A stretch of DNA of 48,556 nucleotides from Candidatus Firestoneibacteriota bacterium (GTDB taxonomy: Bacteria > Oederibacteriota > D2-FULL-39-29): assembly GCA_903928075.1 (NCBI GenBank), contig CAIYPD010000100.1, positions 1 through 48,556 on the forward strand, in the 5' to 3' direction. The position numbers and the translations under genes were made by a program. How positions within the stretch are numbered: the first letter of the stretch is position 1; the number at the start of each line of letters is the position of its first letter. Positions 1 to 48,556 of the stretch are shown here, one piece after another. Under the pieces are notes generated by a model, which saw nothing but the letters and a program-made list of their open reading frames with translations, made no database searches and was not told the origin of the DNA.

Positions 1-1
1 A

Positions 2-37
2 TCAAAATTGAAGAAAAAAGTCAAGAAAGGTAAATAG
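2..37 (+). CDS. Possible C-terminal tail of a truncated upstream gene
   Basis: The frame beginning at base 2 stays open to a TAG at 35-37 and reads as a short lysine-rich tail (SKLKKKVKKGK). A basic Lys-rich end is typical of phasin-like or DNA-binding proteins, and phasin-like genes do sit next to ABC1-kinase genes in some bacteria, but 11 residues cannot identify a family. The frame beginning at base 1 also stays open, to a TAA at 31-33, so even the frame is uncertain. Bases 38-160 show no further gene and no convincing promoter. Confidence 0.2.
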   Translation, partial: SKLKKKVKKGK

Positions 38-160
38 AAATACTAATTCACGCATATGCCGTAGTTGCTAGCGCAATAAAATTTATGGATTTCGCCAACA
101 AACAGGTAACTACCCATTTAATGATGTTTCGTAAAGCGGGGATAAAAATAACCGGAACAA

Positions 161-1843
161 ATGAATATAATTAATATGGGCAGGACATATAAGAATTTAA
201 AGCGGCTGCGCGAGATAGTTAATGTGCTGGCCAAGTACGGTTTTGAATATATTGTGCACCGGATTAAACTCTCCAAGCATGTACCTTTAAGAAAGCGGGT
301 TGTCAAACAAAAGGATATAAGACAGATTGACGAATATGACGCCGCCAGAAAAATACGGTTTGTCTGTGAAGAACTGGGTCCGACTTTTATTAAATTCGGC
401 CAGATATTATCGCTTCGCGCCGACCTCCTGCCCCGGCATTTTATCGAAGAACTCTCAAAACTGCAGGATGCCGTAAAACCTTTTCCTTTTGAAAAAGCAA
501 AGGAGATAGTTGAAGCGGAGACGGGGGCGGACTTAAAGGATATCTTCTCTGAATTTGAGGAAGTGCCCTGCGCTTCGGCCTCTATGTCCCAGGTGCATTA
601 CGCAGTGCTTAAAACCGGCGGAGCCAAAGTTATTGTAAAAGTCCAGCGGCCGGATATTAAAGAAGATATAAAAAGAGATATTGATATCCTGCTCTATCTG
701 GCAAAACTTGTGGAAAAACACCTGCCGGAGTACCGTGTTTATAATCCGGTGGGCATAGTCGAGGAATTTTCAGCGGCAATAAAACGGGAACTTGATTTTA
801 CCTATGAGATGGCGCATGCGGATAAGATAGGGAGTTTTTTTAAGGGCAGGAGCCCGGTGCATATTCCAAGAGTTTACTTTGAGCATTCCGGCGAAAAGGT
901 AATGATTATGGAATATCTCGACGGGGTAAAAATCACCACACTAGGCCGCATTTCGGCAGAGAAAAAACATAAGATAGCAAAACGCCTCATCGACGCTTAT
1001 TATGTTATGGTATTTAAAAAAGGGTTCTTTCACGCGGACCCGCATCCCGGAAATATTCTTATAATGAAGAATAATGCTGTCGGTCTGATTGATTTTGGAA
1101 TGGCCGGTAAACTAAGCAGTGAAAATATAAAAAAATTCGCTTTTCTTGTTCTCTCCTTTATGGAAAATGACCTGGAAATAGATGTCGAGGACTACCGCCT
1201 GCTCGGAATTGTTTCCGAGGAAGAAGAGAACGCGGAATTTGAAAAGGAAGCCATTGTTATGATGGAGCGCTACCGCCGGTTCCCGCTGGATAAAATAAAT
1301 ATGGGTAATGTTATCTATGAGCTCTCAGAACTCGGCAGAAAATATAATTTTAAACTCAACAAGGATTTTGTATTATTAGGGAAAGTCCTCTTTACGGTAG
1401 AGAGCGTGATTCGGGAACTGGATCCGGACTTTAATTTTGTAAAAGCGGCTGAACCTCATGCGCTTTTATTCATCAAAGAAAGCACCGAACCGAAGCAGCT
1501 GCTGAAGGACGCAAAGAAAGGGGCGTTTTCTTTGTTTAACTTTTTTAAAAGTTTACCCAAAGACATCGGGGATATTTTTAAAAAGGTGAAAAGAGGCGAA
1601 CTGGAAATAGAGTTTGTGCATGTCGGGCTGGAGCCGCTTATCAATGAGATGGATAAAGCGACGAACCGGTTGGCTTCCGCGTTTATTATAGGCGCGTTGA
1701 TCGTGGGTTCTTCAATAATAGTCTATACCGGGGTGGGGCCGAAGCTTTTTGATATGCCGCTTTTCGGATTTCTGGGATTTTTTATAGCGGCGATAATGGG
1801 CTTCATTCTTGCCATCTCCATACTACGGTCAGGCAGGCTATGA
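161..1843 (+). CDS. ABC1/AarF/UbiB-family atypical protein kinase
   Basis: A 560-residue membrane-anchored member of the ABC1 (ADCK/UbiB) kinase-like family, which in other organisms binds ATP and supports isoprenoid-quinone or lipid metabolism. Visible motifs are KFGQ (78-81) in the N-terminal extension, the Ala-rich loop in variant form CASASMSQVH (137-146), the lysine of VIVKVQRP (K160), HADPHPGN (291-298) and DFG (311-313). Two hydrophobic segments at about 503-530 and 533-556 end the protein, as in UbiB. The start is uncertain: ATG 161 has only a weak GGAA 3 nt upstream, and ATG 176 in the same frame has none. The stop overlaps ruvX by 4 nt, so the two are probably cotranscribed. The substrate is unknown; no quinone-synthesis genes lie nearby, so the symbol ubiB is withheld. 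Confidence 0.9.
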   Translation: MNIINMGRTYKNLKRLREIVNVLAKYGFEYIVHRIKLSKHVPLRKRVVKQKDIRQIDEYDAARKIRFVCEELGPTFIKFGQILSLRADLLPRHFIEELSKLQDAVKPFPFEKAKEIVEAETGADLKDIFSEFEEVPCASASMSQVHYAVLKTGGAKVIVKVQRPDIKEDIKRDIDILLYLAKLVEKHLPEYRVYNPVGIVEEFSAAIKRELDFTYEMAHADKIGSFFKGRSPVHIPRVYFEHSGEKVMIMEYLDGVKITTLGRISAEKKHKIAKRLIDAYYVMVFKKGFFHADPHPGNILIMKNNAVGLIDFGMAGKLSSENIKKFAFLVLSFMENDLEIDVEDYRLLGIVSEEEENAEFEKEAIVMMERYRRFPLDKINMGNVIYELSELGRKYNFKLNKDFVLLGKVLFTVESVIRELDPDFNFVKAAEPHALLFIKESTEPKQLLKDAKKGAFSLFNFFKSLPKDIGDIFKKVKRGELEIEFVHVGLEPLINEMDKATNRLASAFIIGALIVGSSIIVYTGVGPKLFDMPLFGFLGFFIAAIMGFILAISILRSGRL

Positions 1844-2271
1844 GCATACTGGGCATTGATTACGGGGACAAAAGAATAGGCGTGGCTATTACCGACGAGT
1901 TGACCGGTTCAGCCCACCCTTTAAAAGTTATTCCGACCGCCGTGGGCTTTAAAGAAATAAATAAAATAATAGCCGAATACGGCAATGTCGAGAAACTTAT
2001 TGTGGGGATGCCTTACAATCTGAAGGATGAGGTGGCTTTCAAGGCCAAGCAGGTGCAGGTGTGGATAGAAAAACTGAAAAAAGAGATAAAAATCCCGGTA
2101 GAGACCTGGGATGAAAGGTTTTCAACTTCCGAAGCAAAAGATATTTTGCTTAAGGCGGATGTGAGCAGAAAAAAACGCAAAGAGGTCATAGACAAAATGG
2201 CGGCCTGTATCATCCTGCAGAGTTATGTTGAGGCTGAAAGGGAAAAACAACGGAAGGGGAGCAGTGAATGA
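1840..2271 (+). CDS. ruvX: RuvX/YqgF-type Holliday junction resolvase-like nuclease
   Basis: 143 residues, the usual size of the YqgF/RuvX family, an RNase H-fold nuclease linked to 16S rRNA 5'-end maturation and Holliday-junction resolution. The first strand GIDYGDKRIG carries acidic residue D7. VGMPYNLK and WDERFSTSEA follow in family order, and a late Asp lies in IDKMAA. The ATG overlaps the TGA of the kinase gene, and its own TGA overlaps the ATG of mltG (ATGA at both ends), so the three genes are translationally coupled. Placement beside mltG is common for this family. Confident family call; the exact in vivo role is inferred from relatives. Confidence 0.93.
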   Translation: MSILGIDYGDKRIGVAITDELTGSAHPLKVIPTAVGFKEINKIIAEYGNVEKLIVGMPYNLKDEVAFKAKQVQVWIEKLKKEIKIPVETWDERFSTSEAKDILLKADVSRKKRKEVIDKMAACIILQSYVEAEREKQRKGSSE

Positions 2272-3332
2272 GTAACTATAAAAAATATACAATTAAAGAT
2301 ATCAGGGCAATGGTCTCCCTTTTAAAGACCGAGTACCTGATAATTACGGTTATTCTGATTATAGTTATTCTGCTTTTTCTACCGAAGGGTTTCAGTTCTG
2401 AAACAAAATATGTTGTTGTTCCCAAAGGGGCCGGGGCTTCAAAAATAACTTCAATTCTAAAAAAAGAAGGGGTGATAAGATCAAAACTTGCTTTTCGTAT
2501 TATTCTCTGTCTCCGCGGCGGTTCTTTAAAAGCCGGAGAGTATGAATTTTCCCCTTCGATGTTTCCCTGGACGGTGGCCTCATTTTTGAAAAGCGGGAAG
2601 GTCGGCTCACACGCCGTATTAGTGCCGGAAGGGTATACAGCAAGACAGATAGCCAAACTTCTTTCTAATAAAGGACTGGCTTGCGAAATATTAATAATGA
2701 GACTTTGCGCGGATAAAGAATTTATAAAAAAAACCGGGATTGATGCTCCCAGCCTTGAGGGCTACCTGTTTCCCAGCACCTATTTTATAACCCGCGGAAT
2801 GACCGAGGAAGAGATAATATTGATGATGACCCATGAGTTCCTTGTTAACTGGAAAAAAAGCGGGCTGGAGACGGTTATTACCGGAAAAAAGAAAAGTTTG
2901 AACGAGATAGTAAAGTTGGCCTCGCTGGTAGAAAGAGAAGCCGAAATCGATTTTGACCGGCCTCTTATTGCCGGAGTTTTTGTCAACCGGCTTAGGAGAA
3001 ATATGAAATTGGAGTCCTGCGCAACCGTAGTATATGCCTACGGGGAAAAGGAAGTGCAAAAGAACCGTCTTTCAGGCAAAGACCTGCTTATAGAATCGCC
3101 ATACAATACTTATTTGCATTACGGCTTGCCGCCCGGGCCTATTTGCAGCCCCGGTATGGCTGCATTAAAAGCCGCGGTGTTTCCGGCCGAGAATAATATG
3201 CTTTTCTTTGTGCTGAATAACGACGGTAGCCGCTCGCATATTTTTTCGGAAACGAAAGCACAGCATGAGCTTGCCACAAAGGCAAGTAAGGTAACAACCC
3301 TCCTGAGGCGGGCTGCTTCGCAGGATAAGTGA
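2268..3332 (+). CDS. mltG: Endolytic murein transglycosylase MltG (YceG-like)
   Basis: 354 residues. MltG cleaves nascent glycan strands at the inner membrane and sets peptidoglycan chain length. There is a short cytoplasmic N-terminus, one transmembrane helix (about 22-39), then a LysM-like region with VPEGYTARQIA (119-129) and EGYLFPSTY (164-172). The catalytic domain has SLVEREAE with the presumed catalytic Glu at 222. The usual DPTV stretch reads SCATVVYA here (250-257), a variant known in some MltG proteins. Start: ATG overlaps the ruvX stop and is preceded by GGGGAG. Bases 3333-3408 downstream contain only a short AACAACAAGAG repeat-like tract before the next gene. Confidence 0.93.
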   Translation: MSNYKKYTIKDIRAMVSLLKTEYLIITVILIIVILLFLPKGFSSETKYVVVPKGAGASKITSILKKEGVIRSKLAFRIILCLRGGSLKAGEYEFSPSMFPWTVASFLKSGKVGSHAVLVPEGYTARQIAKLLSNKGLACEILIMRLCADKEFIKKTGIDAPSLEGYLFPSTYFITRGMTEEEIILMMTHEFLVNWKKSGLETVITGKKKSLNEIVKLASLVEREAEIDFDRPLIAGVFVNRLRRNMKLESCATVVYAYGEKEVQKNRLSGKDLLIESPYNTYLHYGLPPGPICSPGMAALKAAVFPAENNMLFFVLNNDGSRSHIFSETKAQHELATKASKVTTLLRRAASQDK

Positions 3333-3360
3333 ACAGAAGAAAACAACAAGAGTAAAGATT
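3333..3360 (+). repeat. Family B intergenic tract after mltG
   Basis: A short purine-rich tract with AACAACAAGAGTAAAG begins right after the mltG stop. It resembles the longer ACAAGACGACAAG tracts after tig (11735-11781) and after the GatD-like gene (from 8377). It is too short and degenerate to be certain on its own; its position directly after a stop codon matches the other members. Confidence 0.35.
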
Positions 3361-3414
3361 AAAAAGTGGTGGCAGGTATTTTACTTAGTGCTTCAATATT
3401 GAGGAGAAATGTGT

Positions 3415-4170
3415 ATGATTAGCATTCAGGGTGTTTCAAAAAAATACGGAAAATTTACTGCCGTGGACGATATTAATCTGGAGATTAAGAAGGGGGAGAT
3501 CTTCGGGTTTCTGGGGCCAAATGGAGCGGGAAAGACTACCACACTCAAGATGATGACCGGGCTTCTTAAGATAAACTCCGGAAAGATTTCTATCGGCGGG
3601 TTTGATATTTCCAAGGAGCCCCTTGAAGTCAAAAAAATCATCGGCTATATTCCCGACCGGCCTTATATTTACGAAAAGCTTACCGGAAAGGAGTTCCTGG
3701 ATTTTGTTGCAGGCATTTACCATGTCCCTTATGAAAAGAAAGAAGCTAAAATTAAGAATCTCCTGCTTTTGTTCGAGCTTGATAAATGGGGAGATGAACT
3801 GATAGAGAGTTACTCTCTAGGTATGAAGCAAAAAATAGTCATGGCGTCGAATATCCTCCATGATCCCGAGGTGTATATTGTAGACGAGCCGATGGTCGGG
3901 TTGGATCCCAAGAGCGCGAAGATAGTGAAAGAAATCTTTATTGACCTGGGTAAAGCAGGTAAGACACTTTTTATTTCCACGCATTCCCTTGAGATAGTAG
4001 AGACGCTCTGCAATAACATAGGGATAATTATGAACGGGAAGATGGTTGTGAAAGGAACTTTTAAGGAAGTAAAGGAAATGGCAAAGACAGAAAAAACCGG
4101 GCTGGAAGATATATTCCTGAGTCTGACCGGGGCGCCGGATCTGAGTAATGTGTTGGAACATATAAAGTAA
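3415..4170 (+). CDS. ABC-2 type exporter, ATP-binding subunit
   Basis: 251-residue ABC ATPase powering export with the permease at 4578. Walker A GPNGAGKT (34-41), signature in the ABC-2-exporter form YSLGMKQK (133-140), Walker B VYIVDE (153-158), D-loop GLDP and switch His190 in STHS are all present. The start is decided by GAGGAG at 3401-3406: it lies 8 nt before ATG 3415 but only 2 nt before the in-frame ATG at 3409. The cargo is not predictable. The partner permease would normally follow directly; here 407 bp of repeats intervene. Confidence 0.92.
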   Translation: MISIQGVSKKYGKFTAVDDINLEIKKGEIFGFLGPNGAGKTTTLKMMTGLLKINSGKISIGGFDISKEPLEVKKIIGYIPDRPYIYEKLTGKEFLDFVAGIYHVPYEKKEAKIKNLLLLFELDKWGDELIESYSLGMKQKIVMASNILHDPEVYIVDEPMVGLDPKSAKIVKEIFIDLGKAGKTLFISTHSLEIVETLCNNIGIIMNGKMVVKGTFKEVKEMAKTEKTGLEDIFLSLTGAPDLSNVLEHIK

Positions 4171-4577
4171 AAGAAAAAGGTCTATAAGGGTTCTTAAGGT
4201 TTGTAAGGTTTTTAAAGTTTGTAAAGTCTAATATCTTTGAAGGATATTGTTTGTTTTAATCTGACTTTCATAAATGTAAGATAAAGATATTTAGTCATCC
4301 GTCGACGCTTTGTGGCGGAAGTGGAATCAAAAGTTTTTAAATCAGTGGCCACCTTCGGTGAGATATCGCCAAAGGCGGAAAATCTTGTTCATAAGGTCTG
4401 TAAAGGGGTAAAGCAAAAAGCGGTAAAAAAAGGATTTAAAATCTTTTTCCTTTATAGACCGTTATGGATTATCTTTTATAGACGATTATGGACTTTTATG
4501 GACATTTGTAGACGCACGAGGTTTTTACAGGCCGTATTGTTATTCAGGTACATTATTTTCGAGGGAAGGTATTTAAA
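4171..4577 (+). repeat. 407-bp repeat-filled spacer inside the exporter gene pair
   Basis: No credible gene. In order it holds: a forward array of 9-10 nt units of the type GTTTGTAAGG (about 4176-4230); a 76-nt block (4226-4301) matching 16529-16604 at about 69 of 76 positions with no gaps; the 17-nt motif GTGGCGGAAGTGGAATC (4312-4328), one mismatch from 16643-16659; a few forward units (about 4392-4410); and an inverted array with CTTTATAGAC, TTATGGAC and TTGTAGAC units (about 4449-4514) that can pair with the forward units. A GTG-initiated reading frame (4312-4581) begins inside the repeat motif and is judged spurious. Confidence 0.8.
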
Positions 4578-6275
4578 ATGAGAGATTTTATTCTGCTTCT
4601 GCGGATGTCCTGGGCGGGTTTTCGAAACGGGGCAAAGAAGAAAGAAAAAGGTACCGCGGTAAAGCGCATTATTCTTGTAGGTATTGCCCTGATATTTCTA
4701 TTGAGTGTTTTTGCGATTTTTCATAACCTGCTCCGCTATTTCAGTACTATTCCTATGTTCGGGGACCTGCTGGTTTGGAAACTTTTAGGGATGGTCTTTC
4801 TCTCTTTTATGTTCATGCTTTTATTTTCGAATGTCATTGTCACCATTTCTACTTTTTATCTTTCTGAGGATATGCCTCTTCTTTTAACTCTGCCCCTTGA
4901 ACTGCCGGCGATAATATTTTCCAGATTCGTGCATACTGTAATTAACAGCTCCTGGATGGTTCTGGCCATGGGTATTCCGGTCTTTGCGGCGTATACAGTC
5001 GCTTTAAAAGCCGGCGTTATGACTTTTTTCTTTTCGATGGCTGTCATAACTCTTTTTCTGGTAATAATAGCCTCTGTAAGTATCTCTTTTGCCATGGGTT
5101 TAATAAGCATTTTTCCGGCCCGGCGCACAAGGGATTTATTTATGCTTCTTTCGATAGGACTCTTGAGTTTTATTGTGGTGATGTTTCGGATGCTGAAACC
5201 GGAAAGGTTCACAAACCAGCGTGAGCTGGCGGGTTTTTCGGAATTTATGAGATCCTTTGAGGCCCCCGAAGCCCCGTATCTTCCCAGCGGTTGGGCGACA
5301 AACGCCATAACCTCGTTTTTTAAATACAATTTTACGGAAGCCTATATCAACACCGGTTACCTGATACTGGCGGCGGCAGTTTCCGCGGGTGTCATGCTTT
5401 TTATCGGGAAAAAATTATTTATGAAAGGCTGGTGGAATACCGCCGAGAATCAACTGCAGAAATATAGAAAGAAAAAAATAGACGCCTATGATCTTAGAAA
5501 AATATTCCCTTTCGTCAAATCAAACATAATAGAAGTGGCGGTCAAGGACATCAAAAACTTTGTAAGAGACTCCTCCCAGTGGCCGCAGTTAATGATGCTG
5601 GTTTCTGTGGTTATTATCTATCTCTTCAATGTCACAAATATTCCGCTCGATAAATTGCCCGCTAATATTTACGCTAAATACATAAATGATATTATTTTCT
5701 TCCTGAATATGGGTTTTGCCGGGTTTATAATTGCGGCAGTTGCCGCCAGGTTTGTTTTCTCCTCGATTAGTCTGGAGGGGAAGGCCTTCTGGGTAATAAG
5801 GACCAGTCCCCTGAGTATTAAAAAATTTATCTGGGAAAAATACTGGATGAGTTTCTTTCCACTGCTTATTCTTTCCGAGACGCTTATCGGCCTCTCGGTA
5901 TATTTTCTTAGAATTGATACTTTTATGACACTGGTCTCCATGGGCACGGTCTTCTTTTTCTCGCTTTGCATCGCCTCTCTCGGTATAGGTATAGGCGCAA
6001 TTTATCCGAAGTTTAAGACCGATAACTCTGCAGATATTGCCGCAAGTTACGGTGGAATTATTTACATGATATTTTCAATGCTTTATATCGGTGTTTCTAT
6101 AGTGCTGGTTGCCATTCCGGTCAACGCCTATTATGCCAACCGGGTAATGGGGACGGTTCATTTTAACCAGCCATATATTATCGGCGCGCTGGGCATCTTC
6201 CTTTTGATCCAGCTGGCAGCCTTCGTGCTCCCGATGTATCTCGGTGAGAAATCTTTAAATGACCTGGAAATTTGA
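4578..6275 (+). CDS. ABC-2 type exporter, membrane permease
   Basis: 565 residues with about a dozen hydrophobic segments spread over the whole length and no soluble domain, typical of large ABC-2-type permeases. A helix group occupies roughly 30-290. A cytoplasmic stretch rich in Lys and Asp (about 290-335) separates it from a second group (about 335-560). It is preceded by GAGGGAAGG at 4561-4569, 8 nt before ATG. It pairs by position and family with the ATPase at 3415-4170. The exported substrate is unknown. Confidence 0.85.
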   Translation: MRDFILLLRMSWAGFRNGAKKKEKGTAVKRIILVGIALIFLLSVFAIFHNLLRYFSTIPMFGDLLVWKLLGMVFLSFMFMLLFSNVIVTISTFYLSEDMPLLLTLPLELPAIIFSRFVHTVINSSWMVLAMGIPVFAAYTVALKAGVMTFFFSMAVITLFLVIIASVSISFAMGLISIFPARRTRDLFMLLSIGLLSFIVVMFRMLKPERFTNQRELAGFSEFMRSFEAPEAPYLPSGWATNAITSFFKYNFTEAYINTGYLILAAAVSAGVMLFIGKKLFMKGWWNTAENQLQKYRKKKIDAYDLRKIFPFVKSNIIEVAVKDIKNFVRDSSQWPQLMMLVSVVIIYLFNVTNIPLDKLPANIYAKYINDIIFFLNMGFAGFIIAAVAARFVFSSISLEGKAFWVIRTSPLSIKKFIWEKYWMSFFPLLILSETLIGLSVYFLRIDTFMTLVSMGTVFFFSLCIASLGIGIGAIYPKFKTDNSADIAASYGGIIYMIFSMLYIGVSIVLVAIPVNAYYANRVMGTVHFNQPYIIGALGIFLLIQLAAFVLPMYLGEKSLNDLEI

Positions 6276-6324
6276 TAAGTGAGTAACTCCGAATTACCGG
6301 AGGGAAAAAGTAAATACTGAATTA

Positions 6325-6353
6325 TTGATATAGGCACCCCAATATGATATAAA
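6325..6353 (+). promoter_or_regulatory. Candidate sigma70 promoter for the sugar cassette
   Basis: TTGATA (6325-6330), 17-bp spacer, TATAAA (6348-6353), 52 bp before the ATG at 6406. It lies downstream of the permease gene and a small CTCCG/CGGAG hairpin (about 6292-6307), so it likely starts a new transcript. Sequence match only. Confidence 0.5.
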
Positions 6354-6405
6354 AAGAAGGTAGTTGTTTTATAGATAAAAATAAATAATATATAAAAGGC
6401 GGAGA

Positions 6406-7317
6406 ATGAAAAAGATTGCGCTTGGAATTAATACGGGGTTCGCGGTAAACAGGTTTCCTGAGCCGGAAGTTTGGGTGAAGATAGCCGGCCAGACACTGGG
6501 CTTAAGGCATGTCCAGTTTACGGCCGATCTGCTTAATCCTTTTTTGCCCAAGAAAATCGTGGAAAGCGAAACTAATAAAATAATTAAAAATTTACGCAAA
6601 TATGATGTGGGTATTGACTGTACTTTCACCGGTTCTTTTACCCGGGTAAATCACCTGATGCATCCGGACGCAAAAATGCGGGAAGTATGGTTTGAGTGGT
6701 TCAAAAAGTTCCTGCTCCTGTCAAAAAATCTTGGTGCAAAAAGCGCCGGAAGTCATTTCGGGATACTATCCGACACCGATGTTAAAAATAAAAGCAGATA
6801 CAACTCTCTGGTAAAAGGGGCAATTGATTACTGGCAGGAGCTCGCTCTCTACGGAAAAAAGATAGGCCTTGATTTTCTGAATTTTGAGCCGATGTCTATA
6901 CCCCGGGAGATGGCTTACACTATTAAAGAAACAAAAGCCCTGCTGGAAAGGACCAATGAAGGTATCGCCATTCCTATGCTTCTTTGCCTGGATGTTGATC
7001 ACGGCTTTGCCTCCTCAAAAGACCCTCGAGATAACGACCCTTATGCCTGGCTGGATGAATTTGCGGGAGTTTCCCCCATCATTCATATCAAACAGAGCCT
7101 TTTTGACAAAGGCGGGCATTACCCTTTCACAAAAGAATATAACGCGAAAGGAAGAATAATTCCGGAAAAGGTTGTGGACATTATTATCAAAAAGGGCTGT
7201 GAAGAGACATTGCTTATTCTGGAAATTTCACACCGCGAACGGTATCCGCAGGACCTGAAGGTTGTGGATGACCTTTTAGAATCTGTAAAATTCTGGCGTA
7301 CCGCCGTAAAGGACTGA
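6406..7317 (+). CDS. Sugar-phosphate isomerase/epimerase-like TIM-barrel protein
   Basis: 303 residues, resembling the xylose isomerase-like TIM-barrel (AP-endonuclease-2 fold) superfamily that includes ketose and tetrulose-phosphate epimerases. Conserved-looking acidic and His positions sit at strand ends: GSHFG (about 127-131), LNFEPMS (about 163-169), LCLDVDHG (about 193-200), IHIKQ, and LILEISHRE near the end. These fit a metal-dependent aldose-ketose isomerase or epimerase. It is followed closely by two zinc dehydrogenases and a ketose-phosphate 3-epimerase, which supports a role in polyol or rare-sugar phosphate conversion. Relatives such as tetrulose-phosphate epimerases are possible, but the substrate cannot be set from sequence. 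AAGG lies 6 nt before ATG. Confidence 0.7.
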   Translation: MKKIALGINTGFAVNRFPEPEVWVKIAGQTLGLRHVQFTADLLNPFLPKKIVESETNKIIKNLRKYDVGIDCTFTGSFTRVNHLMHPDAKMREVWFEWFKKFLLLSKNLGAKSAGSHFGILSDTDVKNKSRYNSLVKGAIDYWQELALYGKKIGLDFLNFEPMSIPREMAYTIKETKALLERTNEGIAIPMLLCLDVDHGFASSKDPRDNDPYAWLDEFAGVSPIIHIKQSLFDKGGHYPFTKEYNAKGRIIPEKVVDIIIKKGCEETLLILEISHRERYPQDLKVVDDLLESVKFWRTAVKD

Positions 7318-7322
7318 GAATT

Positions 7323-8375
7323 ATGATGAAAGCCGCAGTATTGCATAAAGTCGGGGATTTAAGATATGAAGAAATACCCATTCCAAAAATTTCGGAAGGG
7401 GAAGCGTTAATTAAAGTAAAAGCGGCCGGAATCTGTAATTCTGATATACCCCGGGTAAAAAGCTCGGGGGCTTATCTGTACCCTATTGTACTGGGCCATG
7501 AATTCTGCGGGGTCGTGGAAAAAAGGGCAGCCGGAGAAAATCACGGCGTCTTTCAGGCCGGTTCGCGCGTGGCGGTCTTTCCGCTTATTCCCTGTAAAAA
7601 ATGCCCTTATTGCGAGAAAGGGGAGTTTGCGCAGTGTAATAATTATGATTATCTCGGTTCCCGGGCCAACGGGGGTTTTTCTGAATATGTCAAAGTCCCG
7701 GTCTGGAATCTTTTAAAGATACCGGATAATGTCGGATTTGAGGAAGCGGCTCTCGCCGAACCCGTCGCAGTAGGACTCCATGCCATCAGAAGATTCGGGG
7801 TGGACATCGGGGATAAAGTTGTTGTTTACGGTGCGGGGACCATCGGCCTGGCGCTGGTGGCCTGGGCAAAAATTCACGGGGCCGGCAAGGTCGTGCTGGT
7901 GGATATTATGAAGGAGAAACTCGATTACGCAAAAAAACTTTATGATTTTGTTGAAATAATAAATGCAGGGGAAACGGAACCCGTCAAGGAGCTTAAGAGG
8001 CAGTCCAATGAGCTCGGTTTTGACCTGGCCATAGAAAGTGCGGGATCAAGTGTTTCGTTCGAGCAGTGTATTCGAAGCGTGAGGAAGTTTGGTAAGGTCG
8101 TATTCATGGGAAATATTCATACGGATGTTGTTTTACCACAGGCGACGGTCTCGAATATTTTGCGTAACCAGATTTATATGACCGGCACCTGGAACTCCTC
8201 CTTTGCGGCTTTACCGAAAAATGAATGGAAAATAACTTTAGATTATATTTCAAACGGCCAGCTGAATGTCAAAAACTTTATCTCCCACAGGTTTAAGCTC
8301 AAAGACTGCAACAAAGCCTTTGATATGATGGCCTCGAGGAAAGAGTTCTTTAACAAAGTAATGTTTATGTTTTAA
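7323..8375 (+). CDS. Zinc-dependent dehydrogenase, galactitol-1-phosphate 5-dehydrogenase-like
   Basis: 350 residues, medium-chain dehydrogenase/reductase. Catalytic-zinc residues C38, H59, E60 and E146 and structural-zinc cysteines C91, C94, C97, C105 are present, followed by the Rossmann motif GAGTIGL. The stretch around FPLIPCKKCPYC, YLGSR and NGGFSEY and the C-terminal SHRF region resemble GatD, which oxidises galactitol-1-phosphate to tagatose-6-phosphate with NAD+. The usual CGSD at the catalytic zinc reads CNSD (38-41), a Gly-to-Asn change. Start: ATG 7323 or the adjacent ATG 7326; AAGGA lies 9 nt before the first. It begins 5 nt after the isomerase stop. GatD-like specificity is an inference. 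Confidence 0.82.
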   Translation: MMKAAVLHKVGDLRYEEIPIPKISEGEALIKVKAAGICNSDIPRVKSSGAYLYPIVLGHEFCGVVEKRAAGENHGVFQAGSRVAVFPLIPCKKCPYCEKGEFAQCNNYDYLGSRANGGFSEYVKVPVWNLLKIPDNVGFEEAALAEPVAVGLHAIRRFGVDIGDKVVVYGAGTIGLALVAWAKIHGAGKVVLVDIMKEKLDYAKKLYDFVEIINAGETEPVKELKRQSNELGFDLAIESAGSSVSFEQCIRSVRKFGKVVFMGNIHTDVVLPQATVSNILRNQIYMTGTWNSSFAALPKNEWKITLDYISNGQLNVKNFISHRFKLKDCNKAFDMMASRKEFFNKVMFMF

Positions 8376-8524
8376 ATAAGATAACAAGAGTACGGAAGAT
8401 GAGGCTTGGATGGTTGGAGGCTTAGAGGCTTGGCAAGAGATAAGAATACAAGATTAAAAGAAATGCAAAATCTATGTAAGTTTTTTCATGTTGTCTTGTA
8501 ATTTGTCTGCGAGGAGGAAGTATA
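8376..8524 (+). repeat. Family B repeat tracts with inverted partner
   Basis: The spacer starts with AACAAGAGTACGG directly after the GatD-like stop. It then has a short GAGGCTT repeat (GGCTTGGATGG, GGAGGCTTAGAGGCTTGG), a second forward tract with AATACAAGATTAAAAG, and an inverted tract CATGTTGTCTTGTAATTTG (8488-8506). The GAGGAGGAAG at 8511-8520 is the ribosome binding site of the next gene, 4 nt before its ATG. Confidence 0.6.
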
Positions 8525-9562
8525 ATGAAAGCGGCTGTATTAGAAGCACTTGATAAGATTTCGCTTAAAGAAACAGCAGTGCCTGAAATTGATGCGGAGA
8601 GTATTCTTGTCCGTGTAAAGGCCTGCTCGGTCTGTGGTTCGGATATCAGGATATTTCATTCCGGAAATTCGCGGGTAAAACCGCCGGTGGTTATAGGGCA
8701 TGAAGTGGCGGGAGAAATTGCTAAAGTAGGCAAGAATGTTAAAAACTTCAAAGCCGGGGATAAAATTGCTTTGGGCGCGGATGTGCCCTGCGGCGAGTGT
8801 GATTTCTGTAAAAACGGTTTGGGCAATAATTGTGCGGTTAACTATGCCATAGGCTATCAGTTCCCGGGCGGCTTTGCAGAATACATGGTTTTGAACGAAA
8901 CCACGGTAAAATACGGGCCGGTCAATAAAATACCTGAAGGCGTGAGTTTTGAAGAAGCCTCTCTTGCCGAACCACTGGCATGCTGCATAAACGCCACCGA
9001 AAGGTCGCGCATCGAATTAGGGGACACAGTCCTAATTATTGGCGCGGGCCCCGCGGGCATTATGCTTCTGCAACTGGCGAAAATTCTTGGTGCCGCAAAA
9101 GTTATTATTTCACAAAGATCCAAACACCGGCTGGAACAGGCAAAAAAATTCAATCCCGATGTGGCCATAGAGGGCACCGGCGAGGAATTGATCAAACAGG
9201 TGCTAAAAGCCACGAACGGCGCGGGACCTGATGTAATTTTTACCGCCTGTCCTTCTAATGAAGCGCAGCAGGATGCGATTAAACTGGTAAAGCAAAGAGG
9301 CCGGGTTAATTTCTTCGGCGGTTTGGCGAAAGGCAAGAGTGAGATAACAATAGACAGCAACCTTATTCATTACAAGGAATGCAATGTGAGCGGTTCGCAC
9401 GGCTCGGTCCCGAGGCAGCATAAACTTGCTCTGGAACTTATCGCCGCAAAAAAAATAAATGTAAAGGACTTGATCTCGCACAGGTTTAAACTCGCTGAAA
9501 TTGATAAAGCATTCCAGGCGGCCGAACAGCATAACGGAATGAAGGTTATAGTCGAATGTTAA
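8525..9562 (+). CDS. Zinc-binding alcohol/polyol dehydrogenase (sorbitol-dehydrogenase-like)
   Basis: 345 residues, second medium-chain dehydrogenase of the cassette. Catalytic zinc set C37, H59, E60, E149; structural cysteines C89, C92, C95, C103; nucleotide motif GAGPAGI. The C-terminal SHRFKL segment resembles that of the neighbouring GatD-like enzyme, so the two may be distant paralogues. Family relatives oxidise sorbitol, other polyols or threonine; the actual substrate is unknown. A strong GAGGAGGAAG precedes the ATG. The stop overlaps the start of the 3-epimerase by 7 nt, implying coupled translation. Confidence 0.82.
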   Translation: MKAAVLEALDKISLKETAVPEIDAESILVRVKACSVCGSDIRIFHSGNSRVKPPVVIGHEVAGEIAKVGKNVKNFKAGDKIALGADVPCGECDFCKNGLGNNCAVNYAIGYQFPGGFAEYMVLNETTVKYGPVNKIPEGVSFEEASLAEPLACCINATERSRIELGDTVLIIGAGPAGIMLLQLAKILGAAKVIISQRSKHRLEQAKKFNPDVAIEGTGEELIKQVLKATNGAGPDVIFTACPSNEAQQDAIKLVKQRGRVNFFGGLAKGKSEITIDSNLIHYKECNVSGSHGSVPRQHKLALELIAAKKINVKDLISHRFKLAEIDKAFQAAEQHNGMKVIVEC

Positions 9563-10248
9563 GAAAAAACAAAATTTCCGCGTCTTTGATGTGCGCGAAC
9601 TTCCTGAATCTGGCCGAAGATGTAACAGCGCTTTCCCGGGGCGGCGCGGATTGGCTGCATTTTGATATTATGGACGGAACTTTTGTGCCCAACTTCACTC
9701 TGGGCCCCGATATTGTAAAAACCTTAAGGCCCGTCACTAAATTAAAATTAGATGTGCACCTTATGATAGAGGAACCTATCAGGTATGTTAACCGGTTTGC
9801 GGAAGCGGGGAGCGACATAATAGTCGTACACCAGGAAGCCTGCAGGCATTTACACCGCACGATAATGGCCATAAAAGAGTGCGGTAAAATTGCCGGGGTC
9901 TCCATAAATCCCGCGACGAATATAAAAGTTTTAAAGGATGTCCTGACAGAGATTGACCTGGTGCTTGTTATGTGCGTCAACCCCGGATTTGCCGGCCAGA
10001 AATTCATATCCCATTCCGTGGATAAAGTGAAAGATCTTAGAGAAATGCTCGTCAGTTACGGACTACAGGATAAAATAGAGATTCAGGCCGATGGGAATAT
10101 TAATAATGAAACTTCGGCCCGTCTCAATTTTGCCGGTGCCACTAATTTTGTGGCCGGAACCTCCTGCATATTCAAAAAGGGTGAGGATGTTTACGAAAAT
10201 ACCGTTAAGTTCAGAAAACATCTTGATAACCTGAGTCTTAAGCCTTAA
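9556..10248 (+). CDS. Ribulose-phosphate 3-epimerase family protein (possibly allulose-6-phosphate type)
   Basis: 230 residues, TIM barrel of the Rpe family. The metal and catalytic residues H35 and D37 (HFDIMDG), H68 (DVHLM) and D179 (ADGN) are all present. Two signatures differ from housekeeping Rpe: VNPGFAGQ (141-148) instead of VNPGFGGQ, and ADGN instead of VDGG. GFAGQ is also found in AlsE, the allulose-6-phosphate 3-epimerase. With two polyol dehydrogenases and an isomerase upstream, a hexulose-phosphate or other ketose-phosphate substrate is plausible, but ribulose-5-phosphate cannot be excluded. It overlaps the preceding dehydrogenase gene. Confidence 0.85.
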   Translation: MLRKNKISASLMCANFLNLAEDVTALSRGGADWLHFDIMDGTFVPNFTLGPDIVKTLRPVTKLKLDVHLMIEEPIRYVNRFAEAGSDIIVVHQEACRHLHRTIMAIKECGKIAGVSINPATNIKVLKDVLTEIDLVLVMCVNPGFAGQKFISHSVDKVKDLREMLVSYGLQDKIEIQADGNINNETSARLNFAGATNFVAGTSCIFKKGEDVYENTVKFRKHLDNLSLKP

Positions 10249-10250
10249 CG

Positions 10251-10268
10251 CAGGTCTAACCTGTTTTT
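10251..10268 (+). terminator. Short intrinsic terminator after the sugar cassette
   Basis: CAGGT (10251-10255), loop CTA, ACCTG (10259-10263), then five T. The stem is only 5 bp, so it may be weak. It lies just after the epimerase stop and before the promoter at 10308. Confidence 0.45.
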
Positions 10269-10307
10269 CCTTTAGCGTTGCTTGCTTTTCCTGAAAACCG
10301 CTTCTTC

Positions 10308-10337
10308 TTGACTTTTTCAGCCTGAAAAGGTTATAAT
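10308..10337 (+). promoter_or_regulatory. tig: Sigma70 promoter of tig-clpP-clpX
   Basis: TTGACT (10308-10313), 18-bp spacer, TATAAT (10332-10337). Transcription would start near 10344, leaving a leader of about 110 nt. The leader contains a hairpin at about 10415-10437 (GGTTC/GAACC core with flanking G+C pairs) ending just before the AAAAAGGAGA ribosome binding site, which could influence translation. Confidence 0.7.
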
Positions 10338-10453
10338 CATTGGAATTATTCCGGCAATTGGTAAAAGCCTGTAATTAACTGTTTTTTTGTTTGTTTTGCG
10401 GCTTATTGAAAATTGGCCCGGTTCTTTTGAACCCGGCGATAAAAAGGAGAGTT

Positions 10454-11734
10454 ATGGAAACTAAAGTAAGTATTTCTGAAGAAAAAGACTGTAAAAAAGT
10501 ATTAAAAATCGAGGTTCCCGGCGACAGAGTACTCGTAGAAATCGAGAATATGTATTCAAATCTGGAGAAGGTTGCGGAGATCCCCGGTTTTAGAGCGGGA
10601 AAGGCCCCCAGGTCGCTTATAGAAAAGAACTTCAAAGCCAGAATAGAAAAAGATGTTCTGGAAAAGCTTATTTCCTCCGCTTATCTTGAAGCGGTCAAAC
10701 AAAAGAACCTGAATCCTCTCGATTATCCCCGGATTGAAGATGTAAAATTTGAACCGGGCAAACCCATGGAATTTACCGCAAGTATTGAAGTAAGGCCGGA
10801 AATAAAACTCGGGAAATATACAGGCATAAAGGTAAAGAAGGAGCCGGTGGAAGTGAAAAAGGAAGACCTGGAGAAGTCCCTTAAATATATGCAGGAACGC
10901 CAGGCTGATTTTAGTCCGGTGGAAGGGCGGCCCATAAAAGAAGGCGATTTTGTTATGATAGATTTTCAGGGCGCTGCGGAAGGCGTGGCACCGGAAAAAC
11001 TTAAAGCCGAGAGTTATTTTTGCGAGATAGGGGCTAAAAAGATATTCCCTGAAGTTGAGGCCGCGCTTATCGGTGCCAAGACGGGTGAAGTCAAAGATGT
11101 ACCCGTTAAATATAAAGATGATTTTCCCACAAAAGAACTGGCGGGGAAGACCGTGGTTTTTAAGGTCAGTGTGAAGTCAATAAAAGAAAAAAAATTACCC
11201 GCGCTGGATGACGAATTTGCCAAGGATCTGGGCGAATTCAAGACCATAGCGGAATTGAAAAACAATATCGAAGAAGGGCTAAAAAAAGAATTAGAGCAGA
11301 AAGAAAAGACGCGCGTGACCAATTCTATTATTGACGAGATACTTAAGGAGATGAGCTTTCCTATCCCGGAAACGCTGCTTGCGCATGAGGTGGAAAATCT
11401 TCTGCAGGATTTTGAAGGCCGGATGGCCCAGCAGGGTGTGACCTATGAGGTTATAGGAAAGAAAAAAGAGGAAATAAAAAAGGAATATGCGGAAGTTGCC
11501 GTTAAACGCGTAAAAGCGTATCTGGTCCTTGATGAAGTGGCGAAAGCCGAAAAAATAAGCGTAACCGAAGACGAGGTGGACGGAGAGATCAAAGCCTTCC
11601 TTTTAAGGATGGGAAATCAGGGCGAAAGCTATAAAGATTATCTGAGCTCTGACAAAGGCCGGGAAAATATTAAGAGCCAGATGATTCAGGATAAGATTCT
11701 CGATTTCTTGTATTCCAAAGCGGAACTAAGCTGA
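10454..11734 (+). CDS. tig: Trigger factor, ribosome-associated chaperone and PPIase
   Basis: 426 residues from ATG 10454, preceded by AAAAAGGAGA (10441-10450). The same frame is open upstream to 10391, but the family N-terminus and the ribosome binding site favour 10454. Ribosome-docking loop GFRAGKAP (45-52) in the N-terminal domain; FKBP-type PPIase domain about 145-230, with GDFVMIDFQG and a degenerate active centre as is common; helical C-terminal chaperone domain, about 245-426, rich in Lys and Glu. Trigger factor binds nascent chains at the ribosomal exit tunnel. The order tig-clpP-clpX is the widespread bacterial arrangement. Confidence 0.96.
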   Translation: METKVSISEEKDCKKVLKIEVPGDRVLVEIENMYSNLEKVAEIPGFRAGKAPRSLIEKNFKARIEKDVLEKLISSAYLEAVKQKNLNPLDYPRIEDVKFEPGKPMEFTASIEVRPEIKLGKYTGIKVKKEPVEVKKEDLEKSLKYMQERQADFSPVEGRPIKEGDFVMIDFQGAAEGVAPEKLKAESYFCEIGAKKIFPEVEAALIGAKTGEVKDVPVKYKDDFPTKELAGKTVVFKVSVKSIKEKKLPALDDEFAKDLGEFKTIAELKNNIEEGLKKELEQKEKTRVTNSIIDEILKEMSFPIPETLLAHEVENLLQDFEGRMAQQGVTYEVIGKKKEEIKKEYAEVAVKRVKAYLVLDEVAKAEKISVTEDEVDGEIKAFLLRMGNQGESYKDYLSSDKGRENIKSQMIQDKILDFLYSKAELS

Positions 11735-11781
11735 CAAGACGAGAAGAATATAAGAAAACAAGACGACAAGAGACGTGACAG
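11735..11781 (+). repeat. Family B ACAAGACGACAAG tract after tig
   Basis: Begins at the base after the tig stop: CAAGACGAGAAG, then AAACAAGACGACAAGAGACG. It is the clearest copy of this purine-rich family. The reverse complement of a similar tract occurs at 44314-44338, which is the corresponding 3' side of the minus-strand gene. Confidence 0.6.
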
Positions 11782-11828
11782 AAGTATGAAGTCGGATGGC
11801 GTAAGACGGTGTTTATCCGTCGATACCA

Positions 11829-11859
11829 ATTAGCAATAAGTTATTAGTAATTAGTAATT
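11829..11859 (+). repeat. Family D TTAGTAATT-type tract
   Basis: A low-complexity tract built from AATTAGCAATAAG and TTAGTAATTAGTAATT just before the clpP ribosome binding site. A very similar tract, with CAATTAGTAATTAGCAATC, lies at the window end (about 48522-48550). Confidence 0.55.
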
Positions 11860-11875
11860 GTGTTAAGGGGGTTTT

Positions 11876-12457
11876 ATGTTGATACCAATGGTGGTGGAGC
11901 AGACGAACCGCGGGGAACGCGCTTATGATATTTATTCCCGGCTTTTAAAAGAAAGGATTATATTTTTGGGGTCAACGGTGGATGATTATGTGGCTAACCT
12001 GATAATCGCGCAGCTTCTATTTCTTGACGGAGAGGATGCGGAAAAAGATATTTCCATGTATATAAACAGCCCCGGCGGGGTAATAACCGCGGGTATGGCG
12101 ATTTATGATACGATGCAATATATAAAATCCCCCATCTCGACTATCTGTGTCGGGCAGGCTGCAAGTATGGCCGCGGTGCTTCTGGCGGCGGGCAGAAAAG
12201 GGAAGAGGTTTTCATTGCCGAATTCAAGAATACTTATACATCAGCCTCTGGGCGGCGCGCAGGGCCAGGCTTCTGATATAGATATTCAGGCCAAGGAAAT
12301 ACTTCGAATGAGAGAAAATCTTAACGGGGTGCTGGTAAAGCATACCGGACAGCCTCTGGAGCGCATAGTAAAAGATACGGACAGGGATTATTTTATGAGC
12401 GCGCAGGAAGCCAAAGACTACGGGATTGTTGACGAATTAATAGCCAACAGGAGATAA
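11876..12457 (+). CDS. clpP: ATP-dependent Clp protease proteolytic subunit ClpP
   Basis: 193 residues, normal length. Catalytic triad Ser97 (GQAASMAA), His122 (ILIHQP) and Asp171 (DTDRDYF). The N-terminus [20 protein letters not shown] matches typical ClpP, supporting ATG 11876 over ATG 11888; AAGGGGG lies 4 nt upstream. It forms the tetradecameric protease chamber that works with the ClpX encoded 4 nt downstream. Confidence 0.97.
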
Positions 12458-12461
12458 GTTA

Positions 12462-13724
12462 ATGTCAGAAAAAGAAAATAAAAATGGCCCGGCCGTCCGG
12501 TGCTCTTTCTGCGGCAAGACGCAGGATTTGGTAAGAAAACTCGTGTCCTCGGGCGCGCCTTCGGTCTTCATCTGCAACGAATGTGTGACTCTCTGTCACA
12601 ATATAATGACGGAAGAAGAGGCCAAACCTTCGGCGCCGGAGACTTTAAAGAAAAAGGAACTTCCCAAACCGGTGGAACTTAAAAACATGCTTGACGAATA
12701 TGTCATCGGGCAGGAACGGGCAAAGAAAATACTTTCAGTCGGAGTTTATAATCACTACAAGAGGGTCTACAACCCGTCGCATGATGTAGAACTTTCTAAA
12801 TCAAATGTCCTCCTTATCGGCCCGACCGGCACGGGAAAAACCCTGCTGGCTCAGACCCTGGCAAGGATACTTAATGTGCCTTTTGCCATTTCCGATGCTA
12901 CCAGTCTTACCGAAGCCGGATATGTCGGGGAGGATGTCGAAAATGTGATTCTCCGGCTGCTGCAGAACGCTAACTTTGATGTGGAAAAAGCGCAGAAAGG
13001 TATAATATATATAGATGAAATTGATAAGATCTCGAGAAAATCCGAGAATGCCTCCATAACCCGGGATGTTTCCGGTGAAGGAGTGCAGCAAGGTTTGCTC
13101 AAAATACTTGAAGGCACAATTGCCAATGTTCCTCCCCAGGGCGGAAGAAAGCATCCGCATCAGGAATTTATAAAAATCGACACTACAAATATTCTTTTTA
13201 TTTGCGGCGGAGCTTTTGTCGGGCTCGACCGCATTGTGGAAAAGCGCGTGGCTACAAAACGCTACGGGTTTGGCTCGGAAGGCCGGACGAAAAAGAACAT
13301 AGAAAATGTCCTCCAATATTTGCAGCCGGATGATCTCTTGAAATACGGTTTCATCCCGGAATTTGTCGGCCGGCTGCCGATAATTGCCTCGTTGGAAGAC
13401 CTGACGGTGGAGGATCTTAAAAGTATCCTGACGGAGCCAAAAAACGCGCTTCTTAAACAGTATAAGAAATTTCTGCAAATGGAAAAGGTTAAACTGCGTT
13501 TTACCGATGAAGCCATCAACGCCCTTGCCGCCGAATCTTTAAAGAGAAAAACCGGCGCCCGGGGCCTCCGTGCAATAATTGAAGAGATGATGCTGGATGT
13601 TATGTATGAAATCCCCAGTAAGACCGGCATTAAAGAGTGCGTTATAGACGAAGATGTTATTCTGAAGAAGAAAAAACCGGAATTGATCTACGAAAGTAAA
13701 GATAAAGAAGCTAAGTCGGCGTAG
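12462..13724 (+). CDS. clpX: ATP-dependent Clp protease ATPase subunit ClpX
   Basis: 420 residues, an AAA+ unfoldase delivering substrates to ClpP. N-terminal zinc-binding domain with C14, C17, C38 and C41; Walker A GPTGTGKT (119-126); pore loop GYVG (152-155); Walker B IYIDEID (181-187); sensor-2 motif GARGLR. The ClpP-docking loop, usually IGF-like, reads YGF (267-269). AGGAG precedes the ATG. The end of the gene is followed directly by a repeat array. Confidence 0.97.
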
Positions 13725-13732
13725 GCAGGACT

Positions 13733-13937
13733 TGTCCGTAAGGGTCTGTAAGGTTTGTAAGGTTCGTAAGTTTTGTAAAGTTTGTAAAGTCTGTAAAGGT
13801 CTATAAATGTCTGTAAAGGACAAGAAAGTTCGGAAAGGGAAAAGAGTCACGGAATTTTGGATTATTCAACTTCAAGACAGGTTTTTGCTTTACACCTTTA
13901 TAGACTTTTACGGACATTTACGAACTTTTATGGATTG
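13733..13937 (+). repeat. Family A forward and inverted repeat arrays after clpX
   Basis: A forward array of about nine units (GTCTGTAAGG, GTTTGTAAGG, GTTCGTAAG, GTTTGTAAAG, GTCTATAAAT and similar, 9-10 nt period) at about 13733-13819 starts 9 nt after the clpX stop. An inverted array with CTTTATAGACTTTTACGGAC and CATTTACGAAC units follows at 13887-13937. The arms are imperfectly complementary over about 40-50 nt, so a transcript could form a long hairpin. Bases 13938-14012 hold no recognisable element except the next ribosome binding site. Confidence 0.75.
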
Positions 13938-14012
13938 TTAAGCTATGTGGGTATTATTGGACTGAGTGTTATTTTCAAGCATAAGACTAATATTTAGAAA
14001 AGGAGAATATTT

Positions 14013-15167
14013 ATGAGGAAAAGATATATAATGGCGCCGGGGCCGGTCGAGATCCCGCCTTCTGTTTTATCCGTCGGCGGCCTGCCTATGATACACCACC
14101 GGACACCGGAGTTTAGAAAATCCCTGCTTGAGGTCCTTGAGGGTCTTAAATATGTTTTTCAGACAAAAAATGATATTTTAATATTTCCCGCAGCCGGTAC
14201 CGGCGGGATGGAATCCGCGGTCATTAATATAGTTTCTCCCGGAGACAAAGTGCTGGTTGCCGCCTGCGGTCAGTTTGGCGAGCGCTGGGCAAAGATAGCA
14301 GAAACCTTCGGAGTGAGCGTTATAAAAGTATTTGCCGAATGGGGGGAAGAAGTAGATTGCGCCAGGGTCGAAGCCGAACTTAAAAACAATCCCGGCGTAA
14401 AAGCGGTTTATACTACACTGAGTGAAACTTCCACGGGGATAGAAAATAACATAAAAAAACTCGGGGAAATAGTCGGGAAGACCGGGGCGGTTTTTGTGGT
14501 TGACGCGGTCTCGGGTATGGGTGCGGTTGAATTTAAAACCGATGATTGGAATGTCGATATTGCCGTGGTCGGGGCGCAAAAGGGTATGATGATCCCGCCC
14601 GGCGTGGCTATGATCTCGGTTTCCGTAAAAGCCAAAAAAGCCATGGCAGAAAGCAAAATTCCTAAATATTATTTCAGTTATGAACAGGCCTTAAAGGCTC
14701 TGACTAAAGATAAGCTTCCGGATACTCCATATACCTCCTCCGTCTCTTTGATTCTTCAGCTTAAAGAGTCCATCCGTCTGATAAAAGAGGAAGGTCTGGA
14801 AAATGTCTGGGCCAGGCACGCCAGGATAGCCTCGGCAGTAAGGGCAGGAGTTAAGGCTTTGGGTTTGAAACCTTTTGCTCTAGGAAAACCTTCCAATTCT
14901 GTTACTTCCGTCTGGGCCCCCGAAGGTATTGACGGGGATGCGGTAAATAAAAAAATAAGGGACGAATACGGCATAACCATGGCCGGCGGTCAGGGTAAAA
15001 TGAAAGGCAAAATGTTCCGTATAGGGCATCTTGGTTATGTTGATATGTTTGACGCTGTGATTGCTCTTGCAGCCGTTGAGATGGCTTTGACATCTATGGG
15101 CGCGAAAAATATTCCACTGGGTGCAGGAGTTAAAGCCGTCGAAGAGGAATTATTAAAAAAAGTCTGA
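14013..15167 (+). CDS. Class V (alanine/serine-glyoxylate type) aminotransferase
   Basis: 384 residues, PLP-dependent fold-type I. PLP lysine K190 in VGAQKGMMIPPG, Asp164 in FVVDAVSGMG, and SETSTG (137-142) are visible. The family includes alanine-glyoxylate, serine-pyruvate and serine-glyoxylate aminotransferases, and some anaerobes use members in serine synthesis. The serA gene 1.5 kb downstream makes a function in the phosphorylated serine pathway or in glyoxylate/serine interconversion plausible; no serC or serB is in the window. AGGAG lies 7 nt before ATG. Confidence 0.85.
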   Translation: MRKRYIMAPGPVEIPPSVLSVGGLPMIHHRTPEFRKSLLEVLEGLKYVFQTKNDILIFPAAGTGGMESAVINIVSPGDKVLVAACGQFGERWAKIAETFGVSVIKVFAEWGEEVDCARVEAELKNNPGVKAVYTTLSETSTGIENNIKKLGEIVGKTGAVFVVDAVSGMGAVEFKTDDWNVDIAVVGAQKGMMIPPGVAMISVSVKAKKAMAESKIPKYYFSYEQALKALTKDKLPDTPYTSSVSLILQLKESIRLIKEEGLENVWARHARIASAVRAGVKALGLKPFALGKPSNSVTSVWAPEGIDGDAVNKKIRDEYGITMAGGQGKMKGKMFRIGHLGYVDMFDAVIALAAVEMALTSMGAKNIPLGAGVKAVEEELLKKV

Positions 15168-15231
15168 GTTGTTAAATCCGACTTCCGGAAAGTATTACTA
15201 ACTTAGAGTTAGATTTTGGAAAGGAGTAACT

Positions 15232-16413
15232 ATGGTGAAAACAATGTACAGGTTTTTTTTCGCGTTTCTTTTTGTTGGTCTGAGTTCTTCTTTTGTTACG
15301 GCTTCTGATGTGAAGATAGGCACCAATAAGGAAATACTTGTTGAAGGTAAACCGTTTTTTCCGATAATGACCTGGTGTAATCCCAGCAGTCTGATGGATT
15401 TTAATATCAGCCTGGGCATAAACACTTTTATCGGTCAGGGCGGGCAAAGCGAAAAACCGAAAGATTATCTTGATGCCTGTAAAAGCAGAAATGTTCTTGG
15501 AGGTATTACCTTTGACGGCAGCCCGGATAAGATAGAAGGAGAGGTTCTGAGCCTTAAAGATCATCCCGCACTGCTTTTCTGGTGGATGCCCGATGAACCG
15601 GATATTTACGGGAAAACGAGCGACGGCACTTCGAAAGCCCCCCGGCTCACTCCCGAAGAGATAAAGTCATTATATGATGCAGTTAAAAAAGCAGACGCGA
15701 CCCATCCCGTACCTTTGAATTTCGGCAGTGAGCAGGCTATGGGTGGGGGACCGATAAAAAGTAAATACTACCCGGAATATTCCAAATATGCGGATCTTAT
15801 AGGCTTTGATATCTATCCCTGTAACATAGGCGAACCGGAAAAGTTGTATTTATTTGCAAAAGGTCTCGGAATTCTTAATAAATATGATAAAGGGCAAAAG
15901 CCTCATTTTGTCTGGGTGGACTGTTCCTTCTTCGGGGCCGAAGGCGGGGTAACTCCGAAACCAAAAGCAAGAGCTCCGAATGCGGCCGAATTAAAAGCAC
16001 AGGTCTGGATGTGTATCGTTAACGGCGCTAAAATGATAGGTTACTTCGGCCACAGCTGGAGCCCGTACTATAACTGGGCCCGCATTCCGAAAGACTTGCA
16101 GGAAGAAATTAAAAAAATTAACAGGAATATCACCGCGCTCTCCGGAGTAATTCTGGCAAAAGACTCGGAGAAAAAGGTTACTGTAGAAGATGCGGAAAAG
16201 ACCCAGGTAGATACTCTGGTTAAGGAAGCCGACGGTAAACTGTATATTTTTACCTCCAACAGAAAGAACGGAGAAGGTAAGGTGAGTTTTACGGTCCCGG
16301 TTTCCAAAGGCATTGTAGAGGTCTATGATGAAGGCAGAAAAATAGAAGTAAACGGCGGAAAGTTTGTAGATAATTTTATGTCTTTTGAACCGCATATATA
16401 TGTAGTGCAGTAG
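15232..16413 (+). CDS. Secreted glycoside-hydrolase-like protein
   Basis: 393 residues beginning with a signal peptide (basic start, hydrophobic 8-20, likely cleavage near TAS at 23-25). The mature part looks like a TIM-barrel glycosidase: the strand LLFWWMPDEPD ending in E122 resembles the acid/base position of clan GH-A enzymes, followed by IGFDIYP (190-196) and HFVWVD (225-230). A small beta-rich C-terminal domain occupies about 320-393. A nucleophile Glu cannot be assigned with certainty, and no family number can be given. AAGGAG lies 5 nt before ATG. It sits between two amino-acid genes and has no evident link to them. Confidence 0.6.
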   Translation: MVKTMYRFFFAFLFVGLSSSFVTASDVKIGTNKEILVEGKPFFPIMTWCNPSSLMDFNISLGINTFIGQGGQSEKPKDYLDACKSRNVLGGITFDGSPDKIEGEVLSLKDHPALLFWWMPDEPDIYGKTSDGTSKAPRLTPEEIKSLYDAVKKADATHPVPLNFGSEQAMGGGPIKSKYYPEYSKYADLIGFDIYPCNIGEPEKLYLFAKGLGILNKYDKGQKPHFVWVDCSFFGAEGGVTPKPKARAPNAAELKAQVWMCIVNGAKMIGYFGHSWSPYYNWARIPKDLQEEIKKINRNITALSGVILAKDSEKKVTVEDAEKTQVDTLVKEADGKLYIFTSNRKNGEGKVSFTVPVSKGIVEVYDEGRKIEVNGGKFVDNFMSFEPHIYVVQ

Positions 16414-16437
16414 GTATACACAAGGTGCAAGGGCAAT

Positions 16438-16683
16438 GTGTTCGTAAGGTTTGTAAGCAAAGCTTTTCCCGAGAGGAAGGATATATAGATGCCAACTATC
16501 GTTGACATAGCGAGATAAGGTTTGTAAGGTCTAAAATCGTTGAGGGATATTTTTTGTTTTAATCTTACTTTCATAAATCTAAGATAAAGATATATAGTCA
16601 TCCGCCTTTCTGCGAAAGCAGTCCGCCAAGCTTAAGGGTGGAGTGGCAGAAGTGGAATCTTTTTTAAGAAAAGGGGAAGGGAT
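16438..16683 (+). repeat. Family A units plus conserved 76-nt block before serA
   Basis: Forward units (TTCGTAAGGTTTGTAAG; TTTGTAAGG at 16521-16529) are followed by the 76-nt block 16529-16604, about 91% identical to 4226-4301, and by GTGGCAGAAGTGGAATC at 16643-16659. The first 24 nt of the block, with 6 nt before it (16523-16552), are identical to 44258-44287. Between the block and the 17-nt motif, CTTTC/GAAAG and TCCGCC/GGTGGA pairs allow a folded structure. The GGGGAAGGG near 16672-16680 serves serA. Confidence 0.75.
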
Positions 16684-18276
16684 ATGTATAGAATTTTGGT
16701 AGCCGATCCGATAGCCGAGGAAGGTATTGAACTTCTCAAGAAACAGAAAGATACAGTGGTAGATGTCAAACTTAAACTTAAACCTGAGGAGCTTATTGCT
16801 ATTATAGGCGGGTATGAAGGGTTGATAATAAGGTCGGAAACCAAGGCGACGGCTCCGGTGATTGCAGCTGCCAAAAAGCTCAAGGTAATAGGCCGTGCCG
16901 GTGTCGGCGTGGACAATGTTGATGTTCCGGCTGCCTCAAAAAAAGGTATTATTGTTATGAATACACCGGATGGGAATACCATCTCTACGGCTGAACACAC
17001 CCTGGCTATGATGATGTCGCTTTCAAGAAATATTCCGGCCGCGGATGCCTCTATGAAACAGAAAAAATGGGACCGGAAAAAATTCACCGGGGTTGAGCTT
17101 TACGGTAAAACTCTGGGCATAATCGGTTTGGGCCGGGTCGGCCGGGAAGTTGCGCTGCGCGCAAAAAGTTTCCATATGGAGATAATGGCGTTTGATCCGT
17201 ATCTTACGGAAGAGATGGCACTTAAGCTGGGTTTTAAAAAAGCAACCGTCGAAGAAATAGTCACGGCCGCGGATTATATAACGGTCCATACTCCTCTAAC
17301 AAAAGAAACCCGAGGAATAATAGGCGAAAAAGAAATAGCAAAAATGAAGGAAGGCGTGCGCCTGGTTAACTGCGCGCGCGGCGGAATCATTGATGAAAAA
17401 GCGCTGGTTACAGGTTTAAAAAGCGGCAAAATAGCCGGGGCGGCGATAGATGTTTATGAAAAAGAACCGCCGGATGATTTTATTTACAGCGACCTGCCCA
17501 ATGTGGTGCTGACGCCGCATCTTGGTGCTTCAACTGAGGAAGCCCAGGTTTCGGTGGCGATAGCAATAGCTAATCAGGTGCTGGAAGCACTGCGCGGAGG
17601 GATGGTCAGGAATGCAGTAAATGCACCGGCTGTACCTGCGGAAATACTTGCCCAGATGAAGCCCTATATACTGCTTGGAGAAACGCTGGGCCGGACCCTA
17701 ATTCAAATTGTTGAAGGTACCGTAAAATCCCTGGAGATAGAATATACGGGACAGGTTTGTGACTATAATACTTCCTATCTGACCCTTTCGATAGTTCGTG
17801 GTGTCCTGACACCCATTATTAAAGAGCCGGTAAATATGGTAAACGCCCCGCTCATCTTGAAAGAAAAAAATATTGTAATTCATGAATCTAAATCCAATGT
17901 TGTCAAGGACTACAGCAGTTTTGTAAAAGTGGCAATCATTACTGATAAAGAACGCAGTTCGATAGGCGGCACGGTCTTTGGAAAAGACAATGTCAGGATT
18001 TCAAGGCTTGCGGGTTATGATATTGACCTGGAACCGGCGGCCTACATGCTGGTCATTATCAATAAAGATGTTCCCGGCATGGTCGGAAAGATAGGAACCT
18101 GTCTCGGGAAAGAAAATATTAATATTGCGAGTCTTCAGATGGCCAGAAAAGTTATCGGTACAGAGGCAACGACGCTTTTAACCCTGGATAATCCTCTGGA
18201 AGAAAGGGTGCTGGCTGAACTTGCCAAGATAGACAACATCCGCAGCGTTAAATTTGTAAAAAATGATGTAGCCTGA
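16684..18276 (+). CDS. serA: D-3-phosphoglycerate dehydrogenase SerA
   Basis: 530 residues, the long SerA form. NAD-binding motif GLGRVG (148-153); catalytic R232 (NCARGG), E261 and H279 (TPHLGAS); an intervening domain at about 320-450 and a C-terminal ACT domain at about 455-530 (MLVIINKDVPGMVGKIG), which in relatives can bind serine for feedback control. It catalyses the first committed step of serine synthesis. The class V aminotransferase upstream may supply the next step. Confidence 0.95.
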   Translation: MYRILVADPIAEEGIELLKKQKDTVVDVKLKLKPEELIAIIGGYEGLIIRSETKATAPVIAAAKKLKVIGRAGVGVDNVDVPAASKKGIIVMNTPDGNTISTAEHTLAMMMSLSRNIPAADASMKQKKWDRKKFTGVELYGKTLGIIGLGRVGREVALRAKSFHMEIMAFDPYLTEEMALKLGFKKATVEEIVTAADYITVHTPLTKETRGIIGEKEIAKMKEGVRLVNCARGGIIDEKALVTGLKSGKIAGAAIDVYEKEPPDDFIYSDLPNVVLTPHLGASTEEAQVSVAIAIANQVLEALRGGMVRNAVNAPAVPAEILAQMKPYILLGETLGRTLIQIVEGTVKSLEIEYTGQVCDYNTSYLTLSIVRGVLTPIIKEPVNMVNAPLILKEKNIVIHESKSNVVKDYSSFVKVAIITDKERSSIGGTVFGKDNVRISRLAGYDIDLEPAAYMLVIINKDVPGMVGKIGTCLGKENINIASLQMARKVIGTEATTLLTLDNPLEERVLAELAKIDNIRSVKFVKNDVA

Positions 18277-18327
18277 GGAAAAGGCAAGACTTTCACTTGT
18301 GAATTGTTACGGAATTTAACTTTTCCT

Positions 18328-18356
18328 TTGCTTTTTCCAATGAGAAGTCCTATAAT
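18328..18356 (+). promoter_or_regulatory. Promoter predicting a leaderless mRNA
   Basis: TTGCTT (18328-18333), 17-bp spacer, TATAAT (18351-18356). The start codon at 18368 is only 11 nt further on, so the mRNA would have about 5 nt of leader. No Shine-Dalgarno sequence is present. Confidence 0.65.
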
Positions 18357-18367
18357 TATTAAACTAT

Positions 18368-20617
18368 ATGGAAAAACAAGTTTTTATTTTAGGCATACAA
18401 ATGACCACCCCGGGATTGATAGCCTTCCTGCTGGGAATTCCTGCTCTTGTCTTCACACTCTACTGGTTCACCGTAATTAAGGTCTCCAAAAAAGACCGTA
18501 TAATTCTTTCAATTATCCGTACCCTTATAATGTATATCCTGTTTTTAGCACTTCTCCAACCGCTGCTGCGCGGTAAAAAAGATACTGATTCATTTATGGC
18601 AATACTTATCGATACCAGCAAGTCCATGTCTATAGACGACTGTGCCGGCGGAACACAACGCATTTCCCAGGCCAAGCGCTTGATAAAGGAGGGTGAGCTG
18701 GTAAAAGAAATAAAGAAAACCTTTAAGGAGAATATACGGTACTATACATTTTCCATGGATGCCTCACCGCTTACAAAAAATCCGGCTGACCTGAAAGCCG
18801 AAGGCGAAAAAACAGATTTAGTGAAAGCAATTAATACCGTGTTGGAAGATAATGCCGCGCGGCAATTGTCGGGCATACTTTGCCTGACCGACGGCGTGGA
18901 TAATGTTAACTCCGCTAATAATCTCTCTCAACTCGGTTATTCAATGAGGGAAAAGAATATCCCCCTGTATTTTGTAGGTTTTGGCAGTGAAGTAAAACTC
19001 AAAGATATGGCGGTATTAGAGGTCAGCGGCCCTGACAATATAGAAGAAAAACAACCGCTTACGCTTAACATATCCTTTGCCAGTCAGGGATATCCCGGCA
19101 GGACTGTCCCTGTTAAGGTCTACGAAGACGATAAACTTATAAAAAGCTTTGACCAGTTTTTACCTTCTGACGGAACCATTGTGTCGAAAATGAGCTGGAC
19201 ACCGGCCGGGCAGGGTTTTAAAAAATATAGATTCGAAATTCCAGTCGAGACGGATGAGTTTGTTAAAGATAATAACGCTTCATTTATTACGGTAAATGTT
19301 ACAAAGAAAAAAGAGCGCCTGCGGGTGCTTTTTGTCCAGGGTTATGTGGCGGAAGAACTAAAATGGGTTAACAGAACGCTGGTGGTCGACAAGGACCTGC
19401 ATTTTACCTCTATCTCCAAGACCGGGCCCCAAACCTGGGCGGCTTTTAATGCCGAAGATGAGCTGGAACTTGCGGCTTTATCAAAAGGTCTGCCGAAAGA
19501 TAAGGAAGCTATTTACAGATATGATGCGATAGTGTTAACCAACCTGCTCCCTGAAGCCCTGGATAAACAGCAGGCCGGGGGGCTGGCGGATTTTGTAAAA
19601 GGCCACGGCGGAGGTATTCTTCTTTATGGTTCGGAGATGTTTAAGCCGGAGTGGGCCGCAAGTCTTTTGTATGGGATCTATCCGGTCACCCTGGAAAAAG
19701 ATAAAGCGGTATTTAGTTCATCAAAAGCAAGCGCTGATTTTTACCTGCAGCTGACGCCGGAAGGTATGTCGCACGAAATATTCACCTATAACGGAGATTT
19801 TAAAAAAGACAAGGAAAAGTGGGAGTCGCTTCCCGCGCTTACAAGTTATGGCCCGGTGGAAAAAGCGAAACCGGGAGCGATGGTTCTTGCCGTGCATAAG
19901 ACCGAAAAAAATAGTTACGGTAATAATATCCTGATGGCAGTGCAGAACTACGGCGCGGGCAAGGCCGCGGCTATTACTATAGATAAGATGGGCAGCTGGC
20001 GTCTTAAAGTGGACGCTTCGGATAAATCCTACGAAAAATTCTGGCGGCAGCTTGTGCGCTGGCTCACTACCGAGCGGCTTGAAAAAATATCCCTAAAAAT
20101 CGACCGGGCTTTTTATGTCCTGAATGAGGCTGTGAAGATAGATTCGACTATTTATGAGAGAGCCCTGCAGAATAAAGACACCTTTCTTGAAGCCAATATT
20201 GTGGATCCGGCCGGAAAACTACTGCATATTAAAATGAATTTTACGCCGGAGGGTAACTATTCCTATGAGGGCAAGCACCTTACGGCTATGAAGGGCGGGT
20301 ACCGGATTAAGATAGTGGCCAAGAATCCTGCGCAGACTCTTGAATCCAAGGAAATATATTTTGAGGTAAGGGATACTTCACTCGAGTTCTCCAATGTGGC
20401 CGTTAATGAAACCGGGCTTATGCAATTGGCCTCGGCCAGCAACGGTAAATATTTTAAACCTGCTGAGGTCGTGACAGGTATCGGAAAAATCTTAAAGAAA
20501 CAGATAGTTAAAATCCAGGTTGATACTGATCTCTGGAATTCCCCCTGGATAATGTTATTATTAATAGGGCTTTTTACTGCGGAATGGATTTTAAGAAAGA
20601 GTAGAGGTTTGATTTAA
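18368..20617 (+). CDS. Membrane-anchored von Willebrand factor A-type protein
   Basis: 749 residues. Two N-terminal transmembrane helices (about 14-37 and 46-65), then a vWA domain with the MIDAS motif DTSKS (82-86) and LTDGVDN (173-179). A beta-rich middle part follows, then a region around 330-560 with a flavodoxin/glutamine-amidotransferase-like look, but no catalytic Cys-His-Glu set is apparent. One C-terminal helix lies at about 725-742. Large proteins of this design occur in many Gram-negative phyla, usually beside MoxR and DUF58 genes; those partners are absent here. A metal-dependent adhesion or assembly role is inferred only from the fold. The start has a -10 box 11 nt upstream and no ribosome binding site. 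Confidence 0.72.
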   Translation: MEKQVFILGIQMTTPGLIAFLLGIPALVFTLYWFTVIKVSKKDRIILSIIRTLIMYILFLALLQPLLRGKKDTDSFMAILIDTSKSMSIDDCAGGTQRISQAKRLIKEGELVKEIKKTFKENIRYYTFSMDASPLTKNPADLKAEGEKTDLVKAINTVLEDNAARQLSGILCLTDGVDNVNSANNLSQLGYSMREKNIPLYFVGFGSEVKLKDMAVLEVSGPDNIEEKQPLTLNISFASQGYPGRTVPVKVYEDDKLIKSFDQFLPSDGTIVSKMSWTPAGQGFKKYRFEIPVETDEFVKDNNASFITVNVTKKKERLRVLFVQGYVAEELKWVNRTLVVDKDLHFTSISKTGPQTWAAFNAEDELELAALSKGLPKDKEAIYRYDAIVLTNLLPEALDKQQAGGLADFVKGHGGGILLYGSEMFKPEWAASLLYGIYPVTLEKDKAVFSSSKASADFYLQLTPEGMSHEIFTYNGDFKKDKEKWESLPALTSYGPVEKAKPGAMVLAVHKTEKNSYGNNILMAVQNYGAGKAAAITIDKMGSWRLKVDASDKSYEKFWRQLVRWLTTERLEKISLKIDRAFYVLNEAVKIDSTIYERALQNKDTFLEANIVDPAGKLLHIKMNFTPEGNYSYEGKHLTAMKGGYRIKIVAKNPAQTLESKEIYFEVRDTSLEFSNVAVNETGLMQLASASNGKYFKPAEVVTGIGKILKKQIVKIQVDTDLWNSPWIMLLLIGLFTAEWILRKSRGLI

Positions 20618-20642
20618 TAAGTAGTCCCTGCTTTTTCCTGCA

Positions 20643-20671
20643 TTTACAAGAAACCTCAAAAATGCTATAAT
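20643..20671 (+). promoter_or_regulatory. porG: Extended -10 promoter of the por operon
   Basis: TTTACA (20643-20648), 17-bp spacer, TATAAT (20666-20671) preceded by TGC, giving an extended -10 (TGCTATAAT). Transcription would start near 20678, leaving a leader of about 110 nt. Confidence 0.65.
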
Positions 20672-20696
20672 AACTACAGTATTTAATTATTTTGAG

Positions 20697-20764
20697 CCCG
20701 GATTATTATGGCAAACAGCACAAACTGTCCGGGAAAATTTGTTAAAATCTCCGCCTAAGGGCGG
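20697..20764 (+). promoter_or_regulatory. Structured leader of the por operon
   Basis: Two stem-loops lie between promoter and ribosome binding site. The first pairs CCCGGA (20697-20702) with TCCGGG (20728-20733), with an inner ACAG/CTGT stem. The second is CCGCC TAAG GGCGG (20751-20764). Neither is followed by a T-run, so they are not typical terminators. AAGGGGG (20775-20781) then precedes ATG 20788. A regulatory role is possible but unproven. Confidence 0.4.
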
Positions 20765-20787
20765 TTAAAACTGTAAGGGGGTTCAAC

Positions 20788-21327
20788 ATGATAGAAATAA
20801 GGCTTCACGGAAGAGGCGGGCAGGGCGTAGTTACTGCCGCTGAACTTCTTGCAACTGCTGCTTTCCTGGATGGCAAGCACACTCAGGCATTTCCTACATT
20901 CGGGTCCGAAAGAATGGGCGCGCCGGTGGCTTCATTTGTAAGGATAAGCGATAACCCGATAAGGGTCAGGTCACAGATATACGAGCCGCAGCATGTAATC
21001 GTTCAGGATCCGACTTTGATCGGAACTGTGGATGTTTTTGCCGGGCTCAAAGCAGGCGGATTGGTGCTCATAAATACCGAAAAACCCGTTTCTGAACTTA
21101 AGATTAAGGGTTCCGGAAATGTTGTGACAATTCCCGCAACCCAGATAGCCATGGAAATTATTGGCCGGCCCATTCCTAACACAGTGATGGTCGGCGCATT
21201 TGCGGCTCTTACCGGAATAGTAACCATGGACGGGATAAGAAAGGCTATGGCGCACAAATTTAAAGGCGATGTTGCGGCAAAAAATGTTGTTGCCGCCGAA
21301 AAAGCCTACAATATGTTGAAAAAGTAG
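20788..21327 (+). CDS. porG: Pyruvate:ferredoxin oxidoreductase gamma subunit
   Basis: 179 residues, normal for the gamma subunit. The N-terminal HGRGGQGVVTAAELL stretch, FPTFGSERMGAPV and the C-terminal Rossmann-like region are diagnostic of the 2-oxoacid oxidoreductase gamma domain. It is the first gene of porG-porD-porA-porB, the four-subunit arrangement known from archaea, Thermotoga and other anaerobes. The complex converts pyruvate and CoA to acetyl-CoA, CO2 and reduced ferredoxin. Ribosome binding site AAGGGGG. Confidence 0.94.
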   Translation: MIEIRLHGRGGQGVVTAAELLATAAFLDGKHTQAFPTFGSERMGAPVASFVRISDNPIRVRSQIYEPQHVIVQDPTLIGTVDVFAGLKAGGLVLINTEKPVSELKIKGSGNVVTIPATQIAMEIIGRPIPNTVMVGAFAALTGIVTMDGIRKAMAHKFKGDVAAKNVVAAEKAYNMLKK

Positions 21328-21365
21328 CAAATCATTTTCAGGTAAATTAAAAAAAGGAGCGTATT

Positions 21366-21635
21366 ATGGTGTCGAGAAGAGCGAAAAATATTCTTATCGG
21401 AAAACCCGGTACCAGCCTGGCAAATAAAACCGGAGGCTGGAGGGTCTTTTTTCCGGTTGTAGATAAAATGAAATGTGTTGCCTGCGGGATGTGTGTTATG
21501 TCTTGTCCCGAAGGCTGTATGCAAACCACAAAAGAAACAAAAACACTGGTAGATTTGGATTATTGCAAGGGCTGCGGCATCTGTGCGAAGGTTTGTCCTA
21601 AGACCGCGATCAGTATGCTTAAGGAGGAGAAATAA
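21366..21635 (+). CDS. porD: Pyruvate:ferredoxin oxidoreductase delta subunit (2[4Fe-4S] ferredoxin)
   Basis: 89 residues. Two iron-sulfur motifs, CVACGMCVMSCPEG and CKGCGICAKVCPKT, each CxxCxxCxxxCP, ligate two [4Fe-4S] clusters that carry electrons from the TPP site to ferredoxin. A GKPGTSLANKTGGWR-type N-terminus is usual for PorD. AAGGAG precedes ATG 21366. The stop abuts the ATG of porA. Confidence 0.95.
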   Translation: MVSRRAKNILIGKPGTSLANKTGGWRVFFPVVDKMKCVACGMCVMSCPEGCMQTTKETKTLVDLDYCKGCGICAKVCPKTAISMLKEEK

Positions 21636-22814
21636 ATGAAAAAAGTTACGGAAGGTTTAAAAGCGATAGCGGAAACGGTCGCGCTCTGCAGACCTGAAGT
21701 AGTCTCTGCTTATCCGATTACCCCTCAGACGCATATAGTCGAGGAGCTCTCGGTCATTGTGGCCAACGGCAGATTGAAATGCGAGTTTATAAATGTAGAA
21801 TCAGAGTTCGCAGCGGCTTCTGTTGTTCTGGGAGCTTCTGTTGCCGGAGTCCGGGCTTATTCGACGACCTCTTCCCAGGGACTTTTATTAATGGCTGAAG
21901 TGCTGTTTAATATGGCCGGAATGCGGCTCCCTGTAGTTATAACTGATGCCAACAGAGCGGTTTCCGCTCCGATAAATATCTGGAATGACTGGCAGGATAC
22001 ACTTACGATAAGGGATGCGGGCATGATACATCTTTTTGCCGAGGACAACCAGGAAGCCTGCGATATGCATCTCCAGGCATTTAAGATTGCCGAAGACCAT
22101 GAAGTTATGCTGCCGGTTATGGTTAATTTAGACGGATTTATTCTAACCCACGCTTTTGATCCCATTGAATTTCCGAGCCAGGAAGAGGTTGACAAATACC
22201 TTCCCAAATATGTGCCTTTGGAAAAACTGGATGTAAAAAATCCGCTGTCTTTCGGTTTGATGGGCGGCCCGGACAGATATTTGGAAACAAGATACGCCAT
22301 GGCGGAGACGATGAAGACCTGCCCGGCGGTAATCAGAAAAGCGGCCCGGGATTTTAACCAGATGTTTGGCCGTAATTACGGAGAACTGATTGAAGAATAC
22401 AAAATGAATGACGCGGAAATAGTGCTTGTTTCCATGGGTTCCATAATTTCCTCCATGAAAGATGTTGCAGACGAATTAAGGGCTGCCGGCAAAAAAGTCG
22501 GAGTGCTGAAAATCCGCTGCTACAGGCCGTTCCCGGTGGAAGATATCATTAAAGCGCTCTGCGGGAAAAAGAAGGCAATAATTCTTGAAAAAGCTCTTTC
22601 CATCGGCGGAGTAGGAATCCTTACGGCGGATATTAAAGCCTCGCTGTATGGCCAGAAGAATGTTCCCGAAATCTCAGACTTTATTCTGGGTCTGGGCGGC
22701 AGGGACATCAGGATTTCAGATATAAAGGCTATCGTTGCAAGAGCCGAGAAAGAAAATGTTAAAGGCGAGTTCTACGGGCTGGACCCGAAACTTGTAGAGG
22801 AGATGGATAAATGA
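21636..22814 (+). CDS. porA: Pyruvate:ferredoxin oxidoreductase alpha subunit
   Basis: 392 residues. AYPITPQT near the N-terminus, VESEFAAASVVLGAS and the SAPINIWNDWQD stretch match the alpha subunit, which binds substrate with the TPP subunit. A C-terminal transketolase-like domain begins at about 260. The SAPINIWND segment favours pyruvate over branched or 2-oxoglutarate substrates, although specificity is inferred. AAGGAGGAG sits inside the end of porD, and the stop overlaps porB by 4 nt (ATGA). Confidence 0.94.
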   Translation: MKKVTEGLKAIAETVALCRPEVVSAYPITPQTHIVEELSVIVANGRLKCEFINVESEFAAASVVLGASVAGVRAYSTTSSQGLLLMAEVLFNMAGMRLPVVITDANRAVSAPINIWNDWQDTLTIRDAGMIHLFAEDNQEACDMHLQAFKIAEDHEVMLPVMVNLDGFILTHAFDPIEFPSQEEVDKYLPKYVPLEKLDVKNPLSFGLMGGPDRYLETRYAMAETMKTCPAVIRKAARDFNQMFGRNYGELIEEYKMNDAEIVLVSMGSIISSMKDVADELRAAGKKVGVLKIRCYRPFPVEDIIKALCGKKKAIILEKALSIGGVGILTADIKASLYGQKNVPEISDFILGLGGRDIRISDIKAIVARAEKENVKGEFYGLDPKLVEEMDK

Positions 22815-23695
22815 GCACAGTAAAACTATTTAACGCTGGACATACCGCTTGCTCCGGCTGCGGTGAATCGCTGGCGGCCAGGCTTGTTATGGAAGCGGCC
22901 GGCCCCAATGTTATTGTCACTAACTCTACCGGTTGTCTGGAAGTATTTACCACCAGGTCACCGCAAACCGCCTGGGGCGTGCCCTGGGTTCACTCTTTGT
23001 TCGAGAACTCCGGCGCTCTGGCCACAGGAATTGTGGCCGCGCTGAAAGCCCAGGGGAAGGAAAATGAAGCCCGGGTTATGGCGTTCGGCGGTGATGGTTC
23101 TACCGCAGATATAGGTTTTGGAATTATCTCGGGTATGTGGGAAAGGGGAGATGATGTCCTTTATGTCTGTTTTGACAATGAGGCATATATGAATACCGGG
23201 ATTCAGCGTTCCGGATTGACTCCGTTTATGGGTGCGACATCTACTTCTCCTGCCGGCAGCGTAACAGGCGGAAATCAAAAACAAAAGAAAAACCTGCCGA
23301 TGATAGCGGTGGCTCATGGCGTCAAATATGTCGCAACGGCTTCTGTCGGCTATCAGAAAGACCTTCAGAATAAGATTAAAAAGGCTTTGGAAATAAGAGG
23401 ACCCAAATATATCCAGATTCTGGTAACCTGTCCTTTGGGTTGGGGCTCTGATTCTTCACTCACCATTCAATTGGGCAGACTTGCGGTGGAAACAGGCTTG
23501 TACCCTCTCTTTGAAGTGGAAGAAGGGAAGATAACTAATACCATGAATGTTGCCAAACCGAAACCTGTTGAAGAATATTTGAAACTGCAGACCAGATTCA
23601 GGCATATTTCAAAAAAACCGGAAGAAATCGCCAAAATACAGGCGATAGCTGATGCCAACTTCAAGAAATACAAAAAGGACTCTGTCCTCTTTTGA
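22811..23695 (+). CDS. porB: Pyruvate:ferredoxin oxidoreductase beta subunit (TPP-binding)
   Basis: 294 residues. Cysteines in HTACSGCG and NSTGC fit the ligands of the proximal [4Fe-4S] cluster. The TPP/Mg motif starts at GGDGSTADIG and ends in FDNEAYMNTG, as in PorB. It is the last gene of the operon; a strong intrinsic terminator follows 25 nt after the stop. Confidence 0.95.
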   Translation: MSTVKLFNAGHTACSGCGESLAARLVMEAAGPNVIVTNSTGCLEVFTTRSPQTAWGVPWVHSLFENSGALATGIVAALKAQGKENEARVMAFGGDGSTADIGFGIISGMWERGDDVLYVCFDNEAYMNTGIQRSGLTPFMGATSTSPAGSVTGGNQKQKKNLPMIAVAHGVKYVATASVGYQKDLQNKIKKALEIRGPKYIQILVTCPLGWGSDSSLTIQLGRLAVETGLYPLFEVEEGKITNTMNVAKPKPVEEYLKLQTRFRHISKKPEEIAKIQAIADANFKKYKKDSVLF

Positions 23696-23720
23696 AGATT
23701 ATGATAATTTGCTGATTTGA

Positions 23721-23763
23721 GAAACGCCCCGGTCCGGGAGCACGGGTCGGGGCGTTTCTTTTT
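23721..23763 (+). terminator. Intrinsic terminator of the por operon
   Basis: 5' arm GAAACGCCCCGGTCCG (23721-23736), 6-nt loop, 3' arm CGGGTCGGGGCGTTTC (23743-23758). The 16-bp stem has two G-U pairs and is followed by TTTTT (23759-23763). It is the best terminator in the window. Its T-run runs directly into the AAGGAGA ribosome binding site of the next gene. Confidence 0.92.
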
Positions 23764-23773
23764 AAGGAGAGCT

Positions 23774-24727
23774 ATGCAAGACGGGGCGGAAAGCAAAGAA
23801 GGGCACAACGAAAAAGACCACCATCACGAAGAGCACGGGCATGTGCATCTTCATGCCGGTACCGGGAGGAATCTGGCTATTGCGGCCGGAATAACCTTCT
23901 TTATCATGCTGGCTGAGATTGTAGCCGGATACCTGACTAATTCGCTGGCTCTTCTTTCCGATGCCGGGCATATGTTTGTTGATGTGTTTTCTCTGATGCT
24001 TAGTTTATTTGCCTTTAATTATGCCAGAAAACCCGCCACAAAAAATAATACTTTTGGTTTTTACCGTATAGAAATTCTCTCGGCGCTCTTTAACGGGTTC
24101 TCTCTGGTTATCCTCTCGTTCTTTATACTATATGAAGCCTGGCAAAGATTCTTTGTAGTTCCTGAAATAAACACGATACCTATGATAGTTGTAGCAATTA
24201 TCGGTCTTCTCGCGAACATAATTTGCGGGCTTGTAATCATGAAGGACTCCGAACATAATATGAATATTAAAGGCGCCTATTTGCACATCATTGGCGATGC
24301 TCTTTCCTCCGTCGGAGTTATAATTGCGGGAATAGTAATGTATTTTTTTGGCTGGTATATAGCTGACGCTCTAATTTCAGTTTTAATTGCTTTGATGATT
24401 CTTAAAGGGGCATGGGGCCTTATAAAAGTGTCTGTTTCCGTTCTTCTTGAGTCGGTCCCTGATGGTTATGACATCGTACAGATTTCAGAGCAGATAAAAA
24501 TTGTTGCAAAAGCGAAAGAAGTTCACCATATACATATCTGGACCATCGGTTCAAATCTACATGCACTTTCCTGTCATATAAAAGTGCCGGATATGAAAAT
24601 TACCGAATCCGAAGAACTTGTTCTTTTAGTGCAGGAGATGCTTGATAAACGGTATAATATAAAACATGTTACGATTCAGTTTGAATGCCAGGAATGCGCC
24701 GAACCTGCCGGTAAGTATAAATTTTAG
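23774..24727 (+). CDS. Cation diffusion facilitator (zinc-type CDF exporter)
   Basis: 317 residues from ATG 23774, set by AAGGAGA at 23764-23770. The frame is open further upstream only because it reads through the por terminator. A His-rich N-terminus (HHH, HEEHGHVHLHAG, about 16-29) probably binds metal. There are six predicted helices between about 33 and 220. Metal-site residues H66 and D70 (SDAGHMFVD) and H171 and D175 (HIIGDALSS) fit a Zn2+ CDF with a His in place of the first Asp, as in ZitB/CzcD types. A cytoplasmic C-terminal domain follows (VHHIHIWTIGS). It exports zinc or related ions with proton antiport in relatives. Confidence 0.92.
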   Translation: MQDGAESKEGHNEKDHHHEEHGHVHLHAGTGRNLAIAAGITFFIMLAEIVAGYLTNSLALLSDAGHMFVDVFSLMLSLFAFNYARKPATKNNTFGFYRIEILSALFNGFSLVILSFFILYEAWQRFFVVPEINTIPMIVVAIIGLLANIICGLVIMKDSEHNMNIKGAYLHIIGDALSSVGVIIAGIVMYFFGWYIADALISVLIALMILKGAWGLIKVSVSVLLESVPDGYDIVQISEQIKIVAKAKEVHHIHIWTIGSNLHALSCHIKVPDMKITESEELVLLVQEMLDKRYNIKHVTIQFECQECAEPAGKYKF

Positions 24728-24916
24728 CAGCAATAATATCCAATATTTCAATCTTTTATTTTCACTATCGGAGTCAGCCTTTTTGGATATTCCTGTTGAT
24801 GTCTTACTTTATTAAAACCCCTTATTTTGTATTGCTTATTGTTTATAATATAAACATTAGGGTTTATTCCTTTAGAATTCTTCACCGCTTCCTGTAGAAA
24901 AAAAACCAAAATACTA

Positions 24917-24945
24917 TTGACAAGATTAGAGTTTTGATATATAAT
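24917..24945 (+). promoter_or_regulatory. pilD: Perfect consensus sigma70 promoter of the pilus operon
   Basis: TTGACA (24917-24922), 17-bp spacer, TATAAT (24940-24945): a full consensus match. Transcription would begin near 24952, about 45 nt before the pilD ATG. Bases 24728-24916 are AT-rich and show no gene or clear repeat. Confidence 0.85.
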
Positions 24946-24996
24946 TAAAGTAGCAATTGAGAAGATTTTCTAAGTCCTTACGAGACAAGGAGATAA

Positions 24997-25791
24997 ATGT
25001 CCAGCAGCATAGTGTTTGTTTTTGGACTCCTAATCGGTAGTTTTCTTAATGTTTGTATTCATAGAATACCAAAAAGTATTTCCATTGTATTCCCAAATTC
25101 TCATTGCCCTAAATGCAAAAAAGAAATTATTTGGTATGATAACATTCCCGTCTTTTCCTATTTAATGCTGAGGGGAAGGTGTAGAAATTGTAATTCTGTA
25201 ATTTCTCCGCGGTACTTGATAATTGAATTGCTTACTGGTATATTATTTGTAATGGCTTTTAATAAGTTCGGTCTTACCCGGGATTCTGGTTCTATCTTGA
25301 TGTTTTTATCGGTTATTTCATTATTCTCTTTTTTGATAGTAATAGCGTTGATAGATTTAAATACCCGGTATATTTTTGATGTTACGGTCGTTCCTCTTGC
25401 CTTAGCCGGAATTTTTTTGAGTTTTATTATTCCTGGCCGGCAGCCACTGCTTGCGCTTGCAGGGTATCTTACGGGAGGTGCGGTGTTTCTCGCAGTGGCA
25501 GTTTTCAGTCTTGCCGTATACAGGCAGGAAGGTATGGGGATGGGGGATGTGAAGCTGGCTGCAGCGACGGGGACTTTCCTCGGCTGGCAGGGTGTACTAT
25601 ATATGAGTCTTCTCTCAGTGTTTCTTGGCGCAATAATATCAGGGTATTTACTTTTGTCGGGAAAGAAAAAAAGAATGGATCCGATACCTTTTGGGCCTTT
25701 TATAGTACTCGGGACTTTTATAGTAGTGCTTGCCGGAGATAAAATTACTCTGGCCGGAAATTATTTGTTTCCAATTTTCTTGAAGGATTAA
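24997..25791 (+). CDS. pilD: Type IV prepilin peptidase (leader peptidase/N-methyltransferase)
   Basis: 264 residues, polytopic membrane protein. Cytoplasmic zinc motif C37, C40, C62, C65 (CPKC and CRNC); catalytic aspartates D120 (ALIDLNTR) and D184 (GMGDVKL). The enzyme removes the leader of type IV pilins and N-methylates the new N-terminus. AAGGAG lies before ATG. It begins a run pilD-pilM-pilN-pilO-pilQ; pilins and the PilB/PilC/PilT motor genes are not in the window. Confidence 0.94.
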
Positions 25792-25800
25792 AGGAAGAAA

Positions 25801-26889
25801 ATGGCGCATGTCATAGGGTTGGACATAGGAAGTTTTTCGGTAAAGGTGGTTTTGCTCAAAGAGCGCGGGGGCAGGCTTGTCCTGGTCGATTTTGCGGTTG
25901 CCGATCTGGGTGAAGAACCCATTGAGTCTCTTGAACCTGAACAAAGAAATACGATAACTCAAAATTTAATTAAACAGCTTTTAACCACCGCCGGCCTCAA
26001 GTCAAAAGATGTCGCTATTTCTCTTTCTGGAGATCAGGTAATAGTCCGTTATATTAAACTGCCTTACATGACAAAAGAAGAGTTAAAAGGTGTCATCCGG
26101 TTTGAAGCCGAGCAATATATCCCTTTTTCTATGGATCAGGTGGTTCTGGATTTTTGCATACTGGGTGAAGTAACGGAAGAAGGGCAGAAAAAAATTGAAG
26201 TCCTGCTGGTGGCAATTAAAGAAGAAGTTGTAAATCAGTATATTAAACTTTTGCGGGACATAGGCCTGAGCATCTCTCTTATCGACATTGACAGCATGTC
26301 TTTGCATAATGCGTTAGAGTGCAACTATGACCGGATAGAAGGAGAGACCGTTGCTATTATCAATATGGGCGCGAGATTTACAAATCTAAATATAGTGGAA
26401 GACGGTATTACCCGTTTTTCCAGGGATATTCCTATCGGCGGCATAAATCTGACCCGTGATATTGCGAAGGAATTTAATCTTGGTTTTGCTGAAGCTGAAA
26501 AGCTTAAGCGGGAACAGGGGAGTATAATAATAGAATCGGAAAATGTTGTTTTGACCAGAATACCCAGCAAAGAAGACAAAAGAGTTCGTATTTACAGTTC
26601 AATATCTACGACCATGGGCAAGCTGGTTATGGAGATTCGCAGAGCCTTTGACTTTTATGAATCCTCTGCCAAGAAAAAGGCAATAACAAAAGCCTATATA
26701 TGCGGCGGCGCTGCCAAACTGCAGAATGTCGAGAAATTTGTGGCAGAAAGACTAAAGATTTTCGTAGAACCGCTGAATCCTTTTAATAAAATAGAGATAG
26801 AAAATACCGAGGCTTTTGACCTGAAAGTTAAGCAGTTCAGCCCGGTGCTGCCTGTGGCCGTAGGCTTGGCGATCCGTAAGATAAAGTAA
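25801..26889 (+). CDS. pilM: Type IV pilus assembly ATPase-like protein PilM
   Basis: 362 residues, actin-like (FtsA-related) cytoplasmic protein. The N-terminal VIGLDIGSFSVKVV phosphate-1 motif and a C-terminal AYICGGAAKLQN phosphate-2-type motif bracket the nucleotide site. PilM binds the INLLP segment of PilN and forms the inner-membrane alignment complex. It starts 9 nt after pilD with AAGGAAG as ribosome binding site. Confidence 0.93.
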   Translation: MAHVIGLDIGSFSVKVVLLKERGGRLVLVDFAVADLGEEPIESLEPEQRNTITQNLIKQLLTTAGLKSKDVAISLSGDQVIVRYIKLPYMTKEELKGVIRFEAEQYIPFSMDQVVLDFCILGEVTEEGQKKIEVLLVAIKEEVVNQYIKLLRDIGLSISLIDIDSMSLHNALECNYDRIEGETVAIINMGARFTNLNIVEDGITRFSRDIPIGGINLTRDIAKEFNLGFAEAEKLKREQGSIIIESENVVLTRIPSKEDKRVRIYSSISTTMGKLVMEIRRAFDFYESSAKKKAITKAYICGGAAKLQNVEKFVAERLKIFVEPLNPFNKIEIENTEAFDLKVKQFSPVLPVAVGLAIRKIK

Positions 26890-26973
26890 AGCAGATTGGG
26901 CCGGTAAATTTTGAGTTTTAAGATTTCAGGCCAAAAGTTAGTTCAAATAGAATTTTGAGATTATAGAGGGAAA

Positions 26974-28080
26974 ATGCTGATAGAAATAAATCTACTTCCA
27001 CAAAGCTACTTTAAAGCTAAGCGTCTAAAGAAAATTATTGTTCTCGCTGTTCTTGGCGTGATTGTCGTCGTGGCGGTTATGGTGGGCCTTTATACTATTG
27101 TGCTTGCCCAGCTTTCTACACTAAATAACGAAATCAAAAAAGTCGAAACCCGGCAGCAGGAATTTATTAAGACCCTTAATGAAATAGATAATATGAAGAA
27201 GACAAAAGCTCAGGTAGACGAATACCTGGGCGTCATAACCGACTTAAAAGACCGGCAGGTGCTCTGGCCGCTAATTCTTGATAGTTTTAACAAGACTGTT
27301 CCCTCTAATATATGGATTAATGCCCTTAACAATAAGCCGGATGCCGGAGGTGTCAGGAGTTTTAATGTAGTAGGTGTCGGGCTTTTTAAGGAGTCGGTTG
27401 CCGATTTCGTCTCCAATTTGAATGATCCTGCGGGATTCTTCAAGAACGCTTCGCTGGTCAGTATGGCCGAAGCCATTATTAACGGACGGGCTTCTTATAA
27501 CTTTACGATATCCTTTCAGACGATAGAGGAAACCAAGATAAAACCTCCGCGCCAGATGAGCATAGGTGATGTCGGTTCCACGGGGATTTACGGAAACAAC
27601 TATATAAATGTGGAACATGGCTGCAGTATCTCTGCGCCCGACGGCTGGAAGATCAATGATAAGGGGCTGTCTTCTAATGTACTTCTGGTAATGACAAAAG
27701 AAAAACGCGACATTAAGTCGAGATTCACGCCGCTGGTAACAGTTTCCGTAGAAAAAGTTACTGATGAAAAATTTACGGCGAAGCAGATGCAGGAAATAAA
27801 TCAAAAGAAATATTCTAATTGGCCGGGGTACAGGAAGCTCGGTGAAAAAGAGTTTACGATTAACGGGGAGAAGGTTTATGATCTGGAGTTTAACTGGCAG
27901 ACTAAGGGCACTAAAGATAAGAGCAAGGCCTTAACTCTGAGACAGAGGCAGATATATCATGTTAAAAAAGACCAGGGCTTTGTAATTACCTGCAGTGATG
28001 TTGAGGATACCTTCAGCGAGAACAAAGATGAGTTTGGTATAATCTTTAATAGTTTTAAAGTTAAAGAGGTAGGGAAGTAA
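26974..28080 (+). CDS. pilN: PilN with an extra C-terminal PsbP/DcrB-like domain
   Basis: 368 residues, well above the roughly 180-220 of ordinary PilN. The first part is typical: INLLP (5-9) for PilM binding, one transmembrane helix (about 20-45), a short coiled coil (about 47-80) and a ferredoxin-like periplasmic fold to about 185. From about 209 a second domain follows, beginning with INVEHGCSISAPDGW and ending in a FGIIFNSFKV strand. This pattern resembles the Mog1/PsbP/DcrB fold, but that assignment is by eye. A GAGGG ribosome binding site precedes ATG. It works with PilO as a periplasmic dimer scaffold. Confidence 0.88.
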   Translation: MLIEINLLPQSYFKAKRLKKIIVLAVLGVIVVVAVMVGLYTIVLAQLSTLNNEIKKVETRQQEFIKTLNEIDNMKKTKAQVDEYLGVITDLKDRQVLWPLILDSFNKTVPSNIWINALNNKPDAGGVRSFNVVGVGLFKESVADFVSNLNDPAGFFKNASLVSMAEAIINGRASYNFTISFQTIEETKIKPPRQMSIGDVGSTGIYGNNYINVEHGCSISAPDGWKINDKGLSSNVLLVMTKEKRDIKSRFTPLVTVSVEKVTDEKFTAKQMQEINQKKYSNWPGYRKLGEKEFTINGEKVYDLEFNWQTKGTKDKSKALTLRQRQIYHVKKDQGFVITCSDVEDTFSENKDEFGIIFNSFKVKEVGK

Positions 28081-28092
28081 GGGGGCCAAAGA

Positions 28093-29025
28093 GTGTCTAA
28101 AGAACAGATACAAAAATATGTTTTAATAGCGGTTGTTACGGGCGCTGCCTTATACGGCTATATTTTTGAACTGTATTTGCCTGCTTTGAAGAAAGTCGAA
28201 GATTTGACGGTCTCTCTGGAAAAGAAAAAAGCCGATCTAAGGGAAGCGGAAATAAGGGCTAAAGGTTTTCTTGAATTACAAAAAGACGCTCGTAAAGCGG
28301 AACTTGACCTGCTCTTCACCATGAGGCGGTTGCCTAATTTTGACAACCAACCGGAATATATTAAAGAAATTAGCCGGGCTGCGGCCGAGTATAATGTGAC
28401 GATACAGTCCTTTACTCCGGCGAAGGCTATTCCCGGTAAGAGTTTTTATAATGAAGTCCCGATCAGTATCAGCATGATAGGGAATTATAATAATTTCGGG
28501 AAGTTTATCAATAAGTTAGGTTATTCGATAAGATTGATCAACTGCTACGATGCGCAGTTCACCGCGACCGGCACCGGCGGTAATAATTTGCTTTCTAAAG
28601 GCTCTGTTAATATTTCCGTGAATATGCGGACTTTTATTTCGACCCAGATCGCTCCCAATCAGGGACGCTATTCGAAAGGCGATGATCAGGAAGAGAGGGC
28701 AATCTACCCGCTATACCGGTACTATGGTTCAAAAAGAGATCCGTTTGTTTCTATAAACATCGGCGACTCAAAAGTTGTCGCAGATAATATCAATATCGCT
28801 ACTTTGAAACTTACCGGAGTCATGGCGCTGGGTAAAACAGCGATATTTGTTTTTGAAGACGACCTGAAAAATGCATACCTTCTAATAGATAGAAAATTAT
28901 ATACAAAAGAAAGACAGCTGATAAAAGGTATAGAGGGCAGAGTTGACGAAAATAGGGTTAAACTTGCCTATACCGGAAATATCGAAGGCGGACCCAAAGA
29001 AAAGGCTTTCGAAATACCCAAATAG
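28093..29025 (+). CDS. pilO: PilO with fused PilP-like C-terminal domain
   Basis: 310 residues from GTG 28093 (GGGGG 7 nt upstream). Transmembrane helix 8-27, coiled coil about 30-75, PilO periplasmic domain about 85-182. After a linker, 205-293 looks like PilP: the RDPF motif (215-218), IATLKLTGVMALG, a strand pair around FVFEDDLKNAYLLID, and IEGRVDENRVKLAY. In most pilus clusters PilP is a separate lipoprotein between pilO and pilQ; here no such gene exists, and the domain is joined to PilO. It would connect the inner-membrane complex to PilQ. Confidence 0.85.
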   Translation: MSKEQIQKYVLIAVVTGAALYGYIFELYLPALKKVEDLTVSLEKKKADLREAEIRAKGFLELQKDARKAELDLLFTMRRLPNFDNQPEYIKEISRAAAEYNVTIQSFTPAKAIPGKSFYNEVPISISMIGNYNNFGKFINKLGYSIRLINCYDAQFTATGTGGNNLLSKGSVNISVNMRTFISTQIAPNQGRYSKGDDQEERAIYPLYRYYGSKRDPFVSINIGDSKVVADNINIATLKLTGVMALGKTAIFVFEDDLKNAYLLIDRKLYTKERQLIKGIEGRVDENRVKLAYTGNIEGGPKEKAFEIPK

Positions 29026-29120
29026 TTTCATAATTGAATTCTCTAAAAATGTCTCTGGCTCTTTCAGTGAAATCCTGAAGAGCTTTAATCAGTGAAATTC
29101 AGTATCAAGGAGTTTTGTAT

Positions 29121-30842
29121 ATGAAAAAAGTTGCGGTACTTCTTACCGTCATGTTAAGCGCTTTTTCTTTTGCTCAAACCCCAAAAGGAACAAATGCCGT
29201 GATTGGTGATTTTTTCCTGGCGGCCACCGCTGATTCCGCCGTTCTGACTATACCGGTTAAGGAAGGGATGGATTTGCTTAAGGACCCTAAAGTCACGGTG
29301 GAAAAAAATCAGGTGATAATAGACCTGATGCCGGCGGTAACTGCCGGAGATGCGGCCGAAAAAGCAATCTCTAATTCCGTTGTTTTGTCCCATAGTATCT
29401 TTCAGTACCAGGCTAATCCGCAAAAAATAACGAGAATAATAGTAAAGACTTCGGAGAAGTGCGATTTTATTAAAGAAATGGATGCCACCAAGATAATTGT
29501 AACTTTGAAAAAAAGTAAAGGCCCTGTGGCCGCAAAAAAAATCCTTAAAGCTGTAACTCTTGAAGAGTCAACAAAAAAGACCGGAGAACTCGTAGCCTCC
29601 TCCGAAGAAGTTGATAAGACCGATCAGTTTGCGCTGCAGAAAGGAGCGATGAAAAAGGGTGATTTAGATCAAATTGTACCTTATGTATCCCTGACGAATG
29701 CGGACCTGATAACCTTCCTGAATACCATATTAGCGGAAGCAGGTTTTAACATTGTCACCAGCCGTAGTGTTTCCGGGACTATACCGTCCATTCAGTTGAA
29801 AAGCGTAAGCCTGAGAAAAATTCTTGATCTTGTTTTAAAACAAAACGGGTTTTCTTATAAAACTGAAGGTAACATTCTGAGAGTTGCCACCCCTGCGGAA
29901 CTTAAGGCGGAAGAAGAAAGCGCTCTGGTGGAAACAAGGTATTTTGCGATAAAATTTGCAAAAGCGGCGGATTTGCAGACTTCACTTTCCCCGTTCTTAT
30001 CCGGGACCGGAAAAATTCAATCCGATCCCCGCACAAATACAATTATAATAACAGATATAACAACTAAGATGGAAACATTTGCTACGCTTATTACCAGTCT
30101 GGATACCAAGACCGCGCAGGTAAACATTGAAGCCAAACTTATTGACTTAAAGGTGGATATCGAAGATAAACTCGGTATAAGATGGGATGTTGAAACCGGA
30201 AGCACCACAGGCATGGGCAGCGGTCTTATGACCGATATTTATCCCGGAACAGCGAACAATACGCAGACAAAAATCAGCGTTTCGCCCCCCGGCACAAGTA
30301 ACGCAAAAGCAGGGCAGTTCCAGTTTGGCATAGCCGGTGCTGCGTCATTTTGGGTTTCGCTTGATGCCCTGATAGCAACCAATGACGCCAATTTGCTCGC
30401 TAATCCGAGAATAACCACCCTGGACAATAAAATGGCGACAATAGATATAACCCAGGCGTATTCGTATGTCAGCGGTTTTAACGCTCAAACAGGGGTTACT
30501 ACCTATGCTTCGGTTAACGCCGGAGTTACACTGCAGGTTACACCTCAGGTTAACAACGATGAATACATCACCCTGCAGGTGGTCCCGACTGTAAGTTCTG
30601 TTGTTGCTGCCGGACCTCCGCCTATAGTTGATACGAGGACTGCAAACACGCAGGTTATGATAAAAGACGGAGATACTTTTGTAATAGGCGGCTTAATACG
30701 GGAAGATGAAGTTGTGACCGTTAATAAAGTCCCGATCTTCGGGGATATTCCTTTGATTGGGCCTCTGTTATTCCAGAACAAAACTGTTTCAAAAACAAAG
30801 AGAGATCTTGTAGTATTTATGACCCCGCACATAATTAAGTAA
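29121..30842 (+). CDS. pilQ: Type IV pilus secretin PilQ
   Basis: 573 residues from ATG 29121, with AAGGAG 8 nt upstream; a TTG 6 nt earlier in frame is less likely. The signal peptide ends at about SFA-Q (18/19). An AMIN-like domain lies at about 25-130, a secretin N-domain (STN type) at about 175-250, a further N-domain at about 265-335, and the secretin pore domain at about 335-573 with LLANPRITTLDN and a final RDLVVFMTPHII. It forms the outer-membrane channel for the pilus, evidence for a double-membrane cell. Confidence 0.94.
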   Translation: MKKVAVLLTVMLSAFSFAQTPKGTNAVIGDFFLAATADSAVLTIPVKEGMDLLKDPKVTVEKNQVIIDLMPAVTAGDAAEKAISNSVVLSHSIFQYQANPQKITRIIVKTSEKCDFIKEMDATKIIVTLKKSKGPVAAKKILKAVTLEESTKKTGELVASSEEVDKTDQFALQKGAMKKGDLDQIVPYVSLTNADLITFLNTILAEAGFNIVTSRSVSGTIPSIQLKSVSLRKILDLVLKQNGFSYKTEGNILRVATPAELKAEEESALVETRYFAIKFAKAADLQTSLSPFLSGTGKIQSDPRTNTIIITDITTKMETFATLITSLDTKTAQVNIEAKLIDLKVDIEDKLGIRWDVETGSTTGMGSGLMTDIYPGTANNTQTKISVSPPGTSNAKAGQFQFGIAGAASFWVSLDALIATNDANLLANPRITTLDNKMATIDITQAYSYVSGFNAQTGVTTYASVNAGVTLQVTPQVNNDEYITLQVVPTVSSVVAAGPPPIVDTRTANTQVMIKDGDTFVIGGLIREDEVVTVNKVPIFGDIPLIGPLLFQNKTVSKTKRDLVVFMTPHIIK

Positions 30843-30866
30843 AATTCATATCTGATTTGGTAGCGG

Positions 30867-30898
30867 AATGCGGGTGTTAATTCTTACACCCGCATTTT
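30867..30898 (+). terminator. Hairpin after pilQ, probable terminator
   Basis: AATGCGGGTGT (30867-30877), 8-nt loop, ACACCCGCATT (30886-30896): an 11-bp perfect stem ending in a short T-rich stretch (TTTTCATTT). The T-run is weak, so partial read-through into aroC is likely. The ATG at 30868 lies inside this stem and is not a start. Confidence 0.65.
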
Positions 30899-30912
30899 CA
30901 TTTGGAGAAAAA

Positions 30913-32034
30913 ATGATGAAATTTGTTACGAGCGGCGAGTCTCACGGAAAATGCCTTGTCACGGTGCTCGAAGGTGTTCCTGCCGGTTTAGTTCTTTCTG
31001 CCTCTGATATCAATAACGATTTAGCCCGGCGGCAGCAGGGGTACGGCCGCGGCGGAAGGATGGGAATAGAAAGAGATACGGCCGAGATTGTGAGCGGGGT
31101 GAGAAACGGCCGGAGCACAGGCGCACCTGTTACGCTCATAATAAACAACAAAGACTGGGAGAATTGGAAGGACCGGACGGTCCCGCCCATTACCCTGCCC
31201 CGGCCGGGCCACGCGGACCTTGCGGGTATTTTAAAGTACGGCCTGACTGATATCCGGGATGTCCTGGAAAGAGCCAGCGCCAGAGAGACCGCCGCCCGGG
31301 TGGGCGCCGGCGCGGTATGCAGGAAACTCCTTAAAGAATTTGGTATTGAAATATTCGGCTATGTGACCGAACTCGGGGGCATAAAGGCGCGGCCTTTAAA
31401 AGTAAACCAGCGGAGCGCTCTGACGGCTTCTCTTCTTATGACCGCAGACAAAAAAGCGGAAAAAGCTATGATAAAAATAATTGCGCTGGCTAAAAAGAAA
31501 GGTGATTCTGTCGGCGGAGTTTTTGAAGTAAAGGCCCTGGGCGTACCTCCCGGGTTGGGCAGTTATACTGCCTGGGCTAACCGACTGGATGCCCGGCTGG
31601 CCCAAGGGTTGATGGGCCTGCAGGCGATAAAGGGAGTGGAAATAGGCCTGGGCTTTGAAGCCGCCGGAAGACCCGGTTCAAGAGTGCATGATGAGATTTT
31701 TTACGGCAAAAAGGGCTTTTTTAGGAAAACAAATAATTGCGGCGGTATTGAGGGCGGTATGAGCAACGGTGAAGATATCGTCGTCAGGGCGGCAATGAAA
31801 CCCATTGCGACTCTCTACTCACCATTAAAAAGCGTTGATATTAAAACGAAAAATACCGGTAGAGCTTCAGTGGAGAGATCGGATATTTGCGCGGTTCCCG
31901 CGGCCTGTGTGACAGGTGAGGCCATAATGGCTTTTGAACTTGCCGATGCCTTTACCGATAAGTTCGGGTCTGACTGTCTGGCCGATATTAAAAAATCCTT
32001 TAAGGCCTACCTGAAAAGGATTAGGCCTTCTTGA
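30913..32034 (+). CDS. aroC: Chorismate synthase
   Basis: 373 residues from ATG 30913; the adjacent ATG 30916 is equally good. GGAG at 30904-30907 precedes both. The frame is open upstream through the pilQ hairpin but that part is not credible. TSGESHGK near the start, the RRQQGYGRGGRM loop and RASARETAARVGAG match FMN-dependent chorismate synthase, the last step of the shikimate pathway. Its TGA overlaps the TTG of aroK. Pilus genes followed by aro genes is a known arrangement in several phyla. Confidence 0.96.
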   Translation: MMKFVTSGESHGKCLVTVLEGVPAGLVLSASDINNDLARRQQGYGRGGRMGIERDTAEIVSGVRNGRSTGAPVTLIINNKDWENWKDRTVPPITLPRPGHADLAGILKYGLTDIRDVLERASARETAARVGAGAVCRKLLKEFGIEIFGYVTELGGIKARPLKVNQRSALTASLLMTADKKAEKAMIKIIALAKKKGDSVGGVFEVKALGVPPGLGSYTAWANRLDARLAQGLMGLQAIKGVEIGLGFEAAGRPGSRVHDEIFYGKKGFFRKTNNCGGIEGGMSNGEDIVVRAAMKPIATLYSPLKSVDIKTKNTGRASVERSDICAVPAACVTGEAIMAFELADAFTDKFGSDCLADIKKSFKAYLKRIRPS

Positions 32035-32582
32035 AAAAGCAATTAAAGGTTAAAGAGAATATCGTACTTACCGGTTTCATGGGGACCGGAAAAACCTCCT
32101 GCGGTATAATAGTTGCAGGTAAAACCTGGCGCAAGTTTGTGGATACCGATACGCTTATTGAACAAGCTGCAGGAAAATCCGTAAGAGAAATATTTGAGGA
32201 AAATGGGGAAAAATATTTCCGCCGTCTGGAAAGGAAAATAATTGCTGCGGTCTCCGCGGAAAAAGGGCTGGTGATTGCCACCGGCGGCGGGGCGGTTATG
32301 TCACCCGCCAACATCCGTAATCTCAGAAAAAAAGGAAAAATAATTGCTTTAGCTGCTGATGAGAAAACTATACTAAAAAGAATTTTTACAAAGAGGCTCG
32401 AGCGGCCCCTGGTTGAAGCTGGTACAAAAAAAGCCGTCTTACACAAGATCCAAAAGCTGTTGAAAGCAAGATTGCCCGTATATGTAACTTTTGCGGATTT
32501 TGTAATAGATACCTCGAAACTTTCACCCGGGGCAACAGCCAAAAAGGTCCTATGTCTTTTAAAAGCACCAAGAATCAAATAG
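32031..32582 (+). CDS. aroK: Shikimate kinase, TTG start
   Basis: 183 residues. Walker A GFMGTGKT (16-23), shikimate-binding DTD, arginine-rich YFRRLE, GGG loop (ATGGGAV) and LID RLERPLVE are all present. The start must be the TTG at 32031, which overlaps the aroC stop (TTGA), because the first in-frame ATG lies inside the P-loop. It is translated by coupling to aroC. The final 31 nt overlap the next gene. Confidence 0.94.
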   Translation: MKKQLKVKENIVLTGFMGTGKTSCGIIVAGKTWRKFVDTDTLIEQAAGKSVREIFEENGEKYFRRLERKIIAAVSAEKGLVIATGGGAVMSPANIRNLRKKGKIIALAADEKTILKRIFTKRLERPLVEAGTKKAVLHKIQKLLKARLPVYVTFADFVIDTSKLSPGATAKKVLCLLKAPRIK

Positions 32583-34906
32583 TTTTTCCGGTAATATTTG
32601 CGGTCTGTACCGGTGTGTTTTTTTTTGATACTTTATTTTTTGGCAAGGTCTTTGCTTTTAGAGATTTTTACCGTTACTTTTATCCTTACAAGAATTTTGC
32701 CTCTGAATGGCTGCGGTCCGGCGTTTTTCCGCTCTGGAACCCGCTGAGTTCCTGCGGAGCTCCGTTTTACGCCGGGCTGCAGTCACAGGTGGCCTACCCT
32801 TTAAGCTTTATTCATTACTTTCTGCCGTTCAATTTCGGGCTGCATCTGTTTGTTGCAGTGCACTTTTTTCTTGCCGGTCTTTTCCTTTACCTGCTCTGTC
32901 TTGATCTTAAAATGAAAAACTTTGCGGCCTGTTTGGGCGGGATCATTTTTGCTTTTTCCGGTTATCTTCTGTCAACGGTTGATCTCCTTACGACTCTCTC
33001 TTCAGTTATATGGGTCCCGCTTATTGTGCTTGTTTACCTGCGCGCGCTTAAATTAGAAAGGGTAAGCATATTAATAAAATTATTTCACATCGTAATAGTT
33101 TCTTTACTGCTGGGTATACAGTTTTTAGGCGGCGAACCGACTGTTCTCTACGGTACCGGCCTCTTATTGCTGCTCCTTACCGCGGTATTTTATGAAAAAA
33201 AGAGCAGCTGGCTGTTTTTGGCGGCAGTCACAGCTCTTACTTTACTTTTCGTCTCCTTTCAGCTTTTGCCCTTCCTGGAATACCTGAAATATTCTGATCG
33301 CGGTGCTCAAAATGAACCCTTAACAAAGCAGCTGAATATGCTCTGGTCTCTACCGCCTGAACAACTGCTTAATCTGGTCATTCCCTGGTATGCCGGCGAC
33401 ATTACAAAAATAAATGTAAACTGGTACGGTACGGAGCAGATGTGGCTGAAATCCGTCTATGCGGGTTTTATCCCCGTAGTTCTATTCATTTCCGGGATAT
33501 TTTATCTAAAAAAAGAAAGTGGAGTTCGACGGCGCCTTTTTATATCTTTCTATCTCGGAGTCGTTCTCTTTGGAATTCTTGCTTTAGGCAAGTATGGCGT
33601 TTTTTATGACCAGCTTTTTAACTATCTGCCGGGCTATGGGAGCATACGCTTTCCCGTAAAATTCGTCTTTGTTGTTATTTTTCTTATTTCTGTTTTGGCG
33701 GCATATGCGTTTGACAGTCTTTTGACCCGTTACCCGGGCCGCCTAAAAAATACAAAAAGTACCGGCCCGCAGTTATTGCTCCCGGGAGTTCTTATTCTGG
33801 CTGCGGTTTTAATTGTCTACTTTAAGAAGCCGTCCGGAGAGTCTTGGACCGGCTACCTGTTTGAAAGTATTCTTATTTTTTCAGCCGCTCTAACCTTATT
33901 ATTTTTCTATCTAAATAAAAGACTAAGCAGAAAAATGTTTACCGTCTTGATCCTACTGCTGGTATTTTCAGACCTGTTTATGAATAATTATTTTATCAAT
34001 CCAAGATTGCCGGCTAAGATATATTCAGAGAATTTAGCGATTGCCTCGTATCTTAAAACTAACCAGCAAAGTTCCAGAACTTTGCTGTATCTTAAGCCCG
34101 GACAGGAGGTTTATATTTACGGGGAATCTTACGACGCAGCGATGGAAAAGGCGCTTCTTACCGTCTATCCGAACCAGAATATGACCGCCGGCCTTTATTA
34201 TGTCAACGGGTATGACTCACTAAATCCTAAGGTATTTACGGCTAACTATGCCGAACTCCGGAATACTCCGAGGGTTCGAACTTTAGATCTGATGTCGGTT
34301 AAATACATTGTGACGCGTGAGGATTTCAACACTAAATTACTAAAGAAAAAGAAAGATTATGACGGACTAAAGATTTACGAGAATATAGGCTTTCTTCCGA
34401 GATGTTATTTTTCGGCTAGTCTAAAGCCGTTCGGAGACGATCCGGCTGCGCACAAATATCTTACAGGCAATGAATTTAATCCGCATTTAGAAACGGTTGT
34501 TATTAAGCCCGGGCTTTTTTGGGACGGGAAAATAATTAAGAGCGGTAAAAATACGGTTTTAATGCAGGAAGAAGGACCGAACAAAATAAGGGTCAGAGCT
34601 GAACTGGTAAATTCCGGTGCGGTAGTGCTTACGGATACATTTTTCCCGGGCTGGCAGGCGTATATAGACGGCAAAAATACTGAAATATTATTAGCGAACG
34701 GGCTGTTTAGAAGCATCCTTTCTCCGCCCGGTAAGCATGAAATAGTATTTAAGTATGAGCCGTTGTCTTTGAGACTAGGCGTGGCTATAACAACTATAAC
34801 TATTTTAGTGGTTTTTTTAGTCCTTATATTATTGTATAATAGTTTCTTATATGGAAGAAAACCTGATTTTGGAAATAGAAAACGCCACAAAGCGGCTCTT
34901 AAATGA
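32552..34906 (+). CDS. YfhO-family membrane glycosyltransferase-like protein (copy 1)
   Basis: 784 residues with about 12 transmembrane helices and a C-terminal periplasmic beta domain. The first external loop has AFRDFYRYFYPYKNFA, FPLWN and GAPFYAGLQSQ, the conserved segment expected to carry a catalytic Asp in GT-C enzymes of this type. The end shows FFPGWQAYIDG, then a final helix. YfhO relatives transfer sugar from a polyprenyl-phosphate donor to surface polymers. It starts inside aroK (31-nt overlap) with AAAGG 4 nt upstream, and its end overlaps the TPR gene by 56 nt. Confidence 0.85.
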   Translation: MSFKSTKNQIVFPVIFAVCTGVFFFDTLFFGKVFAFRDFYRYFYPYKNFASEWLRSGVFPLWNPLSSCGAPFYAGLQSQVAYPLSFIHYFLPFNFGLHLFVAVHFFLAGLFLYLLCLDLKMKNFAACLGGIIFAFSGYLLSTVDLLTTLSSVIWVPLIVLVYLRALKLERVSILIKLFHIVIVSLLLGIQFLGGEPTVLYGTGLLLLLLTAVFYEKKSSWLFLAAVTALTLLFVSFQLLPFLEYLKYSDRGAQNEPLTKQLNMLWSLPPEQLLNLVIPWYAGDITKINVNWYGTEQMWLKSVYAGFIPVVLFISGIFYLKKESGVRRRLFISFYLGVVLFGILALGKYGVFYDQLFNYLPGYGSIRFPVKFVFVVIFLISVLAAYAFDSLLTRYPGRLKNTKSTGPQLLLPGVLILAAVLIVYFKKPSGESWTGYLFESILIFSAALTLLFFYLNKRLSRKMFTVLILLLVFSDLFMNNYFINPRLPAKIYSENLAIASYLKTNQQSSRTLLYLKPGQEVYIYGESYDAAMEKALLTVYPNQNMTAGLYYVNGYDSLNPKVFTANYAELRNTPRVRTLDLMSVKYIVTREDFNTKLLKKKKDYDGLKIYENIGFLPRCYFSASLKPFGDDPAAHKYLTGNEFNPHLETVVIKPGLFWDGKIIKSGKNTVLMQEEGPNKIRVRAELVNSGAVVLTDTFFPGWQAYIDGKNTEILLANGLFRSILSPPGKHEIVFKYEPLSLRLGVAITTITILVVFLVLILLYNSFLYGRKPDFGNRKRHKAALK
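34835..34840 (+). promoter_or_regulatory. Isolated -10 box before the TPR gene
   Basis: TATAAT lies 10 nt before ATG 34851, inside the upstream gene; no good -35 is visible and no Shine-Dalgarno sequence is present. It matches the spacing of the other predicted leaderless starts (18368, 39995, 45850 minus). Confidence 0.35.
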
Positions 34907-35495
34907 CCCGGAGAGCCGGGTCTTCCTGGACCTGGCGGAATTATATTATAAAACAGGCCTAAAAGATGAGGCTCTGTCCCTTACCATTTCCGGTCTGGAA
35001 AAACATCCAGATTTTGCTTCCGCCAGAATATTCGCAGCCCGTATTTTTATGGATAAAAACAAAATACCAGAGGCAAAGCAGGAACTTGAAAAAGTCCTGC
35101 TTACCGAGCCCGCTAATCCTGCGGCTGCGGCTTTACTTGAATCGCTCCATCGCAAGGAAGGGAATAAAACAGAAGCCGACATGATTAAAGAACAATTTGA
35201 GCAAAGTGCGGCAAAAGAAGATAAAAAAGGCAATATGGAGACTTCTACTGTAGCAGAAATCTATGTAACGCAGGGGCTGGTGGATGAAGCCATTATGATC
35301 TATGAACACCTGGCGCTTAATAACCCGCAGGACCTGAAAATAAACGAAAGGCTCCGTGAACTAAGAAAGAAAAAGGATGAACAATACCGGGACTTTCTTA
35401 AAAGACGCCAGGAAATAATAAAAACTATTCAAAAGCTTCAGGAAAATTTAAAGGGAATCCAGGAAGTCCTGCATAACCTGGAGAAAGAATTGTGA
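34851..35495 (+). CDS. TPR-repeat protein with C-terminal coiled coil
   Basis: 214 residues, no signal peptide. Helical repeat pairs of TPR type at about 20-52 (LAELYYKTGLKDEALSL), 54-86 and 126-158 (VAEIYVTQGLVDEAIMIYE), then a Lys/Glu-rich coiled coil (about 165-214). Probably a scaffold protein. It lies between two YfhO paralogues with overlaps on both sides (56 nt and GTGA), so it is likely made with them. Its partner is unknown. Confidence 0.78.
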   Translation: MEENLILEIENATKRLLNDPESRVFLDLAELYYKTGLKDEALSLTISGLEKHPDFASARIFAARIFMDKNKIPEAKQELEKVLLTEPANPAAAALLESLHRKEGNKTEADMIKEQFEQSAAKEDKKGNMETSTVAEIYVTQGLVDEAIMIYEHLALNNPQDLKINERLRELRKKKDEQYRDFLKRRQEIIKTIQKLQENLKGIQEVLHNLEKEL

Positions 35496-37834
35496 CGAAA
35501 CAGTTAAAGAGCCCGGCGACCTATTTAGCACTGCTGGTCCTTGCGTCTATCTTCTTCTGGGCCGAAATGGTTTTTTTTGATAAAATACCCTTCTTCCGGG
35601 ACACTCTGCTACAGTTTTACCCCTGGCAGTCTTTTGCGAATAATTCGCTAAGCGGCGGCACGCTCCCTTTATGGAATAATTACTCAGGCGGAGGCGCGCC
35701 TTTCATCGGCAACCTGCAATCTGCCGTGTTTTACCCCTTAAAACTCTTTTTCGTTCTTCTCCCTTTCGGCGCCGCGGTGAAAAGCTTTATTATTTTAAAT
35801 TTTATAATTGCCGCATTTGGAATGTTCTTTCTTGTCAGGGATTTTAAGATAAGCAGTAGCAGTGCTTTTTTTGCGGCATTAATATTCAGTTTCAACGGAT
35901 ATCTGGTAAGCCGCGTGGAATTCTGGAGTGTGCTGGGTTCTTCCGTCTGGCTGCCCGCAATAATGTTTTTTTTAAAGAGATTTATAGATTCCGGAAAATT
36001 TAAGTATTTTTTGTTCGCGGTTTTTTCTCTGGCGATGCCTCTTTTGGCCGGTAGTGCCCAGATATATTTCTATAATTTTATCATTCTGACTGCGTTCACC
36101 GTCTGGTACGCTGTTTCCTCCAAAAAACTGTGGTGGCCTTCGTTCTGCTATTTTCTGGCCGCCAGTGTTCTCTCTTTACTCCTTTCAAGTATCCAGCTCT
36201 TTCCTTTTCTTGAATTTGTTTCCAACTCAGTCCGGCAGGCAGGGATGGATATTAACCTGGCATCCACCTGGTCGCTGCATCCTTTCAAACTGGTTAATTT
36301 TCTTACGCCTTATTTTTGGGGAAATCCTTCTGAATCCGCGTATTTCGGCTCGGACCAGTTCTGGGCCGGCAGTTTTTACTGTGGTATCCCCGTCATAGCA
36401 CTCTTTTTAACCTCGGTATTATTCTTTTTTAAAAAAGGAAAAGGTCTGGACCGTAAGACAAGGGGGACGGTAATATTTTTCTCTCTGCTTTTAACAGTAT
36501 TTTTTGTGCTCTCCCTGGGCCGCTACGGCTTTTTATATAACCTGCTGTATAAATTCATTTTACCTTTCCGTATGATTCGCTATCCTGCGGTGGCTATCTA
36601 CGGAGCGGTCTTTGCAGTTTCGGTCTTAGGCGGGCTGCTGGCCGGTAAAATTGCGGAAAATATTAAAGATAGAAAATTAATGAAGACGGAGGTATTGAGT
36701 TCAGCGATGGTACTACTGGTCACAGCCGGCCTGTATATTTATGTTAACTATTTTAAGACAGGTGCGGATCCGGTGAGAATTGCCGTTACCGCGAGAGCAT
36801 TAATTACAGCCGGCGGGCTGCTCATTTCTCTGGCAGCGGTATTTTATCTGGTCTCGGTGAAAAAAGCAAAAGCGGATACTTTAATATTTCTACTTTCCGG
36901 TCTCCTGCTTTTTGACCTCTTTATTAATACAAGCGGAATCATACCTTTAGGCGGGGCAAAAGAAGTATTTTTAGAGCCGGCGGTAAAGAATTATCTTAAA
37001 GCAGATAACTCTGATTTTCGTATTGCGACCACACCGGGAACCTACGCAACTTTTGGTCAATTATATGAGAGTTCAAGGACTCCCCGGGACGGGTATCCTT
37101 ACAAGTCCTACCTGAACGATATTAAAAGTATGATGTATGATAACTATTCGATGTTTTGTGGCCTTGAATGCTTCAATGTTTACGACCCGATGCGGCTCAA
37201 GCGGCAGGAAATACTGGCCTACCGTTTCAAAAACCAAAATTCAGCTTTTGAAACAAATCTTTTAAATATCTTTAATGTAAAATACTGCCTTTCAAATACT
37301 GAGCTTAAAGAAAACGGGCTGGTGCTTCGAACGAAACTTGACGGCATTTTTATCTACGAAAACAAGAAGGTTCTGCCCAGAGCGTATGTAGTATATAATA
37401 CCCTGCACGCAAAAGATGCTGCCGCGGCTTTTGAGAAAGTTACCGCAAAGGATTTTCTGCCGCTTGAGTACGCGGTTCTTGAAGAACCCGGTCCTGCTCT
37501 TTTACCAAAAAGCACTTTTAAGGCTGAAGAAGCCGGGGTCATCTATCCCTCGGCGGAAAGAGTTATAATAGACTTTAACGCGGTTAAAAATGGGCTCCTG
37601 GTCCTGTCTGATGCTTATTATCCCGGCTGGGAAGCTGAAGTTGACGGCGTAAAAACAAAAATTCTAAGAACAAATTATATGTTCCGGGGGGTGATTATCC
37701 CGGCAGGCAGGCATACGGTCGAGATGGGTTACCGGCCGCTCTCGTTTAGAGTAGGGGTTGCTGTTACTACCGTTACCTTGATTTTCCTGCTGCTGGTCTC
37801 TGTATGGATATGGGAAAGAAAGATCTCTCTGTAA
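35492..37834 (+). CDS. YfhO-family membrane glycosyltransferase-like protein (copy 2)
   Basis: 780 residues, GTG start overlapping the TPR stop. Same design as copy 1: FFRDTLLQFYPWQSFA, LPLWNN, GAPFIGNLQS in the first external loop, about 12 helices, and YYPGWEAEVDG with RPLSFRVG near the end. The two are clear paralogues but diverged. The final 31 nt overlap the glycosyltransferase gene that follows. It probably transfers lipid-carried sugars outside the inner membrane; the acceptor is unknown. Confidence 0.85.
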   Translation: MTKQLKSPATYLALLVLASIFFWAEMVFFDKIPFFRDTLLQFYPWQSFANNSLSGGTLPLWNNYSGGGAPFIGNLQSAVFYPLKLFFVLLPFGAAVKSFIILNFIIAAFGMFFLVRDFKISSSSAFFAALIFSFNGYLVSRVEFWSVLGSSVWLPAIMFFLKRFIDSGKFKYFLFAVFSLAMPLLAGSAQIYFYNFIILTAFTVWYAVSSKKLWWPSFCYFLAASVLSLLLSSIQLFPFLEFVSNSVRQAGMDINLASTWSLHPFKLVNFLTPYFWGNPSESAYFGSDQFWAGSFYCGIPVIALFLTSVLFFFKKGKGLDRKTRGTVIFFSLLLTVFFVLSLGRYGFLYNLLYKFILPFRMIRYPAVAIYGAVFAVSVLGGLLAGKIAENIKDRKLMKTEVLSSAMVLLVTAGLYIYVNYFKTGADPVRIAVTARALITAGGLLISLAAVFYLVSVKKAKADTLIFLLSGLLLFDLFINTSGIIPLGGAKEVFLEPAVKNYLKADNSDFRIATTPGTYATFGQLYESSRTPRDGYPYKSYLNDIKSMMYDNYSMFCGLECFNVYDPMRLKRQEILAYRFKNQNSAFETNLLNIFNVKYCLSNTELKENGLVLRTKLDGIFIYENKKVLPRAYVVYNTLHAKDAAAAFEKVTAKDFLPLEYAVLEEPGPALLPKSTFKAEEAGVIYPSAERVIIDFNAVKNGLLVLSDAYYPGWEAEVDGVKTKILRTNYMFRGVIIPAGRHTVEMGYRPLSFRVGVAVTTVTLIFLLLVSVWIWERKISL

Positions 37835-38538
37835 TAATTCCGGCCTATAATGAAGAGAAAAGGATCTCCCGCTCTGTTAGTTTACTCAAAGAGTATCTGA
37901 ATTCTCTGGATTTATATTATGAGATAATAATAGTTGATGATGGAAGTAAAGATGCCACTTCAGAAATTGTAAAAAAACTTGCCTTAACAGAGCCTGCAAT
38001 AAAACTCATTAGAAATGCGGTCAACACCGGAAAGGGTTTCGCAGTAAAGCACGGGATGGAAGAAGCCACGGGCGCCTGGCGTATCTTTACGGACGCCGAC
38101 CTTTCGACACCACCGGAAGAGATAGGTAAGGCCCTTATTTGTTTGAAGGAAGGTTATGAGGTGGTAATCGGCAGCCGGAGAGTAAAAGGCGCTAATATAA
38201 AGAGCCAACAGCCACCGTTGCGCAGAACCTTTAGTCATATCTTCCATCTGGTAAGACGGCTTATGCTCCTTAGAGACATTAAAGATACGCAATGCGGTTT
38301 CAAAGCTTTCAGTGCCCGGGCCGCTAAAGAGATATTTCCCCGCCTATCTATTTTAGGCTTTGTTTTCGATGTGGAAGTAATAGTCATAGCCAAAACTCTC
38401 GGATACAAGATAAAAGAAATGCCGGTCAACTGGATAGATGACACCAGAAGTACCCTTACCCCGGCAAAGCATCTCCGGGAAGTGGCGGGGGACCTAATAA
38501 CTATTAGAAGGAATATTAAAGAAGGAAAATACCGTTAA
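37804..38538 (+). CDS. Family 2 glycosyltransferase, polyprenyl-phosphate-sugar synthase type
   Basis: 244 residues. VIIPAYNEEKRI, VDDGSKD and the metal-binding TDADLSTP are GT2 hallmarks, and KDTQCGFKAF is typical of dolichyl-phosphate beta-glucosyltransferase-like enzymes. No transmembrane tail is visible. Such enzymes load a sugar onto a polyprenyl-phosphate carrier, which fits supplying the two YfhO-type transferases encoded upstream. The start overlaps copy 2 by 31 nt; ATG 37810 is an alternative and neither has a clear ribosome binding site. Confidence 0.86.
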   Translation: MDMGKKDLSVIIPAYNEEKRISRSVSLLKEYLNSLDLYYEIIIVDDGSKDATSEIVKKLALTEPAIKLIRNAVNTGKGFAVKHGMEEATGAWRIFTDADLSTPPEEIGKALICLKEGYEVVIGSRRVKGANIKSQQPPLRRTFSHIFHLVRRLMLLRDIKDTQCGFKAFSARAAKEIFPRLSILGFVFDVEVIVIAKTLGYKIKEMPVNWIDDTRSTLTPAKHLREVAGDLITIRRNIKEGKYR

Positions 38539-38539
38539 A

Positions 38540-38601
38540 GCAAATTCGAAGCACTAAACTCGAAATTCGAAAATAAATCTTTGAAGGGATATTTAAATAG
38601 G
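38540..38601 (+). repeat. Left inverted repeat (TTCGAA-rich) of a bounded segment
   Basis: 62 nt beginning 2 nt after the glycosyltransferase stop, containing CAAATTCGAA, ACTCGAAATTCGAAAA and AATCTTTGAAGGGATAT. Its reverse complement matches 38988-39049 at about 44 of 58 aligned positions without internal gaps. The ATCTTTGAAGGGATAT part also resembles the hairpin core found in the family A arrays. Confidence 0.65.
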
Positions 38602-38651
38602 TTGATTTTGGAAGGTTTTGTTACTTCGAAACAAAGACGGGAGGTTTGTAA

Positions 38652-38924
38652 ATGCCAGATGAGATAAAATGCGAAATAATTGAGTTGCATACAAAAACAG
38701 GTGTTTGTATTGGGTCAGCCAAATGCCAAAAAGGCGAAACTTACATATTAACAGGCAGGACCCCTGAACCGGTAGGAATGTGCGGCCGGGCATATGCAGC
38801 TATTCATCCAATGGGATTTTCTATGCGTTGGTCTGAAAAAATGCCATTTGAAAAAGACGGACATGTAGATGTTACCTGCCCGGATGGCTGTGTGGTCTAC
38901 CGGCTTTCAAGAATAAAGCGCTAG
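38652..38924 (+). CDS. TIGR04076-family small protein
   Basis: 90 residues. The pattern of an early beta strand pair, PVGMCGRAYAAIHPMGFSM in the middle and VTCPDGCVVYRL near the end matches the small uncharacterised TIGR04076 family. Its four cysteines (positions about 19, 25, 44 and 75-79 region) suggest metal or redox chemistry but this is not shown. GGGAGG (38640-38645) lies 6 nt before ATG. The gene lies between two inverted repeats. Confidence 0.75.
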   Translation: MPDEIKCEIIELHTKTGVCIGSAKCQKGETYILTGRTPEPVGMCGRAYAAIHPMGFSMRWSEKMPFEKDGHVDVTCPDGCVVYRLSRIKR

Positions 38925-38945
38925 AATAATTCAATAGAGCGCTTT
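38915..38945 (+). terminator. Possible terminator at the end of the TIGR04076 gene
   Basis: AAAGCGCT (38915-38922) and AGCGCTTT (38938-38945) form an 8-bp perfect stem with a 15-nt loop followed by one more T and AAAG. The stem overlaps the stop codon. The long loop and lack of a T-run make termination uncertain. Confidence 0.4.
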
Positions 38946-38975
38946 TAAAGTTAAATATTTTTTTAAGGAGAAGCA

Positions 38976-39059
38976 ATGAGAAAGAATCCCTTTAAATATA
39001 TTTTCGACGATTCTATTTCGAGTTTCGAATTTAGAATTTCGAATTTGGCTCTTCTGTGA
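38976..39059 (+). CDS. Short leader ORF coupled to nfo
   Basis: 27 codons from ATG 38976, with a strong AAGGAG (38965-38970) 5 nt upstream, ending at TGA 39057-39059. The stop overlaps the GTG start of nfo (GTGA, 39056-39059). Most of the ORF is the right inverted repeat, so the peptide (MRKNPFKYIF..., then Phe/Ser-rich) is unlikely to have its own function. It probably brings ribosomes to the nfo start. Confidence 0.5.
   Translation: MRKNPFKYIFDDSISSFEFRISNLALL
38988..39049 (+). repeat. Right inverted repeat (TTCGAA-rich) of a bounded segment
   Basis: Inverted partner of 38540-38601, with TTTAAATATATTTTCGA, TTTCGAGTTTCGAATTTAG and AATTTCGAATTTGG. It lies inside the 27-codon leader ORF directly before nfo. 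No target-site duplication was found at the outer ends. Confidence 0.65.
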
Positions 39060-39889
39060 ATCTTGGTTTCCATGCTTCCATATCTGGTGGTCTGGTAAAT
39101 GCTCCTCTTGAGGCTTCTTCGCTTGGCTGCACAACTTTTCAGATATTTTCAAAAAATCCGAGAGGCTGGGCAGCCGGACCGCTTACAGCGGAGGAGATAA
39201 AACTCTTCAAAGATACGGTAGCCGCTAAAAAGATCTATCCGGTGGTGGTTCATACCAGTTATCTTCTCAATCTTGCCTCAGAGGATAAATTACTTCTGGA
39301 GAAATCTATCAAGGCTTTTGCCTTTGAAATTGCAAGGGCCGAAGAAATAGGCGCAGATTATATCACTACCCATATAGGCAGTTGTGGTTCCTGTGCTAAA
39401 AATGAAAGGTTCCCGGTTATTCTTGAAGCCATTGAAAAGTCCGTAAAATTCTCAGGTACAAAAAGTGTCGGTGTGCTTTTTGAAAATTCAGGGAGAAAGG
39501 CCTCGCCCGGCGGGGAGTTAAAAGACCTGGCCCTTCTTGTTAAAAAGTGCGGAGTCCGGTTTGGCATTACCTTTGACACCTGTCATGCTTTTGTTGCGGG
39601 ATATGACATAAGGATTAAAAAAGTCCTTGAGGACTGTATTGAAGAAGCAGAGAAGATAGCCGGAGCGGGAGTTATAAAGGTGATACATCTTAATGACTCT
39701 AAGGGTAAACTGGAAAGCGGCCTCGATCGGCATGAGCATTTAGGAAAAGGCGAAATCGGGAAGAAAGGGATTGTAGAAACCATAAATCATCCTAAATTGA
39801 AAGGCCTTCCTTTTATTTTGGAGACACCTAAGGAACCGGAAGGGGCAGATAAGCGCAATATTTTGTTTGCTATGAAATGTGTCAAATAA
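39056..39889 (+). CDS. nfo: Endonuclease IV (AP endonuclease)
   Basis: 277 residues, GTG start. All nine zinc ligands of the family can be placed: H66, H106, E143, D174, H177, H211, D224, H226, E256. The N-terminus MNLGFHASISGG matches the usual start, so GTG 39056 is correct. The enzyme cuts DNA 5' to abasic sites in base-excision repair. There is no ribosome binding site of its own; the leader ORF supplies one. Bases 39890-39979 hold a low-complexity GATGATGAATGATTGATAAT tract and a small AAGAGA/TCTCTT hairpin (39921-39939). Confidence 0.95.
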   Translation: MNLGFHASISGGLVNAPLEASSLGCTTFQIFSKNPRGWAAGPLTAEEIKLFKDTVAAKKIYPVVVHTSYLLNLASEDKLLLEKSIKAFAFEIARAEEIGADYITTHIGSCGSCAKNERFPVILEAIEKSVKFSGTKSVGVLFENSGRKASPGGELKDLALLVKKCGVRFGITFDTCHAFVAGYDIRIKKVLEDCIEEAEKIAGAGVIKVIHLNDSKGKLESGLDRHEHLGKGEIGKKGIVETINHPKLKGLPFILETPKEPEGADKRNILFAMKCVK

Positions 39890-39979
39890 ATAAGATAATT
39901 GATGATGAATGATTGATAATAAGAGACTACTATTCTCTTCATTCCTTATTTTCTGGCTGGATTTCTAAGGTTTTTCTGC

Positions 39980-39985
39980 TATAAT
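39980..39985 (+). promoter_or_regulatory. Extended -10 box predicting a leaderless mRNA
   Basis: TGCTATAAT (39977-39985) with the TG extension that can replace a -35. ATG 39995 is 9 nt after the box, so the leader would be about 3 nt. No Shine-Dalgarno sequence is present. Confidence 0.55.
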
Positions 39986-39994
39986 ACTAAGAAC

Positions 39995-40921
39995 ATGCAA
40001 AAGAAAGTTGTTTACATCCTAATTCTGAGTTTTTGTTGTTTGGCTGCTTTTTCTTGCGGAAAAAAGGCGGATAAGGGTCCGGTAATTGCTTTGGTTAATT
40101 TAGAGCCTGTTTATCAGTCGGAATTAGACTTTTTGAGCCGCTATACAAACCTTGAGTATAGTTTTTTGGGCTCAGGGACTCATGCTACGCAGGACTTTTT
40201 AAATAAAATAATAGAGAAGAAGATAATTCTTCAGGAAGCTAAAAAGAAGGGAATTACTCTCTCATATGGGGAACTTGAAGCTTATCTTAAGCATATCAGT
40301 GACGAGTTTTTCACAAAGAAATTCAAGGATTTGCTGAAAGAAAGGCTTATTTCCTTCGAAGACTGGAAAGAATTTATGGCCGGACAAGCGCTGGCCGAAA
40401 AACTGGGCGAGTCTGAAATGAAAATGGTTTCCGTAGAGCCAGTGGAAATTAGCAGGTATTACTACGGTCATTTAAGTGAATTTATGCATGCGGAACAAGC
40501 TCGGGCCTATCAGATATTGGTCAAAACTGAGACAGAAATAAAAGAAGTTCAAAACCGGCTTGAGCGGGGCGAAGAATTTGAGAAAATTGCCAGAATTAAG
40601 TCCATAAGCCCCGAGAGCGAAAAAGGCGGGGATTTGGGTTATTTTTCAAAAGAACAGATGCCCCCGGAAATAAGCGAGGCGGTCTTTAAGCTGGCGGTGG
40701 GAAAAATAAGCGGCCCGGTTCATACGGCTTACGGCTATCATCTGCTTAAGCTAACAGAAAGAAGAAAAAAAGGCACGGCAACACTTGCAGAAGCCGAACC
40801 GGTAATTATAAAAAAGTTAAAAGCAGAAAAGAAAGAGACCTATTTCAAAGAATGGATAAAAGAACTTGCTAAGAATGCTGAAGTCAAAATAAGCAAGGAT
40901 CTTTCGGGGGTAGTTAAGTGA
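39995..40921 (+). CDS. Lipoprotein peptidyl-prolyl isomerase (PpiC/parvulin type)
   Basis: 308 residues. Lipoprotein signal with Cys21 after AAFS. A SurA-like helical N-terminal part at about 35-150, then a parvulin domain at about 160-255 (ARAYQILVKTE, GGDLGYFSKEQMPPE, VHTAYGYHLLKL). It is likely a membrane-tethered periplasmic foldase. The stop overlaps the next PPIase gene (GTGA). Predicted to be translated from a nearly leaderless message. Confidence 0.87.
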   Translation: MQKKVVYILILSFCCLAAFSCGKKADKGPVIALVNLEPVYQSELDFLSRYTNLEYSFLGSGTHATQDFLNKIIEKKIILQEAKKKGITLSYGELEAYLKHISDEFFTKKFKDLLKERLISFEDWKEFMAGQALAEKLGESEMKMVSVEPVEISRYYYGHLSEFMHAEQARAYQILVKTETEIKEVQNRLERGEEFEKIARIKSISPESEKGGDLGYFSKEQMPPEISEAVFKLAVGKISGPVHTAYGYHLLKLTERRKKGTATLAEAEPVIIKKLKAEKKETYFKEWIKELAKNAEVKISKDLSGVVK

Positions 40922-41904
40922 AGAAATTATTTTTGATAAGTGTTATCGTGTTGGGTTTGTTTCAGCCGGTTTTAGCCGCGCCTGAAGTAGTGGATAAAGT
41001 TCTTGCTGTTATAAACGAAGAAATGCTTTCGCTTTCAGAGTTTAACGCGGTCTTTGTGAAGTTTGCCTTGCGTGCGGGGACCAGCGTACCGCCGGAGGAA
41101 TTGAAAAAAGCGCGGAAAGAGATATTTAACCAGCTTCTGGAAAATAAACTTCTCTTGCAGGAGGCCCGGAACCGTAACATTGAAGTCGGTAAAAGGGAAA
41201 TGGAAAGCGCAATTGAAAACGCTAAAAAGAGCATTGGCGGGGCTGAAATATTCGCGGAGCAACTGAAGAAAGAAGGCCTTACGGAAGCAGCTTACCGCGA
41301 TATGGTGAAAGAATCTATGATGGCCCAGCGATTGATCGCCGAAGCGGTCCGGAGAGACATAAAAATTGAAGTTAAGGACTATCAGGATGTTTATGAGAAG
41401 AATATCGGAAAATTCAGGGAAGAGGATAAAGTAGTCTTATCCTATATATTCATTAAATACGGGGCAGGAATTGCGGAAGCGGATGCCTTAGTTAAAACAG
41501 AAAGCATCATTAAAGAACTCAATGCAGGTCTGGCTTTTGAGGCGGCTGCAAAAAAATACTCAGAAACAGCCACGGCAAAAGAAGACGGGGGGGCACTCGG
41601 AACCATAAAACCCGGGGATATGCCTGCTTTAGGCGTTGAACCTTTCAGACTCAAAGTCGGGGAGATAAGCGCACCTGTTAAATTACCCGGTGGATACGGT
41701 ATACTAAAAGTAACCAATAAGACGGCGGGGAAACAGTACTCTCTGGCCGATGAAATTACTGATAAAGACGGGCAAAAAATTTCTGTGAGAGAAATAGCCC
41801 AGAGAATGGCGATGGAAGAAAAATTTAAAGCGAAGTATGAAAATTTTATAAAAAAAATTAAAGAAAAGTCGGTCATTAATATTAAAGTTGACGAGTTTAA
41901 GTAA
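40918..41904 (+). CDS. Periplasmic SurA-like peptidyl-prolyl isomerase
   Basis: 328 residues from GTG 40918, overlapping the preceding stop. Signal peptide cleaved at about LA-A (20/21). VVDKVLAVINEEMLSLSEF is the typical SurA N-terminal segment; one parvulin domain at about 165-265 (VLSYIFIKYG, DGGALGTIKPGDMP, LPGGYGILKV). SurA chaperones outer-membrane proteins; this version has one rotamase domain rather than two. Paired with the lipoprotein PPIase. Confidence 0.88.
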   Translation: MKKLFLISVIVLGLFQPVLAAPEVVDKVLAVINEEMLSLSEFNAVFVKFALRAGTSVPPEELKKARKEIFNQLLENKLLLQEARNRNIEVGKREMESAIENAKKSIGGAEIFAEQLKKEGLTEAAYRDMVKESMMAQRLIAEAVRRDIKIEVKDYQDVYEKNIGKFREEDKVVLSYIFIKYGAGIAEADALVKTESIIKELNAGLAFEAAAKKYSETATAKEDGGALGTIKPGDMPALGVEPFRLKVGEISAPVKLPGGYGILKVTNKTAGKQYSLADEITDKDGQKISVREIAQRMAMEEKFKAKYENFIKKIKEKSVINIKVDEFK

Positions 41905-41959
41905 ACTGCCGCGCTCTAAAGAGCAGGGTAGGATCGGCAAGTAAAATAACGGAGTTATT

Positions 41960-43000
41960 ATGAAGATAAAAGTATCGATAGTTGGTGCAACCGGTTATTC
42001 CGGTATTGAATTGATCCGGCTCCTTTTGCCTCATCCTGAGGTAGAACTGGCAATGCTTACCTCTGAATCATACGCGGGACTTAAGGTGCAGGAGGCGCTC
42101 CCCTTCTTTAATCTGGATAAGGTGCTTGTACCTTTTAGCCCCAAAAAGACGGCGGAAGAAAGTGACCTGGTATTTTTATGTCTGCCTCACACGAAGTCTA
42201 TGGCGGCAGCTGCAGAAATACTCAAAGCCGGTAAGATGCTTATTGATTTGAGCGCGGATTTCCGTCTAAAAGATAAAGCTATTTATGAGACCTGGTACGG
42301 CGCAAAACATACTGAGCCGCGGCTTTTAAAGAAGTGTGTTTACGGCCTGCCCGAGATAAACCGGAAGGCGATAACAGGTTCAACTTTTACGGCCAATCCC
42401 GGCTGCTATCCGACAAGTATTATACTCGGCGCGTTTCCTGCGGTAAAAGCAAAATTAGTCGAGGCCTCGGCTATTGTGGTTAATTCCATATCCGGGGTTT
42501 CCGGCGCAGGGCGTAAGGCGAAGCCTGAACTGCAATTTTCCGAAATGAATCAGAATCTGAAGGCTTATAAACCCGCAACCCATCAGCATATACCTGAAAT
42601 AGAAATGGGGATAGCTCTGGGCAGCGGTACTGCCGGAGTCCGGGTGGCTTTTACTCCCCATCTTGCGCCGGTCAACCGCGGAATACTTTCGACCCTCAGT
42701 TTTGCGCTCAAGAAGAAAATTTCCACCGCCGAGGTTATTGAGATTTATAAAGCAGCATTTTCCGGCGAGCAGTTCGTCCGGATCTTACCGGAAGGCCGTC
42801 TGCCTGAGACAAAATATGTGGCGGGCTCCAATTATTGCGATATCGGCATAAAAGTTGACAGCCGGACCGGCCGCCTGCTTGTAGTTTCTGCTATAGACAA
42901 TCTGGTAAAAGGCGCTTCGGGCCAGGCAGTGCAAAATATGAATATTATGTGCGGCTTTGAAGAACATACGGCTCTCTTGAATGCGGGAATGATACTATGA
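41960..43000 (+). CDS. argC: N-acetyl-gamma-glutamyl-phosphate reductase
   Basis: 346 residues. NADP-binding GATGYSG (9-15), catalytic Cys149 in ANPGCYPTS, and THQHIPEIE with the active-site His. It catalyses the third step of arginine synthesis. CGGAG lies 7 nt before ATG. It overlaps argJ by 4 nt (ATGA). A small GCTCT/AGAGC hairpin lies at about 41909-41920. Confidence 0.96.
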   Translation: MKIKVSIVGATGYSGIELIRLLLPHPEVELAMLTSESYAGLKVQEALPFFNLDKVLVPFSPKKTAEESDLVFLCLPHTKSMAAAAEILKAGKMLIDLSADFRLKDKAIYETWYGAKHTEPRLLKKCVYGLPEINRKAITGSTFTANPGCYPTSIILGAFPAVKAKLVEASAIVVNSISGVSGAGRKAKPELQFSEMNQNLKAYKPATHQHIPEIEMGIALGSGTAGVRVAFTPHLAPVNRGILSTLSFALKKKISTAEVIEIYKAAFSGEQFVRILPEGRLPETKYVAGSNYCDIGIKVDSRTGRLLVVSAIDNLVKGASGQAVQNMNIMCGFEEHTALLNAGMIL

Positions 43001-44193
43001 AATATAAAGGAATAACCGTTAAAGGTTTCAGGGCGGCGGGTCTTCACTGCGGGGTGAAAAAAATCTCCGGCAGGAAGGACCTGGCACTTATTTATTCGGA
43101 AGTGCCCGCCGTGGCTTCCGGGGTTTTCACTAAAAACAAGGTTAAGGCCGCACCGGTTATACTTTCCATGAAAAATATTAATAAGGGACTGATAAGCGCT
43201 ATTGCTGCCAACAGCGGCAATGCCAATGCCTGCACCGGAAAAGAAGGAATGAAGTCAGCGCTTTTAATGGCGGAAAAAGCAGCTTTCTTTACCGCGTCTG
43301 ATAAAAACGAGATTATTGTTTGTTCTACCGGCGTGATAGGCGTACCTTTGCCTGTAGGGAAAATACTCGATGGTATTGAAACGGCAAGTTATATGCTCCG
43401 TGAAGACGGCCTTTTAAATGCTGCGGAAGCCATAATGACTACGGATACTTTCAGGAAAACGGCGCAGGCGAAATTCAGGATAAACGGCAGGAATTGCGCC
43501 CTTTTTGGTATGACCAAGGGCTCGGGAATGATACATCCTAATATGGCGACTATGCTTTGTTTTATTCTCACGGATATTTCAATCTCGAAAAAAATGCTGG
43601 ATAAGTCCTTTAAAGAAATTAATTCGGAAACTTTTAACGCGATTACCGTGGACGGAGATACCAGCACAAATGATACGGCAGTTATTCTGGCTAACGGTAT
43701 GGCGGGAAATAAACCAGTAACAGCCGGCGGAAAAGCTTATACTGTCTTTTATAAGGCGCTAAAAGCTGTTATGCTTAACCTTGCGAAAGCGATAGTAAAA
43801 GACGGCGAAGGCGCGTCTAAAGCAATAGAAGTTTGCGTTAAAAATGCAGGGACAAAGGCCGGGGCCTTAAAAATTGCCAAGGCCATCGCCGGTTCAAGCC
43901 TTTTTAAAACTGCCATTTACGGCGGCGACCCGAACTGGGGCCGGATACTTTCTGCTATCGGCAATTCCGGAGTAAAATTCATAGAAAACAAAGTTGATAT
44001 TTCTTTTGGCTCATTGGCGATAGCAAAAAAAGGCGTCGAAGTTAAATTCAATGGAAAAGCGGCCCATAACCTGCTTATGAAAAAAGAAGTTCTTGTAAAT
44101 GTAGACCTGCATAACGGGAAAAAGAACGCCTCCGCTTATACCTGTGACCTGACGGAAGGATATATCAGGATAAACGCGCATTATAGGACATAA
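42997..44193 (+). CDS. argJ: Bifunctional glutamate N-acetyltransferase / ornithine acetyltransferase
   Basis: 398 residues. The self-cleavage site is visible at Ala184-Thr185 in NMATMLCF, giving alpha and beta chains with Thr185 as nucleophile; TVDGDTSTND and GGDPNWGR are conserved. ArgJ recycles the acetyl group in arginine synthesis. Coupled to argC. A repeat array begins 9 nt after its stop. Confidence 0.96.
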   Translation: MKYKGITVKGFRAAGLHCGVKKISGRKDLALIYSEVPAVASGVFTKNKVKAAPVILSMKNINKGLISAIAANSGNANACTGKEGMKSALLMAEKAAFFTASDKNEIIVCSTGVIGVPLPVGKILDGIETASYMLREDGLLNAAEAIMTTDTFRKTAQAKFRINGRNCALFGMTKGSGMIHPNMATMLCFILTDISISKKMLDKSFKEINSETFNAITVDGDTSTNDTAVILANGMAGNKPVTAGGKAYTVFYKALKAVMLNLAKAIVKDGEGASKAIEVCVKNAGTKAGALKIAKAIAGSSLFKTAIYGGDPNWGRILSAIGNSGVKFIENKVDISFGSLAIAKKGVEVKFNGKAAHNLLMKKEVLVNVDLHNGKKNASAYTCDLTEGYIRINAHYRT

Positions 44194-44201
44194 AGAAGGG
44201 G

Positions 44202-44338
44202 AAAGTCTGTAAATGTCCGTAATGGTCTAAGAGAAAGTCTATAAAGTCCATAAAGTCTGTAAGGTCTAAAATCGTTGAGGGATATTTATGTAAGTGCCAG
44301 GCTTTAATTTTGATATCTTGTTGTCTTGTCGTCTTGAC
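44202..44338 (+). repeat. Family A array, hairpin core and inverted family B tract
   Basis: Forward units GTCTGTAAAT, GTCCGTAATG, GTCTATAAAG, GTCCATAAAG and GTCTGTAAGG (about 44205-44264) run into the core ATCGTTGAGGGATAT; 44258-44287 is identical to 16523-16552. At 44314-44338 the reverse complement of a family B tract appears (TTGTTGTCTTGTCGTCTTGAC). Read on the minus strand, that tract lies about 50 nt after the stop of the minus-strand gene. Bases 44339-44389 show no feature. Confidence 0.7.
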
Positions 44339-44389
44339 TCCCATCCCTTGTTTCTGTTTAATCCAAGGTCCGCAAGGTTTAATGGTAAA

Positions 44390-45850
44390 TTATTTCACAA
44401 ATGTTGTTGAAAAGTCAAAACCGGTCATTATTTTATTCCAATAGTCTACATTCATTTCAGAACTGCATTTTTCTTGGATGAATTTCTTCATGAGTTTTAT
44501 TTTACCGTCAAGCAGTTTGTCAGTTTTTGCCCGATTTGTCATTTCCTCTGCTTTGTCCCTCAGCATCAAAAATGCGAAGGTCTCTGCTTTATCTTCAGCC
44601 ATATTTTTTGCGGCGTAGAGAGAAGCATAGCCAGGTATGGACCGATCAAGATACAACACCTGACCCAAATGGCTCTCGGGCCAGTCCGGCATGTTTCCGG
44701 GGTGTTTGAAATCTAACCAATGAAAAAGTTCATGATGAAAAACCTTCAGATCGGGAACAAGTATATTTAAATATATGCTGTTATTATCGTTTCTGAAAAT
44801 TCCGCCGATCTTAATCTTGTTGTCATTTCTGGTAGTGTCACTGGAAAAATCCTTATAAAAGTTAATATCTTTAATATTGATTCCTTTTATAAGACTAATC
44901 GGGTATTTGTATAATTCTTTTTGAAAATTAGAGAGGTAAGCGGCAAATTTAGCCATATCTGATTTACCGATCTTTTTATATTCCATGTTGGAAGAAAATA
45001 TAGGGGAAGAAGCTGAATACTCATAATTTAGCGACAAATAATATTTATTTTTGATTTGCTTGACATATTCTTTGACTCTGGGTTCGTTTTTGTCTGAAAG
45101 TTCTGAGGAAAAATCATAACCATCGATTATATTTTGCCAGTACACTGAATCCATATCGGAGGAGAAATGCTCTTGAATAAACTTCTTAATAAGTCTTATT
45201 TTAGTGGCAATAATATATTCTGATTTTACAGTATTTAACAACTCCAGCGCCTCGGTTTTGATCATTAATCGCGCGTATATCTCAGCCATGTCCTCGAAGA
45301 TATCCTTTTGCGCATATTGTGATACAAAAAGCAGGTGTCTTGGCACAGGGCTACGATTTATATTGGACCAGTTTTGAATGGAAGCACCTGCCCTATTATA
45401 AATATAATGAAAAAGTTTGTGATGGAACATCAACATGTTAGTTTCATTAATGTTCAAAGAGATGCCGTCATTGGTGTTTTTCGAAGTGCTTCCGTCGGGT
45501 TCGTTGTATCGTTCTGTGTCAACGGTGGAAGAGCTTTTGTAGAGGAAAATATTTCTAAGATTGATTTTTTTAATAAAGTCTTCCGAATATTTGCTTAATT
45601 CGGGCTGAAGTTCTTTTAGATACAGGGCAAGCCTCGGTAAGTCATCGTTTTCAATCTTTGTGGTGCTTGGAATAGAGTAAGCTATTGGCTTTGATGGTTC
45701 ATATCTGTAAATTATTGATATATTGTAAATGGTTTTGAATTCACTTGCATATTTACTGATAGTGACTTCATCATCATTGTTACCCGCAAAGTAAAACCTT
45801 GTAGAAATAAACAATATCAGCATTATAAGCGGTATTGATTTGTTTTTCAT
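44390..45850 (-). CDS. Secreted protein with two metallopeptidase-like domains, one degenerate
   Basis: 486 residues from ATG at 45850; the frame is open another 110 codons upstream but that part is antisense to the rpsB region. Signal peptide about 1-22. Two homologous halves follow (about 30-250 and 258-482), each with a YEP/YSASSP strand, a NxxxLP/SDMAKFA..YL helix, an HH-x-LFH motif and a KKFIQE..SS-M...YW ending. The second half has an intact HELFH zinc motif (373-377) and a downstream E423 as possible third ligand. In the first half the motif is HKLFH (144-148), with the catalytic Glu replaced by Lys, although H144, H148 and E190 remain. The gene is visibly AT-richer than its neighbours and is the only minus-strand gene. 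Family not recognised. Confidence 0.7.
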   Translation of the reverse strand: MKNKSIPLIMLILFISTRFYFAGNNDDEVTISKYASEFKTIYNISIIYRYEPSKPIAYSIPSTTKIENDDLPRLALYLKELQPELSKYSEDFIKKINLRNIFLYKSSSTVDTERYNEPDGSTSKNTNDGISLNINETNMLMFHHKLFHYIYNRAGASIQNWSNINRSPVPRHLLFVSQYAQKDIFEDMAEIYARLMIKTEALELLNTVKSEYIIATKIRLIKKFIQEHFSSDMDSVYWQNIIDGYDFSSELSDKNEPRVKEYVKQIKNKYYLSLNYEYSASSPIFSSNMEYKKIGKSDMAKFAAYLSNFQKELYKYPISLIKGINIKDINFYKDFSSDTTRNDNKIKIGGIFRNDNNSIYLNILVPDLKVFHHELFHWLDFKHPGNMPDWPESHLGQVLYLDRSIPGYASLYAAKNMAEDKAETFAFLMLRDKAEEMTNRAKTDKLLDGKIKLMKKFIQEKCSSEMNVDYWNKIMTGFDFSTTFVK

Positions 45851-45857
45851 CTGTAAT

Positions 45858-45886
45858 ATTATACTCCGGAAGGCTTTGTTTTTCAA
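45858..45886 (-). promoter_or_regulatory. Minus-strand promoter predicting a leaderless mRNA
   Basis: On the minus strand: TTGAAA (45886-45881), 17-bp spacer, TATAAT (45863-45858), then 7 nt to ATG 45850. Transcription should begin at or next to the A of the start codon. It diverges from the rpsB promoter. Confidence 0.65.
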
Positions 45887-45952
45887 AATATTTGTAGGTA
45901 AATTGAATTCTACTTGTTTTCTTGTTCTTTCTTGGTTTGCTTCATTAAGTAC

Positions 45953-45981
45953 TTGCAAAACTTTGGTAAAACCTATATAAT
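45953..45981 (+). promoter_or_regulatory. rpsB: Sigma70 promoter of rpsB-tsf-pyrH
   Basis: TTGCAA (45953-45958), 17-bp spacer, TATAAT (45976-45981). Start expected near 45988, giving a leader of about 100 nt. Confidence 0.75.
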
Positions 45982-45997
45982 AGTTAAAAATCTTACA

Positions 45998-46057
45998 CGC
46001 CTGCTGACGGAAGCGGGGGTCCCTTGTACGAGGGCCCGCGGAAGGAAGACGCCGGCG
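45998..46057 (+). promoter_or_regulatory. rpsB: Structured rpsB leader, candidate r-protein autoregulatory RNA
   Basis: The leader is much more G+C-rich than its flanks and folds by eye into nested helices. CGCC.GC (45998-46004) pairs with GC.GGCG (46051-46057). GCGGG (46013-46017) pairs with CCCGC (46035-46039). CCCTT (46021-46025) pairs with GAGGG (46030-46034, one G-U) around a GTAC loop. A purine-rich internal loop lies between the outer and middle helices. AGGAGG (46073-46078) follows, 10 nt before ATG. S2 autoregulation is known in other bacteria; whether this is one is inferred. Confidence 0.5.
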
Positions 46058-46088
46058 AATGTAAAAAACCACAGGAGGAATACGCACT

Positions 46089-47006
46089 ATGCCGGTCATT
46101 TCTATCAAGTCACTTCTCGAATCAGGAGTCCACTTCGGACACCAAACCAAAAGATGGAACCCCAAGATGGAAAAATACATCTATGGGAAAAGAAACGGAA
46201 TCTACATCATCGATCTTCAGAAAACCGTAAAAAAACTCAAAGAAGCCTGCGATTTTATACGCAGCATTTCTGAAGCCGGCGGGTCCGTGCTTTTTGTCGG
46301 CACCAAGAGCCAGGCGCAGGAAATAATCACCGAAGAAGCCAAACGCGCGGGGATGTATTATGTCTCCTTTAGATGGCTCGGCGGAATGCTTACCAACTTT
46401 AAAACGATAAAAAAATCCATCAAAAGGCTGGAAGAGATAGAAAAGATGAAAGCCGAAGTTTTTGATAAACTTCCCCGTCATGAAGTAATGGCGCTGGAAA
46501 AAGAAATGGGCAAACTTAATAAAGTTCTCGGCGGCATCCGCCATATGGATAAATTACCGGCCGCGCTTTTTGTCGTGGATACAAAAAAAGAGCACACCGC
46601 CATCCTTGAAGCCGCAAAACTTGATATTCCCGTAGTCGGGGTAGCCGATACCAATGCTGACCCGGATGAAATTGAATATGTTATTCCCGGTAATGATGAT
46701 GCTATCCGGTCCATTAAACTGATAACCGGTCTTATTGCGGAATCCGTACTTGAAGGAAAAAAAGGCAAGATTGATGCGGCTATGCTGGAAAGCAAGAAAG
46801 AAGCTGCTCCGGCGGAGATTGTGCCCGAGAGTGCAGAGGTTATACCTGCTGCCGAAACCGAAGAAATACCGGTTCTGGCGGTGGATGAGTTACCTCTTGA
46901 AATAGACGAAGAAATTGAAACGGTCATAAGCAAGTTCGAGGAAGAACCCGAAATAAAAAAGACCGCGGTAAAAAAGAAGATTGTCAAGGAAGGGGGAGTT
47001 GAATAA
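46089..47006 (+). CDS. rpsB: 30S ribosomal protein S2 with acidic C-terminal extension
   Basis: 305 residues. The S2 core occupies about 1-227 ([48 protein letters not shown]). From about 228 to 305 is a Glu/Ala/Pro/Val-rich tail ending in a short Lys-rich stretch; extended tails occur in some phyla, but S2 is commonly about 230-260 residues. First gene of rpsB-tsf-pyrH; the stop overlaps the tsf ATG by 1 nt. Confidence 0.96.
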
Positions 47007-47593
47007 TGGTTTCTACAAAAATAATTGCTGAATTAAGAGAGAAAACCGGCGCAGGAATGATGCTCTGCAAAGAAGCCCTGGAACAAACCAACGGGGATAT
47101 GGAAAAAGCCGTAGAAGTGTTAAGGAAGAAAGGGGCGGCATCCGCTTCGAAGAGGGTTTCAAAATCCGTCAAAGCCGGTATTGTCTACGCTTATTTACAT
47201 ATGGATACCGTAGGCGCTATGGTTGAAGTCAACTGTGAAACCGACTTTGTCGCCAGGACCGATGATTTTAAAGAACTGGCAAAGGATATTGCTATGCAGG
47301 TTGCCGCGATGAATCCCATATATGTAAGAAGGGAAGATGTGCCTCCCGAGGTTTTGGAAAAGGAAAAAGCAATTTACAAAGATGAAGTTGCAAAATCGGG
47401 AAAACCCGCAAATATAGTCGAGAAGATTGTTGAAGGTAAGCTGGAGAAGTTCTATAAAGACTTCTGCCTTGTGGACCAGCTGTTCATAAAGGATGATAAA
47501 ATTCAGATAAAAGATCTTGTCGCGCAAAAAATAGGCAAGATAGGCGAGAATATCGTGATCAAAAGGTTTGCAAGATTTAAAATTGGGGAGTAA
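47006..47593 (+). CDS. tsf: Elongation factor Ts (short form)
   Basis: 195 residues. N-terminal UBA-like domain with REKTGAGMMLCKEAL, the Tu-binding TDFVAR (79-84), and one core domain; this is the short form seen in Thermus and others rather than the roughly 280-residue E. coli form. It exchanges GDP on EF-Tu. Starts in the rpsB stop codon (TAATG). Confidence 0.95.
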   Translation: MVSTKIIAELREKTGAGMMLCKEALEQTNGDMEKAVEVLRKKGAASASKRVSKSVKAGIVYAYLHMDTVGAMVEVNCETDFVARTDDFKELAKDIAMQVAAMNPIYVRREDVPPEVLEKEKAIYKDEVAKSGKPANIVEKIVEGKLEKFYKDFCLVDQLFIKDDKIQIKDLVAQKIGKIGENIVIKRFARFKIGE

Positions 47594-47596
47594 ACC

Positions 47597-48313
47597 ATGG
47601 AAAAAACCCGTCCTAAATATAAAAGAGTATTGCTAAAACTTGGCGGGGAGGCGTTGTCCGATGAGAACGAATTCGGCTTAAACCCGACCTCTCTTAGGAA
47701 TCTCGCGCTTGAAATAAAAAAAGCCAAAGAGACCTTAAATGTGGAGATTGCGATTGTCCTCGGCGGCGGCAATATTTTCAGGGGTAGTTTTGCCCGGGAT
47801 ATGGACAGGGTAAATGCGGATTATATGGGGATGCTGGCAACGGTTATTAACGGTCTGGCCCTGCAGGATTCCCTTGAGAAAGTAGGGGTCTTTACCAGGG
47901 TACTTACGGCCATAGAGATGGAAAAATTGGCTGAACCCTACATCAGAAGGCGCGCAGTCCGGCATCTTGAAAAAGGCCGGGTGGTGATATTCGCCGGCGG
48001 CACGGGAAATCCTTATTTCACGACAGACACGGCGGCAGCTCTTAGAGCTTCGGAAGTGGGCGCTGAAGTGGTAATGAAGGGCACTAAAGTTGACGGAATA
48101 TTCACCTCGGATCCCAAGAAAGACAAATCCGCCAAGAAATATGATTCTATCAGTTACATGGATTTTATTAATAAACGGCTTAAGGTTATGGATACGACGG
48201 CCGTTTCCTTATGTATGGAAAACAATATTCCCATAATCGTATTTGATCTTAAAGAGAAGGGCTCAATATTAAAAGCCATATCTGGACAGAAAATAGGAAC
48301 GATGGTTACCTGA
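47597..48313 (+). CDS. pyrH: UMP kinase
   Basis: 238 residues, amino-acid-kinase family. KLGGEAL near the start, [44 protein letters not shown] and [10 protein letters not shown] are the PyrH signatures. It phosphorylates UMP to UDP and is usually hexameric and GTP-activated. GGGGAG lies upstream, 3 nt after tsf. The frr gene that commonly follows is not found in the remaining 243 bp. Confidence 0.96.
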
Positions 48314-48319
48314 GAAAAA

Positions 48320-48556
48320 GTCTTAAAGGTAAGTAAGGTCTGTAGTGTCTGTAAAGGTCCATAAAGGTCTATAAAGTCCATAAGGTCTAATATCGCTGAG
48401 GGATATCGTACGGTCTTAAAAGTCTGTAAGGTCCATAAGGTCTGTAAAGGTCTAAGATCATTTTTAACTTTTTAAATTTATAAGTACTGATATTTTATTG
48501 CGCTATTTTTAATTGTTTAATCAGCAATTAGTAATTAGCAATCAGTAATTTAGAAG
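48320..48556 (+). repeat. Family A array, hairpin core and family D tract after pyrH
   Basis: Forward units (GTCTGTAGT, GTCTGTAAAG, GTCCATAAAG, GTCTATAAAG, GTCCATAAG) start 7 nt after the pyrH stop. The core GTCTAATATCGCTGAGGGAT begins at 48385; ATATC/GATAT forms its stem. Further units run to about 48455. The window then becomes AT-rich and ends in a family D tract (CAATTAGTAATTAGCAATC, about 48522-48550). No gene is visible in these 243 bp. Confidence 0.75.

Follow-up and report, generated by a model that had tools for sequence, protein, structure and literature searches.

Arrays of degenerate 9–10-nt repeats favour gene 3′ ends in one order of uncultured bacteria

The window, i.e. the whole stretch of 48,556 nt that was analysed, contains arrays of short direct repeats downstream of the genes that end at positions 4170, 13724, 16413, 44193, and 48313. 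An earlier note on this DNA had placed one array directly after each of these stop codons. All five are present on the sense strand, starting about 9, 9, 26, 11, and 6–33 nt past the respective stops. Pfam supports an ABC ATPase, ClpX, ArgJ, and a member of the amino-acid kinase family (pyrH) as upstream gene products, as the note had named them, whereas its “glycosidase-like” gene, ORF 15232–16413, has no Pfam match. A search of the window with Rfam yielded no match above the gathering threshold.

Downstream of the ABC-transporter ATPase gene (3409–4170), a sense array of five strict units occupies positions 4180–4225 (+ strand), beginning 9 nt past the stop codon. Its units are, in order, GTCTATAA, GTTCTTAA, GTTTGTAA, GTTTTTAA, and GTTTGTAA. 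It is followed by tail module B (GTCTAATATCTTTGAAGGATATT; 4226–4248, +), after which come more modules of the mosaic (AAGATAAAGATATTTAGTCATCCG...). The same gap contains a second, short sense array of two units (4387–4404, +) and an antisense partner array of four units (4451–4503, −), with the next gene 75 nt further on. The clpX gap has a similar arrangement, with a sense array of eight strict units that starts 9 nt past the stop (13734–13817, +) and an antisense partner (13897–13935, −). The constant orientation that had been claimed for the arrays thus does not hold, because two of the five share their gaps with antisense arrays.

The short array downstream of ORF 15232–16413 has two units (16440–16457, +) and starts 26 nt past the stop. 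It is joined to module A, a 66-nt structured cassette with TAAG at both ends (TAAGCAAAGCTTTTCCCGAGAGGAAGGATATATAGATGCCAACTATCGTTGACATAGCGAGATAAG; 16454–16519, +), then come an additional unit (GTTTGTAAG) and tail module B (GTCTAAAATCGTTGAGGGATATT), which together span 16520–16552 (+). The convergent gap after argJ contains five sense units (44205–44263, +; 11 nt past the stop) and tail module B (44264–44286, +). In the pyrH gap, the sense array (48320–48384, +) begins with degenerate units 6 nt past the stop and continues with strict units from 48347, i.e. 33 nt past it. Tail module B (GTCTAATATCGCTGAGGGATATC; 48385–48407, +) and a second sense array of three units (48422–48448, +) lie beyond. 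Nearly all genes of the window are on the + strand, and therefore orientation within the window says little by itself.

Placement was analysed in 1.36 Mb, half of the host genome, with genes called by a simple dicodon model and no standard gene finder; several of the tests were picked post hoc, when the data had already been seen. Strict clusters, defined as at least two copies of GT[CT][CT][AGT]TAA, numbered 103 in 794 kb of the host genome, compared to 4.0 in third-order Markov sequence, and a chance origin was rejected. All but one of the 103 lie between called genes. The 1.36 Mb contain 167 arrays of GT[CT][CT][AG]TAA-R units, a density that may be overestimated because part of the sample consists of contigs known to carry units, while position and orientation should be unaffected. 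Almost all of these arrays are intergenic, and genes are almost never interrupted by the repeat elements.

The reading direction of the 167 arrays is away from a gene 3′ end in 107 cases and from a 5′ end in 49. In tandem gaps of the host, the first array is sense to the upstream gene in 76 of 91 cases (p = 5e-11), and the same is true for 24 of 32 tandem gaps in the congener G001. The mean distance of sense arrays from the stop codon is 35 nt, compared to 122 nt when the same blocks are placed randomly, and none of 5,000 placements came as close. The median is about 15 nt, and about half of the sense arrays start within 12 nt, versus 10% at random. For G001 the respective distances are 8.7 nt and 72 nt, again with 0 of 5,000 as close. 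Gaps with a one-sided orientation were divided 50 versus 15 (p = 1.6e-5). Stop proximity and sense bias are therefore real in the 1.36 Mb, according to the genome-scale check that the earlier note had proposed.

Nevertheless, the elements are not exclusive to 3′ ends. Antisense arrays make up 40 of the 130 arrays in tandem gaps and lie a median of 43.5 nt ahead of the next start, many of them at the far end of the gap and directly upstream of a ribosome-binding site. Antisense-only gaps amount to 15 of 89. Among gaps of at least 100 nt, arrays were found in 7 of 57 divergent and 82 of 361 tandem ones (p = 0.08). Gene 3′ ends are favoured by the arrays, yet they are not obligatory.

TAA precedes sense arrays 67 times versus 26 expected, but antisense arrays only 18 times versus 14, and thus stop proximity is more than a preference for a TAA target. 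A general rule of insertion 3′ of TAAR was rejected, since antisense arrays do not follow it, whereas cassette A does. TGA within 12 nt before an array was found in 1 of 46 cases, compared to 57 of 311 genes facing array-free gaps (p = 0.0025, post hoc). Six genes terminate within the first unit, which provides their TAA. Annotation would be affected, because some genes get their stop codon from an array.

An array is a run of 2–10 degenerate GT[CT][CT][AG]TAA-R units with a spacing of 9 nt (228 instances) or 10 nt (110 instances). The motif matches 85% of all GTnnnTAA words in or beside arrays, and variation consists chiefly of transitions at three positions. The identity at variable positions is 0.576 for neighbouring units and 0.563 for reordered units of the same array (p = 0.08). 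Recent slippage is not visible, and fresh slippage is unlikely because units do not resemble each other more when they are neighbours. Variable unit numbers and the head-to-tail tandem layout are what would be expected of a VNTR that grows and shrinks through replication slippage and has no special function. That origin is nevertheless very improbable in light of the unit comparison, the non-random position and orientation, and the recurrence of one motif at unrelated sites across the order.

Arrays form the ends of a larger, oriented mosaic, in which an array, a hairpin cassette joined at TAAG, another array, the tail GTCTAAAATCGTTGARGGATATT, and other repeats follow one another. In the host family, the tail usually comes directly after the array, and arrays are often interrupted by cassette A. 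This 66-nt, hairpin-forming cassette has TAAG or TAAR on either side, most of its copies lie between units, and tandem copies have one TAAG in common. Its inner hairpin has a few double compensatory changes, e.g. CG to AU at one pair. The cassette of a second family (f2) has the same plan with other stem sequences, a shared GGAAGGATAT loop, and many similar copies; the f2 units are GTT-type, usually three or four per array. The mean relative position after the stop is 0.15–0.18 for units and cassette, 0.40 for the tail, 0.49 for ATCTGTG repeats, 0.55–0.64 for hairpins and GAGCATCC, 0.68 for CTTGTCGTCTTG, and 0.82 for AATTAGCAATCAG. The sense bias is significant for units, cassette, tail, and ATCTGTG repeats.

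A sense array with an antisense array no more than 300 nt behind it was found 49 times in four genome sets, and the reverse arrangement was not found, i.e. arrays aim inward, toward the gap interior. A MITE would have terminal inverted repeats and a homologous interior; the pairing here is 49 inward and 0 outward, but the interiors between paired arrays are mostly unrelated apart from tail and cassette. One candidate for the mobilising enzyme would be a RAYT (Y1) transposase acting on a REP-like element. Y1_Tnp genes occur in every genome of the order except for the reduced genome G003, where the arrays are nearly lost (4 matches). However, none of nine Y1_Tnp loci is bordered by an array or cassette A, several Y1 genes bear a different palindrome (GGGACAGCGCC/GGCGCTGTCCC), and array-free relatives have Y1 genes equally often, which makes mobilisation by these transposases hardly credible.

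Hundreds of such 9–10-nt repeat arrays are carried by one order of uncultured bacteria. All nine genomes of the order had the exact two-unit pattern, compared to 0 of 36 other genomes of the phylum. Viral contigs yielded 25 matches in 2.9 million, nearly all of them two-unit matches without tail or cassette, and carriage by viruses was rejected.

For a comparison of orthologous gaps, we considered gaps of at least 80 nt among 177 gene pairs conserved between G000 and G001. Both species had an array in 6 gaps, only one species in 13, and neither in 66. Array presence was correlated (6/16 versus 3/69, odds ratio 13, p = 0.001), which can be due to descent or selection. Gaps that lack the host's array in the congener are mostly much shorter there, e.g. 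34 nt instead of 270 nt. In f2, G006 has an array but not the 121 nt of following sequence that G005 has. Target-site duplications or clean empty sites were not seen in the orthologous gaps, the species pairs being too divergent for an empty site to be aligned at sufficient resolution. Repeat elements are gained and lost between related species, beside some conserved sites. The clpX gap is such a site: G000, G001, and G002 each have a sense and an antisense array there, although the sequences are unalignable. In a divergent gap of f2, an inverted pair is 98.6–100% identical across species, compared to 85–88% for the neighbouring genes. Judged from this conservation, the pair does not look like a passenger but like a sequence that has a function or was recently converted.

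We conclude, with a probability of about 50%, that the arrays mark both ends of composite extragenic repeats of a mobile type, a family which is specific to the order and lies mostly in sense orientation at gene 3′ ends. The elements would spread or be re-copied, and selection would leave them in the space from a stop codon to the following ribosome-binding site, for the most part in sense. They would thereby join the transcribed 3′ flank, and some copies might have acquired a role there as long hairpins formed by inverted array pairs. Intergenic placement, stop proximity and sense orientation, inward pairs, the fixed module order, the cassette joined at TAAG and its counterpart in f2, the gaps in which only one species has an array, and the restriction to the order argue for composite repeats. 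The self-spreading repeat that the earlier note had offered as an alternative fits in so far as both the presence and absence of elements between species and their composite anatomy are concerned. Other results point the other way: unit numbers differ between arrays, unlike those of normal terminal repeats; the spacers of paired arrays mostly have nothing in common but tail and cassette; a mobilising enzyme was not found, the RAYT genes having a different REP alongside; neither a target-site duplication nor a clean empty site was seen; and the f2 inverted pair is far better conserved than its flanking genes.

The main rival of composite repeats is a 3′-UTR function, which is possible judging from sequence. 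A functional element would set mRNA 3′ ends or stability, and selection would retain the repeat where genes need it. Arrays, which read GUYYRUAAR in RNA, might bind a multivalent RNA-binding protein, or sense and antisense pairs might form long hairpins. For the clpX gap, a long RNA hairpin of the two arrays is predicted (−64.9 kcal/mol), which is far more stable than shuffled sequences (z = −4.5). The sense bias and stop proximity in two genomes are consistent with such a function, as are the correlated array presence, the recurrence of both clpX arrays in three species, and the one copy that is far better conserved than its flanks. The same is true for the unit motif, which is retained even though two neighbours resemble each other no more than units drawn at random from the array do.

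In contrast, folding is not a necessary property of arrays that lack a partner, as exemplified by the one-sided array of the pyrH gap (z = −0.7 for the predicted fold), and paired arrays showed no co-evolution, their own duplex energy being equal to that of pairs permuted with arrays of other gaps. Antisense-only and divergent gaps also argue against a 3′-UTR function, and shared presence may be plain common descent. CsrA, considered because of GGA motifs in cassette and tail, was rejected, as none of the nine genomes of the order has it. Intrinsic terminators, defined as a stable GC-rich hairpin with a T run behind it, showed no enrichment in the host's array gaps (5/81 versus 25/275, p = 0.5) and were rejected as an explanation of the arrays. 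Taken together, we regard a 3′-UTR function as a tentative possibility. A more specific version, in which sense GUYYRUAAR arrays and a conserved structured cassette directly past stops would form an RNA 3′-end system of one order, with an RNA-binding protein or nuclease that reads the arrays and defines the mRNA 3′ ends of hundreds of genes, appears unlikely.

Two f2 spacers (L150 and L242), judged by eye, resemble intrinsic terminators. A weak match of f2 to a miRNA model, far below the gathering score, was discarded because a long hairpin may fit such a model by chance.

The repeats might alternatively act as double-stranded DNA, with each unit being bound by a nucleoid or partition protein and the gaps being the places where sites are tolerated. 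In favour of this idea, units recur at roughly one helical turn (9–10 nt), their motif is conserved, and divergent gaps have copies, too, one of them strongly conserved. However, sites of this kind do not predict the sense orientation, the stop proximity, or the link with hairpin cassettes, and we consider this explanation quite improbable. Composite extragenic repeats remain the preferred reading.

The extragenic repeats known to us consist of single palindromes, of perfect tandem repeats, or of short repeats ahead of start codons. The STRR sequences of heterocystous cyanobacteria are lineage-specific, intergenic, short tandem repeats, as are the arrays described here, but their units have 7 nt; we know of no stop-codon or orientation rule for them. 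A literature search yielded no paper on the units described here. The nearest published pattern is that of the TAACTGA heptanucleotide direct repeats of marine Beggiatoaceae, according to the part of their description available to us (PMC4679880). These are intergenic, occur about 170 times per genome in two to six copies, and are scattered across several phyla; their orientation to neighbouring genes is non-random, and some overlap the upstream stop codon (PMC4679880). Short intergenic direct repeats with a non-random orientation are thus common to both. However, most of the 7-nt TAACTGA repeats lie just upstream of start codons and are aimed at them, whereas the 9–10-nt units lie mostly past stops and are aimed away from the gene, and the available part of that description (PMC4679880) includes neither hairpin cassettes nor inverted partners, both of which occur here.

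Enterobacterial REP/BIME elements are extragenic and of high copy number, and many lie 15–20 nt or less past a stop codon; both orientations occur, structure is possible, and a REP is a single palindrome of 20–40 bp (PMC12306157, PMC2817692). The arrays are likewise extragenic, of high copy number, and frequent near stop codons. Unlike REPs, whose palindrome comes with a conserved tetranucleotide, they consist of 9–10-nt units, have a hairpin only in cassette A, and do not border any of the nine Y1_Tnp loci examined. The tandem repeats of Borg elements have perfect units, are site-specific, and lie within ORFs in about half of the cases (PMC9879509), whereas here one degenerate motif is found genome-wide and coding sequence is avoided.

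We regard the arrays as a new family of extragenic repeats with a preferred orientation. The family is dense and order-wide, its position and orientation track gene 3′ ends, and it takes in structured cassettes at a constant TAAG junction. This family offers one system in which the origin of degenerate arrays without slippage can be addressed, and the same system bears on the question of whether stop-adjacent repeats are tolerated passengers or 3′-end signals.

In six genes of the host genome, e.g. at C2:299-2923 and C42:17275-18873, the first repeat unit supplies the stop codon through its TAA, and the encoded C-termini end in L, mostly SL*. Beyond the arrays, the gaps contain additional short-period repeat families, i.e. 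CTTGTCGTCTTG, AATTAGCAATCAG, ATCTGTG, and GAAGGTCGGAAGG, found at 44316-44350 and 48515-48550 of the window and in many other gaps. The order of these families 3′ of the arrays is reproducible among gaps, and the ATCTGTG repeats are likewise sense-biased (39 vs 6).

In f2, the second family of the order, two arrays in inverted orientation, separated by a 72-nt spacer, lie in a divergent gap (L147:4644-4797; counterparts in L148 and L149). The pair is 98.6-100% identical between species, in contrast to 85-88% for the flanking genes, and the adjoining 65 nt are 100% identical.

RAYT-type Y1 transposase genes of the host genome (C96:12426-13100 and C114) and of f2 (L151 and L152) are bordered by their own palindrome, GGGACAGCGCC...GGCGCTGTCCC, which constitutes a distinct REP family within the order.

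Module A, the hairpin cassette, contains a possible mini-ORF (window 16480-16518; ATG CCA ACT ATC GTT GAC ATA GCG AGA TAA), accompanied by a Shine-Dalgarno-like AGGAAGG. It would encode MPTIVDIAR*, which is similar to a LacI-family N-terminus. The mini-ORF is probably a coincidence, because some copies retain the hairpin but have an altered peptide.

The reduced 1.7 Mb genome G003, of the same genus as G002, has lost almost all arrays and every Y1_Tnp gene. It represents a natural knock-out for comparison.
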